From positions 5,126,501 to 5,190,500 of the forward strand of contig NZ_RBXL01000001.1 of assembly GCF_003634315.1 (NCBI RefSeq): a stretch of DNA of 64,000 nt, written 5' to 3'. The notes below the pieces were generated by a model. That model was not told the DNA's origin and searched no databases. It saw nothing but the letters and a program-made list of their open reading frames with translations. Positions 1-64,000 of this stretch are shown in pieces. Every line of letters begins with the position of its first letter. The stretch's first letter is position 1. Made by a program: the position numbers and the translations under genes. This DNA is from Thiocapsa rosea (lineage in GTDB: Bacteria > Pseudomonadota > Gammaproteobacteria > Chromatiales > Chromatiaceae).

Positions 1-634
1 TCTCCCTGAGGATCTGCGGGTCGATGCTGCCGAGACCCGGCGCGTAGAAGAGTCTCCCGCCGGTTGCCGAGTCGCGGATCCGCACCCCGATGTTGTCGCC
101 AGGGACGGTGTTGTGGCGATGCGGCGAGAAGGGCGGTGCCTCGCTCTTCAGGGGCACTGCACCGAAAACAAGCCCCTCGGACCCGGGGATGACGAAATCC
201 CCTCCATGCGGAACGATCTCATGCCAAATGACCCCGCGGAAATGCGACAGGACGGTGAAGACCGGGAAGCCCGTCGTCAGGTCCTCATAAACCGCCTCGG
301 TGCAGTAGACATCCCAGGGCGCGGTGTGCTCGCGGAGCATCAGGAGGCCCGTGGTGTGATCGATTTGGGCGTCGACCAGTAGGATGGCACGGATGGCCGT
401 GTCCCGGACCCGGCGCGCAGGCTGCAGGGCCGGAAATGACTCGAGCTGGGATCGGATATCGGGGGAGGCATTGAGGAGGATCCAGTCGTGCCCGTTCGCA
501 CTGACGGCGATGGACGACTGGGTCCGGGCGTGTGCCGCGATCCGGCCGCTGCGCACCCCGGCACAGTTGCGACAGTTGCAGTTCCACTGCGGGAAACCGC
601 CCCCCGCCCCGGAACCCAAGACGCGAATTTTCAT
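1..634 (-). CDS. pqqB: PqqB, PQQ biosynthesis metallo-hydrolase-fold protein (3' end outside window)
   Basis: I translated this directly from the minus strand: the ATG at 634 opens a frame that stays open to the window edge, about 211 codons of a protein usually near 300. It begins [20 protein letters not shown] followed by [10 protein letters not shown], the hallmark N-terminus of PqqB, and later has the [10 protein letters not shown] and [15 protein letters not shown] segments typical of the family. PqqB has a metallo-beta-lactamase-like fold and is needed for PQQ formation, reported as a hydroxylase acting on the tyrosine moiety of the PqqA-derived intermediate. It follows pqqA on the same strand, about 95 bases downstream, with a strong hairpin between them. 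Whether pqqCDE follow cannot be seen. Identification is secure; only the C-terminus is unseen. Confidence 0.95.
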
Positions 635-686
635 TTAGCGTAGTCGACTCAAGGGGCAGCGGATCCGTGGCGATTGAAGATCCGCC

Positions 687-712
687 CCCTCGGCGGCAAC
701 CGCTGCCGAGGG
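687..712 (-). promoter_or_regulatory. Hairpin between pqqA and pqqB, likely attenuator or mRNA-stability stem
   Basis: An 8-bp perfect stem (687-694 paired with 705-712, CCCTCGGC/GCCGAGGG) with a 10-base loop lies 17 bases after the pqqA stop. No U-run follows it, so it is not a classical terminator. In pqq operons the short pqqA message is usually far more abundant than pqqB-E, and a stem here could give that by partial termination or 3' protection. The role is inferred from position. Confidence 0.55.
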
Positions 713-729
713 CGATCCGACCCGAGGGC

Positions 730-804
730 CTACCGATTGTTGATGTAGAGGTTGATTTCGAAGCCCAGACGTAAGTCTTCGTAAGCAGGGGTTGTCCAGA
801 TCAT
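730..804 (-). CDS. pqqA: PqqA, PQQ precursor peptide (24 aa)
   Basis: A 24-codon gene encoding MIWTTPAYEDLRLGFEINLY followed by INNR. PqqA peptides have W near the N-terminus and a Glu-x3-Tyr pair whose side chains become the PQQ backbone; here they are in GFEINLY. A clear Shine-Dalgarno GAGGAG (814-819) sits 9 bases before the ATG, which fixes the start; a longer in-frame extension upstream is not needed. The peptide is cross-linked by the radical SAM enzyme PqqE with PqqD, then processed by a protease and by PqqB and PqqC. It is the first gene of a pqq operon whose remainder runs off the left edge. The preceding 400 bases hold a sigma54-type promoter and an upstream inverted repeat. Confidence 0.95.
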   Translation of the reverse strand: MIWTTPAYEDLRLGFEINLYINNR

Positions 805-919
805 CGCGAATTGCTCCTCGTCGCTGTTGGGTCGGGTGAATGTCGGTTCGACTGGCCTCGACCTCGTCGGTCTGCCGGTCACGCGCGCCTCAGGCGTCGG
901 AGGTCGCGACAAGGAACTA

Positions 920-935
920 CGCAAAAAACGAGCCA
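920..935 (-). promoter_or_regulatory. Sigma54 -24/-12 promoter for pqqA
   Basis: Read on the minus strand the sequence is TGGCTCG-TTTT-TTGCG, against the consensus TGGCACG-N4-TTGCW. The invariant GG (933-934) and GC (921-922) are exactly 10 bases apart. It predicts a start near 909, leaving about 105 bases before the pqqA ATG. Bases 805-1208 hold no gene that I can support. Confidence 0.7.
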
Positions 936-1029
936 GTCTTGGCGAACTCATCGCACGGACCGCTCTCCGTACAGCTCCGCGCGACCCCGCCCGCACAAGC
1001 TCGGGCACCGCCTCGCCGACAGGTCGCTC

Positions 1030-1047
1030 TGTGTCATCGTTGAAACA
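1030..1047 (-). promoter_or_regulatory. 18-bp inverted repeat, putative activator site upstream of pqqA
   Basis: TGTGTC-ATCGTT-GAAACA, with half-sites matching at five of six positions. It is centred about 104 bp upstream of the -24 element, the usual place for an enhancer-binding-protein site. The same pattern recurs near 2345, 29790, 38739 and 48402. Confidence 0.5.
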
Positions 1048-1208
1048 GTCTGCTCAATGTCTGCGCCATCGGGAGAAGCCGACTTGATTGACCCGGGCAC
1101 CCCGGAGGGAAACAGTCTTCGCGAAGCCAACTTTAGGCCGCAGGCCTCCCATGTTTCGTTCGTCCGCAGGGGCGTTTGACTCGAGCGGCCCGACCCGGCA
1201 TTGGGAGG

Positions 1209-1574
1209 CTAGTCGTATTTCAGATACTTGAAGCGAGGATCGTCCGGTGTGCCCTCCAACGCACTGCCGGCCTCCGGCCGCCAAGTGATTATTTCCTCGA
1301 TCTTACGGGCCAGCTCGAAGTCTTTGTCGGTCACGCCCTTCGCCGAGTGGGTGACCAGTTTGACGATGACGAAGGCATAGGACACGGTCAGGTCCGGGTG
1401 GTGCCAAGCCGCCTCCGCCAAGTGGCCGACGGCATTAACGACCATCAGCGTGCTTTTCCACCCGGCGGTACGGTATTTGCGCCGCAGCCAGCCGTCCTCC
1501 AAATACCAGTGGGGGAGCTCGGTCGCGATGCGCTCGCGAATCTCTTCCTCGCGATAAGTCTTCTCGTCGGACAT
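1209..1574 (-). CDS. 4a-hydroxytetrahydrobiopterin (pterin-4a-carbinolamine) dehydratase family protein
   Basis: A 121-residue protein of the PCD/DCoH family. The diagnostic motif is AWHHPDLTV, where the His pair is catalytic in the family, followed by VKLVTHSAKGVTDKDFELA. The start is the ATG at 1574 (MSDEKTY), because GGAGG lies 8 bases upstream; the ATG seven codons earlier would place that Shine-Dalgarno inside the gene. PCD normally recycles the pterin-4a-carbinolamine made by aromatic amino acid hydroxylases, but homologues are often found beside molybdopterin or pterin-cofactor genes with no hydroxylase. Here the neighbours are pqqA and the SCO gene on the same strand, and H4MPT genes are 6 kb away, so a role in pterin metabolism of the C1 pathway is possible but not shown. 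Confidence 0.85.
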   Translation of the reverse strand: MSDEKTYREEEIRERIATELPHWYLEDGWLRRKYRTAGWKSTLMVVNAVGHLAEAAWHHPDLTVSYAFVIVKLVTHSAKGVTDKDFELARKIEEIITWRPEAGSALEGTPDDPRFKYLKYD

Positions 1575-1612
1575 GAATGATGCCTCCGTTGACATCGGGC
1601 GAAGCCTCGGCC

Positions 1613-2182
1613 TCAGTCCGCGGGCTCTGCGGACACCAGCAGATCCCGCACCGCTCTGACGATCTCCTCGACCGGCAGACCGTAGGGGAGGATGCGAGCG
1701 AGACGGCCCTCGGGATTCAAAACATAGATAGAAGCGGAATGATCCAGCGTGTAATGCCCCCCCGCCCCCTCGTCCACGAAGGCGTAGCGCACACCGAAAA
1801 GCTCGGCGACCTCTCGGAGTCGCTCGGCAGATCCGGTGAGGGCGATCAATCGTGGGTGGAAGAAGCCCGCGTAATCGCGCAGCCGCGACGAGGTGTCGCG
1901 CCCCGGATCGAGCGAGACGAAAAGTGGCTGCACACGCTCGGACTGGTCGCCGAGTCGACGCAGCGCCTCTGCGATCATGGCCAGTGTCGTAGGACAGATA
2001 TCCGGGCAGAAGGCGTAGCCGAAAGTCAAGATCACGACCCTGCCGCGCGCGTCGGCCAAAGCGAAAGGCGCCTCATGCTGATCGATCAAGGTAAAGTCCC
2101 CGCCCAGAGGTCCCGCCGATACATCCTCTGCGTCGATCATGAGCAGGACGACCAAGGCCGCAAGCGTTCGTGATAGGGACAT
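1613..2182 (-). CDS. SCO1/SenC-family copper chaperone / thiol-disulfide protein
   Basis: A 189-residue exported protein. Residues 1-23 form a signal peptide ending DVSA. The thioredoxin-like SCO domain carries the copper-binding/redox CPDIC (CxxxC) motif after LTFGYAFC, and the third ligand His in YTLDHSA. The start at 2182 is fixed by a GGAGGA 10 bases upstream; open sequence further upstream is ignored. SCO proteins deliver copper to cytochrome oxidase CuA and to other periplasmic copper enzymes. The gene is divergent from mtoX, and methanethiol oxidase clusters described in other bacteria contain a SCO1/SenC gene, so copper delivery to MtoX is the natural proposal. A second SCO domain is fused to MauG two genes away. 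Confidence 0.9.
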   Translation of the reverse strand: MSLSRTLAALVVLLMIDAEDVSAGPLGGDFTLIDQHEAPFALADARGRVVILTFGYAFCPDICPTTLAMIAEALRRLGDQSERVQPLFVSLDPGRDTSSRLRDYAGFFHPRLIALTGSAERLREVAELFGVRYAFVDEGAGGHYTLDHSASIYVLNPEGRLARILPYGLPVEEIVRAVRDLLVSAEPAD

Positions 2183-2335
2183 CGTTGGTTCCTCCAGCCA
2201 ATGGATCGAGGCAAACCTCGTGCCGGCAGGCATGACGCCTCCATACCGATTGCAGCATACAGTCGCCGATGCGCGCCTCCGGGCGCCTTGAGATCGACGG
2301 GGTAGCACGTCCGGCGCGCGACTGCCGGACACCGG

Positions 2336-2353
2336 TGTCTCGGAAACGGAACA
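2336..2353 (+). promoter_or_regulatory. 18-bp inverted repeat, putative activator site upstream of mtoX
   Basis: TGTCTC-GGAAAC-GGAACA fits the pattern yGTnnC-N6-GnnACr. It overlaps a second short palindrome, GACACCGGTGTC (2328-2339), and is centred about 94 bp upstream of the -24 element of mtoX. A role for the AcoR-like regulator is inferred. Confidence 0.45.
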
Positions 2354-2436
2354 GGCTACGGACCCAACGCATTCAATTGAACCGACGGATCACGAATTCG
2401 CGCGAGCAGAGTTCGGGCCGCTTCGGCACTCAGGCA

Positions 2437-2452
2437 TGGCGCGATAGTTGCG
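2437..2452 (+). promoter_or_regulatory. Sigma54 -24/-12 promoter for mtoX
   Basis: TGGCGCG-ATAG-TTGCG differs from TGGCACG-N4-TTGCW at one -24 position and the last base. GG (2438-2439) and GC (2450-2451) have the required 10-base spacing. The predicted start near 2463 gives a leader of about 100 bases before the mtoX ATG. The rest of 2183-2563 holds no gene that I can support. Confidence 0.75.
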
Positions 2453-2563
2453 CGGCGGTTCTTTATAACGGGATCGTCCAGCGCCGAATGGCGATCGATC
2501 GGATCGCGGCCTCGCGAAACGACCCCGACAAAGAACTAGAAGAAACGTCTGGAGGTAAGAACG

Positions 2564-3940
2564 ATGTCGTACACCACTCTCCGATACCGCGGCACGAGCA
2601 CCCTGATTATCCTCGGCATCTTAAGCGCAGGACTCGTCGGCCTGGCTCAGGCCGACGAGACGTGTGTCTCGCCCTACTCGCCGAAGATCCTCGGCCAGGA
2701 AGACGTCGCCTATGTCTGGACCCTCGGGGTCGAAGGAATCGGCGATGAGCAGGACAAGCTGGTCACGGTCGATACCAACCCCGATTCCACGAACTTCGGT
2801 CAGGTCATCCATACGGTGTCGGTGGGCGGGCGCAACGAGGCGCACCACTCCGGCTACACGGATGATCGACGCCACCTCTGGGCCGGCGGGCTCGACACCA
2901 GCAAGATCTTCATCTTCGACGTCCACTCCGATCCGGCAGCCCCGAAGCTCGAAAAGGTTGTCGAGGATTTCGTGAAGGCCAGCGGCGGTGTCGTGGGTCC
3001 GCACAGCTTCTTCGCCTTGCCCGGACGCATGATGATCTCCGGCCTCTCCAACAACGCCGACCATGGCGGACGCACCGCACTGGTGGAGTACACCAACGAT
3101 GGAGAGTACGTGGAGACCTATTGGCTGCCGACCGACGACAATCTGCAAGGCGCCGAGAAGACCGGCAACTATGCCGACGGCTACGGCTACGACGTGCGCT
3201 TCCTACCGGCCAAGAACATCATGGTGACGACCTCCTTCACGGGGTGGTCGAACTACATGATGGATTTCGGCAAGATGCTGACCGACGAGGAGGCGATGAA
3301 ACGCTTCGGCAACACGGCCGTGGTGTGGGACCTGCACAAGCGCCAGCCCCTCAAGGTCTTCGATGTCCCGGGGGCGCCGTTGGAGATTCGTTGTGCCTGG
3401 GGCAACAACTACTGCTTCACGACCACTGCCTTGACCTCCAAGATCTGGCTGATTTACGAGCATCGAGAGCAGGGCTGGACCGCCAAGGAGGTCGGCACCA
3501 TCGGGGACCCCTCGCAGATACCCTTGCCTGTGGCCTTCTCCATCAGCTCCGATGACCGTTTCCTCTGGGTCAATACGTTCATGGATGGCTCGACTCGCCT
3601 GTTCGACGTGTCCAATCCCTTCGAGGCCAAGCTCGTCGAGACCTTCAAGATCGGCTCTCAGGTCAACATGGTCTCGCAGAGTTGGGACGGCACGCGGCTG
3701 TACTTCAGCTCCTCGCTGCTGGGCAACTGGGACAAGAAGGACGACCAAGACGAGCAGTTCCTGAAGATGTACCGATGGGACGGCGAGAAGCTGAGCAAGG
3801 GCTTCGAGATCGATTTCTACGAGCAGAAACTCGGCCGCGCACACCTGATCACCTTGAATGCACGCGCGCTGTTCGACGGCAATATGGCCTCTGTCCCGGC
3901 CATGACCGGCGCCCTCGCGGCGACAAGGTCCGACGATTGA
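2564..3940 (+). CDS. mtoX: MtoX, periplasmic copper-dependent methanethiol oxidase (SBP56 family)
   Basis: A 458-residue protein of the selenium-binding protein 56 family. It has an export signal (residues 1-30, ending GLAQA) followed by the SBP56 seven-bladed body with family segments such as CVSPYSPKI near the mature N-terminus, GGRNEAHHSGY, GGVVGPHSFFALPG and RCAWGNNYCFTT. The bacterial members with a signal peptide are methanethiol oxidases that convert CH3SH with O2 to formaldehyde, H2S and H2O2 and need copper. GGAGG lies 8 bases before the ATG. It is preceded by a sigma54 promoter and followed immediately by a SCO1-MauG fusion and a MauG-like gene, matching the mtoX-SCO1/SenC-MauG context known from Hyphomicrobium. 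The formaldehyde product explains the H4MPT genes next door. Confidence 0.93.
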   Translation: MSYTTLRYRGTSTLIILGILSAGLVGLAQADETCVSPYSPKILGQEDVAYVWTLGVEGIGDEQDKLVTVDTNPDSTNFGQVIHTVSVGGRNEAHHSGYTDDRRHLWAGGLDTSKIFIFDVHSDPAAPKLEKVVEDFVKASGGVVGPHSFFALPGRMMISGLSNNADHGGRTALVEYTNDGEYVETYWLPTDDNLQGAEKTGNYADGYGYDVRFLPAKNIMVTTSFTGWSNYMMDFGKMLTDEEAMKRFGNTAVVWDLHKRQPLKVFDVPGAPLEIRCAWGNNYCFTTTALTSKIWLIYEHREQGWTAKEVGTIGDPSQIPLPVAFSISSDDRFLWVNTFMDGSTRLFDVSNPFEAKLVETFKIGSQVNMVSQSWDGTRLYFSSSLLGNWDKKDDQDEQFLKMYRWDGEKLSKGFEIDFYEQKLGRAHLITLNARALFDGNMASVPAMTGALAATRSDD

Positions 3941-4013
3941 GTCGAGCGTGCCGGGCCGGGCATCGCGTCGGCGCCCGCCGAGCGGGCGCCGTCGACCGGG
4001 GCCGGGCAACTCC

Positions 4014-5897
4014 ATGAGCTCGCGATGCCTCCGCGCCCTGACCTTGGCGGTGCTGTCGGGCCTCGTCTGCCTCGATGGCTCCGCCGGGTCTCCGGCGACC
4101 CTCGACACCGAGAGGGTGCCGAGTGCACCGCCCAGGCCCCAGGTCTTGGCGCCGGGCTACGCCAACCTGCGATTCGCACCACCGGAGCCGGGCGCCTATC
4201 GGCTGCCCGTGATCAGCCGAGCGGCGGACGGCGGCCTGCTCGACACCGAAGGCGAGCCGGTTCGTCTACACGACATCTACGACGGCCGTTACGTCATCCT
4301 GAGCTTCATCTACAGCTCCTGCAGCGATGTCAACGGCTGCCCCTTGGCGACTTACGTCCTCTATCGGCTGTTCCAGAGGATCGCGCGGGATCCCGCGCTG
4401 GCCGAGCAGGTGCGACTGCTGACCTTGAGCTTCGACCCCGTGCACGACACCCCCGAGGTGATGCGGCTCTACGGCGCGGGCTTCATCGGACAGGGCGCGG
4501 AGTGGGTCTTCCTCACGGCCGAATCCGAGGCCGCGCTCGACCCGATCCTCGCGAGCTATGGGCAGTCCGTGACCCGGATGCCCGGGGGCGGATCCGGCGA
4601 GGTCATCTCGCACGTGCTGCGCGTCTTTCTGATCGATCGGGAGAAACGAGTGCGCAACATCTACAGCACATCGTTTCTGCATCCGGATCTGGTCCTGGCG
4701 GACCTGCAGACCCTCGTTCTCGAAGCCCGCGAGGGCACAGCCCCTCGACCGCAAGACCCCGCCGTCGAGTCCCCGCGGACCCGTGAGCTGCTGATGCAGA
4801 CCCGCCATCCACCCCTTGGTCTACCCCCCTTACCCGCGCCGCCGCAGACCTCCGGAAACACGGGGCTCACCGCGGCCAAGATCGATCTGGGGCGTCGTCT
4901 GTTCTTCGATCGCCGACTGTCCGCCAACGGCACACTCTCCTGTGCCATGTGTCACATCCCGACACAGGGGTACACCAACCACGCCATGTCGCGGGCCGTC
5001 GGCATCGGCGGACGCTCGCTGCGGCGCAACGCCTCGAGCCTCTACAACGTCGGTCATGTCGACCCGCTCTTCCCCGACGGTCGCGAGCGCTTCCTCGAGA
5101 GTCTGACCTGGCAGGAGCTGCTCGACCTGAACCGCATGGGGAATCGGTCCGTCGCCATGGTCTTGGACGAGATCCAATCCGCGTCGGACTATCGCGGGCT
5201 CTTCGAGGCGGCCTTCGACGGTCGGCCCGCGGGGCTCGAGACCCTCGGCGAAGCGATGGCGACCTATCTGCGCACGCTGGTCTCCGGTCAATCACCGTTC
5301 GATCGTTGGTACTACGGCGGGGAGCTCGGCGCCCTGGATGCGTCGGCCGAGCGCGGCTTCGAACTCTTCACGGGCCGGGCCGGATGTGCCGACTGCCATC
5401 GGCTCGGCGATGACCATGCGCTCTTCACGGACCAGCGTCTCCACAATACGGGGATCGGCTGGGCTCACTCGATGCAGCCGCAGCCACGCCGACGGACCCT
5501 GGAGATCGTGCCCGGCGTGCGGATCGAGGTGGACCTGCAGGCCGTCGCCGGGACCGAGGAGCGCCCTTACAACGACCTAGGACACTACGAGGTGACGCAG
5601 GACCCCGTCGATCGCTGGCGATTCCGCACCCCGAGCCTGCGCAATGTCTCGGTGACCGCCCCCTATATGCACGACGGCAGCCTGACGGACCTCGACGCGG
5701 TCGTGGCCTACTACGACCGCGGCGGCCATCCCCACCCCGAGTTGGACGAGCGGATCCGACCGCTCGGTCTCTCGGCGCAGGACCGGGCGGATCTGGTGGC
5801 CTTTCTGCATGCCCTGGAAGGCGACAATCTCGCCCTGATCGAGGCCGACGCCGCTGTCGCGCCGATCGGGATGCCCGCCGGTCGCAGAAGCGATTGA
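4014..5897 (+). CDS. SCO1/SenC domain fused to MauG-type dihaem cytochrome c peroxidase
   Basis: A 627-residue exported fusion. After a signal peptide (1-25, ending GSAG) residues about 45-240 form a SCO/thioredoxin domain with cysteines at 103 and 109 (CSDVNGC, five residues between instead of the usual three) and the ligand His at 200. Residues about 265-620 form a dihaem CcpA/MauG domain with haem motifs CAMCH (310-314) and CADCH (458-462). MauG-like proteins use high-valent haem to make protein-derived cofactors; CcpA enzymes reduce peroxide. The ATG at 4014 is chosen because the signal peptide starts there; the Shine-Dalgarno is weak. Being 73 bases after mtoX, it probably supports MtoX maturation or disposes of its peroxide product. 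Which one cannot be told from sequence. Confidence 0.9.
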   Translation: MSSRCLRALTLAVLSGLVCLDGSAGSPATLDTERVPSAPPRPQVLAPGYANLRFAPPEPGAYRLPVISRAADGGLLDTEGEPVRLHDIYDGRYVILSFIYSSCSDVNGCPLATYVLYRLFQRIARDPALAEQVRLLTLSFDPVHDTPEVMRLYGAGFIGQGAEWVFLTAESEAALDPILASYGQSVTRMPGGGSGEVISHVLRVFLIDREKRVRNIYSTSFLHPDLVLADLQTLVLEAREGTAPRPQDPAVESPRTRELLMQTRHPPLGLPPLPAPPQTSGNTGLTAAKIDLGRRLFFDRRLSANGTLSCAMCHIPTQGYTNHAMSRAVGIGGRSLRRNASSLYNVGHVDPLFPDGRERFLESLTWQELLDLNRMGNRSVAMVLDEIQSASDYRGLFEAAFDGRPAGLETLGEAMATYLRTLVSGQSPFDRWYYGGELGALDASAERGFELFTGRAGCADCHRLGDDHALFTDQRLHNTGIGWAHSMQPQPRRRTLEIVPGVRIEVDLQAVAGTEERPYNDLGHYEVTQDPVDRWRFRTPSLRNVSVTAPYMHDGSLTDLDAVVAYYDRGGHPHPELDERIRPLGLSAQDRADLVAFLHALEGDNLALIEADAAVAPIGMPAGRRSD

Positions 5898-6085
5898 GCC
5901 GGGCGCATCGGGCCATCGCAGAACGCCTTGAAAAAGCTCAAAGGCTCCACTTGAGCGCCAAGGTTCTCAAGGGTTGGAATCCGACTCACTACTTGCGGGC
6001 AGAGTGAACCAAAAAATGCCTTCGACCCGTTGTTGTTCCGTGCCCCATCGACGCCTTTTCGGATCCGGTTTCAGGGGCTAGCGTG

Positions 6086-7366
6086 ATGGGAAGGACTCGG
6101 AACCCCCGGCCATCGATCTGCCGATCAGCCGTGCTCGCGGCCGCTCTCCTCTGCGCGCCCGGGGCCATCGCAGTCGTCGATGGCCCCGGCGATGACCGGA
6201 CCGGCTACGAACGGCCCGATTACCAAACCCGCTCGCGCGCACTCGCGGCGCGGGTCGGCGTGGAGGCGGATCTCTCGGCACGGGTCCGAACCCCTCCATT
6301 GGGCCTGCCCCCCGTGCCCGAGCCGGCCGACAACCCACTCACCGCGCAGAAGATCGCATTGGGCCGCAAGCTCTTCTTCGACCGCCGGCTCTCGCTGAAC
6401 GGGACCCAATCCTGCGCCATCTGCCATATCCCGGAGCAGGGATTCACGAGCAACGAGCTGGCAACCGCGGTGGGTCTCGAGGGACGCGACGTCGGCCGCA
6501 ATACCCCCACGCTCTACAACGTCGCCTATCGGCGCGTCCTCTTCCACGACGGGCGCGAGCGCACCCTGGAGCACCAGGCCTGGCAGCCCATGATCAACCC
6601 GCTGGAGATGGCGAATCCATCGATCGGTCACGTCCTCGCGCGCCTGCGCGACCTTCCCGACTATGCAGGGCTCTTCGAGCTCGCCTTGGATGGCCGTCCG
6701 GCCACCATGGACGGTGTCGGCATGGCGCTCGCGAGTTACCAACGGACCTTGGTCTCCGCCGATTCGCCCTTCGATCGCTGGTATTTCGGCGGCGACGCGG
6801 ACGCCCTGAGCAAGAGCGCACAGCGTGGCTTCGCCCTTTTTACGGGCGACGCCGGCTGCCACGCCTGTCATATCGTCGGCGAGGATCATGCACTCTTCAC
6901 CGATGACGGTCTGCACAACACGGGGACGGGGTATGCCCGTGACATGGCGCCGACGCATGCCTCGGCGCCCCGTCCGGTGACCCTGGCCCCCGGCGTCTTC
7001 GGAACCCTGTCGCCGGCGGCCCTGGCCTCGGTGTCGCGGCCGGGCCGAAGTCACGATCTCGGGCGCTATCACATCACCGGCGATCCTGCCGACCGCTGGC
7101 GATTCCGCACACCGAGCCTACGCAATGTCACCCTCACGGCGCCCTATATGCACGACGGCTCGCTGCGCACCTTGGCCGAGGTGGTGGATTTCTATGACCG
7201 GGGCGGCGAGCCCAATCCGCTGCAGGATCCACGTCTCCGCCCCCTCGGGCTGACGCCCGAGGCACGGTCCGATCTGGTCGCCTTCCTCGAATCATTGACG
7301 GGCGAGTACCGGACCCTGGTCCTGGATGCCTTCGCGGCGCCGATCGGCGAGGCGGGGGGACGATGA
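6086..7366 (+). CDS. MauG-like dihaem cytochrome c peroxidase (paralogue of the preceding fusion)
   Basis: A 426-residue exported dihaem protein with a signal peptide (about 1-29) and haem motifs CAICH (110-114) and CHACH (258-262). It aligns closely with the C-terminal half of the upstream fusion, sharing LGLPP near the start, FFDRRLS before haem 1, and DHALFTD, WRFRTPSLRNV and PYMHDGSL further on. It therefore looks like a tandem duplicate without the SCO domain. A GTG immediately precedes the ATG; I use the ATG at 6086, which has AGGGG nearby. About 190 bases separate it from the fusion, so a separate promoter is possible. It converges with fhcC 19 bases away. The substrate is unknown; MtoX maturation or peroxide removal are the reasonable options. 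Confidence 0.88.
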   Translation: MGRTRNPRPSICRSAVLAAALLCAPGAIAVVDGPGDDRTGYERPDYQTRSRALAARVGVEADLSARVRTPPLGLPPVPEPADNPLTAQKIALGRKLFFDRRLSLNGTQSCAICHIPEQGFTSNELATAVGLEGRDVGRNTPTLYNVAYRRVLFHDGRERTLEHQAWQPMINPLEMANPSIGHVLARLRDLPDYAGLFELALDGRPATMDGVGMALASYQRTLVSADSPFDRWYFGGDADALSKSAQRGFALFTGDAGCHACHIVGEDHALFTDDGLHNTGTGYARDMAPTHASAPRPVTLAPGVFGTLSPAALASVSRPGRSHDLGRYHITGDPADRWRFRTPSLRNVTLTAPYMHDGSLRTLAEVVDFYDRGGEPNPLQDPRLRPLGLTPEARSDLVAFLESLTGEYRTLVLDAFAAPIGEAGGR

Positions 7367-7385
7367 TCCCGCATCCGCCGGATGC

Positions 7386-8201
7386 TCAAGGCGCCCACAC
7401 CAGGACTTCTCCCTGCCCGCCGTTGGCGAGGTCGCCGAGCCAGCGGTCGACAGTGATGCCGCGGGCATCCAATCGGGAGAAGGGACCGTCGCGGGTGGCC
7501 AACGCGTCGGCGAAGAGTCTCAGGAACCCGAGCGCATGGGGGCCGTTGTGGTTGAAGGTCGGCGGTAGGCGCGGCTGCGCGGTCAGGAGGATCGTGCCGC
7601 GACGCATCGCGAACCCGGTCTGTGCGCCGGTCCGACCCAGGACGAGGATGGTGCCCGCGGTCATCCGGGATGCGCAATAGTCGCCGGCATCCCCGGCGAT
7701 CAGGATCAGACCGCGCCGCTGATGGTCTCCGACGCGATCGCCGGCGTTGCCGTAAACCTCGATCCGTCCCCCGCGCAGCCCCCGACGCTCGCCGGGGATG
7801 GCGGCGCCGAGAAAGTCCCCGGCGTTCCCCCCGATGTGCAGTGTCCCGCCGGTCATCCCGGTGCCGGCGAAGATGCCGACATCTCCGCTCACCCGGATGC
7901 TCCCGCCCCGCAGATCCCGCCCCAGATAGGCCCCGGCGCGGCCCTCGACTCGAATGGTCCCTCGGGTCGATCCCGCTCCGATGCCGTCCAGGCGATCGCT
8001 GTCGGAACGGATCACGAGATCCTCGCGCGTGCCCTCGTCGACAGTAAAGAGATCACCGGTCGGGACCTGTCGATTCCCGACCCAGAGCGGCAGACGTCGG
8101 ATCGCCTCCGCGGACGACTCGGCAAGCCGACCGGGCGTGAAGGCCGACATCTCGATGCGCTGGCGCGGCGCCTCCCGCAGGGTCAGCGTCAGCGGGCTCA
8201 T
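7386..8201 (-). CDS. fhcC: FhcC, formyltransferase/hydrolase complex subunit C
   Basis: A 271-residue homologue of formylmethanofuran dehydrogenase subunit C, a right-handed beta-helix built from repeated glycine-rich turns (for example RVEGRAGAYLGRDLRGGSI, GNAGDFLGAAI, GNAGDRVGDHQRRG). In methylotrophs FhcC is a structural subunit of the Fhc complex that releases formate from formyl-H4MPT via methylofuran. It is the last gene of the fhcBADC set and overlaps fhcD by four bases (ATGA). It ends 19 bases from the convergent MauG-like gene. Confidence 0.94.
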   Translation of the reverse strand: MSPLTLTLREAPRQRIEMSAFTPGRLAESSAEAIRRLPLWVGNRQVPTGDLFTVDEGTREDLVIRSDSDRLDGIGAGSTRGTIRVEGRAGAYLGRDLRGGSIRVSGDVGIFAGTGMTGGTLHIGGNAGDFLGAAIPGERRGLRGGRIEVYGNAGDRVGDHQRRGLILIAGDAGDYCASRMTAGTILVLGRTGAQTGFAMRRGTILLTAQPRLPPTFNHNGPHALGFLRLFADALATRDGPFSRLDARGITVDRWLGDLANGGQGEVLVWAP

Positions 8202-9094
8202 GTGAGGATCTCCCGCAGGTGAAAATGAAACGGACCCAGCTTGCCGCCATAGTTACCGGCCGAGATGCGCAGCACCCCGGCGTCCGGCCCGAGGTCGCAG
8301 ACGGCACGCACGCCGACGCGTGTGGCCTCGCGCACGTCCGCCTCGGTCAGCCCGTTGATGACGATTTCGAGCACGGCGCCGGTCTCGGCTTCGAGTCGGG
8401 ATCGCACCAGTCCACGCAGGGTCGGGCAATAGGCATCGTTCGTGGAGGCCATCAGTGCCTTGTACTTGGAGCCGACCTTGGAGCCGGAGCGGGCAATACC
8501 GCCGGGGAAAGGCAAGAGGACGTCGGGCAGCCGTCGGATCGCCTCGACCGCCCGCTCGCAGGCCGCCAGCGCCCCGGGTAGCGTGCGCGCCAACACCAGG
8601 AAGTTGCCGCCGCCGACGGCGCTGGTCCGCGCGGTCATCTCTTCGCAGAGGAACTCGCCGTCCATGACCGGGACGCGCCAGAAACGCCGACCTCCGATCT
8701 GTTTGGAAATCTGATGACCATCGCCGAAGAAACGCAAGCTCTTGCCGAGCGGGACCGGCTTTTCGCTCGCCATGCCCGAGAACACAGCTGTAGTCGGGCA
8801 GGTGAGGACGCACTGCCCGACACGCCGCTCGACCTGCTTGGCCAGGTCCGACCCCGACATGGCGAACAGCAGCACGCTGATCCCCGGGCGGCCGTCCGGC
8901 GTCTCTGCTTGGGGGATCTCGGACTCGATCCCGGCCTCGACCCCGCAGCCGATGACCGAGGTCGCAAAGCCGGTCATGGTCTCACCCGCCACACGTGCCC
9001 AATGGGGGTTCAGCGCGGTGATGATCAGGCGCGTGGCCGTCATCCCGAATGCCTCGGCGAAGGTGTCGTCGATCGGGATGCCGTTGAGCCTCAT
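8198..9094 (-). CDS. fhcD: FhcD, formylmethanofuran:H4MPT formyltransferase subunit
   Basis: A 298-residue Ftr-family protein starting MRLNGIPIDDTFAEAFGMTA, as in archaeal Ftr and bacterial FhcD, with the conserved GGGNFLVLA, MASTNDAYCPTLRG and SAGNYGGKLGP stretches. It transfers the formyl group from formyl-H4MPT to the methylofuran carried by FhcA, the first step of formate release in the cytoplasm. It overlaps fhcA and fhcC by four bases on either side, so translation is probably coupled. The length is normal and nothing looks broken. Confidence 0.95.
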   Translation of the reverse strand: MRLNGIPIDDTFAEAFGMTATRLIITALNPHWARVAGETMTGFATSVIGCGVEAGIESEIPQAETPDGRPGISVLLFAMSGSDLAKQVERRVGQCVLTCPTTAVFSGMASEKPVPLGKSLRFFGDGHQISKQIGGRRFWRVPVMDGEFLCEEMTARTSAVGGGNFLVLARTLPGALAACERAVEAIRRLPDVLLPFPGGIARSGSKVGSKYKALMASTNDAYCPTLRGLVRSRLEAETGAVLEIVINGLTEADVREATRVGVRAVCDLGPDAGVLRISAGNYGGKLGPFHFHLREILT

Positions 9095-10761
9095 ACGCCA
9101 CCTCGCGGCCGGCAGGCATGGACCTCGATCGGGCTGCCGATACCTTCCGCCATCTCGTCGTCGGAGATGGCGAAGTTGTCGAAGCTCATCGTGTGATAGC
9201 GGTCGAACCAGTCCGAGACGCGCTGTTCGATAGCCCGGTCGTACTCGGGGCGCACGACCTGGGTCGCCCCTCGCACCACACGGACGATGGCCCCCTCCTC
9301 CACCACGACCTCACCAGCCTTGAAGACCAGCATGGGCCGCGCGAAGGTCTGCTCGGGGTCCGCCAGCGGATGATAGACCGTGATGTCGGCACGTGCGCCG
9401 CCGCCCAGATGTCCCCGGTCGGTCAGTCCGAGGAGGCGGGCAGGACCGGCCCGGGTCATGATGGCGATTTCGTCGAGACTGTACTCCCGTTGCAGGGATC
9501 CCAGACAGCTCATGGCAGCGGCCTCCGGGTGGATCCGGGCGAGCTGCTCGTTGCGGAAGCCCCGATCCATCAGGAGGCGAATCAGCCTGGGGTAGCTGGT
9601 AAAGGGGGCGCCGTTGGGGTGGTCGGTCGTGAGGAAGACCCGCCAGGGGTCGTCCACCATGAGGAAGAGCTCGAGGCCGATCGCCCATTGGAGTGCATTG
9701 ACGAAGTTCTTGTCGCGATAACGGAAGGGCACGACCCCGCAGCCCGCCTCGCACTCGATGTCCATGCAGGTCCACTTGCCGGGATGGGCATGGCGATGAT
9801 TGGCATGCTGGTGCATCGTATCGCCCGAGATGGTCACGGTCTGGCCGAACATGACCTGACCCACGTCGATGCTGACGTTGCGGCGCCGATTCACAGCTTC
9901 GGCGATCTCGGCGGCAGCCGAGGAAAAATGGAGATCGCCCTGCGTCCCGTAGCTGTGGAATTGGATATGGGTTAAGTGGATCGGCAAACCTTCCGCCGCG
10001 TCCATGGTGGCCAAGGTGGCGCTGTAGTTTCCGGGCACCCCGAGGTTGCTCGCATGCACATGGAGCGGATGCGGAACCCCGAGCTCCGCGATCGCCCGGC
10101 TCAAGGTGCGCAGAATGTCGCGAGGACGCAGTGGGTAGTGCGGGTGCCGCTCGTCGACGTCCAGCGACCGGGCGTTGAACTTGAAAGCACTGATACCGCC
10201 CGGATTGACGACCTTGATTCCGATACATTGAGTCGCCCGCAGGGTCCAAGCGACATAGTCGTTGATCGTCTCCTGGCTCGCGCCCTCGCTCATGAGTTGC
10301 AGCAGCAGATCGTCATTGCCGAGCAAGGCGTATCCGCCGGTATCGAGCATCGGGGTGTCGGCCATCTCCATATGGGCCTGCCGCGCATTGATGGGCAGCA
10401 CCGCCGGCTCGAAGCAGGTGGTGTAGCCCATCTCGGAATAGCGATAGCCCGCGGCCAGGCTCGCGGGCGCGGCATGCCCGCCGCCCGAGCGGGTCAGGGC
10501 CGTGCGTGGACGCACATGGGCCCGCTGATCCTCCGGCAACATGGTACGGGCGATGTTGACCTTCCCCCCGCCGATATGGGTGTGAAGGTCGATGGCGCCG
10601 GCCATGACGAGTTTTCCGTCGAGCGCGTAGGTCCGCTGCGGGACTTCCCCCGATGGCGCCTCGGACAGGATGCGGCCGTCGCGGATGTAGAGATCGCGGA
10701 CCTCGCCGTCGACCCCGTTTGCCGGATCGAACAGGCGGCCGCCGGCGAGCTTGGTCAGCAC
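9091..10761 (-). CDS. fhcA: FhcA, formyltransferase/hydrolase complex subunit A (amidohydrolase)
   Basis: A 556-residue amidohydrolase-superfamily protein. The metal-binding H-x-H is DLHTHIGGGKVN (His60 and His62), with further His in PLHVHASNLG, HLTHIQFH and TTDHPNG. In the Methylobacterium complex this subunit hydrolyses formyl-methylofuran to formate and carries methylofuran as a tightly bound prosthetic group. I start it at the GTG at 10761: the frame continues upstream but that part overlaps fhcB, and GTGCTGA gives the tight overlap usual in this operon. It lies between fhcB and fhcD and is complete. Confidence 0.94.
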   Translation of the reverse strand: MLTKLAGGRLFDPANGVDGEVRDLYIRDGRILSEAPSGEVPQRTYALDGKLVMAGAIDLHTHIGGGKVNIARTMLPEDQRAHVRPRTALTRSGGGHAAPASLAAGYRYSEMGYTTCFEPAVLPINARQAHMEMADTPMLDTGGYALLGNDDLLLQLMSEGASQETINDYVAWTLRATQCIGIKVVNPGGISAFKFNARSLDVDERHPHYPLRPRDILRTLSRAIAELGVPHPLHVHASNLGVPGNYSATLATMDAAEGLPIHLTHIQFHSYGTQGDLHFSSAAAEIAEAVNRRRNVSIDVGQVMFGQTVTISGDTMHQHANHRHAHPGKWTCMDIECEAGCGVVPFRYRDKNFVNALQWAIGLELFLMVDDPWRVFLTTDHPNGAPFTSYPRLIRLLMDRGFRNEQLARIHPEAAAMSCLGSLQREYSLDEIAIMTRAGPARLLGLTDRGHLGGGARADITVYHPLADPEQTFARPMLVFKAGEVVVEEGAIVRVVRGATQVVRPEYDRAIEQRVSDWFDRYHTMSFDNFAISDDEMAEGIGSPIEVHACRPRGGV

Positions 10762-12032
10762 GGCAGCCGCTCCTTCAAACCTGCGATGACCTCGGCCACC
10801 GACGGCAGGCCCAGGTCCCGCATTCGTCCCAGAGGCAGCGGGCAAGACGCATCCGTGCGATACCAATGTCCGGGATGGTCGATACCGGGCAGGCCCACCG
10901 GGATGGAAACTTCCGGCGTCCAGTCCAGACTCATCCCCGGGTAGCCCAACAGGATGGTGGGTCGAACGCTCGGGGGAGGTCCAGACGGCGTCGGGAGCGC
11001 AGCAACCCACACCAGCAGGTCGCACTCGTCGCGGGCGATCAGATCCTGATATCGGTTGAGCATGGGATCGTAGGTCGCACGACCCTGTTGCAGGCCTACC
11101 CGCAAGGGATAGCCGATCTGCCAGGTGCAGACCTGGCTGGCCGTCAGATCTCCGAGCGTCCCGGACAAGGGCAACGCGGCGGCGCGGGTGGTTTCGTTCA
11201 GATCCCGAACTAGCTCGACCAGCGCCTGGACCGTCAACTCGGCATGGGGAAAATCGAGCTCCGCGGCCGCCCAGATGACCAAGGCATAACGAGCGACGCG
11301 CAGTCGCTCAGCCAGATCCACCAGCGAACCGCCCGGGATCCCGGAAACAGCATCGCTACGCACCGGGCGGCCCGAGAGCATGCCTCGCAGAATGCCCGCA
11401 ACGCCCGCCAAATCCTCGAGCGCGACCGGGATTCGGATGGGTTGCAGTGCTTGAAGTGCTGTCGGAACCGGCGACGCGTCCGGGGGGGCGAGCCATACGA
11501 GACGCCGGTCCTCCGGGGACGAGAACAAGGCTTCAGTCGGGACCAGCACCCGTTCGATGAGACGCGGAAACTCTCGGAGGCACTGGTTGCCGACCATCAG
11601 GATGAGATCGGCACGGTTTCTCGCCTCGGTCAGGGTGGTCGTCATCCAACCGCCGTCCTGGAGGACGAGGAGGTTGCGGAAGAGCGCATCGCCGTTGTGG
11701 TGATCCAGCACGGCACCGCAACGATCGGCGAGGTCCAATACGGCCCGCATGCCGTTCACATCCGTCACCAACCCTGCGAACAGCGGAGCATGGGCCGCAT
11801 GAACCAGCCCGGCCGCATGCTGGAGTGCCTCGACGAGGGGTACCGGTCGGCCCCGAATCGCGGGTGTCGATGGGGGCAGATGCGCGATACTCGAGAAGGC
11901 ATCATCGGCCGAACGGCATCCGGTCGGCTCGACAAGATGACCGTCGCCGGCGCCTCGCAGATTGTCGCAGGCCAGACCGCAGAAAGGGCACGTCAGGTTA
12001 TCGCGGCGACCGGCCGGTTCGGCATTCCACAT
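10755..12032 (-). CDS. fhcB: FhcB, formyltransferase/hydrolase complex subunit B
   Basis: A 425-residue protein related to the molybdenum/tungsten subunit FmdB/FwdB of formylmethanofuran dehydrogenase. It keeps an N-terminal cysteine cluster (CPFCGLACDNL, near residue 15) but belongs to the bacterial form, which is thought to be structural and not a redox enzyme. The start at 12032 gives MWNAEPAGRRDNLTCPFC, the normal N-terminus; no strong Shine-Dalgarno is visible. It heads the fhcBADC operon. The 500 bases upstream, shared with the divergent beta-RFAP synthase gene, contain one candidate sigma54 element. Confidence 0.9.
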   Translation of the reverse strand: MWNAEPAGRRDNLTCPFCGLACDNLRGAGDGHLVEPTGCRSADDAFSSIAHLPPSTPAIRGRPVPLVEALQHAAGLVHAAHAPLFAGLVTDVNGMRAVLDLADRCGAVLDHHNGDALFRNLLVLQDGGWMTTTLTEARNRADLILMVGNQCLREFPRLIERVLVPTEALFSSPEDRRLVWLAPPDASPVPTALQALQPIRIPVALEDLAGVAGILRGMLSGRPVRSDAVSGIPGGSLVDLAERLRVARYALVIWAAAELDFPHAELTVQALVELVRDLNETTRAAALPLSGTLGDLTASQVCTWQIGYPLRVGLQQGRATYDPMLNRYQDLIARDECDLLVWVAALPTPSGPPPSVRPTILLGYPGMSLDWTPEVSIPVGLPGIDHPGHWYRTDASCPLPLGRMRDLGLPSVAEVIAGLKERLPC

Positions 12033-12197
12033 GGTGTTCTCTGCGCTGAAGGTTCGATGCCCTGCGCGGGCCGGGTAGTCGAGCCGACCAAATCCACGGT
12101 CGCATCGGGGTCGTGAATAACAAATCCGATCCGAATTGTCGGCAAGACCAACTGCAAGGCGGTCGAGCGGGCAACCGGTCGACCCGCTACGGGTCAT

Positions 12198-12213
12198 AGC
12201 ACCAATCACGCCA
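12198..12213 (-). promoter_or_regulatory. Possible sigma54 -24/-12 element for fhcBADC
   Basis: On the minus strand TGGCGTG-ATTG-GTGCT keeps GG and GC at 10-base spacing but departs from consensus at three other places. It would start transcription about 155 bases before fhcB. Unlike the other five promoters it lacks the 18-bp upstream repeat; a different inverted repeat (TGTGGCA-N9-TGACACA, 12330-12352) lies upstream. The rest of 12033-12538 shows no gene. Confidence 0.35.
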
Positions 12214-12538
12214 GATGACCGAAACCTGCGGGGCCGCCAGCGACGTCACCCCTTGAGCCATTCCTCCCGCAGCGGGCAGGCAATGACGACACGGACCGCC
12301 GCGTCTTCTCGAATCCGCGATGCAGCCGATGTGGCACCGCGGTCGTGACACAGTGAGTCAAGGGCGGGACACCATAACCAAGACCAGATCGAGACCGGGT
12401 GCGCCACGCTCCGCATGCGGCGGGCAGTGGCCCGAAGAAGCGCAGGCCCCGCCGAGCGAGTGTCAAATCAAGCGGGATAGGTATGGAATTTGCTTTCAGC
12501 CTCCTTAACATTGGAATCTACAGGAGTCGCGACGCCAC

Positions 12539-13549
12539 ATGCCCAACCGCCGATTCGACGCCATCGACGTGGAGGCGCCGGCCCGACTTCACCTCGGATT
12601 CCTGGATCTGAACGGAGGGCTGGGCCGGCGCTTCGGTAGTCTCGGACTGACGATCGATGGTTTCGCAACTCGCCTGCGTGCGCAACGTGGGGAAGGCATC
12701 AGCGCCGATGGTCCGGGCGCCGATCGCGCCATCGCGTTCGCAACAGCGCTCATACAGGCGCGAGGCTTCAGCGGCGGTGTCCGGATCGACATCGAGGAAA
12801 TCACCCCGCAGCACACCGGAATGGGATCCGGCACCCAGATCGCGTTGGCCGTAGGAACCGCATTGGAGCGACTCTATCCCGAGATCCACGCGGAGGGCAC
12901 GGATTGTAGGGTTCTTGCACGAACGCTCGGCCGCGGCCAACGTTCCGGAATCGGGATCGGTGCATTCGAAAAGGGCGGGTTCATCGTCGACTGCGGCCGC
13001 GCCGAGCGAGGGGAGGTTCCCCCCGTGGCTCTGCGTCTCCCGTTCCCGGAGGATTGGAGAATCCTGTTGGTGCTGGATCAACGCGGTCAAGGCTTGCACG
13101 GCGACCGGGAGGTCCGCGCCTTCAAGGCACTCCCGCTGTTCCCCGACGATGCGGCTGGGCGTCTGTGTCGAGTCCTTTTGATGCAGGTCGTACCGGGCCT
13201 GATCGAGCGACACCTGGATCCCGTCGCCGAAGGCATCGGGGAAATCCAGCGAGTAATCGGCGAACACTTTGCGCCGGCCCAAGGCGGTCGCTTCGCGTCG
13301 CCTCGGGTCGCGGCGGCGCTGCAATGGGCTGCCGCCAAAGGCTTCGCCGGGATCGGCCAGAGTTCATGGGGGCCTACCGGCTTCATCCTGGCGCCGGACG
13401 AGTATCAAGCCCGATGGTTGGAGCAGGGATTGAATCAGCACTTCGGCGAGCTGGCTCCACTGCGTTTCCGGATCGTCACCGGACGCAACCTGGGTGCCGC
13501 TCTGAATCCGGTGCATACACCCCTGCAATTGAGGCGCACCCACAGATGA
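12539..13549 (+). CDS. Beta-ribofuranosylaminobenzene 5'-phosphate synthase (H4MPT biosynthesis)
   Basis: A 336-residue GHMP-kinase-fold protein of the beta-RFAP synthase family (archaeal MptG; bacterial Orf4). Family segments include APARLHLGFLDLNGGLGRRFG near the N-terminus, TPQHTGMGSGTQIALAVG (the GHMP loop), and GRGQRSGIGIGAFEKGGFIVD. The enzyme condenses 4-hydroxybenzoate or p-aminobenzoate with PRPP, the first committed step to the methanopterin arm, so this gene marks a complete H4MPT pathway and not only scavenging. The pabB gene 10 kb downstream would supply aminobenzoate. It starts the large plus-strand H4MPT operon, 36 bases before mtdB. Confidence 0.92.
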   Translation: MPNRRFDAIDVEAPARLHLGFLDLNGGLGRRFGSLGLTIDGFATRLRAQRGEGISADGPGADRAIAFATALIQARGFSGGVRIDIEEITPQHTGMGSGTQIALAVGTALERLYPEIHAEGTDCRVLARTLGRGQRSGIGIGAFEKGGFIVDCGRAERGEVPPVALRLPFPEDWRILLVLDQRGQGLHGDREVRAFKALPLFPDDAAGRLCRVLLMQVVPGLIERHLDPVAEGIGEIQRVIGEHFAPAQGGRFASPRVAAALQWAAAKGFAGIGQSSWGPTGFILAPDEYQARWLEQGLNQHFGELAPLRFRIVTGRNLGAALNPVHTPLQLRRTHR

Positions 13550-13585
13550 TGACCCGACGGCGGACCGAAAAGGTCGGAGCAACCG

Positions 13586-14488
13586 ATGGATAAACCCTAT
13601 CTCTTACACATGTTCACGCCGGCCCGTAACCTCAGCCCTTTCGACGTCAACATGGCCTACGATGCCGGCTGGGACGCCTGTATCCCTTACACAGGGGTGA
13701 CCCTGGACGATGTCTCCGCATTGGTCCAGGACGCCATCTTCTCGCGCGGACCCAAGGGCGTTGCGCGTACCGGCATCTTTCTGGGCGGACGCGATATCCA
13801 TCTGGCGATGGACATGCTCACGGCGGCGCGCGCGGCCATGGTGCCGCCGTTCGAGGTCTCGGTCTTCGCCGACCCCAGCGGCGCCTTTACGACCGCCGCA
13901 GCCATGGTCGCAAGTGTCGAGGCACAGCTGCTCCGAGACCCGCCGGGCGGACTGAGCGGGCGACGTATCCTGGTCTTCGGCGGCACCGGGCCGGTCGGCT
14001 CCGCGGCAGCGATCCTGGCCGCACGCGCCGGCGCCGACGCACTGATTGTCAGCCACCAGGGCTTGGCGCGAGCCGAGGCTGCGGTCCAGACTTGTGAGGA
14101 GCGCTACGGCGTGACCTTGTTCGCCGCCGATGGCAGCAACGATGAACACCTGATGGATCTGATGACGCAGGCCAACGTGATCTTCAATGCCGCAGCGGCC
14201 GGCGTGCAGGTGCTCGGCAAGCCGCACATCTCGGCGGCCGGGCGCTTGAAGGTCGCCTGCGATGTCAACGCAGTCCCCCCCGCGGGCATCGAGGGCGTCG
14301 GGGTGAATGACGAGGCCGTTGTGCTGGCGGCCTCCCCCGGGGGCGCGGTCGGCATCGGCGCACTCGCGGTCGGCAACATCAAATACAAGGTTCAGCAAGG
14401 TCTGCTCCGACGGATGCACGACTCCGGCTCACCCCAGTACCTCGGTCTCGACGAGGCCTTCGAGGCGGCGCGCCGACATGCGGGCTGA
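13586..14488 (+). CDS. mtdB: MtdB-type NAD(P)-dependent methylene-H4MPT dehydrogenase
   Basis: A 300-residue dehydrogenase starting MDKPYLLHMFTPARNLSPFD, as in MtdB, with a Rossmann nucleotide loop GGTGPVGSAAAILAARAG around residues 130-147. It oxidises methylene-H4MPT, the product of Fae, to methenyl-H4MPT in the cytoplasm. A GGAGC Shine-Dalgarno lies 7 bases upstream. NAD or NADP preference cannot be judged from sequence. It overlaps the next ATP-grasp gene by 11 bases. Confidence 0.92.
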   Translation: MDKPYLLHMFTPARNLSPFDVNMAYDAGWDACIPYTGVTLDDVSALVQDAIFSRGPKGVARTGIFLGGRDIHLAMDMLTAARAAMVPPFEVSVFADPSGAFTTAAAMVASVEAQLLRDPPGGLSGRRILVFGGTGPVGSAAAILAARAGADALIVSHQGLARAEAAVQTCEERYGVTLFAADGSNDEHLMDLMTQANVIFNAAAAGVQVLGKPHISAAGRLKVACDVNAVPPAGIEGVGVNDEAVVLAASPGGAVGIGALAVGNIKYKVQQGLLRRMHDSGSPQYLGLDEAFEAARRHAG

Positions 14489-15641
14489 GCCCACGGAGCT
14501 CGTGTTGATCGCCAACAGCGCCCGCGCGCTGGCCGAATCGGCGGTGCGCGGCGGCTATGGTGTGCGGGTGCTGGATGCCTTCTGTGACGAGGATACCCGA
14601 GCGCTTGCACCCTGCATCCGGATCGGGATGCTCGGTCAGGGCCTGGACCCCGAGCACTTGACGGCCGAGATCGCGCGTCTGCCCTTGCTGGATCAGGGCG
14701 CCGGGATCGTTTTCGGGGCCGGCCTGGAGGCATCGCCTTCGGTGTTGTCCGGACTGACCGGAACACTGCGGCTGTTCGGAAACGACCCGGAGGTCCTGGC
14801 GCTAGTGGGTACGCCGAAAGCCTTCTTCGCGCTACTTGACGATTTGGAGGTCGACTACCCGGAGTCTCGTTGGGATCCGCCTGACGCGGACGACCCGATG
14901 CCCTGGTTGATCAAGATGCCAGGCGGCTGTGGCGGTCTCGGGGTGCGTCCCTGGCGCGTCGGAGACCGACCTCCGGGGGATCCGCACTACTTCCAACGCT
15001 TCCTCGCGGGTCGCCTGATGTCGCTCCTCTTCATCGCCGACGGCGAGATCCTGGCGGTTATCGGTTACAACCGCCTGCTGGTGGAAAGCAGCGATCCGGA
15101 CCTGCCCTTCCTCTATGGCGGCGCGATCACCCAAACCGCCCCGGACGAGGCCGCGCGGTCATCGATCGAACGTGCCGCCGCGACGCTGGTCGGCGCCCTC
15201 GGGCTGCGCGGGGTGAACAACCTGGATTTTATTCTGCATGACGGACGGCCCTTTCTCCTCGAGCTCAACCCGCGCCCTTCCGCGACCCTCGCGCTCTACG
15301 AAGGGTCATGCGAGGGGGGCTGGATCGGACACCATATTCGCGCCTGCCTGGGAACGCTCCCCGACGTGGCGCCTGGCTCCGGCATCGACGTGAGCGGGCA
15401 ACAGGTCATCTACGCGCCCCATGACCTTCGGATACCTTCAGGGCTCTGCTGGCCGGACTGGTGCCGGGACCGTCCGGTCGCCGGCAGCCAGGTGGACCGA
15501 GGCGCCCCGCTCTGCACCGTCATGGCCTCCGGCCCGAGCGACGCGGAGGTCGAGGTCCAACTGTCCCTGCGTTCATGCGACATCCTGGCCCGCATCGGTA
15601 ACACGCAAGAGGCCGACACAGGGAGCGAGCTTGCGACATGA
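14478..15641 (+). CDS. ATP-grasp family protein of the H4MPT cluster
   Basis: A 387-residue ATP-grasp protein: [16 protein letters not shown] forms the phosphate-binding loop and [15 protein letters not shown] the Mg-binding glutamate/asparagine site. A C-terminal extension of about 90 residues (from about 300) resembles the short biotinyl/lipoyl-like tail of some carboxylase-type ATP-grasps, but I see no modified-lysine motif. Genes of this kind occur in bacterial H4MPT islands and are presumed to join amino acids or hydroxy acids to the cofactor; the exact substrate is unknown. It lies between mtdB and mch with tight overlaps at both ends. The start at 14478 is chosen for the overlap with the mtdB stop. 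Confidence 0.75.
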
Positions 15642-16615
15642 ACCCGGACCAACCCAGCATCAACAGGCTGAGTGCGCCCCTTGTCGACGACCTCGTCGCG
15701 GACGCCGATCGCTTGCGACTCCTTGTGCATCGACTCGACAACGGTTGCCGGTTGATCGATGCCGGCACCTCCGCCGCGGGCGGGCTGGAGGCCGGACGCC
15801 GCATCGCCGAGATTTGTCTCGGCGGCTTGGGACAGGTCGGGCTGCGCACCGGCGGGGCGCCGGGCGGTTGGGCGATCGGCGTGGAGGTGATCACGACCAA
15901 CCCCGTGCTGGCATGCCTCGGCTCGCAATATGCGGGCTGGAGCCTGAGCCACGGCGAGGGCAAGGGCAGCTTCCATGCCCTGGGGTCCGGACCCGGTCGG
16001 TCGCTAGCCCTCAAGGAACCCTTGTTCGCGGAGCTCGGGTATCGGGATCGCGCCGAGCAGACCAGCCTGGTGCTGGAGGTCGACCGCATCCCGCCCGAAC
16101 CCTTGGTCGAGAAGATCGCGCGCGACTGCGGCATCGAGCCGTCCGGTCTGACGTTGATCCTCACGCCCACCCGAACCCTGGCCGGGACCGTCCAGATCGT
16201 GGCCCGCGTCCTCGAGGTCGCACTGCACAAGGCCCATGCGCTCGGTTTCGATCTCGCAGCCATCCGAGACGGGATGGGCAGCGCCCCTTTGCCACCGCCC
16301 GCGCCGGACTTCGTGACCGCCATGGGCCGGACCAATGACGCCATCCTCTTCGCGGGGCAGGTCCATCTCTTCGTCACCGGCGCGGACGATGCGGCAGAGG
16401 ACTTGGCGATGCGGCTTCCGAGCAGCGCCTCGCGCGACTACGGGCGACCCTTTGCCGAGATCTTCGCCGCCTACGGTCACGACTTCTTCAAGATCGATCC
16501 TCTCTTGTTCAGCCCTGCACGCATTCTGGTCACCGCCTTGGACAGCGGTCGGACCTTTGCCGCAGGCGGGATCGACGCGAACCTCTTGGCCGCATCCTTC
16601 GGGCTGGCTCCATGA
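15638..16615 (+). CDS. mch: Mch, methenyl-H4MPT cyclohydrolase
   Basis: A 325-residue protein starting with the Mch pattern [20 protein letters not shown] and carrying [23 protein letters not shown] and YAGWSLSHG as in bacterial and archaeal Mch. It hydrolyses methenyl-H4MPT to formyl-H4MPT, the substrate of the Fhc complex. The ATG overlaps the preceding stop (ATGA), as does its own stop with the next gene, indicating a translationally coupled block. Confidence 0.95.
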
Positions 16616-17577
16616 GCGCGCTGCGCCTGCCCCATCGGGATGTCGTGCACTGTCCCTTGGACGACGCTCGCATCGCCGTCTTTACGGACGATCCCGGCTG
16701 GCATGGGGAGCGTCTGCGACGGGCCTTTGCGGGGCGTGGCCGAGAGGTCGGGTTTGTGTCGCTGCAGAGGTGTCATTTCGATCTGGCCGAGGGGACATGC
16801 GCCGTTCGATTGCCGGGTTTCGAGACCCTGCCGGCGGCCGCTTTCGTGCGGGGCATCCCGGGCGGGACGCTCGAAGAGGTCGTCTTCTACCTCGACATCC
16901 TGCATGCGTTGCGGCACCTCGGCGTCCGTGTCTACAACGATGCGCGCGCGATCGAACGCAGTGTCGACAAGGGGATGACCAGTTTCCTGCTGAGCGCGGC
17001 AGGGATCCCGACCCCGCCGGCATGGGTCATCCGGGACCCGGCGGAGGCGCGCCGACTGATCGCGCGGGAGTCGGGAGCCGGTCATGAGCTGGTCCTCAAG
17101 CCCCTGTTCGGCTCGCAGGGAGAGGGGCTGATGCGACTTGGCGGCGGCTCCGCAACCCTACCCGATCCGCCTGCCTGCAACGGCGTCTATTACCTGCAAC
17201 GCTACATTCCGACCGGCACGGCTCAGTCACACGATTGGCGCGTCTTCGTCATCGGCGGTCGCGCCGTGACGGCCATGTGCCGTATGGCGCAAGGCTGGAT
17301 CACCAATGTCGCCCAAGGCGCGACCTGCCATCCCGCCGTCCTCGACCCGGAGCTGAAGGACTTGGCGGAGGCGGCTGCGGAAACCCTCGAGTTGGACTAT
17401 GCCGGTGTCGATATCCTGCGCGATCCCGACGGCCGCGCCCGGGTCATCGAGGTCAACGGCATCCCGGCCTGGAAGGGGCTTCAGCAGGTCTGCGGGATGG
17501 AGATCGCGGAGGCATTGGTTGCGGATGTCATGCGCCGGGTGAAGGAATGCGCGCCGCTCATGGAGATCGCCGGCTGA
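16612..17577 (+). CDS. RimK/MptN-like ATP-grasp ligase
   Basis: A 321-residue RimK-type ATP-grasp ligase. Visible motifs are [31 protein letters not shown] (ATP-binding loop), DWRVFVIGG and [15 protein letters not shown] (Mg ligands). RimK relatives such as MptN and CofF add glutamate to H4MPT or F420, and this gene sits in every-base-overlap contact with mch and the CitG-like gene. Glutamylation of the C1 carrier is therefore a fair inference, but the true substrate is unknown. Confidence 0.8.
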
Positions 17578-18542
17578 TGGCTGCCCGTCTTAAGGCGAAC
17601 ATGACGCACGCCATGCCCGGACGCAGCCGCATCGCTCGGGCCTATCGCGAGGCCTGCGAGCTCGAGCTGGCTGCGCTCAAGCCCGGGAACGTCCATCGCG
17701 CCGCCGACGGGCACGGCATGACCCTGACCGACTTCATGCGCAGTGCCGAGGTCAGCGCCGGCCCGTTGACCGAGCCGGGCCTTGGCTTGGGCGAGCGCGC
17801 ATTCCGCGCGGTCGCGGCCACCCGGGAGGCGGTTGGCTGCAACACCAATCTCGGCATTGTCCTGCTTTGCGCACCGCTGGTCCAGGCGGCATTGGATCCC
17901 GGCGATTCGGGTCTGCGTGAACGGCTCCGCCGCACCTTGCGGCGCGCCGATGCTCGGGACACCGACGGACTCTTTCGCGCCATCCGCTTGGCGGCACCGG
18001 CGGGCCTCGGGGTCGCCGAGCTGCACGACGTTGCGGGTCCCGCGACAGCCCCGCCCCTCGAGGTCATGGCCTGCGCGGATTCAAAAGACCTGATCGCCCG
18101 CCAGTATGTGACCGGTTACGCCGATCTCTTCGAACGGGCCGTGCCGCTGCTGGTCGAGTGCGAAGGGCGCTGGGGCGACCCGGCTTGGGCCGCCGCGGCC
18201 GTCTACATGGATACCCTACAGCGCTATCCCGATTCCCATGTCGTGCGTAAGCTGGGCCCGGCGGTCGCGGACGAAGTACGTCGGCGAAGCGCCCCCATTG
18301 CCGACGCGCTGTGTCGTGCGGGTCGACCCGAGGCTTTTCGCAAGACCATGTCGCGGCTGGACCGGGAGTTCAAGCAAGCCGGCATCAACCCCGGCACCTG
18401 CGCCGATCTCACGGTCGCCTGCCTGCTGATCCGTCGTCTGGAACCCCTGTGCTCGATGTCCGTTCAGACGGCGACCGAACGCCGCTTCCGTCACCCCGGT
18501 TCCGCTCTGCCGGCATCGGGAATTTCCATCGAGAGCCCCTGA
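17577..18542 (+). CDS. CitG/MdcB-like triphosphoribosyl-dephospho-CoA synthase family protein
   Basis: A 321-residue protein resembling CitG/Mdc[25 protein letters not shown] matches the family LxxKPGNVH motif, and later [14 protein letters not shown] and [14 protein letters not shown] follow the usual order. CitG makes the phosphoribosyl-dephospho-CoA prosthetic-group precursor of citrate lyase, but no citrate or malonate decarboxylase gene is here. Members of this family are common in bacterial H4MPT islands, where a ribosyl or phosphoribosyl transfer in cofactor synthesis is plausible. It overlaps the previous stop and is followed by fae after 20 bases. Alternative in-frame ATGs occur 8 and 11 codons later. 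Confidence 0.8.
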
Positions 18543-18562
18543 AGAGCGAAGGAGAACCTGCT

Positions 18563-19075
18563 ATGTCCGTTATCAATAAGACCCTGGTCGGTGAATCGCT
18601 GGTCGGCGAAGGCAACGAAGTCGCGCATATCGACCTCATCATGGGACCGCGCGGCTCCGCGGCCGAAGCGGCCTTCTGCAACGCCCTCGTCAACAACAAG
18701 GACGGCTTCACCAGCCTGCTCGCGGTCGTCGCACCCAACTTGGCTGTCAAGCCGAACACCGTGCTGTTCAACAAGGTGACCATCAAGGGCGCCAAACAGG
18801 CCGTGCAGATGTTCGGTCCGGCCCAGCGCGGTGTCGCCATGGCCGTTGCCGATTGTGTCGAAGACGGTACGATCCCGGCGAGCGAGGCCGACGACACCTT
18901 CATTTGTGTCGGCGTCTTCATCCACTGGGATGCCGAGGACGACACCAAGATCCAGGACTACAACTACCAGGCCACCAAGGAGTCCATCCAGCGCGCGGTG
19001 GCGGGCGAGCCCACGGCGAAGGACGTCGTGGCCCGCAAGGGGAGCGAAGCCCACCCGTTCGCAGCCCACGTGTGA
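18563..19075 (+). CDS. fae: Fae, formaldehyde-activating enzyme
   Basis: A 170-residue Fae, essentially textbook: [17 protein letters not shown] carries the catalytic His region, followed by [30 protein letters not shown] and [11 protein letters not shown]. It condenses formaldehyde with H4MPT to methylene-H4MPT, the entry point of the pathway and the likely sink for formaldehyde from MtoX. AAGGAG lies 9 bases before the ATG. A strong hairpin directly follows the stop. Confidence 0.97.
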
Positions 19076-19077
19076 TG

Positions 19078-19100
19078 CATCGGGGCCGCGGCACCCGATG
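19078..19100 (+). promoter_or_regulatory. Hairpin directly after fae, possible mRNA stabiliser or attenuator
   Basis: A 7-bp perfect stem CATCGGG (19078-19084) with CCCGATG (19094-19100) and a 9-base GC-rich loop starts two bases after the fae stop. No U-run follows. Fae is usually needed in large amounts, so a stem that protects the fae message or damps read-through is plausible. Confidence 0.4.
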
Positions 19101-19172
19101 GTGCCCGGCCCCCGAGGACCCAGGTGTCCGCCACCCGGCGCGCCCGCGCCCGCTCCCCGAGGAGTCTCTTGT

Positions 19173-20396
19173 ATGTCGCTTCCCGATTCTCGTGCGGATC
19201 CGGCACAGTCGTCCCCCCGGCATCCGCCGGAGCCTCTAGGGCTCACGCTCCAGGAGCAGGCAATCCGCCGTCACCTGCCGCTCGAGCTCCTCGTGGACCG
19301 GTCGGCCCTGACTCACCGGGATCGGCTCGGGGACTATCCATCACCCGGCGGATTCCCGTCCGAGGCCGCGCGGGCGGTCCTTCTCGGACTGCGGTGGGCG
19401 GGATTGCTCCGCGAGGATGCCGATTTCGTGTGGATACCGGGCGAGATCCGTCGGCTCGAGCTCTTGCTGTGGGACCTGTCGTCCCTGCAGGACTATGGCT
19501 TTCGATTCCGTCAGGACTATGTCTATGCCGGATCGACCCATCGGGTCGTCGCGCTGAATGGCCTGAAGGCCCCGAAGGCCAACGTGGAGCACTTCCGGTC
19601 GCTCGGTGTCTGTCCGATCGCACCGCCGGATTTCCTGGCGAGTTTGGCGGTTTTCCTCGCGCATGTCGGGGAGTTGCACGCAGGCTATCTCTTCCTGCCG
19701 TTCCAGCGGGCGGATCAGGGGCGCGCGGTCGCCGTGGAGCTCACCCGGCACGGCATCGGCTTTCAGGAGCTGGACGCGGCCGACGAGCCGCAGGGTTTAC
19801 TGCTGCGCAGCGCGACCTTGGCGGACGCTCGCTGCCTGCTCGACCTATTGCGGGATCGGCTGCAACCCATGCCCGGCGCCCTGGAGCGTTTCGAGCAGAC
19901 CACGCCGGAGGTCACCGTCTCCAAAGAGCTGGTCTTCGATGCCGCCCACTTCATCACGGATCATCCCGCCAAGTGCTCCAATTTGCACGGCGGCCGCTAC
20001 CGCCTCCATGTGAAGGTCACCGGACGGATCGACCCGGTCACCGGCTGCGTGGTGGACTACGGATACCTCAAACGCGTGGTCTCGCGCCGCGTCGTCGAGC
20101 GCTTCGACCATCACACACTGAACTACTGTGCGCCGGAGCTGGCCTGGCGTTCCAGCACCGAGCTTCTGTGTGTCTATATCTGGGAGCAGCTCATCGACTA
20201 CCTGCCGGGTTTGGACGAGCTCGAGCTCTACGAAACCCCGCAGTCCTGGTGCCGGTATCGCGGCCCCACTCTGGAGCATCTCCAGCGCCACGGACCCGAC
20301 CCCGTCCTGACCTATTTCCAGCAGGATCTCGGCAGCTCGCCGCTGAGACGACAGATTCAGCCGCTGCCTGTCCGGGACTCCGGGCTTGAACGCTGA
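19173..20396 (+). CDS. Two-domain protein: unknown N-terminal domain plus 6-pyruvoyl-tetrahydropterin synthase (PTPS/QueD) domain
   Basis: A 407-residue protein. Residues about 250-370 are a PTPS/QueD-like domain: FDAAHF (zinc His 259), CSNLHGGRYRLHV with Cys268 and His272, then VVDYGYLKRVV, FDHHTLNY and TELLCVYIWE. Residues 1-245 match nothing I recognise. The family zinc site is His + HGH; here the second His of HGH is Gly274, so a metal ligand appears missing or replaced. GAGGAG 8 bases upstream fixes the ATG at 19173. In this setting the protein probably makes or modifies the pterin moiety of H4MPT. It lies 97 bases after fae and converges with a HisA-like gene. Confidence 0.8.
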   Translation: MSLPDSRADPAQSSPRHPPEPLGLTLQEQAIRRHLPLELLVDRSALTHRDRLGDYPSPGGFPSEAARAVLLGLRWAGLLREDADFVWIPGEIRRLELLLWDLSSLQDYGFRFRQDYVYAGSTHRVVALNGLKAPKANVEHFRSLGVCPIAPPDFLASLAVFLAHVGELHAGYLFLPFQRADQGRAVAVELTRHGIGFQELDAADEPQGLLLRSATLADARCLLDLLRDRLQPMPGALERFEQTTPEVTVSKELVFDAAHFITDHPAKCSNLHGGRYRLHVKVTGRIDPVTGCVVDYGYLKRVVSRRVVERFDHHTLNYCAPELAWRSSTELLCVYIWEQLIDYLPGLDELELYETPQSWCRYRGPTLEHLQRHGPDPVLTYFQQDLGSSPLRRQIQPLPVRDSGLER

Positions 20397-20412
20397 TCCG
20401 AACGCAGGCCGC

Positions 20413-21111
20413 CTACGGGGCTCGGGACGCGCTCAAATCGGCGATGACGGATGGCGGGATCCGGCTCCGATGGAGGGCCGTGGAGAGCAGGACCCCGGCA
20501 AGCCCGAGGTCGCGCAGGCGCAGCAGGTCGCGCGTGTGACGCACACCGCCGGCGGCATAGACGCGATGCGCCGGCGGCATCCGCTGCAACGCCCGGAGCA
20601 ACCCGAAGTCAGGGCCGCTCCCGCTGCCGACGCGATCCAGAGTCATGACAATGACGTCTCGCGGCCAGAGATCGGGTCGGGTATCGAGGCCGACGGGACC
20701 GACCAAGCAACCGCCGCGGAAGTCGAGCGACAGGATCGGCGAGGCGAGTCGCGTACTCAGTGCCTCCCAGTGGGCAAGGTCGACGAGGGATTCACTGCCG
20801 ACCACAGGCCGAGCCAGGCGCTCGAGGCGGTCCAGGACGTTCAAGCCGTTGTCGACCCAAAGAGTCACTCCGGGATGCCTCCGACGCAGGCGCGCAATCG
20901 CCGCAGCATGCCCGCCTTCCCCGTCGATCGCGTCGAGGTCGGCAATGTACAGCGTGCGAAACGGGTAAAGGCCGAGGAGCGCCTCGGCGACGTCCTCGGG
21001 CGCTGCAGAGCGGCACAGCGGTGAACGCAAGGGTGCGTAGTCTCGACGATGTCCCATCCTGGCGGCGACCGCCAGACCGGCCTTGAGGTCGATGACAGGA
21101 ATCAACTCCAT
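20413..21111 (-). CDS. HisA/HisF-like TIM-barrel protein of the H4MPT cluster
   Basis: A 232-residue TIM barrel starting MELIPVIDLKAGLAVAARMG, clearly related to HisA (VIDLKxG) but shorter and divergent in later strands (LWVDNGLNVLD, LSLDFRGG, VYAAGGVRHTRDL). HisA-like genes recur in bacterial H4MPT islands and are presumed to act in cofactor synthesis; no histidine genes are nearby, so I do not call it hisA. It is the only minus-strand gene inside the plus-strand block. Its start codon is only 12 bases from the divergent ATP-grasp start, and its 3' end is 16 bases from the PTPS gene. Confidence 0.75.
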   Translation of the reverse strand: MELIPVIDLKAGLAVAARMGHRRDYAPLRSPLCRSAAPEDVAEALLGLYPFRTLYIADLDAIDGEGGHAAAIARLRRRHPGVTLWVDNGLNVLDRLERLARPVVGSESLVDLAHWEALSTRLASPILSLDFRGGCLVGPVGLDTRPDLWPRDVIVMTLDRVGSGSGPDFGLLRALQRMPPAHRVYAAGGVRHTRDLLRLRDLGLAGVLLSTALHRSRIPPSVIADLSASRAP

Positions 21112-21123
21112 CGCGTGATCGCC

Positions 21124-22125
21124 ATGCGGATCTTCGTCTTCGAATACGTCACCGGCGGAGGTATGCTGGATGCGTGTCCTACATCATCGTTGGCGCGGGA
21201 AGGCGATATGATGTTGCAGGCGCTGCTGGCCGACCTCTGCATGTTGGGCGATGTCGAGTGTCTCGTCACCCGGGATGCTCGTCTGCCCGTCGTCCCCATG
21301 CCGGTCGACTGTCGATTCGTGCGGTCGCAGGCTCGGTTTCCCGACGTCTGGGCCGCCGCACTCGCCGAGTCCGACGCGGTCTGGCCCGTCGCACCCGAGC
21401 ATCGGCGCACGCTCGAGCGGGTCAGCGCAGCGATCCTCGCGGCGGGAAAGGGCCTGCTCAACAGCTCGCCTGCGGCGGTGAATATCGCCGCCAGCAAGCT
21501 GCGGACGGCCCGGCTGCTCGAGTCACAAGGCATTGCCGTGGTCCCGACGTTCGGCCCCGGGGAGGTCATTCCCGATATCAAGGGACGCTGGGTCCTCAAG
21601 CCGGACGACGGAGCCGGGTGCGAAGGCATCCGACTCTATCATGACCGCGACAGCCTATGCCGAGATTGGGACAGCTTGGCGGATTGGCGCAATCAGGTTG
21701 CGCAGCCCTTCATCCACGGCACGTCCGCGAGCCTGAGCTTTCTCGCGAAGGCCGGTGAAGCGACGCTGTTGAGCATCAACCGACAGCGTGTGGCGATCAT
21801 GGATGACCGGCTGGTCCTCTTGGGGTGTGTGGTCAATGGCCTCGGGGCCGGAGACCCCCGTTTCCGCCGCTTGGCCGAGGACGTGGCTGCCGCGCTGCCC
21901 GGGCTCTGGGGCTATGTCGGCCTGGATCTGGTCATCACGCAGGACGGGCTGCCGGTGCTCGAGATCAATCCACGTCTCACCAGCTCCTATGCGGGATTGA
22001 GCGAATCCCTCGGCCTCAACACCGCGGGGCAGGTGCTCGAGCTTTATGTCGGCGGACGCCCTGAAGAGGCAATCGGTGCAGGTCGCGCAGTCGATGTCTG
22101 TTTGGAGTATGCCGGTGCCGCATGA
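21124..22125 (+). CDS. MfnD-like ATP-grasp ligase (methylofuran or H4MPT synthesis)
   Basis: A 333-residue ATP-grasp protein starting MRIFVFEYVTGGGM, with WVLKPDDGAGCEGIRL as the nucleotide loop and LPVLEINPRLTSSYAGLSES at the metal site. The N-terminus and overall pattern resemble MfnD, the tyramine-glutamate ligase of methanofuran synthesis; bacterial methylofuran has tyrosine in place of tyramine and many glutamates, so a tyrosine/glutamate ligase is a good guess. It starts 12 bases from the divergent HisA-like gene with no visible Shine-Dalgarno, and leads into the MfnF-like gene. Confidence 0.75.
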   Translation: MRIFVFEYVTGGGMLDACPTSSLAREGDMMLQALLADLCMLGDVECLVTRDARLPVVPMPVDCRFVRSQARFPDVWAAALAESDAVWPVAPEHRRTLERVSAAILAAGKGLLNSSPAAVNIAASKLRTARLLESQGIAVVPTFGPGEVIPDIKGRWVLKPDDGAGCEGIRLYHDRDSLCRDWDSLADWRNQVAQPFIHGTSASLSFLAKAGEATLLSINRQRVAIMDDRLVLLGCVVNGLGAGDPRFRRLAEDVAAALPGLWGYVGLDLVITQDGLPVLEINPRLTSSYAGLSESLGLNTAGQVLELYVGGRPEEAIGAGRAVDVCLEYAGAA

Positions 22126-23167
22126 GCGTTGGTTGGGCTGGGATCTGGGCGGTGCACACCTGAAGGCCGTTCAGCTCGATGCCCGGGGCAGAGTGGAGGC
22201 GGTGTTGCTGATCCCCTGCCCGCTATGGCAAGGCCTGGACCGCCTGGAGGCCGGTATCGACCGGGTCCTGGAGTGCCTTGCCATCCGCGCGAGGCGGCAC
22301 GCGATCACCATGACCGGCGAGCTGGCCGACCTGTTCGACGGCCGCACCGAGGGGGTCGCGGCCTTGATCGCCTGTATGCAAGGTCGCTTGGCCGGGGAGA
22401 CCATCAAGGTCTATGCCGGCACGGACGGGCTACTCGACCCCGAAGACGCCCTGCGCGCGGCCTCCCGGGTCGCCTCCGCCAACTGGCTCGCGAGCGCATC
22501 CATGGTGGCCGCGCGTCGACCGGCGGGGCTGCTCGTCGATATCGGCAGTACGACCACCGACCTGATCCCCATCAAGGAGGGTCGCGTCGTCGCACGCGGA
22601 TACTCCGACAGCGAACGCCTCGCCCACGGCGAATTGATCTACAGCGGCGTCGCGCGCACGCCCCTGATGGCCCTGGCGCGGCGCGCACCATTCGGCGGGC
22701 AATGGATTCCGTTGATGGCCGAGCATTTCGCCACCACCGCCGATGTCTACCGACTCACGGGAGACCTGCCCGAGCATGCCGATCTCCTGCCCAGCGCGGA
22801 CGGTCGCGAGAAGAGCCGGAAGGCCAGTGCGGCGCGTTTGGCCCGCATGTTGGGACTGGATGCCGCGCAAGCGGATCCGGCGACCTGGCGCGGACTCGCC
22901 GCTCATTTCGGGGAGCGGCAGCTGCGCATCCTGGCGGATACCTGCGAATGCCTGTTGTCCCGAGGCGACCTCGCCGAGGATGACCCCATCGTCGGGTGCG
23001 GCGTCGGGCGTTTCCTCGTGCGCAAGCTGGCGAAACGCTTGAATCGCCCTTACGTCGATTTCCGCGGGTTGCTCGAAACCACGACCGAGAGCGCAAGCCC
23101 GGATGTCGCCGATTGTGCCCCTGCAGCCGCCGTGGCCTTCCTGGCGGCGGAGATGGACGCCCGATGA
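22109..23167 (+). CDS. MfnF-like hydantoinase/oxoprolinase-fold protein
   Basis: A 352-residue ASKHA/hydantoinase-A-like protein: LGWDLGGAHLKAVQLD is the first phosphate loop, VDIGSTTTDLIPI the second, and VGCGVGRFLVRKLAKRL the third. Archaeal MfnF joins the furan and tyramine halves of methanofuran, and homologues lie in bacterial H4MPT islands. With MfnB, MfnD-like and MfnE-like genes in this window, a role in methylofuran assembly is well supported by context. The start is uncertain: ATGs at 22046, 22094 and 22109 are all in frame; I use 22109 because the conserved domain begins ten residues later. It ends with an ATGA overlap with pabB. Confidence 0.78.
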   Translation: MPVPHERWLGWDLGGAHLKAVQLDARGRVEAVLLIPCPLWQGLDRLEAGIDRVLECLAIRARRHAITMTGELADLFDGRTEGVAALIACMQGRLAGETIKVYAGTDGLLDPEDALRAASRVASANWLASASMVAARRPAGLLVDIGSTTTDLIPIKEGRVVARGYSDSERLAHGELIYSGVARTPLMALARRAPFGGQWIPLMAEHFATTADVYRLTGDLPEHADLLPSADGREKSRKASAARLARMLGLDAAQADPATWRGLAAHFGERQLRILADTCECLLSRGDLAEDDPIVGCGVGRFLVRKLAKRLNRPYVDFRGLLETTTESASPDVADCAPAAAVAFLAAEMDAR

Positions 23168-24552
23168 CCACCCCCTTGATCCGCGACGTTCCCTACCGCC
23201 CCGACAGCAGCGTCCTGTTCGAGGCCTTGGCGAGCCGCGCCTGGCCCGTCTTCCTCGATAGCGGGCGGCCGACGTGCACGCAAGGGCGCTATGACATCTT
23301 GACCGCCGAGCCGAACGCGACGCTGGTCACCCGCGGACTCAGGACCGAGCTGCGCGATGCGCACGGGATGCGTGCCTCCCTGGCGGACCCCTTCGCCCTT
23401 CTGGGCGAGACCCTCGGTGCGCGTCGACCCCGCATCCCGGGCATGCCGTTCCGCGGGGGGGCGATCGGCTACTTCGCCTATGATCTCGCCCGTCGTCTGG
23501 AACGCCTCCCCAGCCTCGCGGAGGACGCGGAGGGTATCCCGGACATGGCCGTCGGGATTTATGACTGGGCGCTGGTCGTGGATCATGCGAGGCGACGCTC
23601 CCGGCTGGTGGCGCACGACGAGGCGTGCCTCGACGAGTGGCTCGCACGCTTGGCCCCTGCCCTGTCCGGACGGCGCTCGACGCGCGCGCCGAGCGCCTTT
23701 CGCGTACTTGATCGCGTGCGCTCCAACCTCGGCCACGGGGAGTATCTGACGGCCGTCGCCCGCATCAAACACTACCTGCGCGAGGGCGACTGCTACCAGG
23801 TCAACCTTGCCCAGCGTTTCGCCGTCCCCGCGGAGGGCGACCCCTGGCATGCCTACAAGGGACTACGCATCGCGAATGCCGCTCCCTTCGGGGCCTATCT
23901 TGCGACGCCCGACTGTCACATCCTGTGCTCCTCGCCCGAGCGCTTCCTGAGCGTATGCGGGGACCGGGTGGAGACCAAACCCATCAAAGGGACCCGGCCG
24001 CGCGGGGGCGACCCCGTCGAGGACCGGATGCTCGCGCAGGCCCTGCGCAACAGCGTCAAGGACCGCGCCGAGAACCTGATGATCGTCGACCTCCTGCGCA
24101 ACGACCTCGGCAAGGTCTGCGCTATCGGCAGCGTGCATGTCCCGACACTCTTCGCGATCGAGAGCTACGCACGCGTCCATCACCTGGTCAGCACGGTCCG
24201 CGGTCGCCTGGCCAAGGGTCGCACCGCCCTGGACCTGTTGCGGGCCTGTTTCCCCGGCGGCTCCATCACCGGGGCGCCCAAGCTGCGCGCCATGGAGATC
24301 ATCGAGGAGCTCGAGCCACAGCGTCGCGGCGTCTACTGCGGGTCGATCGGCTATCTGGGCTACGACGGCACCATGGACACCAACATCGCCATCCGCACCC
24401 TCGTCCACTCGGCCGGGGTCACGCGCCTTTGGGCCGGTGGCGGCATCGTCGCCGACTCCGACCCCGAAGCCGAGTACCGCGAGACCTACGACAAGGCCGC
24501 GCCCCTGCTGGACCTCCTGGAGCGACTGCGGTTGGACCATGTGGGTAGCTGA
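23164..24552 (+). CDS. pabB: PabB-like aminodeoxychorismate synthase component I
   Basis: A 462-residue chorismate-utilising enzyme. The C-terminal domain has PIKGTRPRG (the Lys forms the covalent intermediate in PabB), DRAENLMIVDLLRNDLGKVC, FPGGSITGAPK and TYDKAAP. The PIKGT Lys points to aminodeoxychorismate and not anthranilate synthesis. It supplies p-aminobenzoate for folate or, here, more likely for beta-RFAP synthase and H4MPT; pabAB genes are known members of methylotroph H4MPT islands. No glutamine amidotransferase or lyase (PabA, PabC) is fused or adjacent. The ATG overlaps the MfnF-like stop. Confidence 0.88.
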   Translation: MTTPLIRDVPYRPDSSVLFEALASRAWPVFLDSGRPTCTQGRYDILTAEPNATLVTRGLRTELRDAHGMRASLADPFALLGETLGARRPRIPGMPFRGGAIGYFAYDLARRLERLPSLAEDAEGIPDMAVGIYDWALVVDHARRRSRLVAHDEACLDEWLARLAPALSGRRSTRAPSAFRVLDRVRSNLGHGEYLTAVARIKHYLREGDCYQVNLAQRFAVPAEGDPWHAYKGLRIANAAPFGAYLATPDCHILCSSPERFLSVCGDRVETKPIKGTRPRGGDPVEDRMLAQALRNSVKDRAENLMIVDLLRNDLGKVCAIGSVHVPTLFAIESYARVHHLVSTVRGRLAKGRTALDLLRACFPGGSITGAPKLRAMEIIEELEPQRRGVYCGSIGYLGYDGTMDTNIAIRTLVHSAGVTRLWAGGGIVADSDPEAEYRETYDKAAPLLDLLERLRLDHVGS

Positions 24553-24588
24553 GCCTTTCGGACCGCTCGGCGCGGCCGGGATCGGCCC

Positions 24589-25200
24589 ATGTGGATAGCC
24601 AAGCTCGGCGGCAGCCTGCTGGCCGGGTCGGAGCCCTTGCGACCCTGGCTCGCCGCACTGTCCGGGCGCCCGGATCTGGTCCTGGTGCCGGGCGGTGGAC
24701 CCTTCGCCGATCAGGTGCGTGCCGCCCAGGTGCGCTGGGGCTTCGACGATGCCACGGCCCACCACTTGGCGCTCCTCGCCATGGAGCAGCACGGTCGGAT
24801 GCTCTGCGCGCTGCAACCCGGTCTCGCACCCGCAGCGACACCCGCGGCGCTGCTCGGCATAGCGTCTTCCGGCACGACTCCGGTGTGGATGCCGGTCGCC
24901 ATGGCCCTGGCCGATCCGACGCTGCCGCGCGACTGGGACCTGACCTCGGATGCGCTTGCCGCCTGGCTCGGCGCCCGACTCGGCGCCGAGGCCCTGCTCC
25001 TGATCAAATCCGCCCCCCTGCCCGGCGGTCGGGTGCCGCTGGAGACCCTGGCCCTGCAGGGACTGGTCGACACACGCCTTCCCGCCTATGCGCGAGCCGC
25101 CGGCGTGCCCGTCTATCTCCTGTCGAGCACGGACCTGGAGGCACTGCCTGGTCTCCTGGCGCACGCAGATCACACCCGCGTAACCGTCGGCCTGTACTGA
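24589..25200 (+). CDS. MfnE-like amino acid kinase-fold protein
   Basis: A 203-residue aspartate/glutamate/uridylate-kinase-fold protein: MWIAKLGGSLL at the N-terminus, VLVPGGGPFADQVR as the glycine-rich loop, DLTSDALAAWLGARLGAEALLLIKS as the substrate region. Archaeal MfnE phosphorylates the furan-methanol phosphate made from the MfnB product; homologues are part of bacterial H4MPT/methylofuran islands. It is the last gene of the plus-strand block, 36 bases after pabB, and converges with the TonB receptor gene 34 bases away. Confidence 0.8.
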   Translation: MWIAKLGGSLLAGSEPLRPWLAALSGRPDLVLVPGGGPFADQVRAAQVRWGFDDATAHHLALLAMEQHGRMLCALQPGLAPAATPAALLGIASSGTTPVWMPVAMALADPTLPRDWDLTSDALAAWLGARLGAEALLLIKSAPLPGGRVPLETLALQGLVDTRLPAYARAAGVPVYLLSSTDLEALPGLLAHADHTRVTVGLY

Positions 25201-25234
25201 GCCGGCGGCATTGCGCGTGTCCGACCGGACGCGA

Positions 25235-27484
25235 TCAGAACATGAGGCTCACCCCGGCGATGATCTGCCGCGACGCGCCGGCGAAGGCACCGTTGACGCG
25301 GCTGACCAGGTAAGTCTCGTCGGTGAGATTGGTGGCGCTGAGGTAGAGGGTCGCGCCGTGCTGCGGAAGCCGGAAGTTGACTGCGGCGTCGAGCGTGGTG
25401 TAGCTCGGGATCAGACCGGACTGACCGTCGGCCGATGCCGCCCTGGAGTTCGCGGCGTCGGTGTACTGCTCGTCGATGTAGGTCACCCCCATCCGTGCGT
25501 CCCAGCCTGCGGCGTGCTCGAAGCCGAGGCCCACCGAGAGCATCTGTCGGGGGGCGTAGGGCAGCCGGTTGCCGCGGGCACCGGCGGCGTCGTTCTCGAA
25601 CTTCGCCGTGAAAAGATTGGTGTAGCTCAGCGTTGCGTACGGATTGTGGATGCCCGACCTCAGTTGCCCGAAATCGACTCTGGCGGCGACCTCGAGCCCC
25701 TGAAACAGGGTCTCGCCCGCATTCGCGTAGGTCTGGGCCAGGCCAAGGGCCTCGCCTTCGACGATTTGGTTGTCGAAGTCCGTCTGAAACAGGGTCGCCT
25801 CCCACTGTAGGCCTGTCAGCGCCGAGCTGCGCGCCCCGATCTCGTAGTTGGTGCTGAGCTCGGGGTCGACGCGTTGAAGCGCGTCGTCGGTTGGGTTCAG
25901 GTTAGCGTCCGGTCGCGGCGGGGCGATGCCGCGATGGATGCCAGCAAAGAGGGTGGTTTGCGGCAGGCCGAAATAGGTCACGCCCAATCCGGGTAGCCAC
26001 TCGGTGTTGTCGATGGTCACCGATTTGCCGTTGTTGATCTCACGATCGGTGCGGGAGAGGACCGCCGTGTTCTTCAGCGAGTAGTCTTCCAGGCGCAGGC
26101 CCGGCGTGATCGACCAGTCGCCTAGGAAGGTCGTGTTCTGGAGATAGGCGGAAAAGGCATCGGTATCGATATCGTTCTGGTCTCGGAAGTAGGTCCCTTC
26201 CGACTCCTCGCGGGATCTCGGGGTCGTGCCGCTGAATCGCTTTCGGCTGATCCGCTCCTCATGCAGCCGCAACCCGGCCACGAGCTCGCCGGGTATGCCG
26301 AAGGCCTGATGGACCATCTCTAGGCGCGGCTCGATCCCGTAGAACTCATACTCGCGGGGGCGCATCTGGTTGCCGCAAAAGGGCGCGAAGATCTCGAAGC
26401 CGTTCGGCACCGTAAAATCGATACCTTCACCGTCGAGACGGCAGGCCGGATTGCGAGGTCCAGTGTCCGGAGCACGGCTGCGCAGGGTTTCGTTCTCGCC
26501 GGCCTCCGCGATTGCATCGAGCTGCCGATAGGAGGCGCGGTCGACCTTCTGGTAGTAGATCTGCGTCGACAACTGCGCGTTCTCGCGAAGCTCGATGCGA
26601 TGGACCAGTTGGGCCGCCCAGCGCTCCAATTCGAACTTGTCGTCCGGGAAGGGGTTGGCGAACGGATCCCGGTCGAAGCGGGCCTGGTCCAAGCCGGCCT
26701 CGCCGATCTTGGAATCCTCTTCGTAATAGCCGACCTTGGCGAGCACCGACTGACGGCTCGAGATCTCCAAGGCCGCCTTCAAGGAGAAGTCGCGCAGCCG
26801 ATGGCGGTGGCTCTCGCGCACACCGTCGCCCTGACGCTGCAGCGCCTCCACCAGCCAGCCGCCCCAGTCGCCGCCGCTGCCGACGCCGGCGCTGATCTGG
26901 TTGAAGCGATTGTTGCCGATCGAGAGGTCGGCCTCGCCGACGAATTCCCGCGGGACGGGTCGAGTCACGAAGTTGATCACACCGCCAACCGTCTGAGGCC
27001 CATGGACGATCTGGCCCGAGCCCTTCATCACCTCGATACGCTCGATGCGTGTCAGCGGGGTGCTGTAATGGGCGCTTGGATCGCTGTAGGGCGCCAATTG
27101 GATCGGCATGCCGTCTTCGAGAAGCAGGGTGCGTACGGTGCGCCGCGGGTCGAGCCCGCGGACACCGATGTTGAGGTTCAAGCCAAAGGCATCCTCGCCG
27201 ACAACATGCACGCCCGGCACCCCTTGCAGCAGCTCGCGGATCGAAAAGGGGCGTTCGGCCTCGATTTGTGCCCGCTCGATCAGGTTGGTAGAGCCCGGCA
27301 CGGCCTCGAGCCGATCGGGCACGGCACTGGTAATGGTCAGGGTCGGCAGGGACGTGACGCCTTCCGAATCACCCTCGTCATCCTGTGCGGCCACATCCAA
27401 AGCGATGCAGACCAGCACGACGGCGAGGGGGAGCCGACGAGGGTCGGGGGTGCACTTGTCGTCGAGGGCGGTCCCGCAGCTCAT
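25235..27484 (-). CDS. TonB-dependent outer-membrane receptor, FecA-like
   Basis: A 749-residue TonB-dependent receptor with signal peptide, TonB box region (TLTITSA near residue 50), plug domain (LIERAQIEAERPFSIRELLQ, GVRGLDPRRT, RIEVMKGSGQIVHGPQTVGGVINF) and a barrel ending in the usual C-terminal Phe (SLMF). The start at 27484 is set by GGAGG 6 bases upstream. The ligand is not known. It lies 63 bases after DUF779 and is probably in one operon with the aldehyde dehydrogenase, so the cargo could be a metal or cofactor for the C1 or alcohol pathway (iron, copper, lanthanide and PQQ all fit the setting). The receptor at 54-56 kb is of a different subgroup. Confidence 0.88.
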   Translation of the reverse strand: MSCGTALDDKCTPDPRRLPLAVVLVCIALDVAAQDDEGDSEGVTSLPTLTITSAVPDRLEAVPGSTNLIERAQIEAERPFSIRELLQGVPGVHVVGEDAFGLNLNIGVRGLDPRRTVRTLLLEDGMPIQLAPYSDPSAHYSTPLTRIERIEVMKGSGQIVHGPQTVGGVINFVTRPVPREFVGEADLSIGNNRFNQISAGVGSGGDWGGWLVEALQRQGDGVRESHRHRLRDFSLKAALEISSRQSVLAKVGYYEEDSKIGEAGLDQARFDRDPFANPFPDDKFELERWAAQLVHRIELRENAQLSTQIYYQKVDRASYRQLDAIAEAGENETLRSRAPDTGPRNPACRLDGEGIDFTVPNGFEIFAPFCGNQMRPREYEFYGIEPRLEMVHQAFGIPGELVAGLRLHEERISRKRFSGTTPRSREESEGTYFRDQNDIDTDAFSAYLQNTTFLGDWSITPGLRLEDYSLKNTAVLSRTDREINNGKSVTIDNTEWLPGLGVTYFGLPQTTLFAGIHRGIAPPRPDANLNPTDDALQRVDPELSTNYEIGARSSALTGLQWEATLFQTDFDNQIVEGEALGLAQTYANAGETLFQGLEVAARVDFGQLRSGIHNPYATLSYTNLFTAKFENDAAGARGNRLPYAPRQMLSVGLGFEHAAGWDARMGVTYIDEQYTDAANSRAASADGQSGLIPSYTTLDAAVNFRLPQHGATLYLSATNLTDETYLVSRVNGAFAGASRQIIAGVSLMF

Positions 27485-27547
27485 GAATATCCTCCAGTGT
27501 CGTCGTCGGATGTGGACCTCGACCGGCACAGAGTCGGTGTGCGCAGA

Positions 27548-27931
27548 TCAGTCGCGACCGCGCTCCACGGGCGAGAGCGCGGCGGATTCTTCGTCCGTGA
27601 ACAACCGCGAGCGGGTCAAGAAGCGCACACCCTCGGGACCCTCCAGCGAGAACATGCCGCCACGCCCGGGCACCACGTCGATGATCAGTTGGGTGTGCCG
27701 CCAGTAGTCGAATTGGGCCTCGCTCATCCAGAAGGGGCAGCCGCCGATCTCGCCGAGTTTCACGTCGCTCCCGCCCGTGCGCAGCTCACCGGCAGGCCAG
27801 CACATGGGCGCACTGCCGTCGCAGCAGCCGCCGGACTGGTGAAACATCAAGGGACCGTGCTGTGCCTTCAGTCGCTCGATCAGCGCGAGCGCGGCCTCGG
27901 TTGCCACGACGCGCGGGCTGGGGTCGCTCAT
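27548..27931 (-). CDS. DUF779 family protein associated with aldehyde dehydrogenase
   Basis: A 127-residue protein of the DUF779 family, with the conserved Cys/His-rich centre FHQSGGCCDGSAPMCW and GCPFWM, plus QLIIDVVPGRGGMFSLEGPEG. The family is almost always encoded beside NAD aldehyde dehydrogenases of the ExaC/AldB kind, as here (106 bases downstream). Its biochemical role is unknown; the clustered Cys residues suggest metal binding or redox sensing. The start at 27931 has GGAGC upstream; open sequence before it is ignored. Confidence 0.85.
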   Translation of the reverse strand: MSDPSPRVVATEAALALIERLKAQHGPLMFHQSGGCCDGSAPMCWPAGELRTGGSDVKLGEIGGCPFWMSEAQFDYWRHTQLIIDVVPGRGGMFSLEGPEGVRFLTRSRLFTDEESAALSPVERGRD

Positions 27932-28036
27932 GGTGTCTCGCTCCGGAATTCGGGGTGTGGTGGCGGGCCCGCCGGCCCGACCACCGCATCGACCGGGAGC
28001 GCACACCTTGCGGCGCGCATCTCCCGGGCGCCATCC

Positions 28037-29557
28037 TCAGAAGAAGCCCAAGGCATGCGGGCTGTAGCTGACCAGTAGGTTCTTCGTCTGCTGGTAGTGC
28101 TCGAGGGCCATCTTGTGGTTCTCGCGACCGATGCCCGATTGTTTGTAGCCGCCGAAGGCGGCATGCGCCGGGTAGAGGTGATAGCAATTGGTCCAGACGC
28201 GTCCGGCCTTGATGGCGCGCCCCATGACGATGGCGCGACGACCGTCGCGGCTCCAAACGCCGGCCCCGAGTCCATACAGCGAGTCGTTGGCGATCGCCAG
28301 AGCCTCGGCCTCGTCCTTGAAGGTGGTCACCGAGACCACCGGGCCGAAGATCTCCTCCTGGAAGATGCGCATCTTGTTGTGACCCTTGAAGACGGTCGGC
28401 TTGACGTAGTAGCCCCCGGCGAGGTCACCCTCCAGGACGGCGCGCTCCCCGCCCACCAGACACTCGGCGCCTTCCTGGCGCCCGATGTCGATATAGGCGA
28501 GGATTTTGTCGAGCTGCTCGGAGGACGCCTGGGCGCCGATCATGGTCTCGGTGTCCAGCGGGTTTCCTTGCTTGACCTGCTTGACTCGTTCTACCGCGCG
28601 GGCGATGAACGCATCGGCAATGGACTCCTGGACCAGAACCCGCGAGGGACAGGTGCAGACCTCACCCTGGTTCAGGGCGAACATCGCAAACCCTTCGAGC
28701 GTTTTGTCGAAGAAGGCGTCTTCCTGATCCATGATATCCGCGAAAAAGATGTTCGGCGACTTGCCGCCCAGCTCGAGCGTAACCGGGATGATGTTCTCCG
28801 CCGCATACTGCATGATCAGCCGGCCGGTACTGGTCTCGCCGGTGAAGGCGATCTTGGCGATGCGCTTGTTGGTCGCGAGCGGTTTGCCGGCCTCGACGCC
28901 GAAGCCGTTGACGATGTTGAGCACACCCGGCGGCAACAGATCCTGGATCAGCTCGGCCACCACCAGGATCCCGACCGGGGTCTGTTCGGCCGGTTTGAGC
29001 ACGACGCAGTTGCCGGCCGCCAGAGCGGGGGCCAGCTTCCAGACGGCCATCAGGATGGGGAAATTCCAGGGGATGATCTGACCGACAACACCCAGAGGCT
29101 CGTGGAAATGGTAGGCGACCGTGTCGTGGTCGATCTCGCAGATCGACCCCTCTTGGGCGCGAATGCAACCGGCAAAGTAGCGGAAGTGGTCCACGGCGAG
29201 CGGAAGATCCGCCGCCATCGTCTCGCGGATGGGCTTGCCGTTGTCCCAAGCCTCCGCGAGCGCGATGATTTCCAGGTTTTGCTCGATGCGGTCGGCGATC
29301 TTGAGAAGAACGTTCGAGCGCTCGGCCGGGGAGGCTTTTCCCCAGGCGTCTTTGGCACGATGAGCCGCATCCAGGGCCAGCTCGATGTCGGCAGCGGACG
29401 ATCGCGGGATCTCGCAGAAGGCTCGACCATCGACGGGCGAGACGTTCTCGAAATACCGACCCTCGACGGGCGCGACCCATTCGCCCCCGATGAAGTTTCC
29501 GTAACGCGGCTTGAAGCTGAGCTTGGAATCGGCCTCGCCAGGCTTGGCATAGATCAT
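28037..29557 (-). CDS. NAD-dependent aldehyde dehydrogenase, ExaC/AldB type
   Basis: A 506-residue ALDH with the class motifs in order: [47 protein letters not shown] (general-base Glu), [11 protein letters not shown] (nucleophile Cys), and [10 protein letters not shown]. This subgroup oxidises acetaldehyde, glycolaldehyde or similar products of quinoprotein alcohol dehydrogenases. DUF779 and a TonB receptor follow on the same strand. A sigma54 promoter about 75 bases upstream and an 18-bp inverted repeat beyond it indicate control by an enhancer-binding activator, in line with the AcoR-like gene 3.5 kb away. Confidence 0.93.
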
Positions 29558-29629
29558 GGTTTGCTCTCCTTCGTCACGACGCTGGTGGTTGACGGGTGTT
29601 TCGAGCGGGAAGCTCGGTCGTGACGGATA

Positions 29630-29645
29630 AGCACGAGGCTTGCCA
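29630..29645 (-). promoter_or_regulatory. Sigma54 -24/-12 promoter for the aldehyde dehydrogenase operon
   Basis: On the minus strand TGGCAAG-CCTC-GTGCT matches consensus except one base in each box; GG (29643-29644) and GC (29631-29632) are 10 apart. The predicted start near 29619 leaves about 60 bases of leader. Bases 29558-29803 contain nothing else that I can support except the repeat below. Confidence 0.7.
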
Positions 29646-29780
29646 TCATCGACTCAATCCGCCGTTCGAGGCATCCGATCTGCCGGACGCTGCACCGGAG
29701 ACTAGAGAGACCGCCACAACCGGGTGGCGGGCTGATCGTGATTCTTCGGTGTGGCTCCAAGCGCGCGGCGCGCAGCTCCC

Positions 29781-29798
29781 TGCTCCACTTTCGGAACA
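29781..29798 (-). promoter_or_regulatory. 18-bp inverted repeat, putative activator site upstream of aldehyde dehydrogenase
   Basis: On the minus strand TGTTCC-GAAAGT-GGAGCA: half-sites agree at five of six positions, with one departure from yGTnnC-N6-GnnACr. Its centre is about 146 bp upstream of the -24 element, between the promoter and the end of mfnB. Confidence 0.45.
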
Positions 29799-29803
29799 GT
29801 CTG

Positions 29804-30487
29804 TCACGCCTCGTTTGCTTGCACCGCCGCGTGCACGGCGCGCAGTCGCTCCGTATCCAATCCGGCGACGCGCCGATCCGCCTGACAGAGGGCACCTCGG
29901 AATCCCAGATAATCGGGCCTCAGCGTGCGCAATTGCGGAATATCTTCGAGCCGCAGCGATCCCGCCAGCCCGGTCAGGAGTCCGAGATCCCGTGCGCCTG
30001 AGACGAAGTCCTGCAACACCGCGATCGTCATGTGGTGGAGCAGACCTTTGCCGGATTTTTCCGCCGTGTCCAGCATGATGCCGACGCAGCCGGCCGCGGC
30101 GAAGTCGGCCAGGCGTGTCGGGTCGGGTCCACGATCGGCGAACATAACCGCCACGATGGAACAACTCGACGCCGCAGCGGCGATGCTCGGCAGACAGTCT
30201 CTGACATGCGCGTCAGTGAAGAATCCCACCTTGACGTAATCAACGCCGGTCGCCGCGGTTGCTCGGATGGCCCTATCGGTCAACCGGGCATCGGGGGGCA
30301 GATCGCCGATGGTCGCGCTCACCGGTCGACGCCCGGCAACCTGCGCCAGGATGTCGCGGATACGCTCGAGGGGAAGCGCGCCCAAGGCGCCGAGCGCTGG
30401 ATTCTTCAGATCGATGATCCCGGCGCCGGCGCCGATTGCCATCTCGGCTTCGGCGCTGTCGGTGACGCTTGCGAGCATTCGGATCAT
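29804..30487 (-). CDS. mfnB: MfnB, (5-formylfuran-3-yl)methyl phosphate synthase
   Basis: A 227-residue TIM-barrel protein of the former DUF556 family: MLASVTDSAEAEMAIGAGAGIIDLKNPALGALGAL is the family N-terminus, then GVDYVKVGFF, GIMLDTAEKSGKGL and YLGFRGALC. MfnB makes the furan precursor of methanofuran from two glyceraldehyde 3-phosphates, so its presence says the cell makes methylofuran for the Fhc complex. It overlaps the DUF447 gene by four bases and is the last gene of the regulator-led minus-strand operon. Confidence 0.9.
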   Translation of the reverse strand: MIRMLASVTDSAEAEMAIGAGAGIIDLKNPALGALGALPLERIRDILAQVAGRRPVSATIGDLPPDARLTDRAIRATAATGVDYVKVGFFTDAHVRDCLPSIAAAASSCSIVAVMFADRGPDPTRLADFAAAGCVGIMLDTAEKSGKGLLHHMTIAVLQDFVSGARDLGLLTGLAGSLRLEDIPQLRTLRPDYLGFRGALCQADRRVAGLDTERLRAVHAAVQANEA

Positions 30488-31053
30488 GGCCCCGAGCTCT
30501 CGCCCGCGCGGTGTGCCTCGACCCGCTCCATCAGCCATGCCCAGGCCTCCTGCTCGCGCGGACCGGCGGTCTTCTCGACGGCGATCTGCAGATAGTCGAT
30601 CTCGCGTGCGATCTTCTCGGCCGGCAGCAGATCCAGTCGGCTCACCAGAATCGCCAACTCCAAGATCGCCGCCCGGGCGCGATTGAAGCCCCGGAAAGGG
30701 AGATGGTTGGCCTCGTGCAGTGGTCGGCAGAACAACCGAGGGCGCAGAGGATCATCCTCGACCTCGGCAAGCTCCACCTCGACGTGGGCCAAGCCATCCG
30801 CGAGGCGCGGGACCTCGACCCGCTCGGATCGTGTCAGCGGCCAGTCGGTTCGGCCGGTCAGGCAGCCGGCGAAGATGCGCACGTCATCGGTATAGTTGAT
30901 GACGGCGCACCGGGTTCGAAGCACATTATCGAGGGTGCTGGAGGGCCTGAAGGGGGCGACGAGGATCCGTCCCTCGCGATGCCGGATTCCCATCGGAGCG
31001 ATGTGGGCCCGGCCGCCGGGGTCGAGGGTGGTGACGATGACTTCGTGAATCAC
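30484..31053 (-). CDS. DUF447 family protein (flavin-reductase-like fold)
   Basis: A 189-residue protein of the DUF447 family, containing HIAPMGIRHREGRILVAPFRPSSTL and VINYTDDVRIFAGCLTG. Family members resemble FMN-binding split-barrel proteins and are widespread in archaea and in bacterial H4MPT islands; the function is unknown. I start at the GTG at 31053, which overlaps the preceding TGA (GTGA) and has GAGG 9 bases upstream. It sits between the DHPS-like gene and mfnB. Confidence 0.8.
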   Translation of the reverse strand: MIHEVIVTTLDPGGRAHIAPMGIRHREGRILVAPFRPSSTLDNVLRTRCAVINYTDDVRIFAGCLTGRTDWPLTRSERVEVPRLADGLAHVEVELAEVEDDPLRPRLFCRPLHEANHLPFRGFNRARAAILELAILVSRLDLLPAEKIAREIDYLQIAVEKTAGPREQEAWAWLMERVEAHRAGESSGP

Positions 31054-32450
31054 GAGCGCGTCCTCTTCGGTTGTCGGGTGGGGCCGACGGCCTCGGTGCC
31101 GGCCGACGACATGGGCGCCGGAGGAGGAAGGACGCAACCCCAACGCAACGGCTGGTCCTGGACGTAGCCCTTGCCGAGTTGAAGTGCGATCTGCGCGCGC
31201 GCCAACTCGACGCCGAGATAAAAGGCATGCCCGCCGTCCTGTTCCACACCCAGATGGAGATAGAAGTCGAAGGGGTCGTCGAAGGTCATGAGACCGTCGC
31301 GATTGTAGAGGTGGATCCCCTCAGCGCTGACCTGGATGCGGAAGTTCGGATCCCGCACGGCCGCAGCCAGCTCACGGATCTCCTCGGCGTCGTAGGGAAA
31401 GGGACGGCGTTCGTGGAGCGCCGTGAGGCCGGGGTCGATGAGCTTGGGTAGACTGCCTTCTCGGCGCGCCCATGACATGATGCGCCTGGCAAGGTCGGCC
31501 TCCCGAATCGCGCTGCGGCAATGCGGGCTGACCCGGGTCGTGAGGATGTTGGTGATGCCGAGCTCCGAGATCAGCCCCATCAGCAGTGCATTGATGCCGG
31601 CCGTATCCGCCTCGGTCAACTCGGTGAGATTGCCGACACCCATCATGATGGATGCCTGCGGATGCGTCTCGCGCAGGCGGTGGTAACGCACCAAGGAGTC
31701 GGCAAAGCCGAAGTGAATGGGGTCCAGGATCGGGTCGGCGATATAGGGCCGTCCTTCGGCATCCATCCGTGCCATCGCACGCTCGAGTGACGCCAGATCT
31801 CCGGGGCGGTGCGGCACCAGGACCGGGATCGACGTCACCTCTGCGGCGATCCAGAGATTTTCCTCGTCCAGGCTCAACAGAAAATCCGCACCGGCACGCC
31901 CCCCCGCGAGGAGCTCCTCCGGCTGCATCGAGTCGACACTGACCCGATACCCTGCATCCTTCAGAGCGCGAACGCTCGCGTCGAGGTGGGGGAACCGGGA
32001 GTCCGGCAGGCAGCCGAGGTCGATCACATCCGCGCCCTCGGAGCGCATGGCGGCAGCCTCTTCGAGGATGCCCTCGACCGAGCGACACGGCGCATCCACG
32101 ATCTCGGCGAAGATGCGCACATCGTAGTGACTGAGGTCCGGCACCGGGCCTTCGAGCCCGAAATAGCGGGGCAGATCCTTCAACTCCTCGGGTCCGCGCT
32201 CGACCGGTATGCCGAAATGGCGGCTGAGCTCATCCAGGTCGCCTCGGCAGCGCCCCGGGATGATGATGCGGTCGACCCCGCCGGGATCGGTGAGCCGTCT
32301 GCGGATCATGTCGACCGTCATCAGGGCAGCGACCTTGACTCCCAGTTGCCGAACGGACCAGGTACGACCGGGCAGATCCATCCGCTCGAGCACGCGCAGC
32401 AGCGGCTTTTCGGCGAGCTGGCCGGTGAGAAAGAGGATGTGCTCGCACAT
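31050..32450 (-). CDS. Dihydropteroate synthase-like protein of H4MPT islands
   Basis: A 466-residue protein. The N-terminal 140 residues (MCEHILFLTGQLAEKPLLRVLE to RIIIPGRCRGDL) are specific to this family; the middle has the DHPS-like barrel elements EGADVIDLGCLPD, VSVDSMQPEELLAGGRAGADFLLSLD and GVGNLTELTEADT. Archaeal relatives are proposed to join pterin and beta-RFA-P in methanopterin synthesis, and bacterial homologues occur in H4MPT islands. Clustering with the flavoprotein, DUF447 and MfnB supports a cofactor-synthesis role. I regard the condensation step as inference. Confidence 0.82.
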   Translation of the reverse strand: MCEHILFLTGQLAEKPLLRVLERMDLPGRTWSVRQLGVKVAALMTVDMIRRRLTDPGGVDRIIIPGRCRGDLDELSRHFGIPVERGPEELKDLPRYFGLEGPVPDLSHYDVRIFAEIVDAPCRSVEGILEEAAAMRSEGADVIDLGCLPDSRFPHLDASVRALKDAGYRVSVDSMQPEELLAGGRAGADFLLSLDEENLWIAAEVTSIPVLVPHRPGDLASLERAMARMDAEGRPYIADPILDPIHFGFADSLVRYHRLRETHPQASIMMGVGNLTELTEADTAGINALLMGLISELGITNILTTRVSPHCRSAIREADLARRIMSWARREGSLPKLIDPGLTALHERRPFPYDAEEIRELAAAVRDPNFRIQVSAEGIHLYNRDGLMTFDDPFDFYLHLGVEQDGGHAFYLGVELARAQIALQLGKGYVQDQPLRWGCVLPPPAPMSSAGTEAVGPTRQPKRTRS

Positions 32451-32461
32451 GCGGGCGGGTC

Positions 32462-33028
32462 TTACCCTGCAACGACCGACGCAGACGGCCCCGGCGCGGG
32501 CGACTCCTGCAGGGCCGTCACCAGATCCTCGAAACGCTCGACGACTCGGGTATACTCAAAGTGCCGCAACCGCTCGACGTTCTCCAGGTCGATGCGTCGC
32601 GGATAGACCATGACCTGCCCGCCGGGGGCCTCGGTTTCCATCGCCGGCGCGGTGTCGCAGGCAAAGACGATGCTGGGGATACGGCACTTTCCCGCCTGGG
32701 CATAGATGTTCGTGACCAGTGAATCCGAGATCCCCCAGACCATCTTGGCAACGCTGTTGGAGGTCGCCGGCGCGATCACCAGGCGATCATAATGTCCTTT
32801 GTAGAATAGGCCGACCGGGCCGGCGCTCGCGGTGGTGTCGCGGAAGCAGGTCATACGCTCGCGCAGGCGCCGCACGTCGCACCCGTACATCGACAGCACT
32901 TCCGCGGCGGCACGGCTCAGAAAGAGGTCCACGTCCTCGTAGCTCTCCAGCAACTCCAGACACTCCTTGAGGTAATGTCCGGAGCCCGTGATGGCCCAAG
33001 CCAACCTCGGCGTCTTCGCCGACTTCAT
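32462..33028 (-). CDS. DmrB/AfpA-like archaeal-type flavoprotein
   Basis: A 188-residue flavoprotein (Flavodoxin-like HFCD fold) with AWAITGSGHYLKECLELLE at the N-terminus, VIAPATSNSVAKMVWGISDSLVTNI and VFACDTAPAMETEAPGG. Such proteins include dihydromethanopterin reductase DmrB and the AfpA flavoprotein of methylotroph islands, so a dihydro-H4MPT reductase is the likeliest role. It follows the sigma54 activator by 9 bases and lies 11 bases before the DHPS-like gene. Confidence 0.8.
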   Translation of the reverse strand: MKSAKTPRLAWAITGSGHYLKECLELLESYEDVDLFLSRAAAEVLSMYGCDVRRLRERMTCFRDTTASAGPVGLFYKGHYDRLVIAPATSNSVAKMVWGISDSLVTNIYAQAGKCRIPSIVFACDTAPAMETEAPGGQVMVYPRRIDLENVERLRHFEYTRVVERFEDLVTALQESPAPGPSASVVAG

Positions 33029-33037
33029 CTCGGAGCG

Positions 33038-35002
33038 TCAACGCGCGGGGCTGATGCCATAGCGCTTCATCCGCCGGTAAAGCGTATTTCGACTCAGCCT
33101 GAGGTTCTTGGCGACGAGACTCACGTTCCAATGCGTACCCTCGAGTGCCCGCAAGAGGGCGTCTCGCTCGGCGAAATCCAGTACATTGAATGTCGCCGAA
33201 GCAGCGAATTCAGAGGGTTCCTGAACGCGCGCCGCATACCGCAGCTCTTCCGGAATGTCCCGTAGGCTGATGCGATTGTCCTCGCACAAGGCCGTGACCG
33301 CGCGCAGCACGTTGCGCAACTGACGAAGATTACCGGGCCAGGTGTAATTCACGAGGCGGTCGAGTGCTGCGGGCGCCCACTCGAGCGGCACGTCCGAGCG
33401 GGCCTCCTCTTGGGCAACTTTGAGGATCAGCTCGCGCCGGTCGGCCCGCTCGCGCAGCGGCGGGATGACCAGCGAGATTCCGTGGATCCGATAGTAGAGG
33501 TCCTCCCGGAACTTGCCTTCCGCGATCAGGGCACGCACGTCCCGATGTGTTGCACTGATGAGCTGAATCGAGACCGGAATGGCCTTGTCGCCGCCGAGCG
33601 GAACGACGGTTCGATCCTCCAGGACGCGCAACAGGCGCGCTTGAAGGTGGATCGGCATATCCCCGATCTCGTCGAGAAAAAGCGTGCCGCCGTCGGCCTG
33701 AACGATCTTGCCGCGGCTGCCTTCGCGGCTCGCCCCCGTGAAAGCCCCTGCCTTGTAACCGAAAAGCTCGCTCTCGATCAGCGACTCCGGCAAGGACGCG
33801 CAATTGAGCGCGACGAATGGCTTGTCCCGCCGGGCGCTGGCCTGATGCATCGCCCGGGCGAATACGTCTTTCCCCACACCGGTCTCGCCGAAGAGCATGC
33901 AGGGGATGTCGCGATCCAGCACCTTCTCGATAATCTCCAGGTTCCGGCGCATCTTGGGGTCGCCGAAGTGGAGCGCGGCGAACGGACTATAGCGGTCCGT
34001 GCAGGCGGCCACCGTCGGATTGGCCGCGGGTCTGGGCATCGGCGCGCGGGCTGGCGGAGAGACATTCTCCGGCGGCTGCACCTTGGCGAAAAAGCGCCGC
34101 TCCGACTGGGTTTCGTGGATCGGGAAGGCCGGATGGCCCTGCGAATGAGCGCGTTTGAGCAACATCGGGAGCGCGATCGTAAAGAGCTCGTCGATACGCT
34201 GCCCGACCAACTGCTGCGGGGTTTCCAGCGCCATCTGGAAGATTGCGCTGCGATTGGCGGCCAGGATAAGGCCATCCGGCGTGAAGGCGATGAGCCCTTC
34301 GCCGAGTGTGCCGATGAATTCGGCCCGGCTGTGACACCGAAACACGTAGGCATCCTTCAACGCACAGAAGAACACCCGGTTCTCGATCATCTGCGCGGAC
34401 ATGTTCAGAAGCACCATGGTGTGTTGCTGGGCGAGCTGTGCCTCGCTCGAGGCATCCAGGATCGCCAAGACATTGCCGTGGGGATCGAGAATCGGCGCCG
34501 CCGCGCAGGTCAGCAAGGCGTTGCGCTTGAAGTAGTGCGCCGACTTGTGAATCACGAGGGGCTTCTGCTCGACCAGACAGGTCCCCATCGCGTTGGTACC
34601 CTGCACGGCCTCGTTCCAGACGGCGCCCGTCTGAAAACCGACCCTGGCCGCCGTGTCGGTAAAGAGCGGGTCTCCGATATAGTTGAGCAGGATACCGTCG
34701 CTGTCGGTCAACATGATCGCGTGACCGGAGCCCGCGAGCTGCTGATAGAGGTTGGTCATCTCGTGACGGGCGATCTCGAGGAGACGCCGAGACCGTTCTT
34801 GACGTTCGAGCAGATCCCCGCGGGCCACCACGACCGGTTCCGGCGCCTTGTCCGGATCGAGCCCATAGCGCACATGGCAGCGTTGCCACGAGGCGATGGT
34901 GACGTCGTCCATCGACGCGCGAATCCGCTCGTCGCCGGCGAGTGCCGATCGCACGAAGGCGGCGTGCTCGTTCGCGCCGAACTCCAGGATTGCGTTTGCC
35001 AT
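33038..35002 (-). CDS. AcoR-type sigma54-dependent transcriptional activator
   Basis: A 654-residue enhancer-binding protein. The N-terminal 220 residues form the AcoR-like sensory region with a GAF domain (AAAPILDPHGNVLAILDASSEA), followed by a PAS-like stretch. The central AAA+ domain (about 350-580) has Walker A GETGVGKD near residue 370, the sigma54-contact loop GAFTGA, and Walker B GGTLFLDEIGDMP. The C-terminus is a Fis-type helix-turn-helix (NVSLVAKNLRLSRNTLYRRMKRYG). All parts needed to activate sigma54 holoenzyme are present. It heads the operon of flavoprotein, DHPS-like, DUF447 and mfnB, and is the prime candidate to bind the 18-bp repeats upstream of the sigma54 promoters in this window. 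A decayed paralogue lies at 56.7 kb. Confidence 0.93.
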   Translation of the reverse strand: MANAILEFGANEHAAFVRSALAGDERIRASMDDVTIASWQRCHVRYGLDPDKAPEPVVVARGDLLERQERSRRLLEIARHEMTNLYQQLAGSGHAIMLTDSDGILLNYIGDPLFTDTAARVGFQTGAVWNEAVQGTNAMGTCLVEQKPLVIHKSAHYFKRNALLTCAAAPILDPHGNVLAILDASSEAQLAQQHTMVLLNMSAQMIENRVFFCALKDAYVFRCHSRAEFIGTLGEGLIAFTPDGLILAANRSAIFQMALETPQQLVGQRIDELFTIALPMLLKRAHSQGHPAFPIHETQSERRFFAKVQPPENVSPPARAPMPRPAANPTVAACTDRYSPFAALHFGDPKMRRNLEIIEKVLDRDIPCMLFGETGVGKDVFARAMHQASARRDKPFVALNCASLPESLIESELFGYKAGAFTGASREGSRGKIVQADGGTLFLDEIGDMPIHLQARLLRVLEDRTVVPLGGDKAIPVSIQLISATHRDVRALIAEGKFREDLYYRIHGISLVIPPLRERADRRELILKVAQEEARSDVPLEWAPAALDRLVNYTWPGNLRQLRNVLRAVTALCEDNRISLRDIPEELRYAARVQEPSEFAASATFNVLDFAERDALLRALEGTHWNVSLVAKNLRLSRNTLYRRMKRYGISPAR

Positions 35003-35081
35003 GATCCCGATCCTCCTCCGGTGGCGAGCGATTCGCCGCCCGCGCGGCAGTGCGAGCCGCGCGAAGCGCCGGACGCTTTTC

Positions 35082-35124
35082 TTATATTGATTCGATGATC
35101 TTCGTTATATTGATTCGATGATCT
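35082..35124 (-). repeat. Tandem 20-bp direct repeat upstream of the sigma54 activator gene
   Basis: TTATATTGATTCGATGATCT occurs at 35082-35101 and again, identical, at 35105-35124 (23-bp period), 80-120 bases upstream of the activator ATG. It is strikingly AT-rich for this genome. It may hold a -10 element (TATAAG or TATAAC on the minus strand) or paired operator sites. The remaining bases 35125-35503 show no gene or clear signal. Confidence 0.75.
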
Positions 35125-35503
35125 CGATCGGCCGGCACGTAATGCTCTGCAGGCATTTGTCGCGTCCGCTCCAGAGGCGTCTGCGCCACTGGACACCGCA
35201 GCCATTCTCAGCGCCGACGCGATAACGAAACTGGGTGATCATCGGCGAGGACCCGACTCGATACCTTCGCCGGTGACGCAGCGATCCATCCGCGATCCTC
35301 GTCACCATAATCCAGGCACCCGGCAATGCACAAGCTCTCGACCACCCATGCGTGTGCTCAGGCATATTGCCCGATGGTGGTGGCGATACCCGAATCATTA
35401 CAGAGGCTCGCTCTCCTGCGTCAGCGCTGGATCGTGCCGGACGATCGGCTCCGACCAATCAAGACCTCGATGACCCATCCGCGCTCAACTGCAGCCTCCG
35501 CAG

Positions 35504-36025
35504 TCATCGATCGGCCCCGCTTTGCCGAAGTGCCGCGTCGATCCGTTCGGCAAGCCGGGCGGCCCCGCGAGCGGTCACCGAAACGGTTTGCCCCTTGATC
35601 TCCACGATGAGGTTCTCCCTGACCTTCCCGGTCCCGGCATCGATCAGGTTTGCCATCAGATAGGCAAACAGGAAGCTCGGCTTGTGGAGACGCCCCACCA
35701 GGATGAAGTCCGCCCCCTGTGCTCGGCCCAGCTCCGCCGCGGCTTCGGGGTGGTCGAAGAGGTAGCCGAAACCCGCGTTGGCCTCCTCGACTCGGGCCGC
35801 CTCGATGGCGATCGGGCGATACCGGCGGGTCTCGGCGAGAGCGCGCTCCAGCAGGGGCCGCACGGACGCGGTCCGTTCACGCTCCTGCGCGCCGCCGTCC
35901 AGACCCGTCAAGTCGTTCAGCTCGAAATCCAACACGGCGATCGTCGTGTCGGCCAAGACCGGCAGGGCCCAGAGGAGCCAGAAACCGCCGATCGTCGCGG
36001 ATCGAATTGCGGTTGTCGCCATCAT
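35504..36025 (-). CDS. DUF2380/DUF3280-like periplasmic protein
   Basis: A 173-residue exported protein, signal peptide about 1-24 (ending PVLADT), then TIAVLDFELNDLT, the hallmark of the DUF2380/3280 group, and GADFILVGRLHKPSFLFAYLMANLID. The function is unknown; such proteins are found beside quinoprotein dehydrogenase and associated transporter genes. It is the last gene of the ABC transporter operon (75 bases after the ATPase). GAGG lies 6 bases before the first of two adjacent ATGs. Confidence 0.75.
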   Translation of the reverse strand: MMATTAIRSATIGGFWLLWALPVLADTTIAVLDFELNDLTGLDGGAQERERTASVRPLLERALAETRRYRPIAIEAARVEEANAGFGYLFDHPEAAAELGRAQGADFILVGRLHKPSFLFAYLMANLIDAGTGKVRENLIVEIKGQTVSVTARGAARLAERIDAALRQSGADR

Positions 36026-36099
36026 CGTCGACCTCGCGCTCGTAGGTGAATGGATAGGTGGATGGATCCACGCGGATATCGGTCGCGCCGACACGCCGA

Positions 36100-37011
36100 T
36101 TACTCCGACCCGGCGGCATGCCGAGGATTCGCCACCCCGTCGCGATCCTCGCCGTAGAATCCCTTGAAGAGTCGCATCAGCTCGCCGTGGCGGGCGCCGA
36201 CCAAGACCTCGTCACGGCGCAAATCGCGTGGGATTCCGACCTGCACCTCCCCGATCACCCGAGCCGGGTCGCGAGATAAGAACACAATTCGATCGGCCAG
36301 CAGGGTCGCCTCGCGCAGGTCGTGGGTGACGAAGATCACCGTCGGTCGGCGCATATCCCAGACATCCAGGAGCAGATGGCGCAGTTGCTCGGCGGTCGGG
36401 GCATCCAGGGAGACGAACGGCTCGTCCATCAGGAGCAGCAGCGGGTCCACGACGAAAGCTCGGGCCAGGGCCGCGCGCCGTTGCATGCCGACCGAGAGTC
36501 GGTTCGCATGCACGTCGGCGGATTCCGTCAAGTCCGTGGCCGCGAGCAGCTCCTCGATCCGACCGTCCTTCCGGGCCCGAGCATGCAGGACCAGGGCGAT
36601 GTTGCCGCGCAGGGTCAGCCAGGGCAGCAGGCGGGGGTTCTGGAAGACATAGCCGAGCCTCGGACGCCGCCCATACTCGGTCGCCAGCCAATGGATACGC
36701 CCCGAGAAATCCGGATCGAGCCCGGCGACGATGTGCAGGAGGGTGCTCTTGCCGCAGCCCGACGGACCGATGAGGGCGACGAGCTCGGCCCGGCGCAGCG
36801 AGAGTTCGACCCGGTCCAGCACCAGACGCTCCCGCCCCGAGCCGGCATCGACGAAGCTCTTGCGATCGATTCGAATTTCCACCACCGGCGCACCGACGTC
36901 GGGGGGCGACGGCATCTCGTCGGAAGTCCCCTGTCGAGCTCGAGGCTCGTCCTCCGACGGCATCGGGACCGACCGCCGGTCGGACACTTCACCGGCGCCA
37001 TCGATTCGCAT
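36100..37011 (-). CDS. ABC transporter ATP-binding protein, TauB/SsuB/NrtD-like
   Basis: A roughly 303-residue ATPase with Walker A GPSGCGKST, signature LSVGMQRRAALARA, Walker B LLLLMDEP and the His switch VTHD. The family imports taurine, sulfonates, nitrate or similar small anions. A 50-residue low-complexity N-terminal extension precedes the domain; the start could also be 37038 or 36963, as no clear Shine-Dalgarno supports any of them. It overlaps the permease gene and precedes the DUF2380 gene. Confidence 0.85.
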   Translation of the reverse strand: MRIDGAGEVSDRRSVPMPSEDEPRARQGTSDEMPSPPDVGAPVVEIRIDRKSFVDAGSGRERLVLDRVELSLRRAELVALIGPSGCGKSTLLHIVAGLDPDFSGRIHWLATEYGRRPRLGYVFQNPRLLPWLTLRGNIALVLHARARKDGRIEELLAATDLTESADVHANRLSVGMQRRAALARAFVVDPLLLLMDEPFVSLDAPTAEQLRHLLLDVWDMRRPTVIFVTHDLREATLLADRIVFLSRDPARVIGEVQVGIPRDLRRDEVLVGARHGELMRLFKGFYGEDRDGVANPRHAAGSE

Positions 37012-37738
37012 TGCGTTCGAGCGGCTGCAGCAAGGCATATTCGATCACCAGCATCACCAGGATGAAGGAGAGGCTGTAGGCCAGGATCCCGGTCACGTCG
37101 AAGAGCTGAAAATACACGTGGAGCACGAACCCCACGCCGTCGTTGCGCCCCAGCAGCTCGACCACCAGGACGATCTTCCAGATGAGCGACAGGCCGGAGC
37201 GGGCCGCCACCGCGAAGTAGGGCAGCAACTGAGGTAGAACGACATAGATCAGTGTCTTGGCCCGCCCCAGGTCGTAGCTCCGAGCCATCTCCAGGTAATC
37301 TCGGTCGAGGGTGCGTGCCCCCTCGCGTAGGATGACCACGACGTTGGGGATCTTGTTCAGGGCGATGGCGAAAATGGCGGTCGCCTCGGCAAGACCGAAC
37401 CAGACGTAGGCGAGGATAATGATCACCAACGCCGGGATGTTCAGGAACAGGATCAGCCAAGGATCGAGCACCAGATCGATCGTCCGCCAGCGACCCATGA
37501 GGATGCCGACGAGGCTTCCGATCAGCATCGCGATCAGGAAGGCCAAGATCACCCGGCGCAGGGTCGCGCCGAGGTGATGGATCAACTGCCCGTCGATGGT
37601 CTCCCGCAGGATCAGCTGCAGAACCGGCAGGGGCCCGGGGAGCAGACTGCTCTGGGACCACCAGGCGGCGACCTGCCACCCGAGAAGGAGACAGAGTGCC
37701 GAGCCGAACCGCAGGGCCGCGGGGCTGACCTTGGTCAT
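36989..37738 (-). CDS. ABC transporter permease, TauC/SsuC-like
   Basis: A 249-residue inner-membrane permease with about six hydrophobic segments and the EAA loop region (EGARTLDRDYLEMARSYDLGRAKTLIYVVLPQLLPYF). It belongs with the adjacent substrate-binding protein and ATPase. The substrate is unknown; sulfonates or a PQQ-pathway metabolite are possible given the neighbours. Confidence 0.88.
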   Translation of the reverse strand: MTKVSPAALRFGSALCLLLGWQVAAWWSQSSLLPGPLPVLQLILRETIDGQLIHHLGATLRRVILAFLIAMLIGSLVGILMGRWRTIDLVLDPWLILFLNIPALVIIILAYVWFGLAEATAIFAIALNKIPNVVVILREGARTLDRDYLEMARSYDLGRAKTLIYVVLPQLLPYFAVAARSGLSLIWKIVLVVELLGRNDGVGFVLHVYFQLFDVTGILAYSLSFILVMLVIEYALLQPLERNANRWRR

Positions 37739-37747
37739 GCCCGCGGA

Positions 37748-38779
37748 TCAGTCCTCGACGCCGGACCAGAAGGTTCCCTCGGGGATCTCTCGGAGTCCAC
37801 CCACCAGTCGCTCGCCGCCGATTCGGCCGAGGATCTCGAAGAGCTGCGCGGCGCCGGCCCGCTCTTGCTCGCTGCGGCGATCCGGAATCCCGGCCCGGTA
37901 GCCATCCCGCAGGGCGATGAAGGTCGGCTCGTCGGGCGCGGCCATCAAAGGCAGGACCTGCTCCCATTCCGCATCGGACTCCTTAAGAAGCGTATTGGCC
38001 TGCTCGGTTGCGCGTAAGAAACCTTGAATGGCGTCCGGGTGGGTTTCGGCCCAAGGCTGGTCGAAGACATAGCCGATCATCGCGACTTCCACGTCGATCC
38101 CCAACGCCTTGCCCGCATCCCTAACATCCTCGACGGTGACATAGCCAAGGGCGCTCAGGCGAGCCGCGAAGGGCCAGTGATTGACGACGGCATCGATGCG
38201 CCCTTGCCGGATCTGCTCGTTGAGGAGCGGCGGCGCGCCGAAGACGGGCTCGACACGGGACTCCAGATCGACACCCGTCTCCTTCAGCGACAGGGCGCGC
38301 AGCAGCAACCAGTTCTTGTCGAGCGGACCGCCCGCGACGCCGACTCGCTTGCCGTTCAGGTCCGCCAGGGCGCGGATCTCGCTCTGCGGCGGCGCCATCA
38401 GGGACCCGATGGCGGTCGAATAGGGGACGAAGGTATAGGGCCGACCCTGATCGCGTTGGCGCGCGACCCAGATCCAATCGGTGACGGCGACGTCGGCTTC
38501 GCCGCCCTGCAAGGCGACGAGCGTTGCCTGCGTCCCGGCGAACTCCTTTACATCCAGCACGAACCCGTTCGCCTCGTCCAGGTGCCGCCGCTTGACGACC
38601 TCGAGCGCCCAACTGACGGTCCCGTATTTGAGGACGGCGACCCGTACGGGCTCGGCGGCTGCGAGACCACTCGCGCACCAGAGGGAAAGGCACAGGCAGA
38701 TCGACACCCCAAAGACCAATCCGCTCGCGCGTGTCGCGCGAGCGACGGGGTTTCCTTCAAGCAAATGGCCCAACGACAT
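37748..38779 (-). CDS. ABC transporter periplasmic substrate-binding protein, TauA/NMT1-like
   Basis: A 343-residue exported binding protein: signal peptide about 1-43 (ending GLAAAEP), then VRVAVLKYGTVSWALEVVKRRHLDE and LVALQGGEADVAVTDWIWVARQR, typical of the NMT1/TauA group. GGAGG 7 bases before the ATG at 38779 fixes the start; a much longer open frame upstream is ignored. Similar binding proteins accompany SoxYZ-like and SoxH-like quinoprotein relay genes, which are divergent from it here with 93 bases between. Its first codons contain a GC palindrome that may be an activator site for the divergent promoter. Confidence 0.85.
   Translation of the reverse strand: MSLGHLLEGNPVARATRASGLVFGVSICLCLSLWCASGLAAAEPVRVAVLKYGTVSWALEVVKRRHLDEANGFVLDVKEFAGTQATLVALQGGEADVAVTDWIWVARQRDQGRPYTFVPYSTAIGSLMAPPQSEIRALADLNGKRVGVAGGPLDKNWLLLRALSLKETGVDLESRVEPVFGAPPLLNEQIRQGRIDAVVNHWPFAARLSALGYVTVEDVRDAGKALGIDVEVAMIGYVFDQPWAETHPDAIQGFLRATEQANTLLKESDAEWEQVLPLMAAPDEPTFIALRDGYRAGIPDRRSEQERAGAAQLFEILGRIGGERLVGGLREIPEGTFWSGVED
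38730..38747 (+). promoter_or_regulatory. 18-bp repeat, putative activator site upstream of the metallohydrolase-fds genes
   Basis: CGTGTC-GCGCGA-GCGACG fits yGTnnC-N6-GnnACr and is centred about 74 bp upstream of the -24 element. It lies within the signal-peptide codons of the divergent binding protein and overlaps a perfect 10-bp inverted repeat (38722-38731 with 38735-38744), so its conservation could have other causes. Confidence 0.4.
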
Positions 38780-38810
38780 GGCGACGCCTCCATCGCGGTC
38801 GGGATGGGCT

Positions 38811-38826
38811 TGGCCCATCCTTTGCT
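38811..38826 (+). promoter_or_regulatory. Sigma54 -24/-12 promoter for the metallohydrolase/SoxYZ/fds genes
   Basis: TGGCCCA-TCCT-TTGCT: GG (38812-38813) and GC (38824-38825) 10 apart, full TTGC box, two changes in the -24 box. It predicts a start near 38837, 36 bases before the metallohydrolase ATG, in the 93-base divergent gap. Confidence 0.65.
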
Positions 38827-38872
38827 GTTTCCGATTCTGTCCCAGGTCAACGACCCTCAAGGCGAATGCAAA

Positions 38873-39865
38873 ATGTGGGCCTTCACAAGCACAATTCCGA
38901 GCGCAAGCGACCGGTGTGCGGCGGGCGTCCGCGTCTCTTTGCCGACCGCGCTCGCCGCATTGCTCTTCTCCCTGCCCTGTCCCGCCGCGATGGCCGCCGA
39001 TGGATCCATCGCGGGACTTCACATCGCGGAGATCGCTCCCGGGATCTATCTTCGCGAGGGTACTCAGGAGGAGACCTCTCCCGCCAACAGCGGCCATATC
39101 GCCAACATCGGCTTCATCGTCGGGCGGGATCGGGTGGCGGTGATCGACACCGGCGGAAGCTTGCGGGAGGGCCTCGCCCTGCGCGAAGCGATCCGCCGGG
39201 TCACGGATCGACCCATCGCCTATGTCGTCCTGACCCATGTGCATCCGGATCACACCCTCGGGGCTGCCGCCTTCGAGGCGGACACGCCCGAGTTTATCGG
39301 CCACGCCAACCTTCCCGATGCCTTGGCGCGCCGGGGCGAGCACGACCTCGAACGCGCACGCGCGTCCCTGGGCGATCTTGCCGACGGAACGCGCCTGGTC
39401 GTTCCCCAGACGCTTGTCGGGGATCGCCGGGAGCTGGATCTCGGGGAGCGGCGCCTGTTGTTGCGCGCACACCCGACGGCACACACCAACACCGACCTCA
39501 GTATCTTCGACCCCGCCACCGGGACGCTCTGGCTGTCCGATTTGCTCTTCGTGGAGCGCATCCCCTCTCTCGACGGCAGTCTGCTCGGCTGGCTACGCCT
39601 AATGGATGACCTGGACGCCCTGGATGCGGAGCGCGTCGTCCCCGGACACGGTCCGATTCCGGCGGACCGACGCGAGGCACTCGGCGCGCAACGCCGCTAT
39701 CTGGAGCAGGTCGCTGCCGACGTGCGGGAGGTGATCCGTCGGCGCGGAACCATCGCCGATGCGGTGGCGACGGTCGCGCCCGAGGAGGCTCGCCGCTGGC
39801 TCCTGTTCGAGCATTACCACGGCCGCAATGTCACGGCGGCTTTCGTCGAGCTGGAATGGGAGTGA
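38873..39865 (+). CDS. Quinoprotein relay system zinc metallohydrolase (SoxH-like, MBL fold)
   Basis: A 330-residue exported metallo-beta-lactamase-fold protein. A signal peptide of about 40 residues ends AAMAADG. The zinc motif is THVHPDHTLGA (HxHxDH), with further ligands in HTNTDLS, LWLSDLLF and VVPGHGP. It is of the SoxH-related type that genomes place with PQQ dehydrogenases and a SoxYZ-like carrier, as here (the next gene). The exact reaction is unknown; cleavage of a thioester or thiol adduct on the carrier is the usual guess. I chose the ATG at 38873, with AAGG 10 bases upstream and a sigma54 promoter just ahead. Confidence 0.85.
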   Translation: MWAFTSTIPSASDRCAAGVRVSLPTALAALLFSLPCPAAMAADGSIAGLHIAEIAPGIYLREGTQEETSPANSGHIANIGFIVGRDRVAVIDTGGSLREGLALREAIRRVTDRPIAYVVLTHVHPDHTLGAAAFEADTPEFIGHANLPDALARRGEHDLERARASLGDLADGTRLVVPQTLVGDRRELDLGERRLLLRAHPTAHTNTDLSIFDPATGTLWLSDLLFVERIPSLDGSLLGWLRLMDDLDALDAERVVPGHGPIPADRREALGAQRRYLEQVAADVREVIRRRGTIADAVATVAPEEARRWLLFEHYHGRNVTAAFVELEWE

Positions 39866-40052
39866 CCTGAGACCTCAAGGCACAACCCCAAAGGTATCGG
39901 CGGATTGATGGCATCGCGTTTGGAAGGATTGCGGATGACTGGCGCTTTCGTGGAGGCGCGCGGGCGGTCGTCGCTCGCCGCGGCGGGTCCGAGAAGTCGG
40001 ATTCGGCGGCAACGGGATACATCGGTGACTGTTTCAACCATGAGTGAAGGAT

Positions 40053-40973
40053 ATGGCATCTGTTTCAGAATCGGTACAACGCCTCGGATCTCGAGCCTCG
40101 GGCTGGATCCGCCTGCTTTGCGTTGCGGCTTTGGTGTGCGGTGCCGCGTCGGCACCCGCCCGAGTCTCGGCGGATTCGCAGACGGACATCCCGGCGGGCA
40201 TCGGGTCCGATCCTCCCCGGGACGATGCCTCGGATGCGGCGCGTTGGTCGGAGATCCGCTCGGCGCTGTACGGCGATCGTCCCATTCAAGAGGCCGGGGG
40301 TCTGATTGCCATGGAGACGCCTTATCGCGCGCTGGACGCGGCCGTCGTCCCGGTGGACATGACGGCCGTCCTCGAGCAGACGCCGGAACACTTCATCGAG
40401 ACGCTGACCTTGATCGTCGACAACAACCCGGCCCCGGTCGCGGCGGTCTTTCACTTCCGGGGCGGACGTCCCTGGACAACGCTGTCGACGCGGGTCCGTG
40501 TCGACAGCTACACCACGATCAGGGCCGTTGCGGAGACCAACAGGGGCGAGCTGTTCATGGCGGCGAACTATCTCAAGGCATCCGGGGGTTGCTCCGCGCC
40601 GTCGCTGAAGGATCCCGGCGCCGCAGCATCGGAACTCGGCAGGATGAAGCTCCTGCTGCCCGAGCAGGTCTCCCCGGGCGAGCGAATCGCAGCCCAGATC
40701 CTGATCAAACATCCAAACAGCTCGGGGCTGCAGTTCGATCAGGTGTCCCGTCACTATATCCCGGCGGATTTCGTGACGACCATCGAGGCGAGCTACGAGG
40801 GCGAGCTGCTCTTCAGCGTCGAATCCAACATCTCGATCAGCGAGGACCCCAGCATTCACTTCACCTTCATCCCGAACGACGCCGGCACCCTGACCGTGCA
40901 GGCCAAGGACTCGCACGGACGCACCTTCGAGCAGCACTTCGAGGTCCCGACGAGCGGCGGGCCTCGGTCCTGA
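40053..40973 (+). CDS. Quinoprotein dehydrogenase-associated SoxYZ-like carrier protein
   Basis: A 306-residue exported protein fusing SoxY-like and SoxZ-like domains. The SoxY part ends in KASGGCSAPSLKD, where the Cys corresponds to the substrate-carrying Cys of SoxY; the SoxZ part follows (ILIKHPNSSGL, HYIPADFVTTIEASYEGELLFSVES). Such fused carriers occur with PQQ dehydrogenases and a SoxH-like hydrolase and are thought to carry a substrate or intermediate on the Cys. The start is uncertain: a GTG at 40044 and an ATG at 40053 are in frame; the signal peptide fits either. It lies 187 bases after the metallohydrolase, a gap with no gene I can support. Confidence 0.85.
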   Translation: MASVSESVQRLGSRASGWIRLLCVAALVCGAASAPARVSADSQTDIPAGIGSDPPRDDASDAARWSEIRSALYGDRPIQEAGGLIAMETPYRALDAAVVPVDMTAVLEQTPEHFIETLTLIVDNNPAPVAAVFHFRGGRPWTTLSTRVRVDSYTTIRAVAETNRGELFMAANYLKASGGCSAPSLKDPGAAASELGRMKLLLPEQVSPGERIAAQILIKHPNSSGLQFDQVSRHYIPADFVTTIEASYEGELLFSVESNISISEDPSIHFTFIPNDAGTLTVQAKDSHGRTFEQHFEVPTSGGPRS

Positions 40974-41017
40974 GCCCCTCTGCCCTTCGGATACGGCCAA
41001 CTTCAGGAGACGCCATC

Positions 41018-41527
41018 ATGCCCCACGCTTCAGCACCGCCGGATGATCCCACACCCTTCAATACGGACGCCGTGCGGGAGGTGATTCGTGCTGCGGCGTC
41101 CGTTCCGGGCGCGATGCTTCCCGTGCTTCATGCCGTTCAGGGTCACCTCGGCCATATACCCTCCGAGGTCGTGCCACTGGTCGCGCAGGCGCTCAACGTG
41201 TCGCGCGCCGAGGTTCAGGGCGTGCTCGATTTCTATCACGACTTCCGCCGGGCCCCGCCCGGCCGCCATCTCGTCTGGATCTGCCGAGCGGAGTCCTGCC
41301 AGGCGATGGGCGCGGAGGCGATCGAGACCCACGCGCGCAATCACCTCGGTTTGGCATACCACGAGACCACCGCCGACGGTGCCCTGACCCTGGAACCGGT
41401 CTACTGCCTGGGCAACTGCGCCTGCTCCCCGGCCGTGCGGGTGGATGGCGAGATCCACGGACGGATGGACCCGATCCGGTTCGAGAAGCTCGTCGAGGAG
41501 CTGCGAGCCGAGACGGTGACCGCATGA
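41018..41527 (+). CDS. fdsG: FdsG, NAD-dependent formate dehydrogenase gamma subunit
   Basis: A 169-residue NuoE-like protein with a thioredoxin-type [2Fe-2S] site: Cys in ICRAESCQAMG and in VYCLGNCACSP. It passes electrons between the formate-oxidising and NAD-reducing parts of the cytoplasmic Fds complex. AGGAG lies 8 bases before the ATG. It overlaps fdsB by four bases. Confidence 0.93.
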   Translation: MPHASAPPDDPTPFNTDAVREVIRAAASVPGAMLPVLHAVQGHLGHIPSEVVPLVAQALNVSRAEVQGVLDFYHDFRRAPPGRHLVWICRAESCQAMGAEAIETHARNHLGLAYHETTADGALTLEPVYCLGNCACSPAVRVDGEIHGRMDPIRFEKLVEELRAETVTA

Positions 41528-43113
41528 GCGCGCGGGTCTTCGTCCCGGCGGATTCCGGCGCGCTGTCGGTGGGCGCCGAGCAGGTAGCGCGCGCGATCCT
41601 TGCCGAGGCCGAACAGCGTCGCGAGCCCGTCACGTTGGTGCGCAACGGATCGCGTGGTCTCTACTGGCTCGAGCCGATGGTCGAGGTGGAAACCCGGGCG
41701 GGGCGGATTGCCTACGGCCCCGTCCGAGCGGAGGACGTTCCGGATCTCTTCGCGGCCGGCTTCCTCTCGGGACACTCCCATCGGCTCGGCCACGGCCTGA
41801 CGGACCACATCCCGTATCTCGCCGGTCAGGAACGGCTGACCTTCGCCCGGGTCGGTCTGAGCGAACCCTTGAACCTCGCCGACTATTGCGAGCAGGGCGG
41901 TTTCGTCGGCCTGAGACGGGCCCTGGAGATGCCGCCCGACGCGCTCATCCGAGAGGTCACCGACTCGGGCCTGCGCGGGCGGGGCGGGGCCGGATTCCCC
42001 ACCGGCGTCAAATGGAGCACCGTCGGCAAGGCCGTCGCGGCCACCAAGTATGTCGTCTGCAACGCCGACGAGGGTGACTCGGGGACCTTTTCCGATCGCA
42101 TGTTGATGGAGGGCGACCCCTACTGCCTGATCGAGGGCATGATCATCGCGGCACGCGCGGTCGGTGCACAGGAGGGTTACATCTATTCGCGCTCGGAATA
42201 CCCCCATGCCTTCGCCATCCTCGCGAGCGCGATCCAACGGGCTCGGGAAGCGGGCTATCTGGGGCCGGACATCCTGGGCACGGGCCAGGCCTTCGATCTG
42301 GAGGTTCGGCTCGGCGCCGGGGCCTATATCTGCGGCGAGGAGACGTCGATGCTGGAGAGCCTCGAGGGGCGGCGCGGTCTGGTGCGCTTCAAACCGCCGT
42401 TGCCCGCAATCAGCGGTTTGTTCGGCCAACCCACCGTGATCAACAACGTCATGAGCCTCGCCTCGGTGCCCGTCATCCTCGCCAAGGGCAGCGCCTTCTA
42501 TCGTGACTACGGCGTCGGTCGATCGCAGGGCACCCTACCCTTCCAGTTGGCTGGCAATATCCGCCATGGCGGGCTGGTCGAGAAGGCCTTCGGGCTGACC
42601 CTGAACGAGCTCCTCTACGACTACGGCGGCGGATCCGCCAGCGGTCGGCCGATCCGCGCGGTGCAGGTCGGTGGGCCGCTGGGGGCCTATCTGCCCGAGT
42701 CCCGGTTCGACGTCCCGCTCGACTACGAGGCTTACAGCCGGATCGACGCGATGATCGGTCACGGCGGGATCGTTGCGTTCGACGACCGGGTCGACATGGC
42801 GAAGATGGCGCGCTACGCGATGGAGTTCTGCGCCATCGAATCCTGCGGCAAGTGCACGCCCTGTCGCATCGGCTCGCAACGCGGGGTCGAGATCATCGAC
42901 CGGATCGTCGCCGGTCGGGAGCGGTCGAAGAATTTGATTCTTCTTGACTCGCTCTGCGACACCATGGTGAACGGCTCGCTCTGTGCCCTCGGCGGGATGG
43001 CGCCCTATCCGGTGCGCTCCGCCCTGCAACATTTCCCGGCGGACTTCGGAATCGACACCTCGGGGATTGCGGAGCGCGAGCGCACCGAGACGGTTCCTTC
43101 CAGACGCATTTAA
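41524..43113 (+). CDS. fdsB: FdsB, NAD-dependent formate dehydrogenase beta subunit
   Basis: A 529-residue NuoF-like flavoprotein. An N-terminal ferredoxin-like region (about 1-120) precedes the FMN/NADH domain with LRGRGGAGFPTGVKW, CNADEGDSGTFSDR and GAYICGEETSMLESLEG; the C-terminus has the [4Fe-4S] motif CGKCTPCRIG and a final Cys in GSLCALGG. It reduces NAD with electrons from formate. Normal length, complete. Confidence 0.95.
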   Translation: MSARVFVPADSGALSVGAEQVARAILAEAEQRREPVTLVRNGSRGLYWLEPMVEVETRAGRIAYGPVRAEDVPDLFAAGFLSGHSHRLGHGLTDHIPYLAGQERLTFARVGLSEPLNLADYCEQGGFVGLRRALEMPPDALIREVTDSGLRGRGGAGFPTGVKWSTVGKAVAATKYVVCNADEGDSGTFSDRMLMEGDPYCLIEGMIIAARAVGAQEGYIYSRSEYPHAFAILASAIQRAREAGYLGPDILGTGQAFDLEVRLGAGAYICGEETSMLESLEGRRGLVRFKPPLPAISGLFGQPTVINNVMSLASVPVILAKGSAFYRDYGVGRSQGTLPFQLAGNIRHGGLVEKAFGLTLNELLYDYGGGSASGRPIRAVQVGGPLGAYLPESRFDVPLDYEAYSRIDAMIGHGGIVAFDDRVDMAKMARYAMEFCAIESCGKCTPCRIGSQRGVEIIDRIVAGRERSKNLILLDSLCDTMVNGSLCALGGMAPYPVRSALQHFPADFGIDTSGIAERERTETVPSRRI

Positions 43114-43132
43114 GATCTCCGGAGGCAATTGC

Positions 43133-46012
43133 ATGTCCCTTCCTCGCGACATCGACTACGGCACCCCCGCACGCACCGGGGAGCGCAACGTGACCCTGAC
43201 CATCGACGGTTTGGCGGTCCGCGTCCCCGAGGGGACCTCGATCATGCGGGCCGCTCAGGAGATCGGCATCGCGATTCCCAAGCTCTGCGCGACCGACAGC
43301 CTGGAGGCCTTCGGATCCTGTCGACTCTGTCTGGTCGAGATCGAGGGACGGCGCGGTTACCCCGCCTCCTGCACCAGCCTGGTGGAGGACGGTTTGGTGG
43401 TCCGCACCGAGTCCGCACGCCTCGCCGAGCTGCGTCGCGGGGTCATGGAGCTCTATATCTCGGATCACCCCCTCGATTGCCTGACCTGCTCGGCCAACGG
43501 CAATTGCGAGCTGCAGGATATGGCCGGTGTCGTGGGCCTGCGAGAGGTCCGCTACGGCATGGACGGGGCCAACCATTTCGATGCGGAAAGCGCCCGGCCG
43601 CAGGACGTGTCGAATCCTTATTTCGTCTTCGACGGCGCCAAGTGCATCCTCTGCAGCCGCTGCGTGCGCGCCTGCGAGGAGGTCCAGGGTACCTATGCCC
43701 TCACCATCTCCGGCCGTGGCTTCGAATCCCGGGTCATGGCCGGAGCGGATCAGTCCTTCATGGACTCGGAGTGCGTCTCCTGCGGGGCCTGCGTGCAAGC
43801 CTGTCCGACCGCCACCCTGATGGAGAAGAGTCTGATCGAACGCGGTCAGGCGGAGCGTTCCGTGATCACCACCTGTGCCTACTGTGGCGTCGGTTGCGGC
43901 TTCAAGGCCGAGGTCAAGGGCACCGACGTGGTGCGCATGATGCCTTGGAAGGAGGGTCGGGCCAACGACGGTCACGCCTGTGTCAAGGGCCGTTTCGCCT
44001 GGGCTTATGCAACCCACGCCGATCGCATCACCACGCCGATGATTCGCCGCCGGATCGAGGATCCCTGGGAGCCCGTGAGCTGGGACGAGGCGATCGGACA
44101 TGCTGCGTCGGAATTTCGTCGCATCCAGGCGCGCTATGGGCGTGGCGCCATCGGCGGCATCACCTCCTCGCGCTGCACCAACGAGGAGACCTACCTGGTT
44201 CAGAAGCTGGTGCGGGCCGCCTTCGGCAACAACAACGTCGACACCTGCGCGCGGGTCTGTCACTCGCCGACCGGTTACGGCCTGAAGCAAACCCTGGGGG
44301 AGTCCGCAGGCACCCAGACCTTCGACTCGGTGATGGCGGCGGATGTCGTCATGGTCATCGGCGCCAACCCGACCGATGGACACCCGGTATTCGCATCCAG
44401 GCTCAAGCGCCGCTTGCGTCAGGGCGCCCGGCTGATCGTGGTGGATCCGCGCCGCATCGACCTGGTCAAGAGTCCCCACGTCGCAGCGGACTTTCACCTC
44501 AAGCTGCGTCCGGGCACCAACGTCTCGGTCATCAATGCCTTGGCCCATGTCGTGGTGACGGAAGGTCTGGTCGACGATGCCTTCATCGCCGAGCGCTGCG
44601 AAGAGTCGTCCTTCAAGGCTTGGCGAGACTTCATGGCCCTGCCCGAGCAGTCACCCGAGGCATCGGCCGAGGTGACCGGAATCCCCGCCGAGGAGATGCG
44701 AGGGGCTGCCCGGCTGTTCGCCAAGGCCGGCAACGGGGCCATCTACTACGGCCTTGGCGTGACCGAGCACAGTCAAGGCTCGACCATGGTCATGGGCATC
44801 GCCAACCTGGCGATGGCCACCGGCAACGTCGGCCGGCTGGGCGTCGGGGTCAATCCCTTGCGGGGCCAGAACAATGTCCAGGGCTCCTGCGACATGGGAT
44901 CCTTCCCGCATGAACTCCCCGGATACCGGCATGTTTCGGACGCCGCGACCCGCGCCCTCTTCGATGACGCCTGGGGCGTGGCGATCGACCCGGAGCCCGG
45001 TCTGCGCATTCCGAACATGTTCGAGGCCGCCCTCGACGGGAGCTTCAAGGGGCTCTACTGCCAGGGCGAGGATATCGTCCAATCCGACCCCAACACCCAG
45101 CATGTCCAGGCCGCCATGTCCGCGCTGGAATGCCTGGTGGTGCAGGACATCTTCCTGAACGAGACGGCCAAGTTCGCCCATGTGTTCCTGCCCGGAGCCA
45201 GTTTTCTCGAAAAGGACGGCACCTTCACCAATGCGGAACGGCGGATCTCTCGGGTGCGCAAGGTGATGGCCCCGCTGTCCGGTCTCGCCGACTGGGAAGC
45301 CACCCTCGCCCTCTCGCAGGCACTCGGCTATCCGATGGACTATGCCCATCCGTCCGAGATCATGGACGAGATCGCCCGCCTCACCCCGACGTTCCAAGGC
45401 GTGAGCTACGCGCGACTCGACACACTCGGAAGCATCCAATGGCCCTGCAACGACGCAAGTCCCGAGGGCACGCCGATCATGCATCTCGACGCATTCGTCC
45501 GCGGCAAGGGACGCTTCATCATCACCCGCTATGTCCCGACGGACGAGCGCGTAAACCAGCGGTTCCCGTTGCTGCTGACCACCGGACGGATCCTGTCGCA
45601 GTACAACGTCGGGGCGCAGACCCGGCGGACCGCAAACGTGCTCTGGCACGACGAGGACCGCCTCGAGATCCATCCCCACGACGCCGAGGAGCGCGGCATC
45701 CGCGAGGACGACTGGGTCGGTGTCGGGAGCCGCGCCGGGGAGACTGTCCTGCGAGCGACCATCACCGAGCGGGTGCAGCCGGGCGTGGTCTACACCACCT
45801 TCCACTTCCCGGAGTCCGGCGCCAACGTCATCACGACGGACAACTCCGACTGGGCGACCAACTGCCCGGAATACAAGGTCACGGCCGTTCAGGCGGTGCG
45901 CGTCGACCACCCCTCCGAATGGCAGGAGCGCTTCCAGCGGTTCTCGAAGAGGCAACTGGATCTCCTGCCGAAGGAGGGCGAGCAGGCGAGCGCCGAGATC
46001 GCATCGGGATAA
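43133..46012 (+). CDS. fdsA: FdsA, molybdenum formate dehydrogenase alpha subunit
   Basis: A 959-residue catalytic subunit. Iron-sulfur sites in order: a [2Fe-2S] site (Cys52, 63, 66, 80), a His-Cys3 cluster (His112, Cys116, 119, 125), two [4Fe-4S] clusters (CILCSRCVRAC near 171, CVSCGACVQAC near 214) and the [4Fe-4S] CAYCGVGC near 248. The Mo-bis-MGD domain follows, with the active-site Cys376-His377 pair in CARVCHSPT. It oxidises formate to CO2, the final step of the C1 route in this window. GGAGG 7 bases before the ATG at 43133 fixes the start. fdsB is 19 bases upstream, the FdhD fusion 6 bases downstream. Confidence 0.96.
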   Translation: MSLPRDIDYGTPARTGERNVTLTIDGLAVRVPEGTSIMRAAQEIGIAIPKLCATDSLEAFGSCRLCLVEIEGRRGYPASCTSLVEDGLVVRTESARLAELRRGVMELYISDHPLDCLTCSANGNCELQDMAGVVGLREVRYGMDGANHFDAESARPQDVSNPYFVFDGAKCILCSRCVRACEEVQGTYALTISGRGFESRVMAGADQSFMDSECVSCGACVQACPTATLMEKSLIERGQAERSVITTCAYCGVGCGFKAEVKGTDVVRMMPWKEGRANDGHACVKGRFAWAYATHADRITTPMIRRRIEDPWEPVSWDEAIGHAASEFRRIQARYGRGAIGGITSSRCTNEETYLVQKLVRAAFGNNNVDTCARVCHSPTGYGLKQTLGESAGTQTFDSVMAADVVMVIGANPTDGHPVFASRLKRRLRQGARLIVVDPRRIDLVKSPHVAADFHLKLRPGTNVSVINALAHVVVTEGLVDDAFIAERCEESSFKAWRDFMALPEQSPEASAEVTGIPAEEMRGAARLFAKAGNGAIYYGLGVTEHSQGSTMVMGIANLAMATGNVGRLGVGVNPLRGQNNVQGSCDMGSFPHELPGYRHVSDAATRALFDDAWGVAIDPEPGLRIPNMFEAALDGSFKGLYCQGEDIVQSDPNTQHVQAAMSALECLVVQDIFLNETAKFAHVFLPGASFLEKDGTFTNAERRISRVRKVMAPLSGLADWEATLALSQALGYPMDYAHPSEIMDEIARLTPTFQGVSYARLDTLGSIQWPCNDASPEGTPIMHLDAFVRGKGRFIITRYVPTDERVNQRFPLLLTTGRILSQYNVGAQTRRTANVLWHDEDRLEIHPHDAEERGIREDDWVGVGSRAGETVLRATITERVQPGVVYTTFHFPESGANVITTDNSDWATNCPEYKVTAVQAVRVDHPSEWQERFQRFSKRQLDLLPKEGEQASAEIASG

Positions 46013-46018
46013 CGTCCT

Positions 46019-47155
46019 ATGGAATGTCCACTGCCCTTTGCGAGCACGGAGGACGCCCCGGACGAGCGAGCCCCGATCATCGAATGGCCGGACCAATACG
46101 CGCTCGAGGTCGTCGCACTCGACAGAGTGCGATCGACCCGGCGTCGCGATCGCGTCATCGAGGAGGTGCCGATCGCGCTGGTCTTCAATTGCATCTCCCA
46201 CGCGGTGATGCTGGCCACCCCGACGGACCTGGAAGACTTCGCCCTCGGCTTCAGTCTCGGCGAGGGCATCCTGAGGTCGCCGGGAGAGCTGTTGGACTGC
46301 GAGCCCGTCGGTGTCCCGGAGGGCATCGAGATCCGAATGACCGTGGTCGGATGGCGCTTCGCCGAGCTCAAGGAGCGTCGACGGACCCTGGCCGGACGGA
46401 CCGGCTGCGGGCTCTGCGGCGTGGAGAGTCTGAAAGCATTGTCCCGACCCGTCGTTCCCGTGTCCCGGACCTGCGTGCCCCGCGCCGGCGCCGTCGCACG
46501 GGCCGTCGCTGTGCTACCGGTCTACCAGCGTCTTTTTCGCGAGACCGGCGGTGGCCACGCGGCGGCCTGGATCGATGCCGATGGAGATGTCCAGCTGGTG
46601 CGCGAGGATGTCGGCCGGCACAATGCCCTCGACAAGCTGATCGGGGCTCTCACGCGCCGCGGTTTCACCCCGCACGCGGGTTTCATCATCTGCACCAGCC
46701 GCGCAAGCTACGAAATGGTCCAAAAGGCCATGAGCGCCGGCGTCGGTCTCTTGGTCGCCGTCTCGGCCCCGACCGGCGCCGCCGTGCGGCTGGCCGAGGC
46801 GGCTGGAATGACACTCGTCGGGTTCGCCCGTGGCGAACGGATGTCGGTCTACACCCATCCGCGGTCGATCTTGCTCTCTGTCCAGGGGTTCAGCATGGAT
46901 ATCCACAATCTCGTAAAGATGGCGAATCAGATCGGCGACTTCTTCGGCGCCTGGCCTGATCAACAGGAAGCATGCGACGAGATCGCCAGCCACCTGAAGC
47001 GATTCTGGGACCCGCGGATGCGCGCCCGGATGATCGCCCATGTCGAGGAAACCGACGGGGCGGGGTTGAGCGAGATTGTCACCCAGGCGATCCGTCAGCT
47101 CGAGCCGCCCGAGAGTATCCGCGATTCCGCGCAGCCGCCCGAATCAGCCCCTTGA
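46019..47155 (+). CDS. FdhD (FdsC) sulfurtransferase fused in frame to FdsD delta subunit
   Basis: A 378-codon open frame. Residues about 25-285 are FdhD, with the sulfur-transfer motif TGCGLCGVESL, REDVGRHNALDKLIG and the C-terminal GFARGERMSVYTHP. It donates sulfur to the bis-MGD cofactor of FdsA. Residues 293-378, starting MDIHNLVKMANQIGDFF, are an FdsD delta subunit, normally a separate gene. No stop codon lies between the two, so as written they are one polypeptide. However AGGGG precedes the internal ATG at 46895 by 8 bases, so FdsD may also be translated separately. A missing stop through sequencing error is possible. Confidence 0.88.
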   Translation: MECPLPFASTEDAPDERAPIIEWPDQYALEVVALDRVRSTRRRDRVIEEVPIALVFNCISHAVMLATPTDLEDFALGFSLGEGILRSPGELLDCEPVGVPEGIEIRMTVVGWRFAELKERRRTLAGRTGCGLCGVESLKALSRPVVPVSRTCVPRAGAVARAVAVLPVYQRLFRETGGGHAAAWIDADGDVQLVREDVGRHNALDKLIGALTRRGFTPHAGFIICTSRASYEMVQKAMSAGVGLLVAVSAPTGAAVRLAEAAGMTLVGFARGERMSVYTHPRSILLSVQGFSMDIHNLVKMANQIGDFFGAWPDQQEACDEIASHLKRFWDPRMRARMIAHVEETDGAGLSEIVTQAIRQLEPPESIRDSAQPPESAP

Positions 47156-47313
47156 TATCCCGGCACCGAAGACGGATCGGCAACTGAGCATGCGGCGGCG
47201 ATCGCGGGTCGGCACCGCACAGGTTATGTCATGCCGCAGGCCGTCGGAGCAGGCCGAACTCATCCGACGACAACGCAGATCGGCGGAATCCGAGCCCTCG
47301 TGCATGTTTGCCA

Positions 47314-47649
47314 CTACTGGGTTTGCAACCACTCCGCAATGATCTGGAATTCTTCGTCGGTCACGCTTCCGACAACGGCTTTCATCGCGATCGACAGCCC
47401 GTTGGTGCGTCTGCCGTCACGAATATCCTTCATCTGTTGCAGGGAGTAGACGGCATTCTGACCCGCGAGTTTGGGATAGGCGGGGATCGTCGGCTCGTCG
47501 GGGTTTGCGCCATGGCAACTGTGACAGACCTTTTCCTGGTAGAGAGTCGCGCCATCGGCGGCCTGAACGGCGTCGGCAGAACCGACGGAGAGAGCGGCCA
47601 CAAGGGCCGTGGTGGTCGATATCCCGCCGCGTGTCTTCTTGTTGTTCAT
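47314..47649 (-). CDS. Small monohaem c-type cytochrome
   Basis: A 111-residue exported cytochrome: signal peptide about 1-30 (ending DAVQAAD), haem site CHSCHGAN, and a distal Met candidate in LSIAMKAVVG. It resembles class I c4/c5-type cytochromes that accept electrons from periplasmic dehydrogenases. Of two adjacent ATGs, the one at 47649 has the better Shine-Dalgarno spacing (GGAGG, 5 bases). It follows the small Cys-containing protein on the same strand by 109 bases and is probably co-transcribed from the sigma54 promoter near 48.3 kb. Bases 47156-47313 hold no gene. Confidence 0.85.
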   Translation of the reverse strand: MNNKKTRGGISTTTALVAALSVGSADAVQAADGATLYQEKVCHSCHGANPDEPTIPAYPKLAGQNAVYSLQQMKDIRDGRRTNGLSIAMKAVVGSVTDEEFQIIAEWLQTQ

Positions 47650-47758
47650 CATTGCCTCCTCGGATTTCAAACGATTCAACCCGCGTCCAGCCTCGGGATC
47701 TTGGTTTCGCCGAGGCGATCGGGCCGACAAAAACGTCAAGACTCGCTCCCGACGCCGC

Positions 47759-48148
47759 TCAAAAACAGCGCAACGTGGATTCGGCCTGGACCTCCTTGAA
47801 ACGGGCAATCGCCTGCTTGGCCCAGGGCGCACCCTTGAACGCCGTGTTCCTTCCTGAACCCTCAATCTGCTGCATCCGCATGAGGGTCTCGATCGTCTCG
47901 TAGTCGTCGTACGGGATGGCAGCGGCGATGAAGTCGAAGCTGCAGGAGCAGCGTCTGATCGTCTCGAGGCTCTGTCCGTTGGCGACCATGCAACCGAGGA
48001 CATAGTCGGCGATGACGGCGGTCGGATAGGGCGCCGGCGCCACGCCCGGCGGCGCCGGACAATCGGAGGCGGCCACCATGTTTCCCCACAGCAGCAAGCC
48101 GAGAAACGACAAGAGGGGACGTCGTCCGTTGGGCATTCTGTTCACCAC
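47759..48148 (-). CDS. Small exported Cys-containing protein of unknown function
   Basis: A 129-residue protein I do not recognise. A signal peptide (PLLSFLGLLLWGNMVAAS) is followed by DCPAPPG, a central C-x13-CSC arrangement (LGCMVANGQSLETIRRCSCS) and a C-terminal RCF, so five Cys in the mature part. The start is the GTG at 48148, because AAGGAG (48155-48160) lies 6 bases upstream; the ATG four codons later is too far from it. It precedes the cytochrome c gene on the same strand and faces the PQQ-associated ABC operon. A role with a quinoprotein dehydrogenase is suggested by context only. Confidence 0.65.
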   Translation of the reverse strand: MVNRMPNGRRPLLSFLGLLLWGNMVAASDCPAPPGVAPAPYPTAVIADYVLGCMVANGQSLETIRRCSCSFDFIAAAIPYDDYETIETLMRMQQIEGSGRNTAFKGAPWAKQAIARFKEVQAESTLRCF

Positions 48149-48304
48149 AAGCGGCTCCTTGGTTAAGTGGCTCGTTGATTCGTTGTCGGAGTCGAAAACG
48201 GAGGATCTGCGTCTCCTCGCGCGGCCCGGCGCCCGCCGTACGGGATGGGTCTGCAGGTTTGAATACGATCGGAGTCCACCGGATGGCTGCGCGCCGAGCA
48301 CTAA

Positions 48305-48320
48305 TGCAATCGACATGCCG
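48305..48320 (-). promoter_or_regulatory. Sigma54 -24/-12 promoter for the Cys-protein/cytochrome genes
   Basis: On the minus strand CGGCATG-TCGA-TTGCA: GG (48318-48319) and GC (48306-48307) 10 apart, full TTGCA box. The predicted start near 48294 leaves about 145 bases of leader to the GTG start. Apart from this and the repeat below, 48149-48766 shows no gene. Confidence 0.65.
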
Positions 48321-48392
48321 CTGCGGCGCGCGCCCTGCTTCGGGCGGTCAGGCGCCAACGGGCGGCTGGAGTCGGCGGCACAAACAAGCGGG

Positions 48393-48410
48393 CGTGTCAG
48401 AAGTGACACG
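48393..48410 (-). promoter_or_regulatory. Perfect inverted repeat, putative activator site
   Basis: CGTGTC-AGAAGT-GACACG, part of a perfect 8-bp repeat with 4-base spacer (48392-48411). It is centred about 82 bp upstream of the -24 element at 48.3 kb and about 365 bp before the divergent PQQ-associated operon. It is the best-formed copy of the motif shared by five promoters here. Confidence 0.55.
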
Positions 48411-48766
48411 CAGTGTTGCAGAGGTCGGACGGGATGGGCCGTGCAGCATGGGCCACCTCCATTGCGGGGGTCATTGCGGAGGCCGGAGTCAGTCTGGATA
48501 TCTCGGACCACAGCACGACGCGAGGCCTGCAGATGAGTCACACCGGCATGGTTGTTGATAGACCACCTGGACATGCCGACTCGGGGTGGGTCGAACATAG
48601 CGTACAGACCGAACTCGGATTCGACTTCCGGGTCCATCAACGCGACTCCGACGACCGTCTTCTCTGCGGCAGATGGCCACTCCCTCCGGCTTGCCCGCAC
48701 GGACACTCGGTCCCGCCCTCGCGTCCGCCTCGACCGTCCGTACCGATCGCCGACAGGAACAGACGT

Positions 48767-50035
48767 ATGCCTGGTTCAATTGTGACTTCGCTCCACTCGT
48801 TTGCCGTCCCCTTTGATCGCCCGGAAGGCCGATCGAATTCGGACCAAGGCGGTTTGGCTCTTCGCCGGTTCGCCGGTGTCCTTCTGGCTCTGACCTGGAC
48901 AATGTCGGTCCCGGCCGAGGAGACCCGAATCAGCATCGGCCTCATCGGGCAAGTCTCCGAGGTACATGTTCCGCTGTCGGCGCTCGAGCCGGCAATCCAG
49001 GACGATGGGGCCGAAGGTGCGCGCCAGGGGATTCGGGACAACAACACGACGGGGCGCTTCACCGGCCACAACTTCGAGTTCGTCCAGATCCAGGTCAAGG
49101 CCGACGAATCGCCGGTGGCGGCCCTGCGCGAGCTGGCGGGGCAAGGCATCCGACTGGTCCTGGTCGACCTACCCGCAGCGGATCTCCTGGCCCTGGCCGA
49201 CTTGCCCGAGGCCGCCGAATCGATCCTGTTCAACATCGGCGCACCGGACGACGCGCTGCGGGTCTCCGAGTGCCGGGAGAATCTACTCCATACCGCGCCC
49301 AGTCGCGCCATGTTGGCGGACGCGCTGGCACAGTACCTCGCTTGGAAGCGTTGGACTCGGTGGTTTCTCGTCGCGGGCCAGTCACCAGAAGATCAGGCCT
49401 TCGCCGCCGCCCTGAAGCGCGCGGCCAAGCGGTTCGGAGCCAAGATCGAGGTGGAGAAGACCTGGACCTTCGAGGCAGGGGCGAGGCGCACCGACTCGGG
49501 CCATTTCAACGAGAAGGCGGCGGCGAACCTCTTTACCCAAGTCGCCGACTACGACATCCTGGTGGTCGCCGACGAGTCCGATGTGTTCGGCGAGTATCTG
49601 AATTACCGAACCTTTCGTCCTCGTCCCTTGGGCGGCACCCAGGGCCTGACGGCAACGGCCTGGAGCGGGGTCAACGAGCAGTGGGGCGGTACCCAGTTCC
49701 AACGCCGCTTCCATCAAGAGACCGGCCGTTGGATGACGCCGCGCGACTACGCGGCATGGCTTGCGGTGCGCAGCATCGGCGAGGCCGTCACCCGCACCGA
49801 TTCGCACGACCCGCGCCGCTTGCGGGACTACCTGCTCGGACCGGATTTTGCGCTCGCCGCCTTCAAGGGTGTCCCGGTCTCGTATCGCGACTGGAACGGC
49901 CAGCTTCGACAACCGATCCTGATCACCTCGCCACGTCTGTTGGTATCGGTCTCGCCGCAGGAAGGATTCCTGCACGAACACTCAACCCTGGACACACTGG
50001 GCTACGATCGCCCCGAGTCCCGCTGCAAGAGGTAA
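48767..50035 (+). CDS. PQQ-associated ABC transporter substrate-binding protein
   Basis: A 422-residue exported type I periplasmic binding-like protein of the family found in PQQ-dependent alcohol dehydrogenase systems. A long n-region leads to the signal segment LRRFAGVLLALTWTMSVPAEE; the mature part begins RISIGLIGQVSEVHVPLSALEP and includes AEGARQGIRDNNTTGRFTG and NYRTFRPRPLGGTQGL. AGGA 8 bases before the ATG at 48767 fixes the start. It is the first gene of a four-gene block with a beta-propeller, an ATPase and a permease. The ligand is unknown. Confidence 0.85.
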   Translation: MPGSIVTSLHSFAVPFDRPEGRSNSDQGGLALRRFAGVLLALTWTMSVPAEETRISIGLIGQVSEVHVPLSALEPAIQDDGAEGARQGIRDNNTTGRFTGHNFEFVQIQVKADESPVAALRELAGQGIRLVLVDLPAADLLALADLPEAAESILFNIGAPDDALRVSECRENLLHTAPSRAMLADALAQYLAWKRWTRWFLVAGQSPEDQAFAAALKRAAKRFGAKIEVEKTWTFEAGARRTDSGHFNEKAAANLFTQVADYDILVVADESDVFGEYLNYRTFRPRPLGGTQGLTATAWSGVNEQWGGTQFQRRFHQETGRWMTPRDYAAWLAVRSIGEAVTRTDSHDPRRLRDYLLGPDFALAAFKGVPVSYRDWNGQLRQPILITSPRLLVSVSPQEGFLHEHSTLDTLGYDRPESRCKR

Positions 50036-50042
50036 CGATACG

Positions 50043-51068
50043 ATGCCCGATCCCATTGGAAAGTCGTCCCCCGGCACGGCCCCGACCGGACCGGCTCGGA
50101 GCCTCTTCGGGGTTGCGCTGGCGACCGGCCTGGCGCTCCTGGTCCCCGCCAGCGCCGTTCACGCCTATTCGGTCTATGTCTCCAGCGAGCAGGACAACAC
50201 CATCACGATCGTGGATGGCGAAACCCTGGAGATCCGGGAGGTCGTGAAGGTCGGCGAACGGCCCCGCGGGATCGCGCTCGATCCGGACCTCAAGACACTC
50301 TATATCTGCGCCAGCGATGCCGATCAGATCGAAGTCATGGATCTGGAGACCCGCAAGGTCACCCATACCCTACCCTCCGGACCTGATCCGGAGCTGCTGG
50401 CCTTGGGGCCAGAGGGGCGCTTTATTTACGTCGCCAACGAAGACGACAACATGGTCACCGTGATCGATAAGGAGAAGCGATCCAAGGTCACCGAGATCCA
50501 GGTCGGAGTGGAACCCGAGGGCATGGGGGTCAGCCCGGACGGCAAGTGGCTGGTGAATACCTCGGAGACCAGCAACATGGCGCATTTCATCAACCTCGAG
50601 ACCTATGAGATCGAGGCCAACGTCCTGGTGGATCAGCGCCCGCGGGTCGCGCAGTTCACCCCGGACGGACGGCAAGTCTGGGTCTCCTCCGAGATCGGCG
50701 GCACCGTCAGCGTGATCGATGCCGCGACCAAGGAGAAGGTCAAGGTCATCGGCTTCGAGATCCCCGGGATGCAGAAAGAGGCCATTCAACCCGTCGGCAT
50801 CGCCATTACGCGCGATGGGCGACGCGCCTTCGTCGCCTTGGGACCGTCGGCACGTGTCGCGGTCATCGACACCGCCAGTCTCGAGGTCGAGAAGTACCTT
50901 TTGGTCGGGCAGCGCGTCTGGAACCTCGCCTTCTCCCCCGACGAGACACGCCTGTTCACGACCAACGGGGTCAGCAATGATATGTCCGTGATCGATCTGG
51001 ATCCCCTGCGTGTCCGCAAGACGGTGGCGGTCGGACGTCTGCCCTGGGGGGTCGTGACGGGTCCATGA
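50043..51068 (+). CDS. PQQ-associated YVTN-type beta-propeller protein
   Basis: A 341-residue exported seven-bladed propeller: signal peptide about 20-41 (ending VHAYS), then repeated YVTN-like blades such as VYVSSEQDNTITIVD, LYICASDADQIEVMD, IYVANEDDNMVTVID and VWVSSEIGGTVSVID. Proteins of this family are encoded with the PQQ-associated ABC genes on either side. The role may be a periplasmic docking or assembly factor for a quinoprotein. It overlaps the ATPase gene by four bases. Confidence 0.88.
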   Translation: MPDPIGKSSPGTAPTGPARSLFGVALATGLALLVPASAVHAYSVYVSSEQDNTITIVDGETLEIREVVKVGERPRGIALDPDLKTLYICASDADQIEVMDLETRKVTHTLPSGPDPELLALGPEGRFIYVANEDDNMVTVIDKEKRSKVTEIQVGVEPEGMGVSPDGKWLVNTSETSNMAHFINLETYEIEANVLVDQRPRVAQFTPDGRQVWVSSEIGGTVSVIDAATKEKVKVIGFEIPGMQKEAIQPVGIAITRDGRRAFVALGPSARVAVIDTASLEVEKYLLVGQRVWNLAFSPDETRLFTTNGVSNDMSVIDLDPLRVRKTVAVGRLPWGVVTGP

Positions 51069-51823
51069 GCCAGGTCGCGACTCCGGAGGGCATGGCACTG
51101 GAGCTGGATTCGGTCTCGTTCGCCTATCCCCGTCGGCCGGTCCTGCAGGAGGTGTCCTTCACGGTCGCCGCGGGCGCCTTCTGCGTGCTGCTGGGCCCCA
51201 ACGGCGCCGGCAAGACCACGCTCTTCTCCTTGATCACGCGCCTCTTTCTCTGTCGTTCTGGCAGCATCCGGATCTTCGGGCACGATCTGGGACGGGAGGG
51301 GCGCGAGGCACTGGGCCGACTCGGCGTGGTGTTTCAGCAGCCGACCCTGGATCTGGATCTCAGCGTCGACCAGAATCTGCGCTATTACGGCGCCCTCCAA
51401 GGACATCCGGATCGCATCATGGGGACGCGGATCCGCGAGGCCCTGTGCGATGCGGATCTGGCCGAGCGTGCCGGCGAAAAAGTGCGGCACCTCAGCGGCG
51501 GCCAACGACGGCGACTGGAGCTGGCACGCGCCCTTCTCAACGACCCGCGCCTGCTGCTGGCCGACGAGCCGACCGTCGGTCTGGACATCCAGAGCCGTCG
51601 CGACATCATCGTGCGGGTACGCGAGGGCTGCGGCAGCCGCGGCGTCGGCGTGCTCTGGGCGACGCACCTGGTCGACGAGGTCGAGCCGCACGACCAACTG
51701 GTGGTTCTCCACCAGGGCCGGGTGGTCCGACAAGGCATCGCCTCGGCCATCCTGGCGGAGACCGGCAGCAAGACCGTTCACCAGGCCTATAGCCTGCTGA
51801 CGGGCGGCGGCCCAAAATCATGA
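51065..51823 (+). CDS. PQQ-associated ABC transporter ATP-binding protein
   Basis: A 252-residue ATPase with Walker A GPNGAGKTT, signature LSGGQRRRLELARAL, Walker B LLLADEPTVGLD and switch WATHLVDE. It matches the ATPase of the PQQ-dependent alcohol dehydrogenase-linked ABC system, an exporter-like type (ABC-2) pairing with the downstream permease. Overlaps of four bases on both sides show a coupled operon. Confidence 0.9.
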   Translation: MSQVATPEGMALELDSVSFAYPRRPVLQEVSFTVAAGAFCVLLGPNGAGKTTLFSLITRLFLCRSGSIRIFGHDLGREGREALGRLGVVFQQPTLDLDLSVDQNLRYYGALQGHPDRIMGTRIREALCDADLAERAGEKVRHLSGGQRRRLELARALLNDPRLLLADEPTVGLDIQSRRDIIVRVREGCGSRGVGVLWATHLVDEVEPHDQLVVLHQGRVVRQGIASAILAETGSKTVHQAYSLLTGGGPKS

Positions 51824-52626
51824 GTCGTCGTCAGTATCTGGTGTGTCTGCTCGGAATCCTGGCGCGCGAGGGACTGAGGTTCCTGCACCAGCGCGAACGC
51901 TTCTTCGGTGCCCTGGTTCGGCCCCTGGTCTGGCTCTTCATCTTCGCCGCCGGGTTCCGTTCAATCCTCGGGGTGTCCATTATCCCGCCCTACGAGACCT
52001 ACATCCTTTACGAGGAGTACATCGTCCCCGGTCTCGCGGCGATGATCCTGCTCTTCAGCGGCATGCAGAGCTCGCTCTCGATGGTCTACGATCGCGAAAT
52101 GGGCAGCATGCGCCTGCTCATGGTGAGCCCCTTCCCTCGCTGGTATCTGCTGCTGTGCAAGCTGCTTGCGGGCGCCCTGATCGCGGTCATCCAGGTCTAC
52201 TTGTTCCTCGCCATCGCCTGGTTCTGGGACGTGAAGCCGCCTCCGTTGGGCTTCGTCCTGGTCTTTCCCGCCTTGGTCCTCTCGGCGCTCATGCTCGGAG
52301 CCCTCGGCCTGTTTCTGTCCTCGGTCATCCGCCAGCTCGAGAACTTCGCCGGTGTCATGAACTTCGTCATCTTCCCCATGTTCTTCGCCTCGTCTGCCCT
52401 CTACCCCCTGTGGCGCATCCGCGAATCCAGTCCGATCCTATACGAAATCTGCCGCTTCAATCCCTTCACCGCTGCGGTGGAGCTGATTCGGTTCTCGCTC
52501 TACGCGCAGATCGACTGGGTCGCCTTGGGGGCGGTCGTCGTCACGCTCGCCCTCTTTCTCATGGCGGCCATCTACGGATATGACCCGGCCCGAGGCATGA
52601 TGCAATTCAAACAAGGCGGAGGCTGA
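51820..52626 (+). CDS. PQQ-associated ABC-2 type permease (PedC-like)
   Basis: A 268-residue ABC-2 permease with about six membrane segments and the family loop EYIVPGLAAMILLFSGMQSS and REMGSMRLLMVSPFPRWYLL. The same order (binding protein, propeller, ATPase, permease) is known beside quinoprotein ethanol or methanol dehydrogenases. Substrate and direction are unknown; ABC-2 permeases usually export, which fits poorly with a binding protein and makes the system unusual. Confidence 0.88.
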   Translation: MSRRQYLVCLLGILAREGLRFLHQRERFFGALVRPLVWLFIFAAGFRSILGVSIIPPYETYILYEEYIVPGLAAMILLFSGMQSSLSMVYDREMGSMRLLMVSPFPRWYLLLCKLLAGALIAVIQVYLFLAIAWFWDVKPPPLGFVLVFPALVLSALMLGALGLFLSSVIRQLENFAGVMNFVIFPMFFASSALYPLWRIRESSPILYEICRFNPFTAAVELIRFSLYAQIDWVALGAVVVTLALFLMAAIYGYDPARGMMQFKQGGG

Positions 52627-52680
52627 TGCGCACCGTCCAACCCCGCCCAACCCAACAGAGTCATCCGGAGAGCCGGTTTC

Positions 52681-53301
52681 ATGAGATCGTCGCGATCGTT
52701 TTACCAGGTCATCTGTTCCATGGTTGCCGTCATCGTGTTCCAGTCGGCATCCGCCGAGAGCAATGACTGGCCCTGTCAGCAGATTTTGGTCCCGCAGGTC
52801 TCAGCAGCGGTGGTCTGGGATGGCCCGCCGGTCGGCACCGAAACTTCGGACTGGCACGACGACCCGCGGGTGGCAACGCTCGTCGCCGCGATCACAACGC
52901 CCCTCTCCAACGAGGAGACGGCAGCCTCGGCCATCGCGGCCTTCGCGGCCGGGTTGAGCGCGGAGGAAAAGGATCGGGTCCTCACCCTCGCGTTCGCCGG
53001 AGTCCTCGAGACCTTGAATCGCGATCGGGCAAAACTGGTTGAAGGCATCAAGCGCTATTCCCGCGATCAGTCGAGGCGCGCCGAGGCCATCGGGGCCGAG
53101 CTCGACGCGATGGTCCGTCTCGAGAAGGATCCTTCCGATGCCGCCGCCGCCCGGCTCGCCGAGCTCACCGAGCGGATGGAGATCGAGCAACGCGTCTTCG
53201 ACGAGCGGGAACGTTCAATCGAATACCTCTGCATGCGCCCGGTCGCCGTCGAGCAGCGATTGGGATTCCTGGCACGGCGCATCGCCGAGCATCTCGACTA
53301 G
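52681..53301 (+). CDS. Exported protein of unknown function in the PQQ-associated operon
   Basis: A 206-residue protein I cannot assign. It has a signal peptide (about 1-25, ending SASAES), then DWPCQQILVPQVSAAVVWDGPP, and a long charged, probably helical/coiled-coil region (about 95-185: KDRVLTLAFAGVLETLNRDR, EKDPSDAAAARLAELTERME). Two Cys (WPCQQ and EYLCMRP) could form a disulfide. It follows the permease by 54 bases on the same strand and probably belongs to that operon. Its end abuts the gene-remnant region. Confidence 0.7.
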   Translation: MRSSRSFYQVICSMVAVIVFQSASAESNDWPCQQILVPQVSAAVVWDGPPVGTETSDWHDDPRVATLVAAITTPLSNEETAASAIAAFAAGLSAEEKDRVLTLAFAGVLETLNRDRAKLVEGIKRYSRDQSRRAEAIGAELDAMVRLEKDPSDAAAARLAELTERMEIEQRVFDERERSIEYLCMRPVAVEQRLGFLARRIAEHLD

Positions 53302-53329
53302 TCCAGCTCGGTCCGTTGCCGAGTACACC

Positions 53330-53491
53330 GTCCGGGACATCAAGGGAGAAAAGCGGATTCTCGGCGGCCGGCTCGCCCGGGTGGATGGCCATCAGTAGCC
53401 GACCGTCGCTGTCGGTGATCTCGAGGGTCTCGATATGGAAGACCGGAATTCCGTCGACGAGTCCCGTGTCCATAGGATGTCGGGCTACCAA
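53330..53491 (-). pseudogene. SoxZ-like domain remnant
   Basis: The minus strand reads LVARHPMDTGLVDGIPVFHI then ETLEITDSDGRLLM and AENPLFSLDV, which matches the SoxZ pattern (HPMETG, IPAHFIETL, NPFLAF). It stops short, covering roughly half a SoxZ domain, and runs into the 3' end of the 206-residue gene. No start codon or Shine-Dalgarno is evident. It looks like a truncated second SoxYZ-type carrier; the intact one is at 40 kb. Confidence 0.6.
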
Positions 53492-53642
53492 TCCGTCGGA
53501 CAGCCGCGGCAGTTGTCGAAGGTCGCGTCGGGAAGATGGTGAATCGCTTCACGGACCCTTCCATCACGGCGTCGGTGAAGTTCACCGTATTGAACTTGGC
53601 CTCCTGAGGGTTGGCGCTGATCAGCTTGGCACCGACAAACCA

Positions 53643-53720
53643 GGGTATGGAGACGATGCCCGAGCCGGTCTGGAATTTCCCAAGCTCCGTGCCGTTGGTC
53701 GCGTCGAAGGCCTTCATATA
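53643..53720 (-). pseudogene. C-terminal fragment of a PQQ-dependent dehydrogenase
   Basis: The minus strand encodes YMKAFDATNGTELGKFQTGS then GIVSIP, the signature of the last propeller blade of quinoprotein alcohol dehydrogenases (Y-hydrophobic-xAFDAxTGxxLWxFxTGSGI). Only about 26 residues are recognisable; downstream codons to about 53485 (ending NCRGCPTDW after a one-base frame change) are not recognisable. It is the only trace of a quinoprotein dehydrogenase in the window. Confidence 0.55.
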
Positions 53721-53810
53721 GCTAGAACGCAATGTGTTTCTTCTGATCGGATACCAAGCAGCACGGCTCGGGGCGACCTTCGTTTCCTCCGTCCTCATGG
53801 AAGTGAGTTG

Positions 53811-53830
53811 CGGGTGGCTTCGGCCACCCG
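53811..53830. terminator. UUCG-tetraloop hairpin, probable terminator
   Basis: A perfect 8-bp stem CGGGTGGC/GCCACCCG closed by TTCG, the very stable UUCG tetraloop, lies between the plus-strand PQQ operon and the minus-strand receptor gene. On the plus strand ACTTTCTT follows, a modest U-run. It could end transcription from either side. The rest of 53492-53960 holds only the remnants listed. Confidence 0.55.
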
Positions 53831-53960
53831 ACTTTCTTCGTGGCGTAATCGGGCCTTGCCGGGTTTAGGGTTCTCAGGAGAACGACAGCACGTGCGACGA
53901 GCCTGGATCAGGTCGAGCACAGAGGCGACTGACGGAGCCGCCCGGTTCCCGCGAAACGAC

Positions 53961-56195
53961 TCAGAAGCTGTAGCTCGCCGTGATGCCGATCAGGACACTG
54001 GTGCCGGGGCCGGGCGCGTAAAACCGGCCGTTCGCGTCGTTGACGCTCACCGCGGAGATGTAGGACTCGTCCAGTACATTGTCGATGCGCACGAACTCCG
54101 AGAGCCGGAGTCCGCCCAGGTCCTGCGTAAAGCCCGCGCGGAGGTTGGCGAGCCAGTATCCGGGCGCCGTCTCGCTGTTGCGATCGTTCACGTAGACCTT
54201 GTCCTGACCGTAGAGGCTGACCGCCGCGTCGAAGCCCAGGGGCTCGTAGGCGTAGGAGAGCTCACCGAAGAGCGTGAACGCGGGGACGCCCGGGATGCGG
54301 TTGCCCGACTCGACGGTTGTCACATTGAGGGTCGGCGCGACGGTGCGGCACGGAATGCCCGCGCAGGCCGGGAAGCTCTCGGTGAATGCGCTGTCCAGGT
54401 AGGTCGCCGCCAGATAGCCGGCAAAACCCCGGCCGAGAGGTGACTCCAGCAGCAGCTCCACACCTCGGCGACGCGACGCGGGCGCGTTCCGGTAGGTCGC
54501 CCGTCCGCCCCCGTTGGTCGCCACGGTCAGCTCGTCGTCGGTGTCGATCTGGAAGAGTGCGAGATTCAGCCGGGCGTCCGCGCCGAGCAGAAATTTGGCG
54601 CCGATCTCGTAATGCCGGCTCACGGCGGGATCCAGACCCAGGTTCAGGCCGGCACCGCCGTCGGGGCGATAGGCCAGCTCGGTGAAGGTCGGCGTCTCGA
54701 AGGTCTTGCCGAGGTTGGCGTAGAGATTGATCGAGGGCGTCAGGCTGTAGAGGAGGCCGAGCGCGGGCGTCCATGCGCCGTAGGTCCGACTGCCGCTGTC
54801 GTCGGGGTTGAGGTTGGCGGCCGTGATCGGAACGGTCGAGCCGCTGCAGGTGCCCGGCCGGGTGCCGGGTGCGGTCACGCGATCGGGGGTGCAGATGAAG
54901 CCGTCGTCGGAGTCGAAGCGGACCTCGGTGTAGCGTAACCCCAGATCCAGACTCCAGCGGGGTGCGAACCCCCAGGTGCCCTGAACGAAGGTTCCCCAAC
55001 TCGCCACGGTATTGTCTTCGTCGCGCTTGAGCGCGGCACGCTCGCCCAAGACGTTGAGATAACCTTTGCGCTCCTCCGAAGACCGATCGTATTCCCCGCC
55101 CAGGATCAAGGTCAGGGGGCCGTCGGCGAGTGTCGTCGAATGGGTCCACAGGAGGTTTCCGCCGGCAAAACGCCGATCGAACGCGCTCACGCCGCCCGAG
55201 GCCGTGATGGCGTTCTGGTTGGCGAGCGGGATGGCGAGGTACTGCTCGTTGCTGCGTGTCCCGGTGTAGGCCATGACGCGCAGGTCGTCCGCAGCGCTCA
55301 GCGGCTGATCCAGGACGACCCCGCCCTGGAGGTTGTCGAGCGTGCGCCGGGTTTGAAAGGTCAGCGCGGCCGGCGACGCCTGACGGCGATTGCGCTTGAG
55401 CTCTTCCGCGGTCAGGCCGAGCGGATCTCGGGCCTCCGGCAGATTCAAGGCGTTCGCGATCAGGCTGAGGGTACCGCCGCCGTCGAGCGCGACCTTGAGC
55501 TTGGTGTTGCCCTGCTCCTTGGTGGCGCGACTCCAATCGCGGTAGCCGTCGGTCTGCGCGCGGGACAGATCGACGACATAGTTCAGGCGCCCGGCCTCGC
55601 CACCCAGCTTGGATCCGGCGATCCAGGTGCCGTCGCTGCCACCCATCAGACGCACCGACAGGGTCGGCTCGGGTGGGCCGTCCTCGGTGAAGACCTGCAC
55701 GACGCCGCCCGAGTGGTTGCCGTAGAGGGCGGAGAACCCGCCGCGCATCACCTCGATGGACCGCGCCGAGCCGAGATCGAAGAGTCCGGGTCCGCCTTGT
55801 CCGTCGGGCGTGCTGGCGGGGATGCCGTCCGCGATCAGCTTGATCCCGCGTGTCCCGAACTGGGAGCGTCCGCCAAAGCCGCGGATCATGATCTGCTCTT
55901 CCTGCGCATAGGTCCCGCGGTTGGTCACGACCGTTCCGGGGACACGCGGCAGATCCTCGGAGATCAGCACCATGGGCTTTTGATCCTGGATGATCGCCTT
56001 GTCCAGGACGTCGATGGCGACCGGCAGATCGAAGGTGCTTTCGCCCACGCGCGTGGCCGTGACCACCAGGGGCCCGAGTTGAACGATCTCATCCTCCGGG
56101 TCAAGCGTCTGGACCTCCTGCGCCGAGGCGCTCCCCAAAAAAACAGCCGCAAACGCAAAGGCCAGGCGCCCTCGATTCTCCGGTGAAGTTTCCAT
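53961..56195 (-). CDS. TonB-dependent receptor of the PqqU/YncD family (probable PQQ receptor)
   Basis: A 744-residue receptor with signal peptide (about 1-26), TonB box region (GPLVVTATRV), plug (EDLPRVPGTVVTNRGTYAQEEQIMIRGFGGRSQFGTRGI) and barrel ending TASYSF. Many segments follow E. coli YncD/PqqU as I recall it: DGIPASTPDGQGG, EVMRGGFSALYGNHSGGV, RKGYLNV, LRYTEVRFDSDD, ELAYRPDGGAGLNLGL, ALFQIDTDDE and GGGRATYRNA. PqqU takes up PQQ across the outer membrane. Position beside PQQ-associated genes and a dedicated exbBDD-tonB set strengthens the assignment. GGAGGG lies 10 bases before the ATG. Confidence 0.85.
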   Translation of the reverse strand: METSPENRGRLAFAFAAVFLGSASAQEVQTLDPEDEIVQLGPLVVTATRVGESTFDLPVAIDVLDKAIIQDQKPMVLISEDLPRVPGTVVTNRGTYAQEEQIMIRGFGGRSQFGTRGIKLIADGIPASTPDGQGGPGLFDLGSARSIEVMRGGFSALYGNHSGGVVQVFTEDGPPEPTLSVRLMGGSDGTWIAGSKLGGEAGRLNYVVDLSRAQTDGYRDWSRATKEQGNTKLKVALDGGGTLSLIANALNLPEARDPLGLTAEELKRNRRQASPAALTFQTRRTLDNLQGGVVLDQPLSAADDLRVMAYTGTRSNEQYLAIPLANQNAITASGGVSAFDRRFAGGNLLWTHSTTLADGPLTLILGGEYDRSSEERKGYLNVLGERAALKRDEDNTVASWGTFVQGTWGFAPRWSLDLGLRYTEVRFDSDDGFICTPDRVTAPGTRPGTCSGSTVPITAANLNPDDSGSRTYGAWTPALGLLYSLTPSINLYANLGKTFETPTFTELAYRPDGGAGLNLGLDPAVSRHYEIGAKFLLGADARLNLALFQIDTDDELTVATNGGGRATYRNAPASRRRGVELLLESPLGRGFAGYLAATYLDSAFTESFPACAGIPCRTVAPTLNVTTVESGNRIPGVPAFTLFGELSYAYEPLGFDAAVSLYGQDKVYVNDRNSETAPGYWLANLRAGFTQDLGGLRLSEFVRIDNVLDESYISAVSVNDANGRFYAPGPGTSVLIGITASYSF

Positions 56196-56550
56196 TGCTT
56201 CGCTTCCCTCCGAATCTGTGTTGAACTCCGCCCTGTCGCGCGTGAGTACACAAGATGGATCTGATCCTAAATGAAACAGGGTGTTCAGGTGTGGAGCAAG
56301 TGCGGACCACCGCTGCCGCTCCGTCCGGCCGATAGCGGCCGCTGGCAGCCGAGCACCGCCGGCCCCGGAAAGGCGCAGACGCCCCTGTCGACTCTCCGAG
56401 TGCCGCGGGTCTCCTCGTTGTGCCTGTGCTCCACGTTCTCGTCACCTCGTCGCTGATGGTTGATGCATTCCGGTCGCAGTGTTCCCGCACCCGTATCGGG
56501 GACTCCGAAAGCAAACAGTGCGCCAGCGCATCCACCTCCACTTCGTGGTA

Positions 56551-56566
56551 TGGCAAGTCGTTTGCC
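56551..56566 (+). promoter_or_regulatory. Sigma54 -24/-12 element upstream of the decayed activator gene
   Basis: TGGCAAG-TCGT-TTGCC on the plus strand; the same bases read AGGCAAA-CGAC-TTGCCA on the minus strand, so GG-N10-GC is satisfied both ways. On the plus strand it would start near 56577, 104 bases before the pseudogene ATG; on the minus strand it would serve the PqqU-like gene with a long leader. No 18-bp repeat is found nearby. Bases 56196-56550 show no gene. Confidence 0.5.
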
Positions 56567-56680
56567 TCGATTTAAAACCCTGCTCGGTCACGGCCATTGT
56601 CTCGATTCCCAGCAGGTGTTAATTTTCGAAACAGACTTGAAGAAGAAGAACAACTCCCCGAGACGAGAGCCGGAGGAGTA

Positions 56681-57127
56681 ATGAACGATTCGACGATGGG
56701 CCGCGAGCCGCATGAGCTACGCCTCTTCAAGGCGCGGCAGCAGTTCTTCGAACGAGGGCAATTCATGGATCGCAGCACCCGCGCCCCCTTCGCCCTGCAG
56801 TCGCTGAGACCCGCGGCGGCGAGCCGGTCTACGCGCGGCTGCGCGGCACACCGGCATTGCGCGCGAATCCGCCGCGGGCAAGGAACTGTTCGCGCGGGCC
56901 TTCCACTTTTCCGGACCGCGCCAGGATGGTCCCTTCGTGGCCCTGAACTGCGCAGCTATTCCTGAAAATTTGATCGCTTCGATCGGCGTGGTCGCAGCCT
57001 GGACGAGATCGAGCTCGAAGCGATCGGCGCGGTGATGCGCGAACTCGGCGGGAATGTATCGGCTGCGGCTCGGCGCCTGGGGATCAACCGCAACACCCTG
57101 TATCGCAAGATCGGTCGGATGAACTAG
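56681..57127 (+). pseudogene. Decayed AcoR-type sigma54 activator
   Basis: The start is intact: GGAGGAG, ATG, then MNDSTMGREPHELRLFKARQ, the N-terminus of an AcoR-type protein. About 45 codons later the frame is lost. Another frame then reads [20 protein letters not shown] and [16 protein letters not shown], the Walker A region of the AAA+ domain, followed by a jump straight to the C-terminal Fis helix-turn-helix ([39 protein letters not shown], stop at 57125). The GAF and most of the AAA+ domain are deleted. It is a paralogue of the intact activator at 33-35 kb and presumably once controlled the PQQ genes around it. Confidence 0.85.
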
Positions 57128-57294
57128 GCCAGCGTCGACATCCGCCGAATCCTGATCAACGAGGTTCTCGAGTGTCGCGACGCCGAGTCCGAGTCCGCAG
57201 GCGGTTTGCATCGAGCGCTTGGCATTCTCGACGTGCGCCGAGATGCAGCTGGTGAAGTGACCGATGACGCCGCACCGCGCCTAGGAGAGACCCC

Positions 57295-58104
57295 ATGTCT
57301 GAAACCGCGTATGCCGCCGCACTTGCTCCGATGACCGCCGCGGCGGCCGACATGCCGGATCCAGTGACGGCAACGCAATCCTGGTTCGGCATGATCGTGC
57401 CGTCCCCGATCGCGGCCGCGATCCCCGAGCCGCTGCGCGCCCTGTTCGACGCCGGGGGTCCGGTGATGCTGATCCTGGCGGCGATGTCGGTCTTCGCCCT
57501 GACCATCGTCCTGATCAAGCTCTGGCAGTTTGCCCGCTTGCGCAACGGCGGTGCCGAATCCGTCGAGCCCGCGCTGCGCGACTGGCGGGCCGGTCGACGT
57601 CACGAGGCAGTCGAGCGGCTCGCGCAGGCACGTAATCCGCTCGCCGAGGTGGTTCGGTCCGCCATGCTCGGGAGTCTCCACCCAAATGATCCGGCGGCGC
57701 TGCGCGAAGAGATCGAGCGCCGGGCTGCACACCTGCTGACGGCCTTGCGCAGCCATCTACGCGGGCTAGAGGTGATCGCGAGCCTTGGTCCGCTGCTGGG
57801 TCTTCTGGGAACCGTGATCGGGATGATCGACGCCTTTCGTGCACTCGAGGCGGCCGGCAATCAGGTCGATCCATCGGTGCTCTCCGGCGGGATCTGGGTC
57901 GCTTTGCTGACCACGGCCGCGGGGCTGGCGGTCGCCATCCCGACCGTCGTTGCACTGAATTGGCTCGAGCGACTCCTCGAAGGTGTGACCCGTCGCTTGG
58001 AGGATCAGGTCACCCGCGTCTTCACCGGGGGACTTCGGCTCGAAGAACCGGTCGTCGCACCACCAAGGCCGTTGGCCACGCCGAGGATTCCCGATGCGCT
58101 TTGA
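57295..58104 (+). CDS. exbB: ExbB/TolQ-type proton channel protein
   Basis: A 269-residue MotA/TolQ/ExbB protein with three membrane segments (PVMLILAAMSVFALTIVLIKLW, IASLGPLLGLLGTVIGMIDAF, GGIWVALLTTAAGLAVAIPTVVAL). It forms the proton channel that powers TonB. AGGAG lies 8 bases before the ATG. It overlaps the first exbD by 11 bases. Its position beside the PqqU-like receptor suggests a dedicated energiser for that receptor. The 160 bases before it hold nothing I recognise. Confidence 0.92.
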   Translation: MSETAYAAALAPMTAAAADMPDPVTATQSWFGMIVPSPIAAAIPEPLRALFDAGGPVMLILAAMSVFALTIVLIKLWQFARLRNGGAESVEPALRDWRAGRRHEAVERLAQARNPLAEVVRSAMLGSLHPNDPAALREEIERRAAHLLTALRSHLRGLEVIASLGPLLGLLGTVIGMIDAFRALEAAGNQVDPSVLSGGIWVALLTTAAGLAVAIPTVVALNWLERLLEGVTRRLEDQVTRVFTGGLRLEEPVVAPPRPLATPRIPDAL

Positions 58105-58483
58105 TTCGCCCGCGCAGCATCGCCGACTGATCAGCTTGACCCCGTTGATCGACGTGGTGTTCATCCTGTTGGTCTTCTTCATGCTCGCCTCCAGCCTGAT
58201 TCGATGGCATGCCGTCGAGATGGGCGCGCCGGCCTCCGCGACCGCCGGGACGCCGGTGGTTGGGTCTTGGTTGGTGCGCGTGCAGCCCGAAGGCATCGAC
58301 CTCAACGCCGAGGCGATCGCCGCAGCAAATCTTGCCGAACGGGTCGCGACACGGATCGGCGAAGACCCATCGCAGCGTATCCTGATCCAGCCGGCGCCCG
58401 GCGTCAGCCTGCAGCAGCTGGTCGACGTGTTAGACCTCTTGCGCGACGCCGGGGCAAGGCACCTGACCCTCTTACGCCTCTGA
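58094..58483 (+). CDS. exbD: ExbD protein 1 (with the conserved transmembrane Asp)
   Basis: A 129-residue ExbD/TolR protein. Its single membrane segment SLTPLIDVVFILLVFFMLAS keeps the Asp that carries protons in the ExbB-ExbD channel (Asp25 of E. coli ExbD). The periplasmic domain follows. It sits between exbB and a second exbD. Confidence 0.92.
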   Translation: MRFDSPAQHRRLISLTPLIDVVFILLVFFMLASSLIRWHAVEMGAPASATAGTPVVGSWLVRVQPEGIDLNAEAIAAANLAERVATRIGEDPSQRILIQPAPGVSLQQLVDVLDLLRDAGARHLTLLRL

Positions 58484-58489
58484 ATCCTC

Positions 58490-58894
58490 ATGCGATTGAA
58501 ACGTCCCAAGCCAGCAGCCGACAGCGAGGCCAATTTGATTCCGCTAATCAATATCGTCTTTCTGCTGCTGATCTTCTTCATGTTGGCAGGTCGGCTTGCA
58601 CCGACCGAGTCGATCGTCTTGGAACCCCCGCGCTCCGTCAGCCCGCAGAGCGCTCGAGCGACGCCGCTGGTCATATTGATCGACCGAACGGGGCAGATCA
58701 GATTCAACGGCGAGATGGTCGACGACACGACTCTCGCTGAGCGGGTTGCCGAAATCGTCGCAGACGTCCCTCCGCACCTGCAGATCAAGGCAGACGCGAC
58801 CCTCGAAGCGCTTCGTTTGGTCGATTTGCTCGAGCATTTGCGCGCAGCCGGAGCCGAAGACATCGACCTCCTGACCTTGGCGCGAGATGAATGA
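58490..58894 (+). CDS. ExbD protein 2 (Asn in place of the channel Asp)
   Basis: A 134-residue ExbD/TolR protein. The membrane segment reads LIPLINIVFLLLIFFMLAG, so the channel Asp is Asn (codon AAT). The rest of the domain looks normal (TPLVILIDRTGQIRFNGEMV, LQIKADATLEALRLVDLLEHLR). It could pair with ExbD 1 to give a complex with a single protonatable site. It overlaps tonB by four bases (ATGA). Confidence 0.9.
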   Translation: MRLKRPKPAADSEANLIPLINIVFLLLIFFMLAGRLAPTESIVLEPPRSVSPQSARATPLVILIDRTGQIRFNGEMVDDTTLAERVAEIVADVPPHLQIKADATLEALRLVDLLEHLRAAGAEDIDLLTLARDE

Positions 58895-59790
58895 TTGAGC
58901 CGCGAAGCTATCAGTGGGTCCTCGCGCTCCTCTTCGCCCTCGCAGCCCATCTCGCCCTCGCGAAGCTGCTCGAGCCGTCGGCGCCGATCGAGTTGCACGA
59001 TCCCGGCATCCGCATCTCGCTCGGAGGGGCCGGACCTGCCGGAGGCGACGGCGCAGCCGACGCGGTGGAAACCATCGAGATGGACGCCCTACCGACCGCG
59101 ACTGTGGATGCGACCGCGATCCGGGCCGTCAGCGCCCCCGCCCTCTCCCCGACGCTCGCCCCGACACTCGCCACGGCCAACGAAACCGTCCGGGCTGCCG
59201 AGCCCGCACCGCCTCCCCCAATCACCGCCGTGGAGCCATCGAGTCCGAAGCCGAAGGCCAAGGCGGTCCGCAGCCGCGAGACCCCGCCACCACCGATCGC
59301 TCGCGCTCGGGCCGCGCCCAAGCCCAAAACCGAGTCGGGACCACAAGCGATAAACCCCCGACCGACCTCCGCCAAGACAGCATCCGTGGATGCGAACGCA
59401 ACCGGTAAAGCCAGCGGCAAACAGGGCGCGGCCGGCGCAGGTGCCCCGTCCGCGACCGGAGCAGGCGGCGGCGGAACGGCCGGAAAGGGCGACGGGGGCA
59501 CGTCCAAAGACCGTTACTACGCAGAGCTCGCGGCTTGGCTGGAACGTCACAAACGCTACCCCTCCCAAGCCCGGAAACTGCGTCAGGAAGGCATCGTCAG
59601 GGTCCGCTTCGTGATCGATCGCAGTGGGAAGGTCATCTCGCATCAGATCGAAACGAGTTCGGGCCATACCGCGCTCGATCATGCCGCATCGGAGCTGCTC
59701 AGACGCGCGTCCCCGATGCCTGCTATCCCGGCAAGCATGGGCCAGTCCAGGCTTGAGATTGTGGTCCCGATCGCCTACCGATTGCGTTGA
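58891..59790 (+). CDS. tonB: TonB energy-transducing protein
   Basis: A 299-residue TonB: one N-terminal membrane helix (YQWVLALLFALAAHLALAKLL), a long Pro/Ala/Lys-rich periplasmic linker (about 95-200: PAPPPPITAVEPSSPKPKAK) and a C-terminal domain with the YP motif (ERHKRYPSQARKLRQEG) and VRVRFVIDRSGKVISHQIETSSGHTALDHA. It links ExbBD to outer-membrane receptors; both receptors in this window are candidate partners. Confidence 0.92.
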   Translation: MIEPRSYQWVLALLFALAAHLALAKLLEPSAPIELHDPGIRISLGGAGPAGGDGAADAVETIEMDALPTATVDATAIRAVSAPALSPTLAPTLATANETVRAAEPAPPPPITAVEPSSPKPKAKAVRSRETPPPPIARARAAPKPKTESGPQAINPRPTSAKTASVDANATGKASGKQGAAGAGAPSATGAGGGGTAGKGDGGTSKDRYYAELAAWLERHKRYPSQARKLRQEGIVRVRFVIDRSGKVISHQIETSSGHTALDHAASELLRRASPMPAIPASMGQSRLEIVVPIAYRLR

Positions 59791-59989
59791 CAAGGCTCGG
59801 CAGAGTGACCACTCCAGCGCAGCTCAGGCGAGCCCATCGGACGTCTCGCGCTCTTTCGACATAAGCTATCGGCTCAGGCATCGACCGGCCTGGACACGGC
59901 TCCGGGGGGACGTTACCTCTTCAACAGCTGAGACTAAGCAAAGCGATCCGCCCCCGACGACACCGCACACAGGCTCCATAGCCGACGCG

Positions 59990-60559
59990 ATGACCCGAGA
60001 TCTCGATGTCGCCGTTCGCTTGGCGGAGCGCCCGAAGCAGTCGCGGGGAGCCGTTTTCCTTGGGCATTGCCTCTTGCTACTCGCGCTTTCGGTGCCGACC
60101 CTGGCAGAGCCGTGTTTGAGCCCGGCCGTGCGCTCATCCTCCAGCGCTTCAACGACGAAGACCTGCGGTTGGAAGCTCAGGAGATCAACCGGACCCTGGT
60201 GCATGGCTTGGGCTGCGTGGTGCGAGCGCCGGCCCTCGTCGAGACCAGCGTGCGTCTCGGCCACGCCTTGCAGATCAGGGTCACCGCGATCGGCATCGAG
60301 ACCGAGGCGGAGTTCGGCGTGCGCGATCTCCCCCAGCGACCGAGCACAGAGATTCGTCCGTCCGCGGCGTTATCCCCGGCCCCGATATTGGCGGCTGATG
60401 GTGGCGCCGTCTCTCCTGTTCATGGTTTCGCTGCCCTGGGATATCGAGGCTTTCGGGGTCGAGGACAGCGCGCTGATGTCCTGGTGGGCAATTCCGACGC
60501 TGGCTCCCATGCTGCTGCCGGTCCTCATCATTGGGCGGCGACGCTGGTGCGATAGCTGA
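59990..60559 (+). pseudogene. Frameshifted gene for an unknown membrane protein
   Basis: Three consecutive stretches with coding-like base use lie in different frames: MTRDLDVAVRLAERPKQSRG with a signal-like GHCLLLLALSVPTLAEP; then VFEPGRALILQRFNDEDLRLEAQEINRT and LGHALQIRVTAIGIETEAEF; then RYWRLMVAPSLLFMVSLPWD and LAPMLLPVLIIGRRRW up to a stop at 60557. Joined, they would make one exported or membrane protein of about 190 residues that I do not recognise. Two frame changes (near 60110 and 60360) point to decay, or to sequence errors. Confidence 0.45.
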
Positions 60560-60639
60560 TGCGTCACGTTACGGTCGGTCGGGAGGTCATCCGGGTAGAG
60601 CAGGCTCAGCTTTTGAGTCAACGGCGGGCGCATATACTT

Positions 60640-61000
60640 GGGTCTTGTCCAACAACGCCCGGAGTCTGCAGGTGGCCAAGAACCACGACGGGCATCCGAT
60701 CGCGCTGCGCATGAACGTGGTCGAGGGGTTCAGCACGACAGAGCAGGCGGCATGGTCCGCCAAACTCGTCCACCCTTACAGTATCGCCGTCAGCGATGGC
60801 CTCGCCTGCTTCCGCGGCATCGCCGATGCCAGGCATCGAGCACCAGGCAATGGTGACCGGCAGCGGCGCGGGCGGCGTCGAGTTGCCCGAGCGCAAGTGG
60901 GGCAACACCATCCTCGGCAACGTGAAGATCGCCATGAAGGGCACTTACCCCTACGCGAATGCCCAACGGTCGGGTCGAAAACGTCTGCGTCTGTCTGTCT
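60640..61000 (+). mobile_element. Degenerate IS1595-type (ISXO2-like) transposase fragment
   Basis: Two frames carry the C-terminal half of an IS1595-family transposase: NHDGHPIALRMNVVEGFSTT then AAWSAKLVHPYSIAVSDGLACFRGI, and after a frame change HQAMVTGSGAGGVELPERKW and GNTILGNVKIAMKGTYPYAN. These correspond to the family sequence around the last catalytic residues (VSDGLxCFRG; KWxNTxLGNxKxAxxGTY). The N-terminal part and any terminal repeats are gone. It cannot move by itself. Confidence 0.65.
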
Positions 61001-61004
61001 AGCG

Positions 61005-61500
61005 GTGAGGTGCACAAGATCCACCCGACCCCGAACGAGGTCAACTGATGGAACATCGAGGGCGGCCACTCCCTGAACGCGATCGACACCGACTGCGGTC
61101 CCATCCGCGTCCTGATCTGCTACGACGCCGAGTTCCCCGAGTTCGGCCGTCACCTGGTCGATCAGGGCGCCAACATCGTCTTCGTGCCCTTCTGCACCGA
61201 CGAGCGCCAGTCCTATCTGCGGGTGCGCTACTGCGCCCAAGCCCGCGCCATCGAGAACCAATGCTATGTCGTCATGTCCGGCAACGTCGGCAACCTGCCG
61301 AAGGTCCACAACATGGACATTCAGTACGCCTAGAGCTGCATCCTCACGCCCTGCGACTTCACTTCGCGCGCGACGGGATCGCGGCCGACACCACGCCGAA
61401 TGTCGAGACCGTCGCCTTCGCCGATCTACGCCTTGAGGCGCTGCGTGCCGCGCGCAACTAGAATCTAAAGGACCGCCGGCACGATCTCTATTAGACGGTG
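61005..61500 (+). pseudogene. Carbon-nitrogen hydrolase (nitrilase superfamily) remnant
   Basis: The 3' half of a nitrilase-family gene: GEVHKIHPTPNEVN, stop, WNIEGGHSLNAIDTDCGPIR, VLICYDAEFPEFGRHLVDQG (catalytic Cys), FVPFCTDERQSYLRVRYCAQ, and AIENQCYVVMSGNVGNLPKV. In-frame stops at 61046 (TGA) and 61331 (TAG) and a frame change near 61355 (then FARDGIAADTTPNVETVAFA) show that it is dead. The upstream half is missing, replaced by the transposase fragment. Confidence 0.75.
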
Positions 61501-61526
61501 TGGCGGGAGCGTTGAGGGGCTGTGGC

Positions 61527-62258
61527 TTACTCATGCAGACCGCACTCGCGCTTGAGTCCGAAGAAGCGGGTCTGCTCGGCCGACATGCCGGGGCGCAGCG
61601 GATCGGTCGAGTGCCAATCCCCGACCGAGACATAGCCACGCTCCCACAAGGGATGATAGGGCAGATCGTGGCGCTTCAGGTAACGGTAGACGTCGCGGTC
61701 GGTCCAGTCGGCGATCGGATGGACCTTGTAGCGTCCGTCCTTGACCTGGAGCACAGGCAACGCGCTGCGCGTGCTGGCCTGCACCCGTCTCAGTCCGGCG
61801 AACCAGGTTGAGACGCCCAACTCGTTCAGGGCACGCTGCATGGGCTCGACCTTATTGACCCGATTGTAGTGCTCGATGCCCTCACGGCCTCCCTCCCAGA
61901 GTCGACCGTGCCGTGTTTCCAGCCAAGCCGCGGAGATGTCGGGGCGGTAGACTCTCAGGTCGAGATCCAGCCGTTCGGCAAGCGCATCGACGAAGCGGTA
62001 GGTCTCCGGGAAGAGATAGCCGGTATCGATCAGGATCACCGGGATCCGCGGGATCACCCGGGTGACCAGATGCAGCATGACCGCAGCCTGCACGCCGAAG
62101 CTGGACGAGAGCACATGCGCGCTCGGTAGATGCCCCAGGGCCCAGGCGACGCGCGCCTGCGCATCGAGCGACTCGAGGTGGGCGTTGCTCGACTGCACGC
62201 ATACGAAGGCACCATGGGCGTCGTCGTCGCGATGGAAAAGGATCGGCTGATCAGTCAT
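61527..62258 (-). CDS. cysH: CysH, phosphoadenylyl-sulfate (PAPS) reductase
   Basis: A 243-residue PP-loop family reductase: [18 protein letters not shown] (PP-loop), [51 protein letters not shown] and the C-terminal catalytic ECGLHE. The Cys-Cys and CxxC iron-sulfur ligands of APS reductases are absent, so it should use PAPS and thioredoxin or glutaredoxin. It makes sulfite in assimilatory sulfate reduction. The start at 62258 ([10 protein letters not shown]) has no clear Shine-Dalgarno. Confidence 0.9.
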
Positions 62259-62547
62259 AGGGAGAATCCGGGCAGTCCCATTTGCAATCCCCTCGAATGT
62301 CGCGAGGGCTCGGGGCCGGAATCTCATTTTAGGGATCCGACCCGTTGCAGGAGTCTGCAGCCGAAGGATAAGAAATGGAATGCATATGCAATTATTTACA
62401 TATGACCCTTTTTCATAAAAGGCGTCGACCCGGCTACAGCACCCGGTCGACGGTTGGCGGAATGAATAACCTTCGAAGATTTTGTTCGTTGGCGCAGCGC
62501 GTGCGGCTTGGCAGACTGCGGCCTAAACCCTGAATGAGGAGAGTGCC
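62259..62547. other. AT-rich divergent intergenic region between cysH and the EAL gene
   Basis: This 290-base gap contains an AT-rich stretch (62370-62425) unusual for the window, with a 10-bp palindrome TGCATATGCA, a second CATATG, and a small stem CCTTTT-TCAT-AAAAGG (62407-62422). It probably holds the promoters of both divergent genes. I see no RNA gene in it. Confidence 0.5.
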
Positions 62548-63387
62548 ATGTCGGCAGCCAAGCCGAACACGCAGGACGACTCGCTCCACGATCTGCTGGA
62601 GCGCGCAGGGATCGCTCTGGAGGAGCCATTCCGAGAGGTCGGTGGACACTTGGAGGCGCACTTCATGGGGGTGCGCCTCACCAGCGCCTTCCAACCGATC
62701 GCCGATGCCGACTCCGGCTGCGTGATCGGGTATGAGGCACTCCTGCGCGCCCGCGCCGACGATCGGTGGTCTCTGGCGCCCGAAGCGGTTTTTGCCTTGA
62801 CCGACGATCCCGAGCAAATGGTTCGGCTCGACCGCTTGTGCCGCACCTTGCATGCGGTCAACTTCAGCCGCCGGCGACCGAGCAATGAAGGCGACCTCTA
62901 TCTCAACCTCTATCCACAACACCTTCGGACCGTCTCCGAAGGTCACGGGGCATTCTTCGATTCCATCCTCGAACACTGCGGGCTATCGCCGACGCGGGTC
63001 GTTCTCGAAATCCTGGAAAGCGGTCTCGACGATGTGCCGCATCTTGAGCAGGCCATGAACAACTATCGAGAACGGGGATACCGCATCGCGATCGTCGATT
63101 TCGGTCGGCAATATTCCAAACTGGATCGTCTGTGGCGCTTCCAGCCCGACCATGTCAAGTTGGACAGAAACCTGATCGCGGCCGCAAGCGAGAACGCCGG
63201 CATGCGCCGGCTTCTCCCAGGGTTGTTCAGCATCATTCACGATGCCGGCGCACTGACGGTCTTCGAGGGAATCGAGACATTCGAGCAGCTGGCCCTGGCA
63301 CGCGATACGGGGGCGGACGCCGTGCAGGGAAATCTGGTCGGTCATCCGACCCCCTCCGGGTTTCAGTCTTTGCGCCCTTCGGCTTAG
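62548..63387 (+). CDS. EAL-domain protein, probably with altered phosphodiesterase site
   Basis: A 279-residue protein whose residues about 35-270 are an EAL domain: GYEALLRA (the EAL Glu), DLYLNLYP (Asn), VVLEILESGL (Glu), IAIVDFGRQYSKL (usually DDFG; the first Asp is Val), DHVKLDRNLI (Lys), VFEGIETFEQ (Glu), VQGNLVGHPTP (Gln). With one metal-binding Asp replaced it may bind cyclic di-GMP without cleaving it. No GGDEF or sensory domain is attached. The gene ends in a four-base overlap with the convergent ackA gene. Confidence 0.85.
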   Translation: MSAAKPNTQDDSLHDLLERAGIALEEPFREVGGHLEAHFMGVRLTSAFQPIADADSGCVIGYEALLRARADDRWSLAPEAVFALTDDPEQMVRLDRLCRTLHAVNFSRRRPSNEGDLYLNLYPQHLRTVSEGHGAFFDSILEHCGLSPTRVVLEILESGLDDVPHLEQAMNNYRERGYRIAIVDFGRQYSKLDRLWRFQPDHVKLDRNLIAAASENAGMRRLLPGLFSIIHDAGALTVFEGIETFEQLALARDTGADAVQGNLVGHPTPSGFQSLRPSA

Positions 63388-64000
63388 CCGGGCCTCCCGG
63401 CGCACAGACGCCGGGTGTGGTGGGCGATCATCCACTCTTCGTCGGTCGGGATGATCCAGGCTCCCACGCGGCTGTCGGCGCTGCTGATGCGGTCTATCCC
63501 GGCGGCGTTCGCGGCCGCGTCGAGCGTCAACCCCAACCAGCCGCAACCCTTGCCGATCGCCTCACGCACCGGCGCGGCGTGCTCGCCGATACCGGCGGTG
63601 AAGACCAGGTGATCCAAGCCCCCGAGCACCGCGGTCAGTGCCCCCACCTCGCGCACGATGCGATGCACGAACAACTCGATGGCCTCGCGAGCGCCAGGCT
63701 CGCCGCTCGCGAGCAGGACGCTCATGTCGGCACTGATGCCGGAGACCCCGAGCAGACCGGATTCCCGATAGAGCAGCTTGCCGACCTGCTCCGGCGTCAA
63801 ACCTTCCTGCTGCAGCAGGTGAAGCACCACGCCGGGATCCAGGTAACCGCAACGGCTGCCCATCGGGAGGCCATCCAGGGTCGTGAAGCCCATGCTGGAG
63901 GCGACACTCACACCGTCGTGCACCGCGCAGAGACTCGCCCCGTTGCCCAGATGGGCCATCACCGCACGTCCGGTCTGCGGCCCGCCGAGATGCTGCGCCA
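63384..64000 (-). CDS. ackA: Acetate kinase, C-terminal part (5' end outside window)
   Basis: The minus strand is open from the right edge and reads AQHLGGPQTGRAVMAHLGNG then ASLCAVHDGVS, MGFTTLDGLPMGSRCGYLDP, ESGLLGVSGIS, and VFTAGIGEHAAPVRE, the standard acetate kinase sequence. About 205 codons of a protein near 400 are present. It makes ATP from acetyl phosphate. It converges with the EAL gene, the two stops overlapping. Confidence 0.93.
   Translation of the reverse strand, partial: AQHLGGPQTGRAVMAHLGNGASLCAVHDGVSVASSMGFTTLDGLPMGSRCGYLDPGVVLHLLQQEGLTPEQVGKLLYRESGLLGVSGISADMSVLLASGEPGAREAIELFVHRIVREVGALTAVLGGLDHLVFTAGIGEHAAPVREAIGKGCGWLGLTLDAAANAAGIDRISSADSRVGAWIIPTDEEWMIAHHTRRLCAGRPG

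Follow-up and report, generated by a model that had tools for sequence, protein, structure and literature searches.

A predicted sigma54 regulon for one-carbon oxidation in Thiocapsa rosea and its proposed AcoR-type activator

Do sigma54-like promoters scattered among genes for PQQ synthesis, methanethiol oxidation and aldehyde oxidation belong to one regulon, and which protein would run it? The question is raised by a 64,000-nt stretch of the genome of the purple sulfur bacterium Thiocapsa rosea (hereafter the window); coordinates are positions within it. A preliminary description had listed five promoters, each with an 18-bp upstream element, and had assigned them to an AcoR-type activator encoded at 33-35 kb. 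We scored sigma54 sites by their matches to the 12 specified positions of TGGCACG-N4-TTGCW. All five GG-N10-GC promoters were found where described (935-, 2437+, 29645-, 38811+ and 48320-, the sign giving the strand), each with 10/12 matches. Their 18-bp elements, at 1030, 2336, 29781, 38730 and 48393, lie 72.5-144.5 bp from the -24 box (measured from the element centre). Four elements fit the proposed pattern yGTnnC-N6-GnnACr exactly, and the one at 29781 has one mismatch.

Pairing of the 18-bp element with sigma54 sites

The preliminary description had considered this arrangement unlikely by chance, in part from the rarity of the motif. That part did not stand. The bare pattern has 9 copies in the window and 315 in the 6.11-Mb genome, compared with 546 for a reversed-pattern control, and a fuller consensus with at most two mismatches has 94 genomic copies, compared with 90 in the control. 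No genome-wide excess of bare motif counts was found, and motif rarity by itself was rejected as evidence. Because the bare motif is not rare, the evidence lies in its pairing with promoters. We counted exact elements 55-150 bp upstream of a sigma54 site and compared them with 360 letter-permuted palindromes. Five of the 8 window sites with at least 10 matches were paired (permuted mean 0.17), and the true motif ranked first; with at least 9 matches, there were 5 pairs (permuted mean 0.43; 2/360 as good). At 26 loci from other genomes, 6 pairs were found versus 0.54 at the higher threshold and 12 versus 2.47 at the lower one, with 3/360 palindromes as good, the true motif being among those 3. 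The 14 loci from other families gave 5 pairs versus 0.38 (at least 10 matches; 5/360 as good), 9 versus 1.88 (at least 9; 6/360) and only 1 versus 0.15 (at least 11; 37/360). Six further loci from the family (L139-L144) had zero exact pairs.

The motif was also recovered when none was supplied. From 30 promoters of relatives, own genome excluded, a motif finder returned TGtnnC-N6-GnnaCA. A matrix free of own-genome sequence placed four of the five elements at ranks 1, 3, 5 and 8 among 63,983 window positions. A de novo run on 37 promoters yielded the same motif with a log-likelihood of 120.1, versus 46.6-57.2 in 20 shuffles. Non-target controls, in which 37 of 39 sigma54-like sites were drawn six times with overlap, reached 60.3-62.8 with other motifs. 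The conservation in relatives on which the proposal had been staked is seen in the recovery of the motif from their promoters and in the counterparts from Thiorhodococcus drewsii (T. drewsii) given below.

The best window hits with a sigma54 site are six: pqqA, mtoX/SCO, cytochrome c, 56461, exaC and fhc/rfap. Of the nine best matrix hits, those ranked 2, 4 and 7 lack a sigma54 site with at least 9 matches in range. The rank 2 sequence, at 40061, falls inside the first codons of soxYZ, on the start as read here; a search downstream of it for a sigma54 site with at least 9 matches found none, and it is a doubtful operator.

Promoters and genes of the predicted regulon

The strongest operator match lies upstream of the PQQ genes:

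730..804, minus strand: pqqA, translation ending PAYEDLRLGFEINLYINNR
920..935, minus strand: pqqA sigma54 promoter, TGGCTCGTTTTTTGCG, 10/12
1030..1047, no strand: predicted operator, TGTGTCATCGTTGAAACA, rank 1 of 63,983 with the own-genome-free matrix

We take the product of 730..804 to be PqqA, as a putative member of that family. Beyond it, outside the window, follow pqqC, pqqE, a XoxF-type dehydrogenase of the PQQ methanol family, a cytochrome and a MoxJ-like protein (locus L021). The dehydrogenase matches TIGR03075 (PQQ methanol/ethanol family) with 773 bits, and its DEWDYDG motif has an extra Asp (DYD), which we assume to mark XoxF. In T. drewsii, TGTGTCAGCTGGGGAACA precedes a sigma54 site (4912-, locus L086), presumably the pqqA promoter there, by 97.5 bp. 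The own-genome XoxF gene has a sigma54 site, and the matrix found no good operator there. Such a site was present in 7/7 rows (6 distinct loci) for XoxF relatives of 77-100% identity and in 0/6 rows (5 loci) for paralogues of approximately 40%, in a scan without L114 (a copy of approximately 40%) and without L118, which is partial.

The methanethiol oxidase gene and the SCO gene diverge from a common predicted operator:

2210..2225, minus strand: SCO sigma54 promoter, CGGCACGAGGTTTGCC, 10/12
2336..2353, no strand: predicted operator common to SCO and mtoX, rank 3 of 63,983
2437..2452, plus strand: mtoX sigma54 promoter, TGGCGCGATAGTTGCG, 10/12
2564..7366, plus strand: mtoX and genes for two MauG-like di-heme proteins; NF052453, 705.6 bits (cut-off 650)

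MtoX exceeds its curated cut-off and has SCO (SCO1/SenC) and MauG neighbors; the MauG/MbnH-family matches of the di-heme proteins fall below family cut-offs. The SCO promoter, 119.5 bp from the operator, was absent from the preliminary description. By eye, the operator forms a conserved island in a six-genome alignment. The mtoX scan covered 20 loci, of which those of G073 and G094 were left out at contig ends. A sigma54 site with an operator was present at 7/11 loci in genomes with the activator versus 0/7 testable loci without it. Three activator-bearing genomes lacked the architecture at mtoX: G017, G076 and G125, the last at two loci.

Two promoters that the preliminary description also lacked flank a predicted operator between the divergent operons of the tetrahydromethanopterin (H4MPT) formaldehyde pathway:

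7386..19075: fhcC, D, A and B (minus strand) and rfap, MtdB-like, MCH, Fae and other genes (plus strand), by NCBIfam and Pfam
12198..12213, minus strand: fhc sigma54-like promoter, TGGCGTGATTGGTGCT, 9/12
12354..12371, no strand: predicted operator, TGAGTCAAGGGCGGGACA, rank 9 of 63,983
12479..12494, plus strand: sigma54 promoter ahead of rfap, mtdB-like, mch and fae (H4MPT operon), AGGTATGGAATTTGCT, 9/12

T. drewsii has TGAGTCAGCAGGGACACA as the counterpart of this operator and a sigma54 site in the place of the fhc promoter (16178-, locus L087). In activator genomes, a sigma54 site with at least 9 matches precedes rfap, the first gene of the H4MPT operon, at 15/15 loci. Sites with at least 10 matches were found at 14/15 loci with the activator versus 0/17 without it (Fisher 3e-8, ignoring kinship); when two near-duplicates were removed per side, the contrast was 12/13 versus 0/15. 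The rfap operators are degenerate: a matrix built from other promoters reached regional p<0.05 in 4/15 versus 2/17 controls (Mann-Whitney 0.002), and no operator was detected at rfap in G017 and G125.

The remaining promoters precede genes for an aldehyde dehydrogenase, a cytochrome c and a relay hydrolase:

27548..29557, minus strand: exaC aldehyde dehydrogenase (NF050026, 967.5 bits) and DUF779 protein (PF05610)
29630..29645, minus strand: exaC sigma54 promoter, TGGCAAGCCTCGTGCT, 10/12
29781..29798, no strand: predicted exaC operator, TGCTCCACTTTCGGAACA, rank 8 of 63,983
38811..38826, plus strand: relay hydrolase sigma54-like promoter, perhaps also serving soxYZ and fdh, TGGCCCATCCTTTGCT, 10/12
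48305..48320, minus strand: cytochrome c sigma54 promoter, CGGCATGTCGATTGCA, 10/12
48393..48410, no strand: predicted cytochrome c operator, CGTGTCAGAAGTGACACG, rank 5 of 63,983

The T. drewsii promoters of exaC (TGGCACTCCAATTGCT) and cytochrome c (AGGCACGTGATTTGCT) both score 11/12, and the counterpart of the 48393 operator there is CGTGTCAGAACTGACACG. At the 38730 element, before the relay gene, the own-genome-free matrix found nothing (best score 3.15), and this element was rejected as a supported operator. No sigma54 site with at least 9 matches precedes soxYZ or fdh (39860-41000). Since the operator at 38730-38747 is unsupported, membership of the relay/formate promoter is doubtful. In several relatives, both elements occur in the promoters of a related formate dehydrogenase of 34-38% identity.

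The proposed activator and its co-occurrence with one-carbon genes

33038..35002, minus strand: AcoR-type sigma54 activator, the proposed regulator; Pfam GAF 74-209, Sigma54_activat 348-511, HTH_8 609-648

The protein combines a GAF sensor, an AAA+ sigma54-interaction domain and a Fis-type HTH, and its GAFTGA loop (residue 419) is kept in 35/35 homologues examined. The genome holds one sigma54 gene. The operators upstream of -24/-12 have the TGT-N10-12-ACA form, and binding by the activator is predicted. Autoregulation was not indicated, with a sigma54 site of at least 9 matches upstream of only 5/23 activator-homologue genes.

The activator (at least 50% identity) and Fae occur together in 11/116 family genomes, the figures for each singly being 14 and 12. 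Across the class, Fae is present in 13/14 genomes with the activator versus 49/369 overall. Absence was called from the best 3 (class) or best 10 (family) first-look candidates scored per genome. At least one one-carbon marker gene adjoins the activator in 74/80 named loci, a count without a matched control; H4MPT-type genes are the commonest neighbors (40/80). The activator, mtoX and the H4MPT pathway are all present in G013 and G138, in which no PQQ methanol dehydrogenase was detected. Across the 80 named loci, 29 rows (25 loci) show a sigma54 site with at least 9 matches in front of a target gene on the list; as a raw count, 13 of these rows have an operator score of at least 9. A PQQ dehydrogenase of at least 60% identity is encoded in 28 named loci, approximately 25 of them from Massilia-type Betaproteobacteria. 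It is preceded by a sigma54 site with at least 9 matches in 5 of the 28 and by an operator scoring above 9 in two; the pair is rare in Massilia-type relatives.

Taken together, co-occurrence, the rfap promoters and the de novo motif support well the proposal of a single regulon under the 33-35 kb activator. We infer, with a probability of roughly three in four, a sigma54 regulon for one-carbon oxidation run by this protein. Its PQQ, methanethiol, aldehyde and cytochrome members are retained from the preliminary description, and the relay/formate promoter is a doubtful one. The SCO promoter (2225-) and the H4MPT pair (12213-/12479+) are added as candidate members. Judged from the sequences, the H4MPT pathway would be the central target, and one-carbon oxidation, not a mixed list, the common theme. 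The activator would bind the palindrome TGtnnC-N6-GnnaCA approximately 60-150 bp upstream of -24/-12, its GAF domain would sense a one-carbon metabolite, and sigma54 RNA polymerase would then open the promoters, where transcription is predicted to start. PQQ synthesis and the XoxF-type methanol dehydrogenase, methanethiol oxidase and its SCO/MauG helpers, the H4MPT pathway, ExaC-type aldehyde dehydrogenase and cytochrome c would be switched on jointly, in several relatives probably with formate dehydrogenase.

Other readings were weighed against this one. The genome-wide counts, together with the 26 window sites of at least 9 matches, would agree with chance, namely promiscuous GG-N10-GC sites in 65% GC DNA meeting a loose palindrome. 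The permutation, shuffle, out-of-sample and activator-minus controls refute chance for the whole set, making it very improbable, although single members such as 38730 may still be chance. The promoters and operators could instead be real and bound by another activator, the 33-kb protein serving only its neighbors. The genome has 15 sigma54-activator domains, and paralogues of approximately 40-45% share the HTH segment SRNTLYRKM. Against this, no other protein of the genome matches the 33-kb protein at E<=1e-100, its gene lies within the cluster, and the rfap sigma54 promoter goes with its presence. We consider this alternative quite unlikely.

Somewhat less unlikely, at perhaps one chance in a handful, is a general alcohol/aldehyde regulon of the BmoR or AcoR kind, with one-carbon genes as part of its targets. 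It would account for exaC and DUF779 among the members, and for Massilia and relatives, where a same-family PQQ dehydrogenase adjoins the activator and the flanks examined contain no H4MPT genes. Against it stand the strong activator-Fae co-occurrence and the fact that three of the six best window hits with a sigma54 site are plainly one-carbon or PQQ promoters. Within the one-carbon regulon, formaldehyde as inducer is a guess, which we would not back at even odds; it is based on the prevalence of H4MPT neighbors and on G013 and G138. Slightly less tentatively, though still short of an even chance, the protein may be a lineage-wide master activator that responds to formaldehyde or a close one-carbon signal. 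Its sigma54 regulon would carry methanethiol and methanol all the way to CO2, both in Chromatiales and in the symbionts of lucinids, and perhaps also in those sulfur and iron Betaproteobacteria that have H4MPT genes. The formaldehyde pathway would form the core, to which modules for methanethiol, methanol and formate were added lineage by lineage.

Comparison with known systems

AcoR-type sigma54 activators are a known kind; a one-carbon regulon under one, or any transcriptional activator of the bacterial H4MPT formaldehyde pathway, was not found described in the open-licence literature searched. If the regulon is real, this pathway gains an activator, methanethiol and methanol oxidation are tied together both in sulfur bacteria and in symbionts of animals, and the signal of one-carbon supply can be tested with one protein and a defined 18-bp site.

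In Ruegeria pomeroyi, the mtoX operon likewise contains SCO and MauG genes and is induced by methanethiol, but an IclR-family regulator adjoins mtoX, and the available part of that account mentions no sigma54 promoter (PMC5739008). For Ca. Thiodiazotropha, taken here as an activator-bearing relative, clustered genes for PQQ, methanol dehydrogenase, H4MPT and formate dehydrogenase are reported; the accessible text describes gene content and does not mention sigma54 control (PMC6712303). Among Clostridiales, 15 groups of AcoR/AdhR-type activators are reported to have operators made of TGT/ACA inverted repeats 10-12 bp apart, resembling the TGT-N12-ACA seen here, but their targets are fermentation and amino-acid genes, and the AcoR group has its own distinct motif (PMC6615313). 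BmoR of Thauera butanivorans, a sigma54 activator that responds to alcohols, likewise has an inverted repeat lying upstream of -24/-12, but it serves a butane monooxygenase promoter from an activating sequence 193 bp upstream (PMC8899819).

MmoR of methanotrophs, which in Methylocella contains a GAF domain, is a sigma54 activator that drives the soluble methane monooxygenase promoter (PMC5874634). No methane monooxygenase operon is named among the annotated window genes. The MmoR system resembles the one proposed here in placing an operon for one-carbon oxidation behind a sigma54 promoter that is served by a sigma54 activator. MmoR serves the mmo operon that carries mmoR, whereas the activator described here would serve several operons, for PQQ, XoxF, methanethiol oxidase and the formaldehyde pathway.

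Genes and promoters of the predicted regulon

The genome holding the window is 6.11 Mb long and encodes 15 sigma54-activator domains. The features relevant here are as follows.

33038-35002 (-), AcoR-type activator, proposed regulator of the operons, with GAF, sigma54-interaction and HTH_8 domains and a GAFTGA loop
Left edge of the window, pqqA (read from the sequence)
Within the window, methanethiol oxidase (mtoX), SCO and two MauG-like proteins
Within the window, H4MPT/methanofuran formaldehyde pathway: fhcCDAB, MtdB-like, MCH, Fae and cofactor genes
Within the window, ExaC-type aldehyde dehydrogenase and DUF779
Within the window, quinoprotein-relay hydrolase, SoxYZ fusion and NAD-type formate dehydrogenase
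Within the window, cytochrome c and a PQQ-associated transport set
Next 17 kb past the window, pqqC, pqqE, PQQ methanol/ethanol-family dehydrogenase, methanol-related cytochrome and MoxJ-like protein

The PQQ dehydrogenase beyond the left edge carries the XoxF signature DEWDYDG. A DUF3280 protein is encoded upstream of the activator (35504-36094, -), and homologues lie near the activator in three other genomes (G076, G095, G135).

The preliminary description had assigned 18-bp palindromic elements to five sigma54 (-24/-12) promoters: pqqA (1030), mtoX (2336), exaC (29781), the relay gene (38730) and cytochrome c (48393). All five promoters and elements were found in these places, and the reported fits to the palindrome were correct. 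Further promoters had been missed. Operator 2336, a conserved island of its intergenic region in a six-genome alignment judged by eye, sits between divergent promoters for mtoX (2437+) and SCO (2225-). Likewise, operator 12354 is common to the divergent pair 12213- (fhc genes) and 12479+ (rfap, first gene of the H4MPT operon). Thiorhodococcus drewsii (G116) has an identical fhc/rfap layout with TGAGTCAGCAGGGACACA. Thus, the set includes the formaldehyde pathway, into which carbon from methanol and methanethiol would naturally drain. In locus L096 (G138, 8093-10104), two successive promoter sets with sigma54 site and operator lie between SCO and mtoX, resembling a duplication.

Pairing of the palindrome with sigma54 promoters

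Finding the element in the right place each time had been considered unlikely by chance. The motif alone is common genome-wide: in its bare form it has 315 copies, fewer than a reversed-pattern control, and the fuller consensus has 94 copies versus 90 for its control. For pairing, the true palindrome was compared with 360 letter permutations at different thresholds of the sigma54 score (matches out of 12). In the window, 5 of the 8 sites scoring at least 10 had a paired element (permutation mean 0.17), and the true motif ranked first. In 482 kb from other genomes, 6 pairs were found at ≥10 (mean 0.54) and 12 at ≥9 (mean 2.47); the true motif was in the top three both times, and the permutations equalling or beating it were its near-variants. 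In 237 kb from other families, there were 5 pairs at ≥10 (mean 0.38; 5/360 permutations as good), 9 at ≥9 (1.88; 6/360) and only 1 at ≥11 (0.15; 37/360). Six further family loci contained no motif/sigma54 pairs. The pairing of the motif with the -24/-12 site, unlike the bare motif, is not due to chance.

A palindromic motif finder was applied to 37 target-gene promoters. These remained of 56 once near-duplicates had been dropped along with the promoters of SCO, fhcB and fhcD, which mostly overlap DNA of the mtoX or rfap promoters. The finder returned TGtnnCannnntGnnaCA with a log-likelihood of 120.1, versus 46.6-57.2 for 20 dinucleotide shuffles of the set. Other sigma54-like sites from the same loci, 39 in all, yielded different motifs at 60.3-62.8 in six overlapping draws of 37 sites each. 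Excluding the own genome left 30 promoters and gave TGtnnCagnnctGnnaCA; compatible motifs emerged from 14 rfap promoters alone and from the remaining 23 alone. When a matrix lacking own-genome sequence was used to rank 63,983 window positions, the sites of pqqA (rank 1), mtoX (3), cytochrome (5), exaC (8) and fhc/rfap (9) were near the top. Four of the five originally described elements (pqqA, mtoX, cytochrome and exaC) are among these sites; the relay-gene element is unsupported by the matrix.

Ranks 2 (40061), 4 (35417) and 7 (48079) had no sigma54 site scoring ≥9 within range. Operator-like sites of ranks 12 and 2 lie at the start of the SoxYZ fusion (40030-40078, +), with no sigma54 site ≥9 downstream. 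The rank-6 site (56461) is followed after about 81 bp by a sigma54-like site at 56551+ (10/12; region 56461-56566, +), which faces an ExbB/ExbD/TonB operon about 730 bp further on. This operon possibly serves uptake of a metal for XoxF.

Activator presence and promoter architecture

In the comparative counts, which are uncorrected for shared ancestry, rfap was preceded by a sigma54 site of ≥10 at 14/15 loci of activator genomes (15/15 at ≥9). The corresponding number was 0/17 in Fae-carrying genomes without an activator orthologue of at least 50% identity (score 9 in 3/17); here 20 loci were fetched, 17 had rfap, and one genome, G262, has a 47% homologue. Among 309 other gene starts in the scanned loci, 12 reached ≥10 and 40 reached ≥9. 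The rfap operators are degenerate: the matrix from other promoters gave p<0.05 in 4/15 versus 2/17 controls, although the two distributions are different (Mann-Whitney, 0.002), and detected none before rfap in G017 and G125.

Sigma54 site and operator occurred together at 7/11 mtoX loci of activator genomes (lacking in G017, G125 [two] and G076) and at 0/7 testable loci of genomes without activator (18 of 20 mtoX loci were testable). XoxF genes 77-100% identical to that of the window genome had a sigma54 site in 7/7 rows (6 distinct loci), versus 0/6 rows (5 loci) for paralogues of about 40% identity.

Searches scored the best 10 (family) or best 3 (class) first-look activator candidates per genome. 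In the family (116 genomes), 14 genomes had the activator (≥50% identity), 12 had Fae and 11 had both; exceptions were G076, G079 and G101 (activator without Fae) and G065 (the reverse). In the class (369 genomes), Fae was present in 13 of 14 genomes with activator (exception G477) versus 49 overall. Where the best homologue was 42-49% identical (eight genomes from both searches), Fae was found only in G262.

Four genomes carry a further AcoR-type activator (42-43% identical), with another PQQ dehydrogenase no more than about 4 kb away (G017:C1:258521, G072:C1:3253620, G093:C14:357261, G125:C1:1620870). In the three measured, this dehydrogenase is about 40% identical to the XoxF of the window genome. 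The pair likely represents a parallel alcohol system.

Putative mechanism, distribution and known systems

By analogy with characterized activators, as generally understood and as described in PMC8899819, the activator is predicted to bind the palindromes and reach sigma54 polymerase by looping, with ATP hydrolysis upon occupancy of its GAF domain. Our preferred candidate inducer is formaldehyde because two genomes, G013 and G138, combine the activator with the H4MPT pathway and mtoX, and no PQQ methanol dehydrogenase was detected in them. Three sensor cysteines (Cys42, Cys142, Cys166) do not vary among 27 orthologues; they are nearly as constant in 8 paralogues and were thus ruled out as a mark of a one-carbon-specific sensor.

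A sensor-domain scan of named genomes gave 319 homologues, in Thiorhodococcus, Imhoffiella, Lamprocystis, Thiodictyon, Ca. Thiodiazotropha, Sedimenticola, Thiobacillus, Gallionellaceae, Glaciimonas, Massilia and others, of which the best 80 were kept. At least one one-carbon marker gene was present in the fetched stretch at 74 of these 80 loci, a count with no matched control (H4MPT 40, PQQ/XoxF 31, formate dehydrogenase 20, exaC 7, mtoX 3; none at L184, L185, L203, L206, L242 and L258). Among the same best 80, six betaproteobacterial SCO genes had a sigma54 site of ≥9 (operator scores: L226, 11.1; L238, 2.1; L245, 12.6; L250, 13.2; L255, 10.2; L259, 7.1). PQQ dehydrogenases of at least 60% identity, mostly Massilia-type, were found at 28 of the best 80 loci; only 5 had an upstream sigma54 site of ≥9, and in two of these the operator scored above 9. 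Support for the regulon is thus good in Chromatiales and tentative beyond.

The soluble methane monooxygenase operon for one-carbon oxidation is under sigma54 control (PMC5874634), and many activators of this type have TGT-ACA operators (PMC6615313). In Ruegeria pomeroyi, mtoX is methanethiol-induced and directly preceded by an IclR-type regulator gene (PMC5739008). For Methylosinus sporium, PMC12403871 links the sigma54 motif to nitrogen genes and describes RpoD-type promoters as predominant before methane and central-carbon genes. In the open-licence literature, we found no sigma54 regulon of the kind predicted here, spanning methanethiol oxidase, PQQ/XoxF and the formaldehyde pathway.
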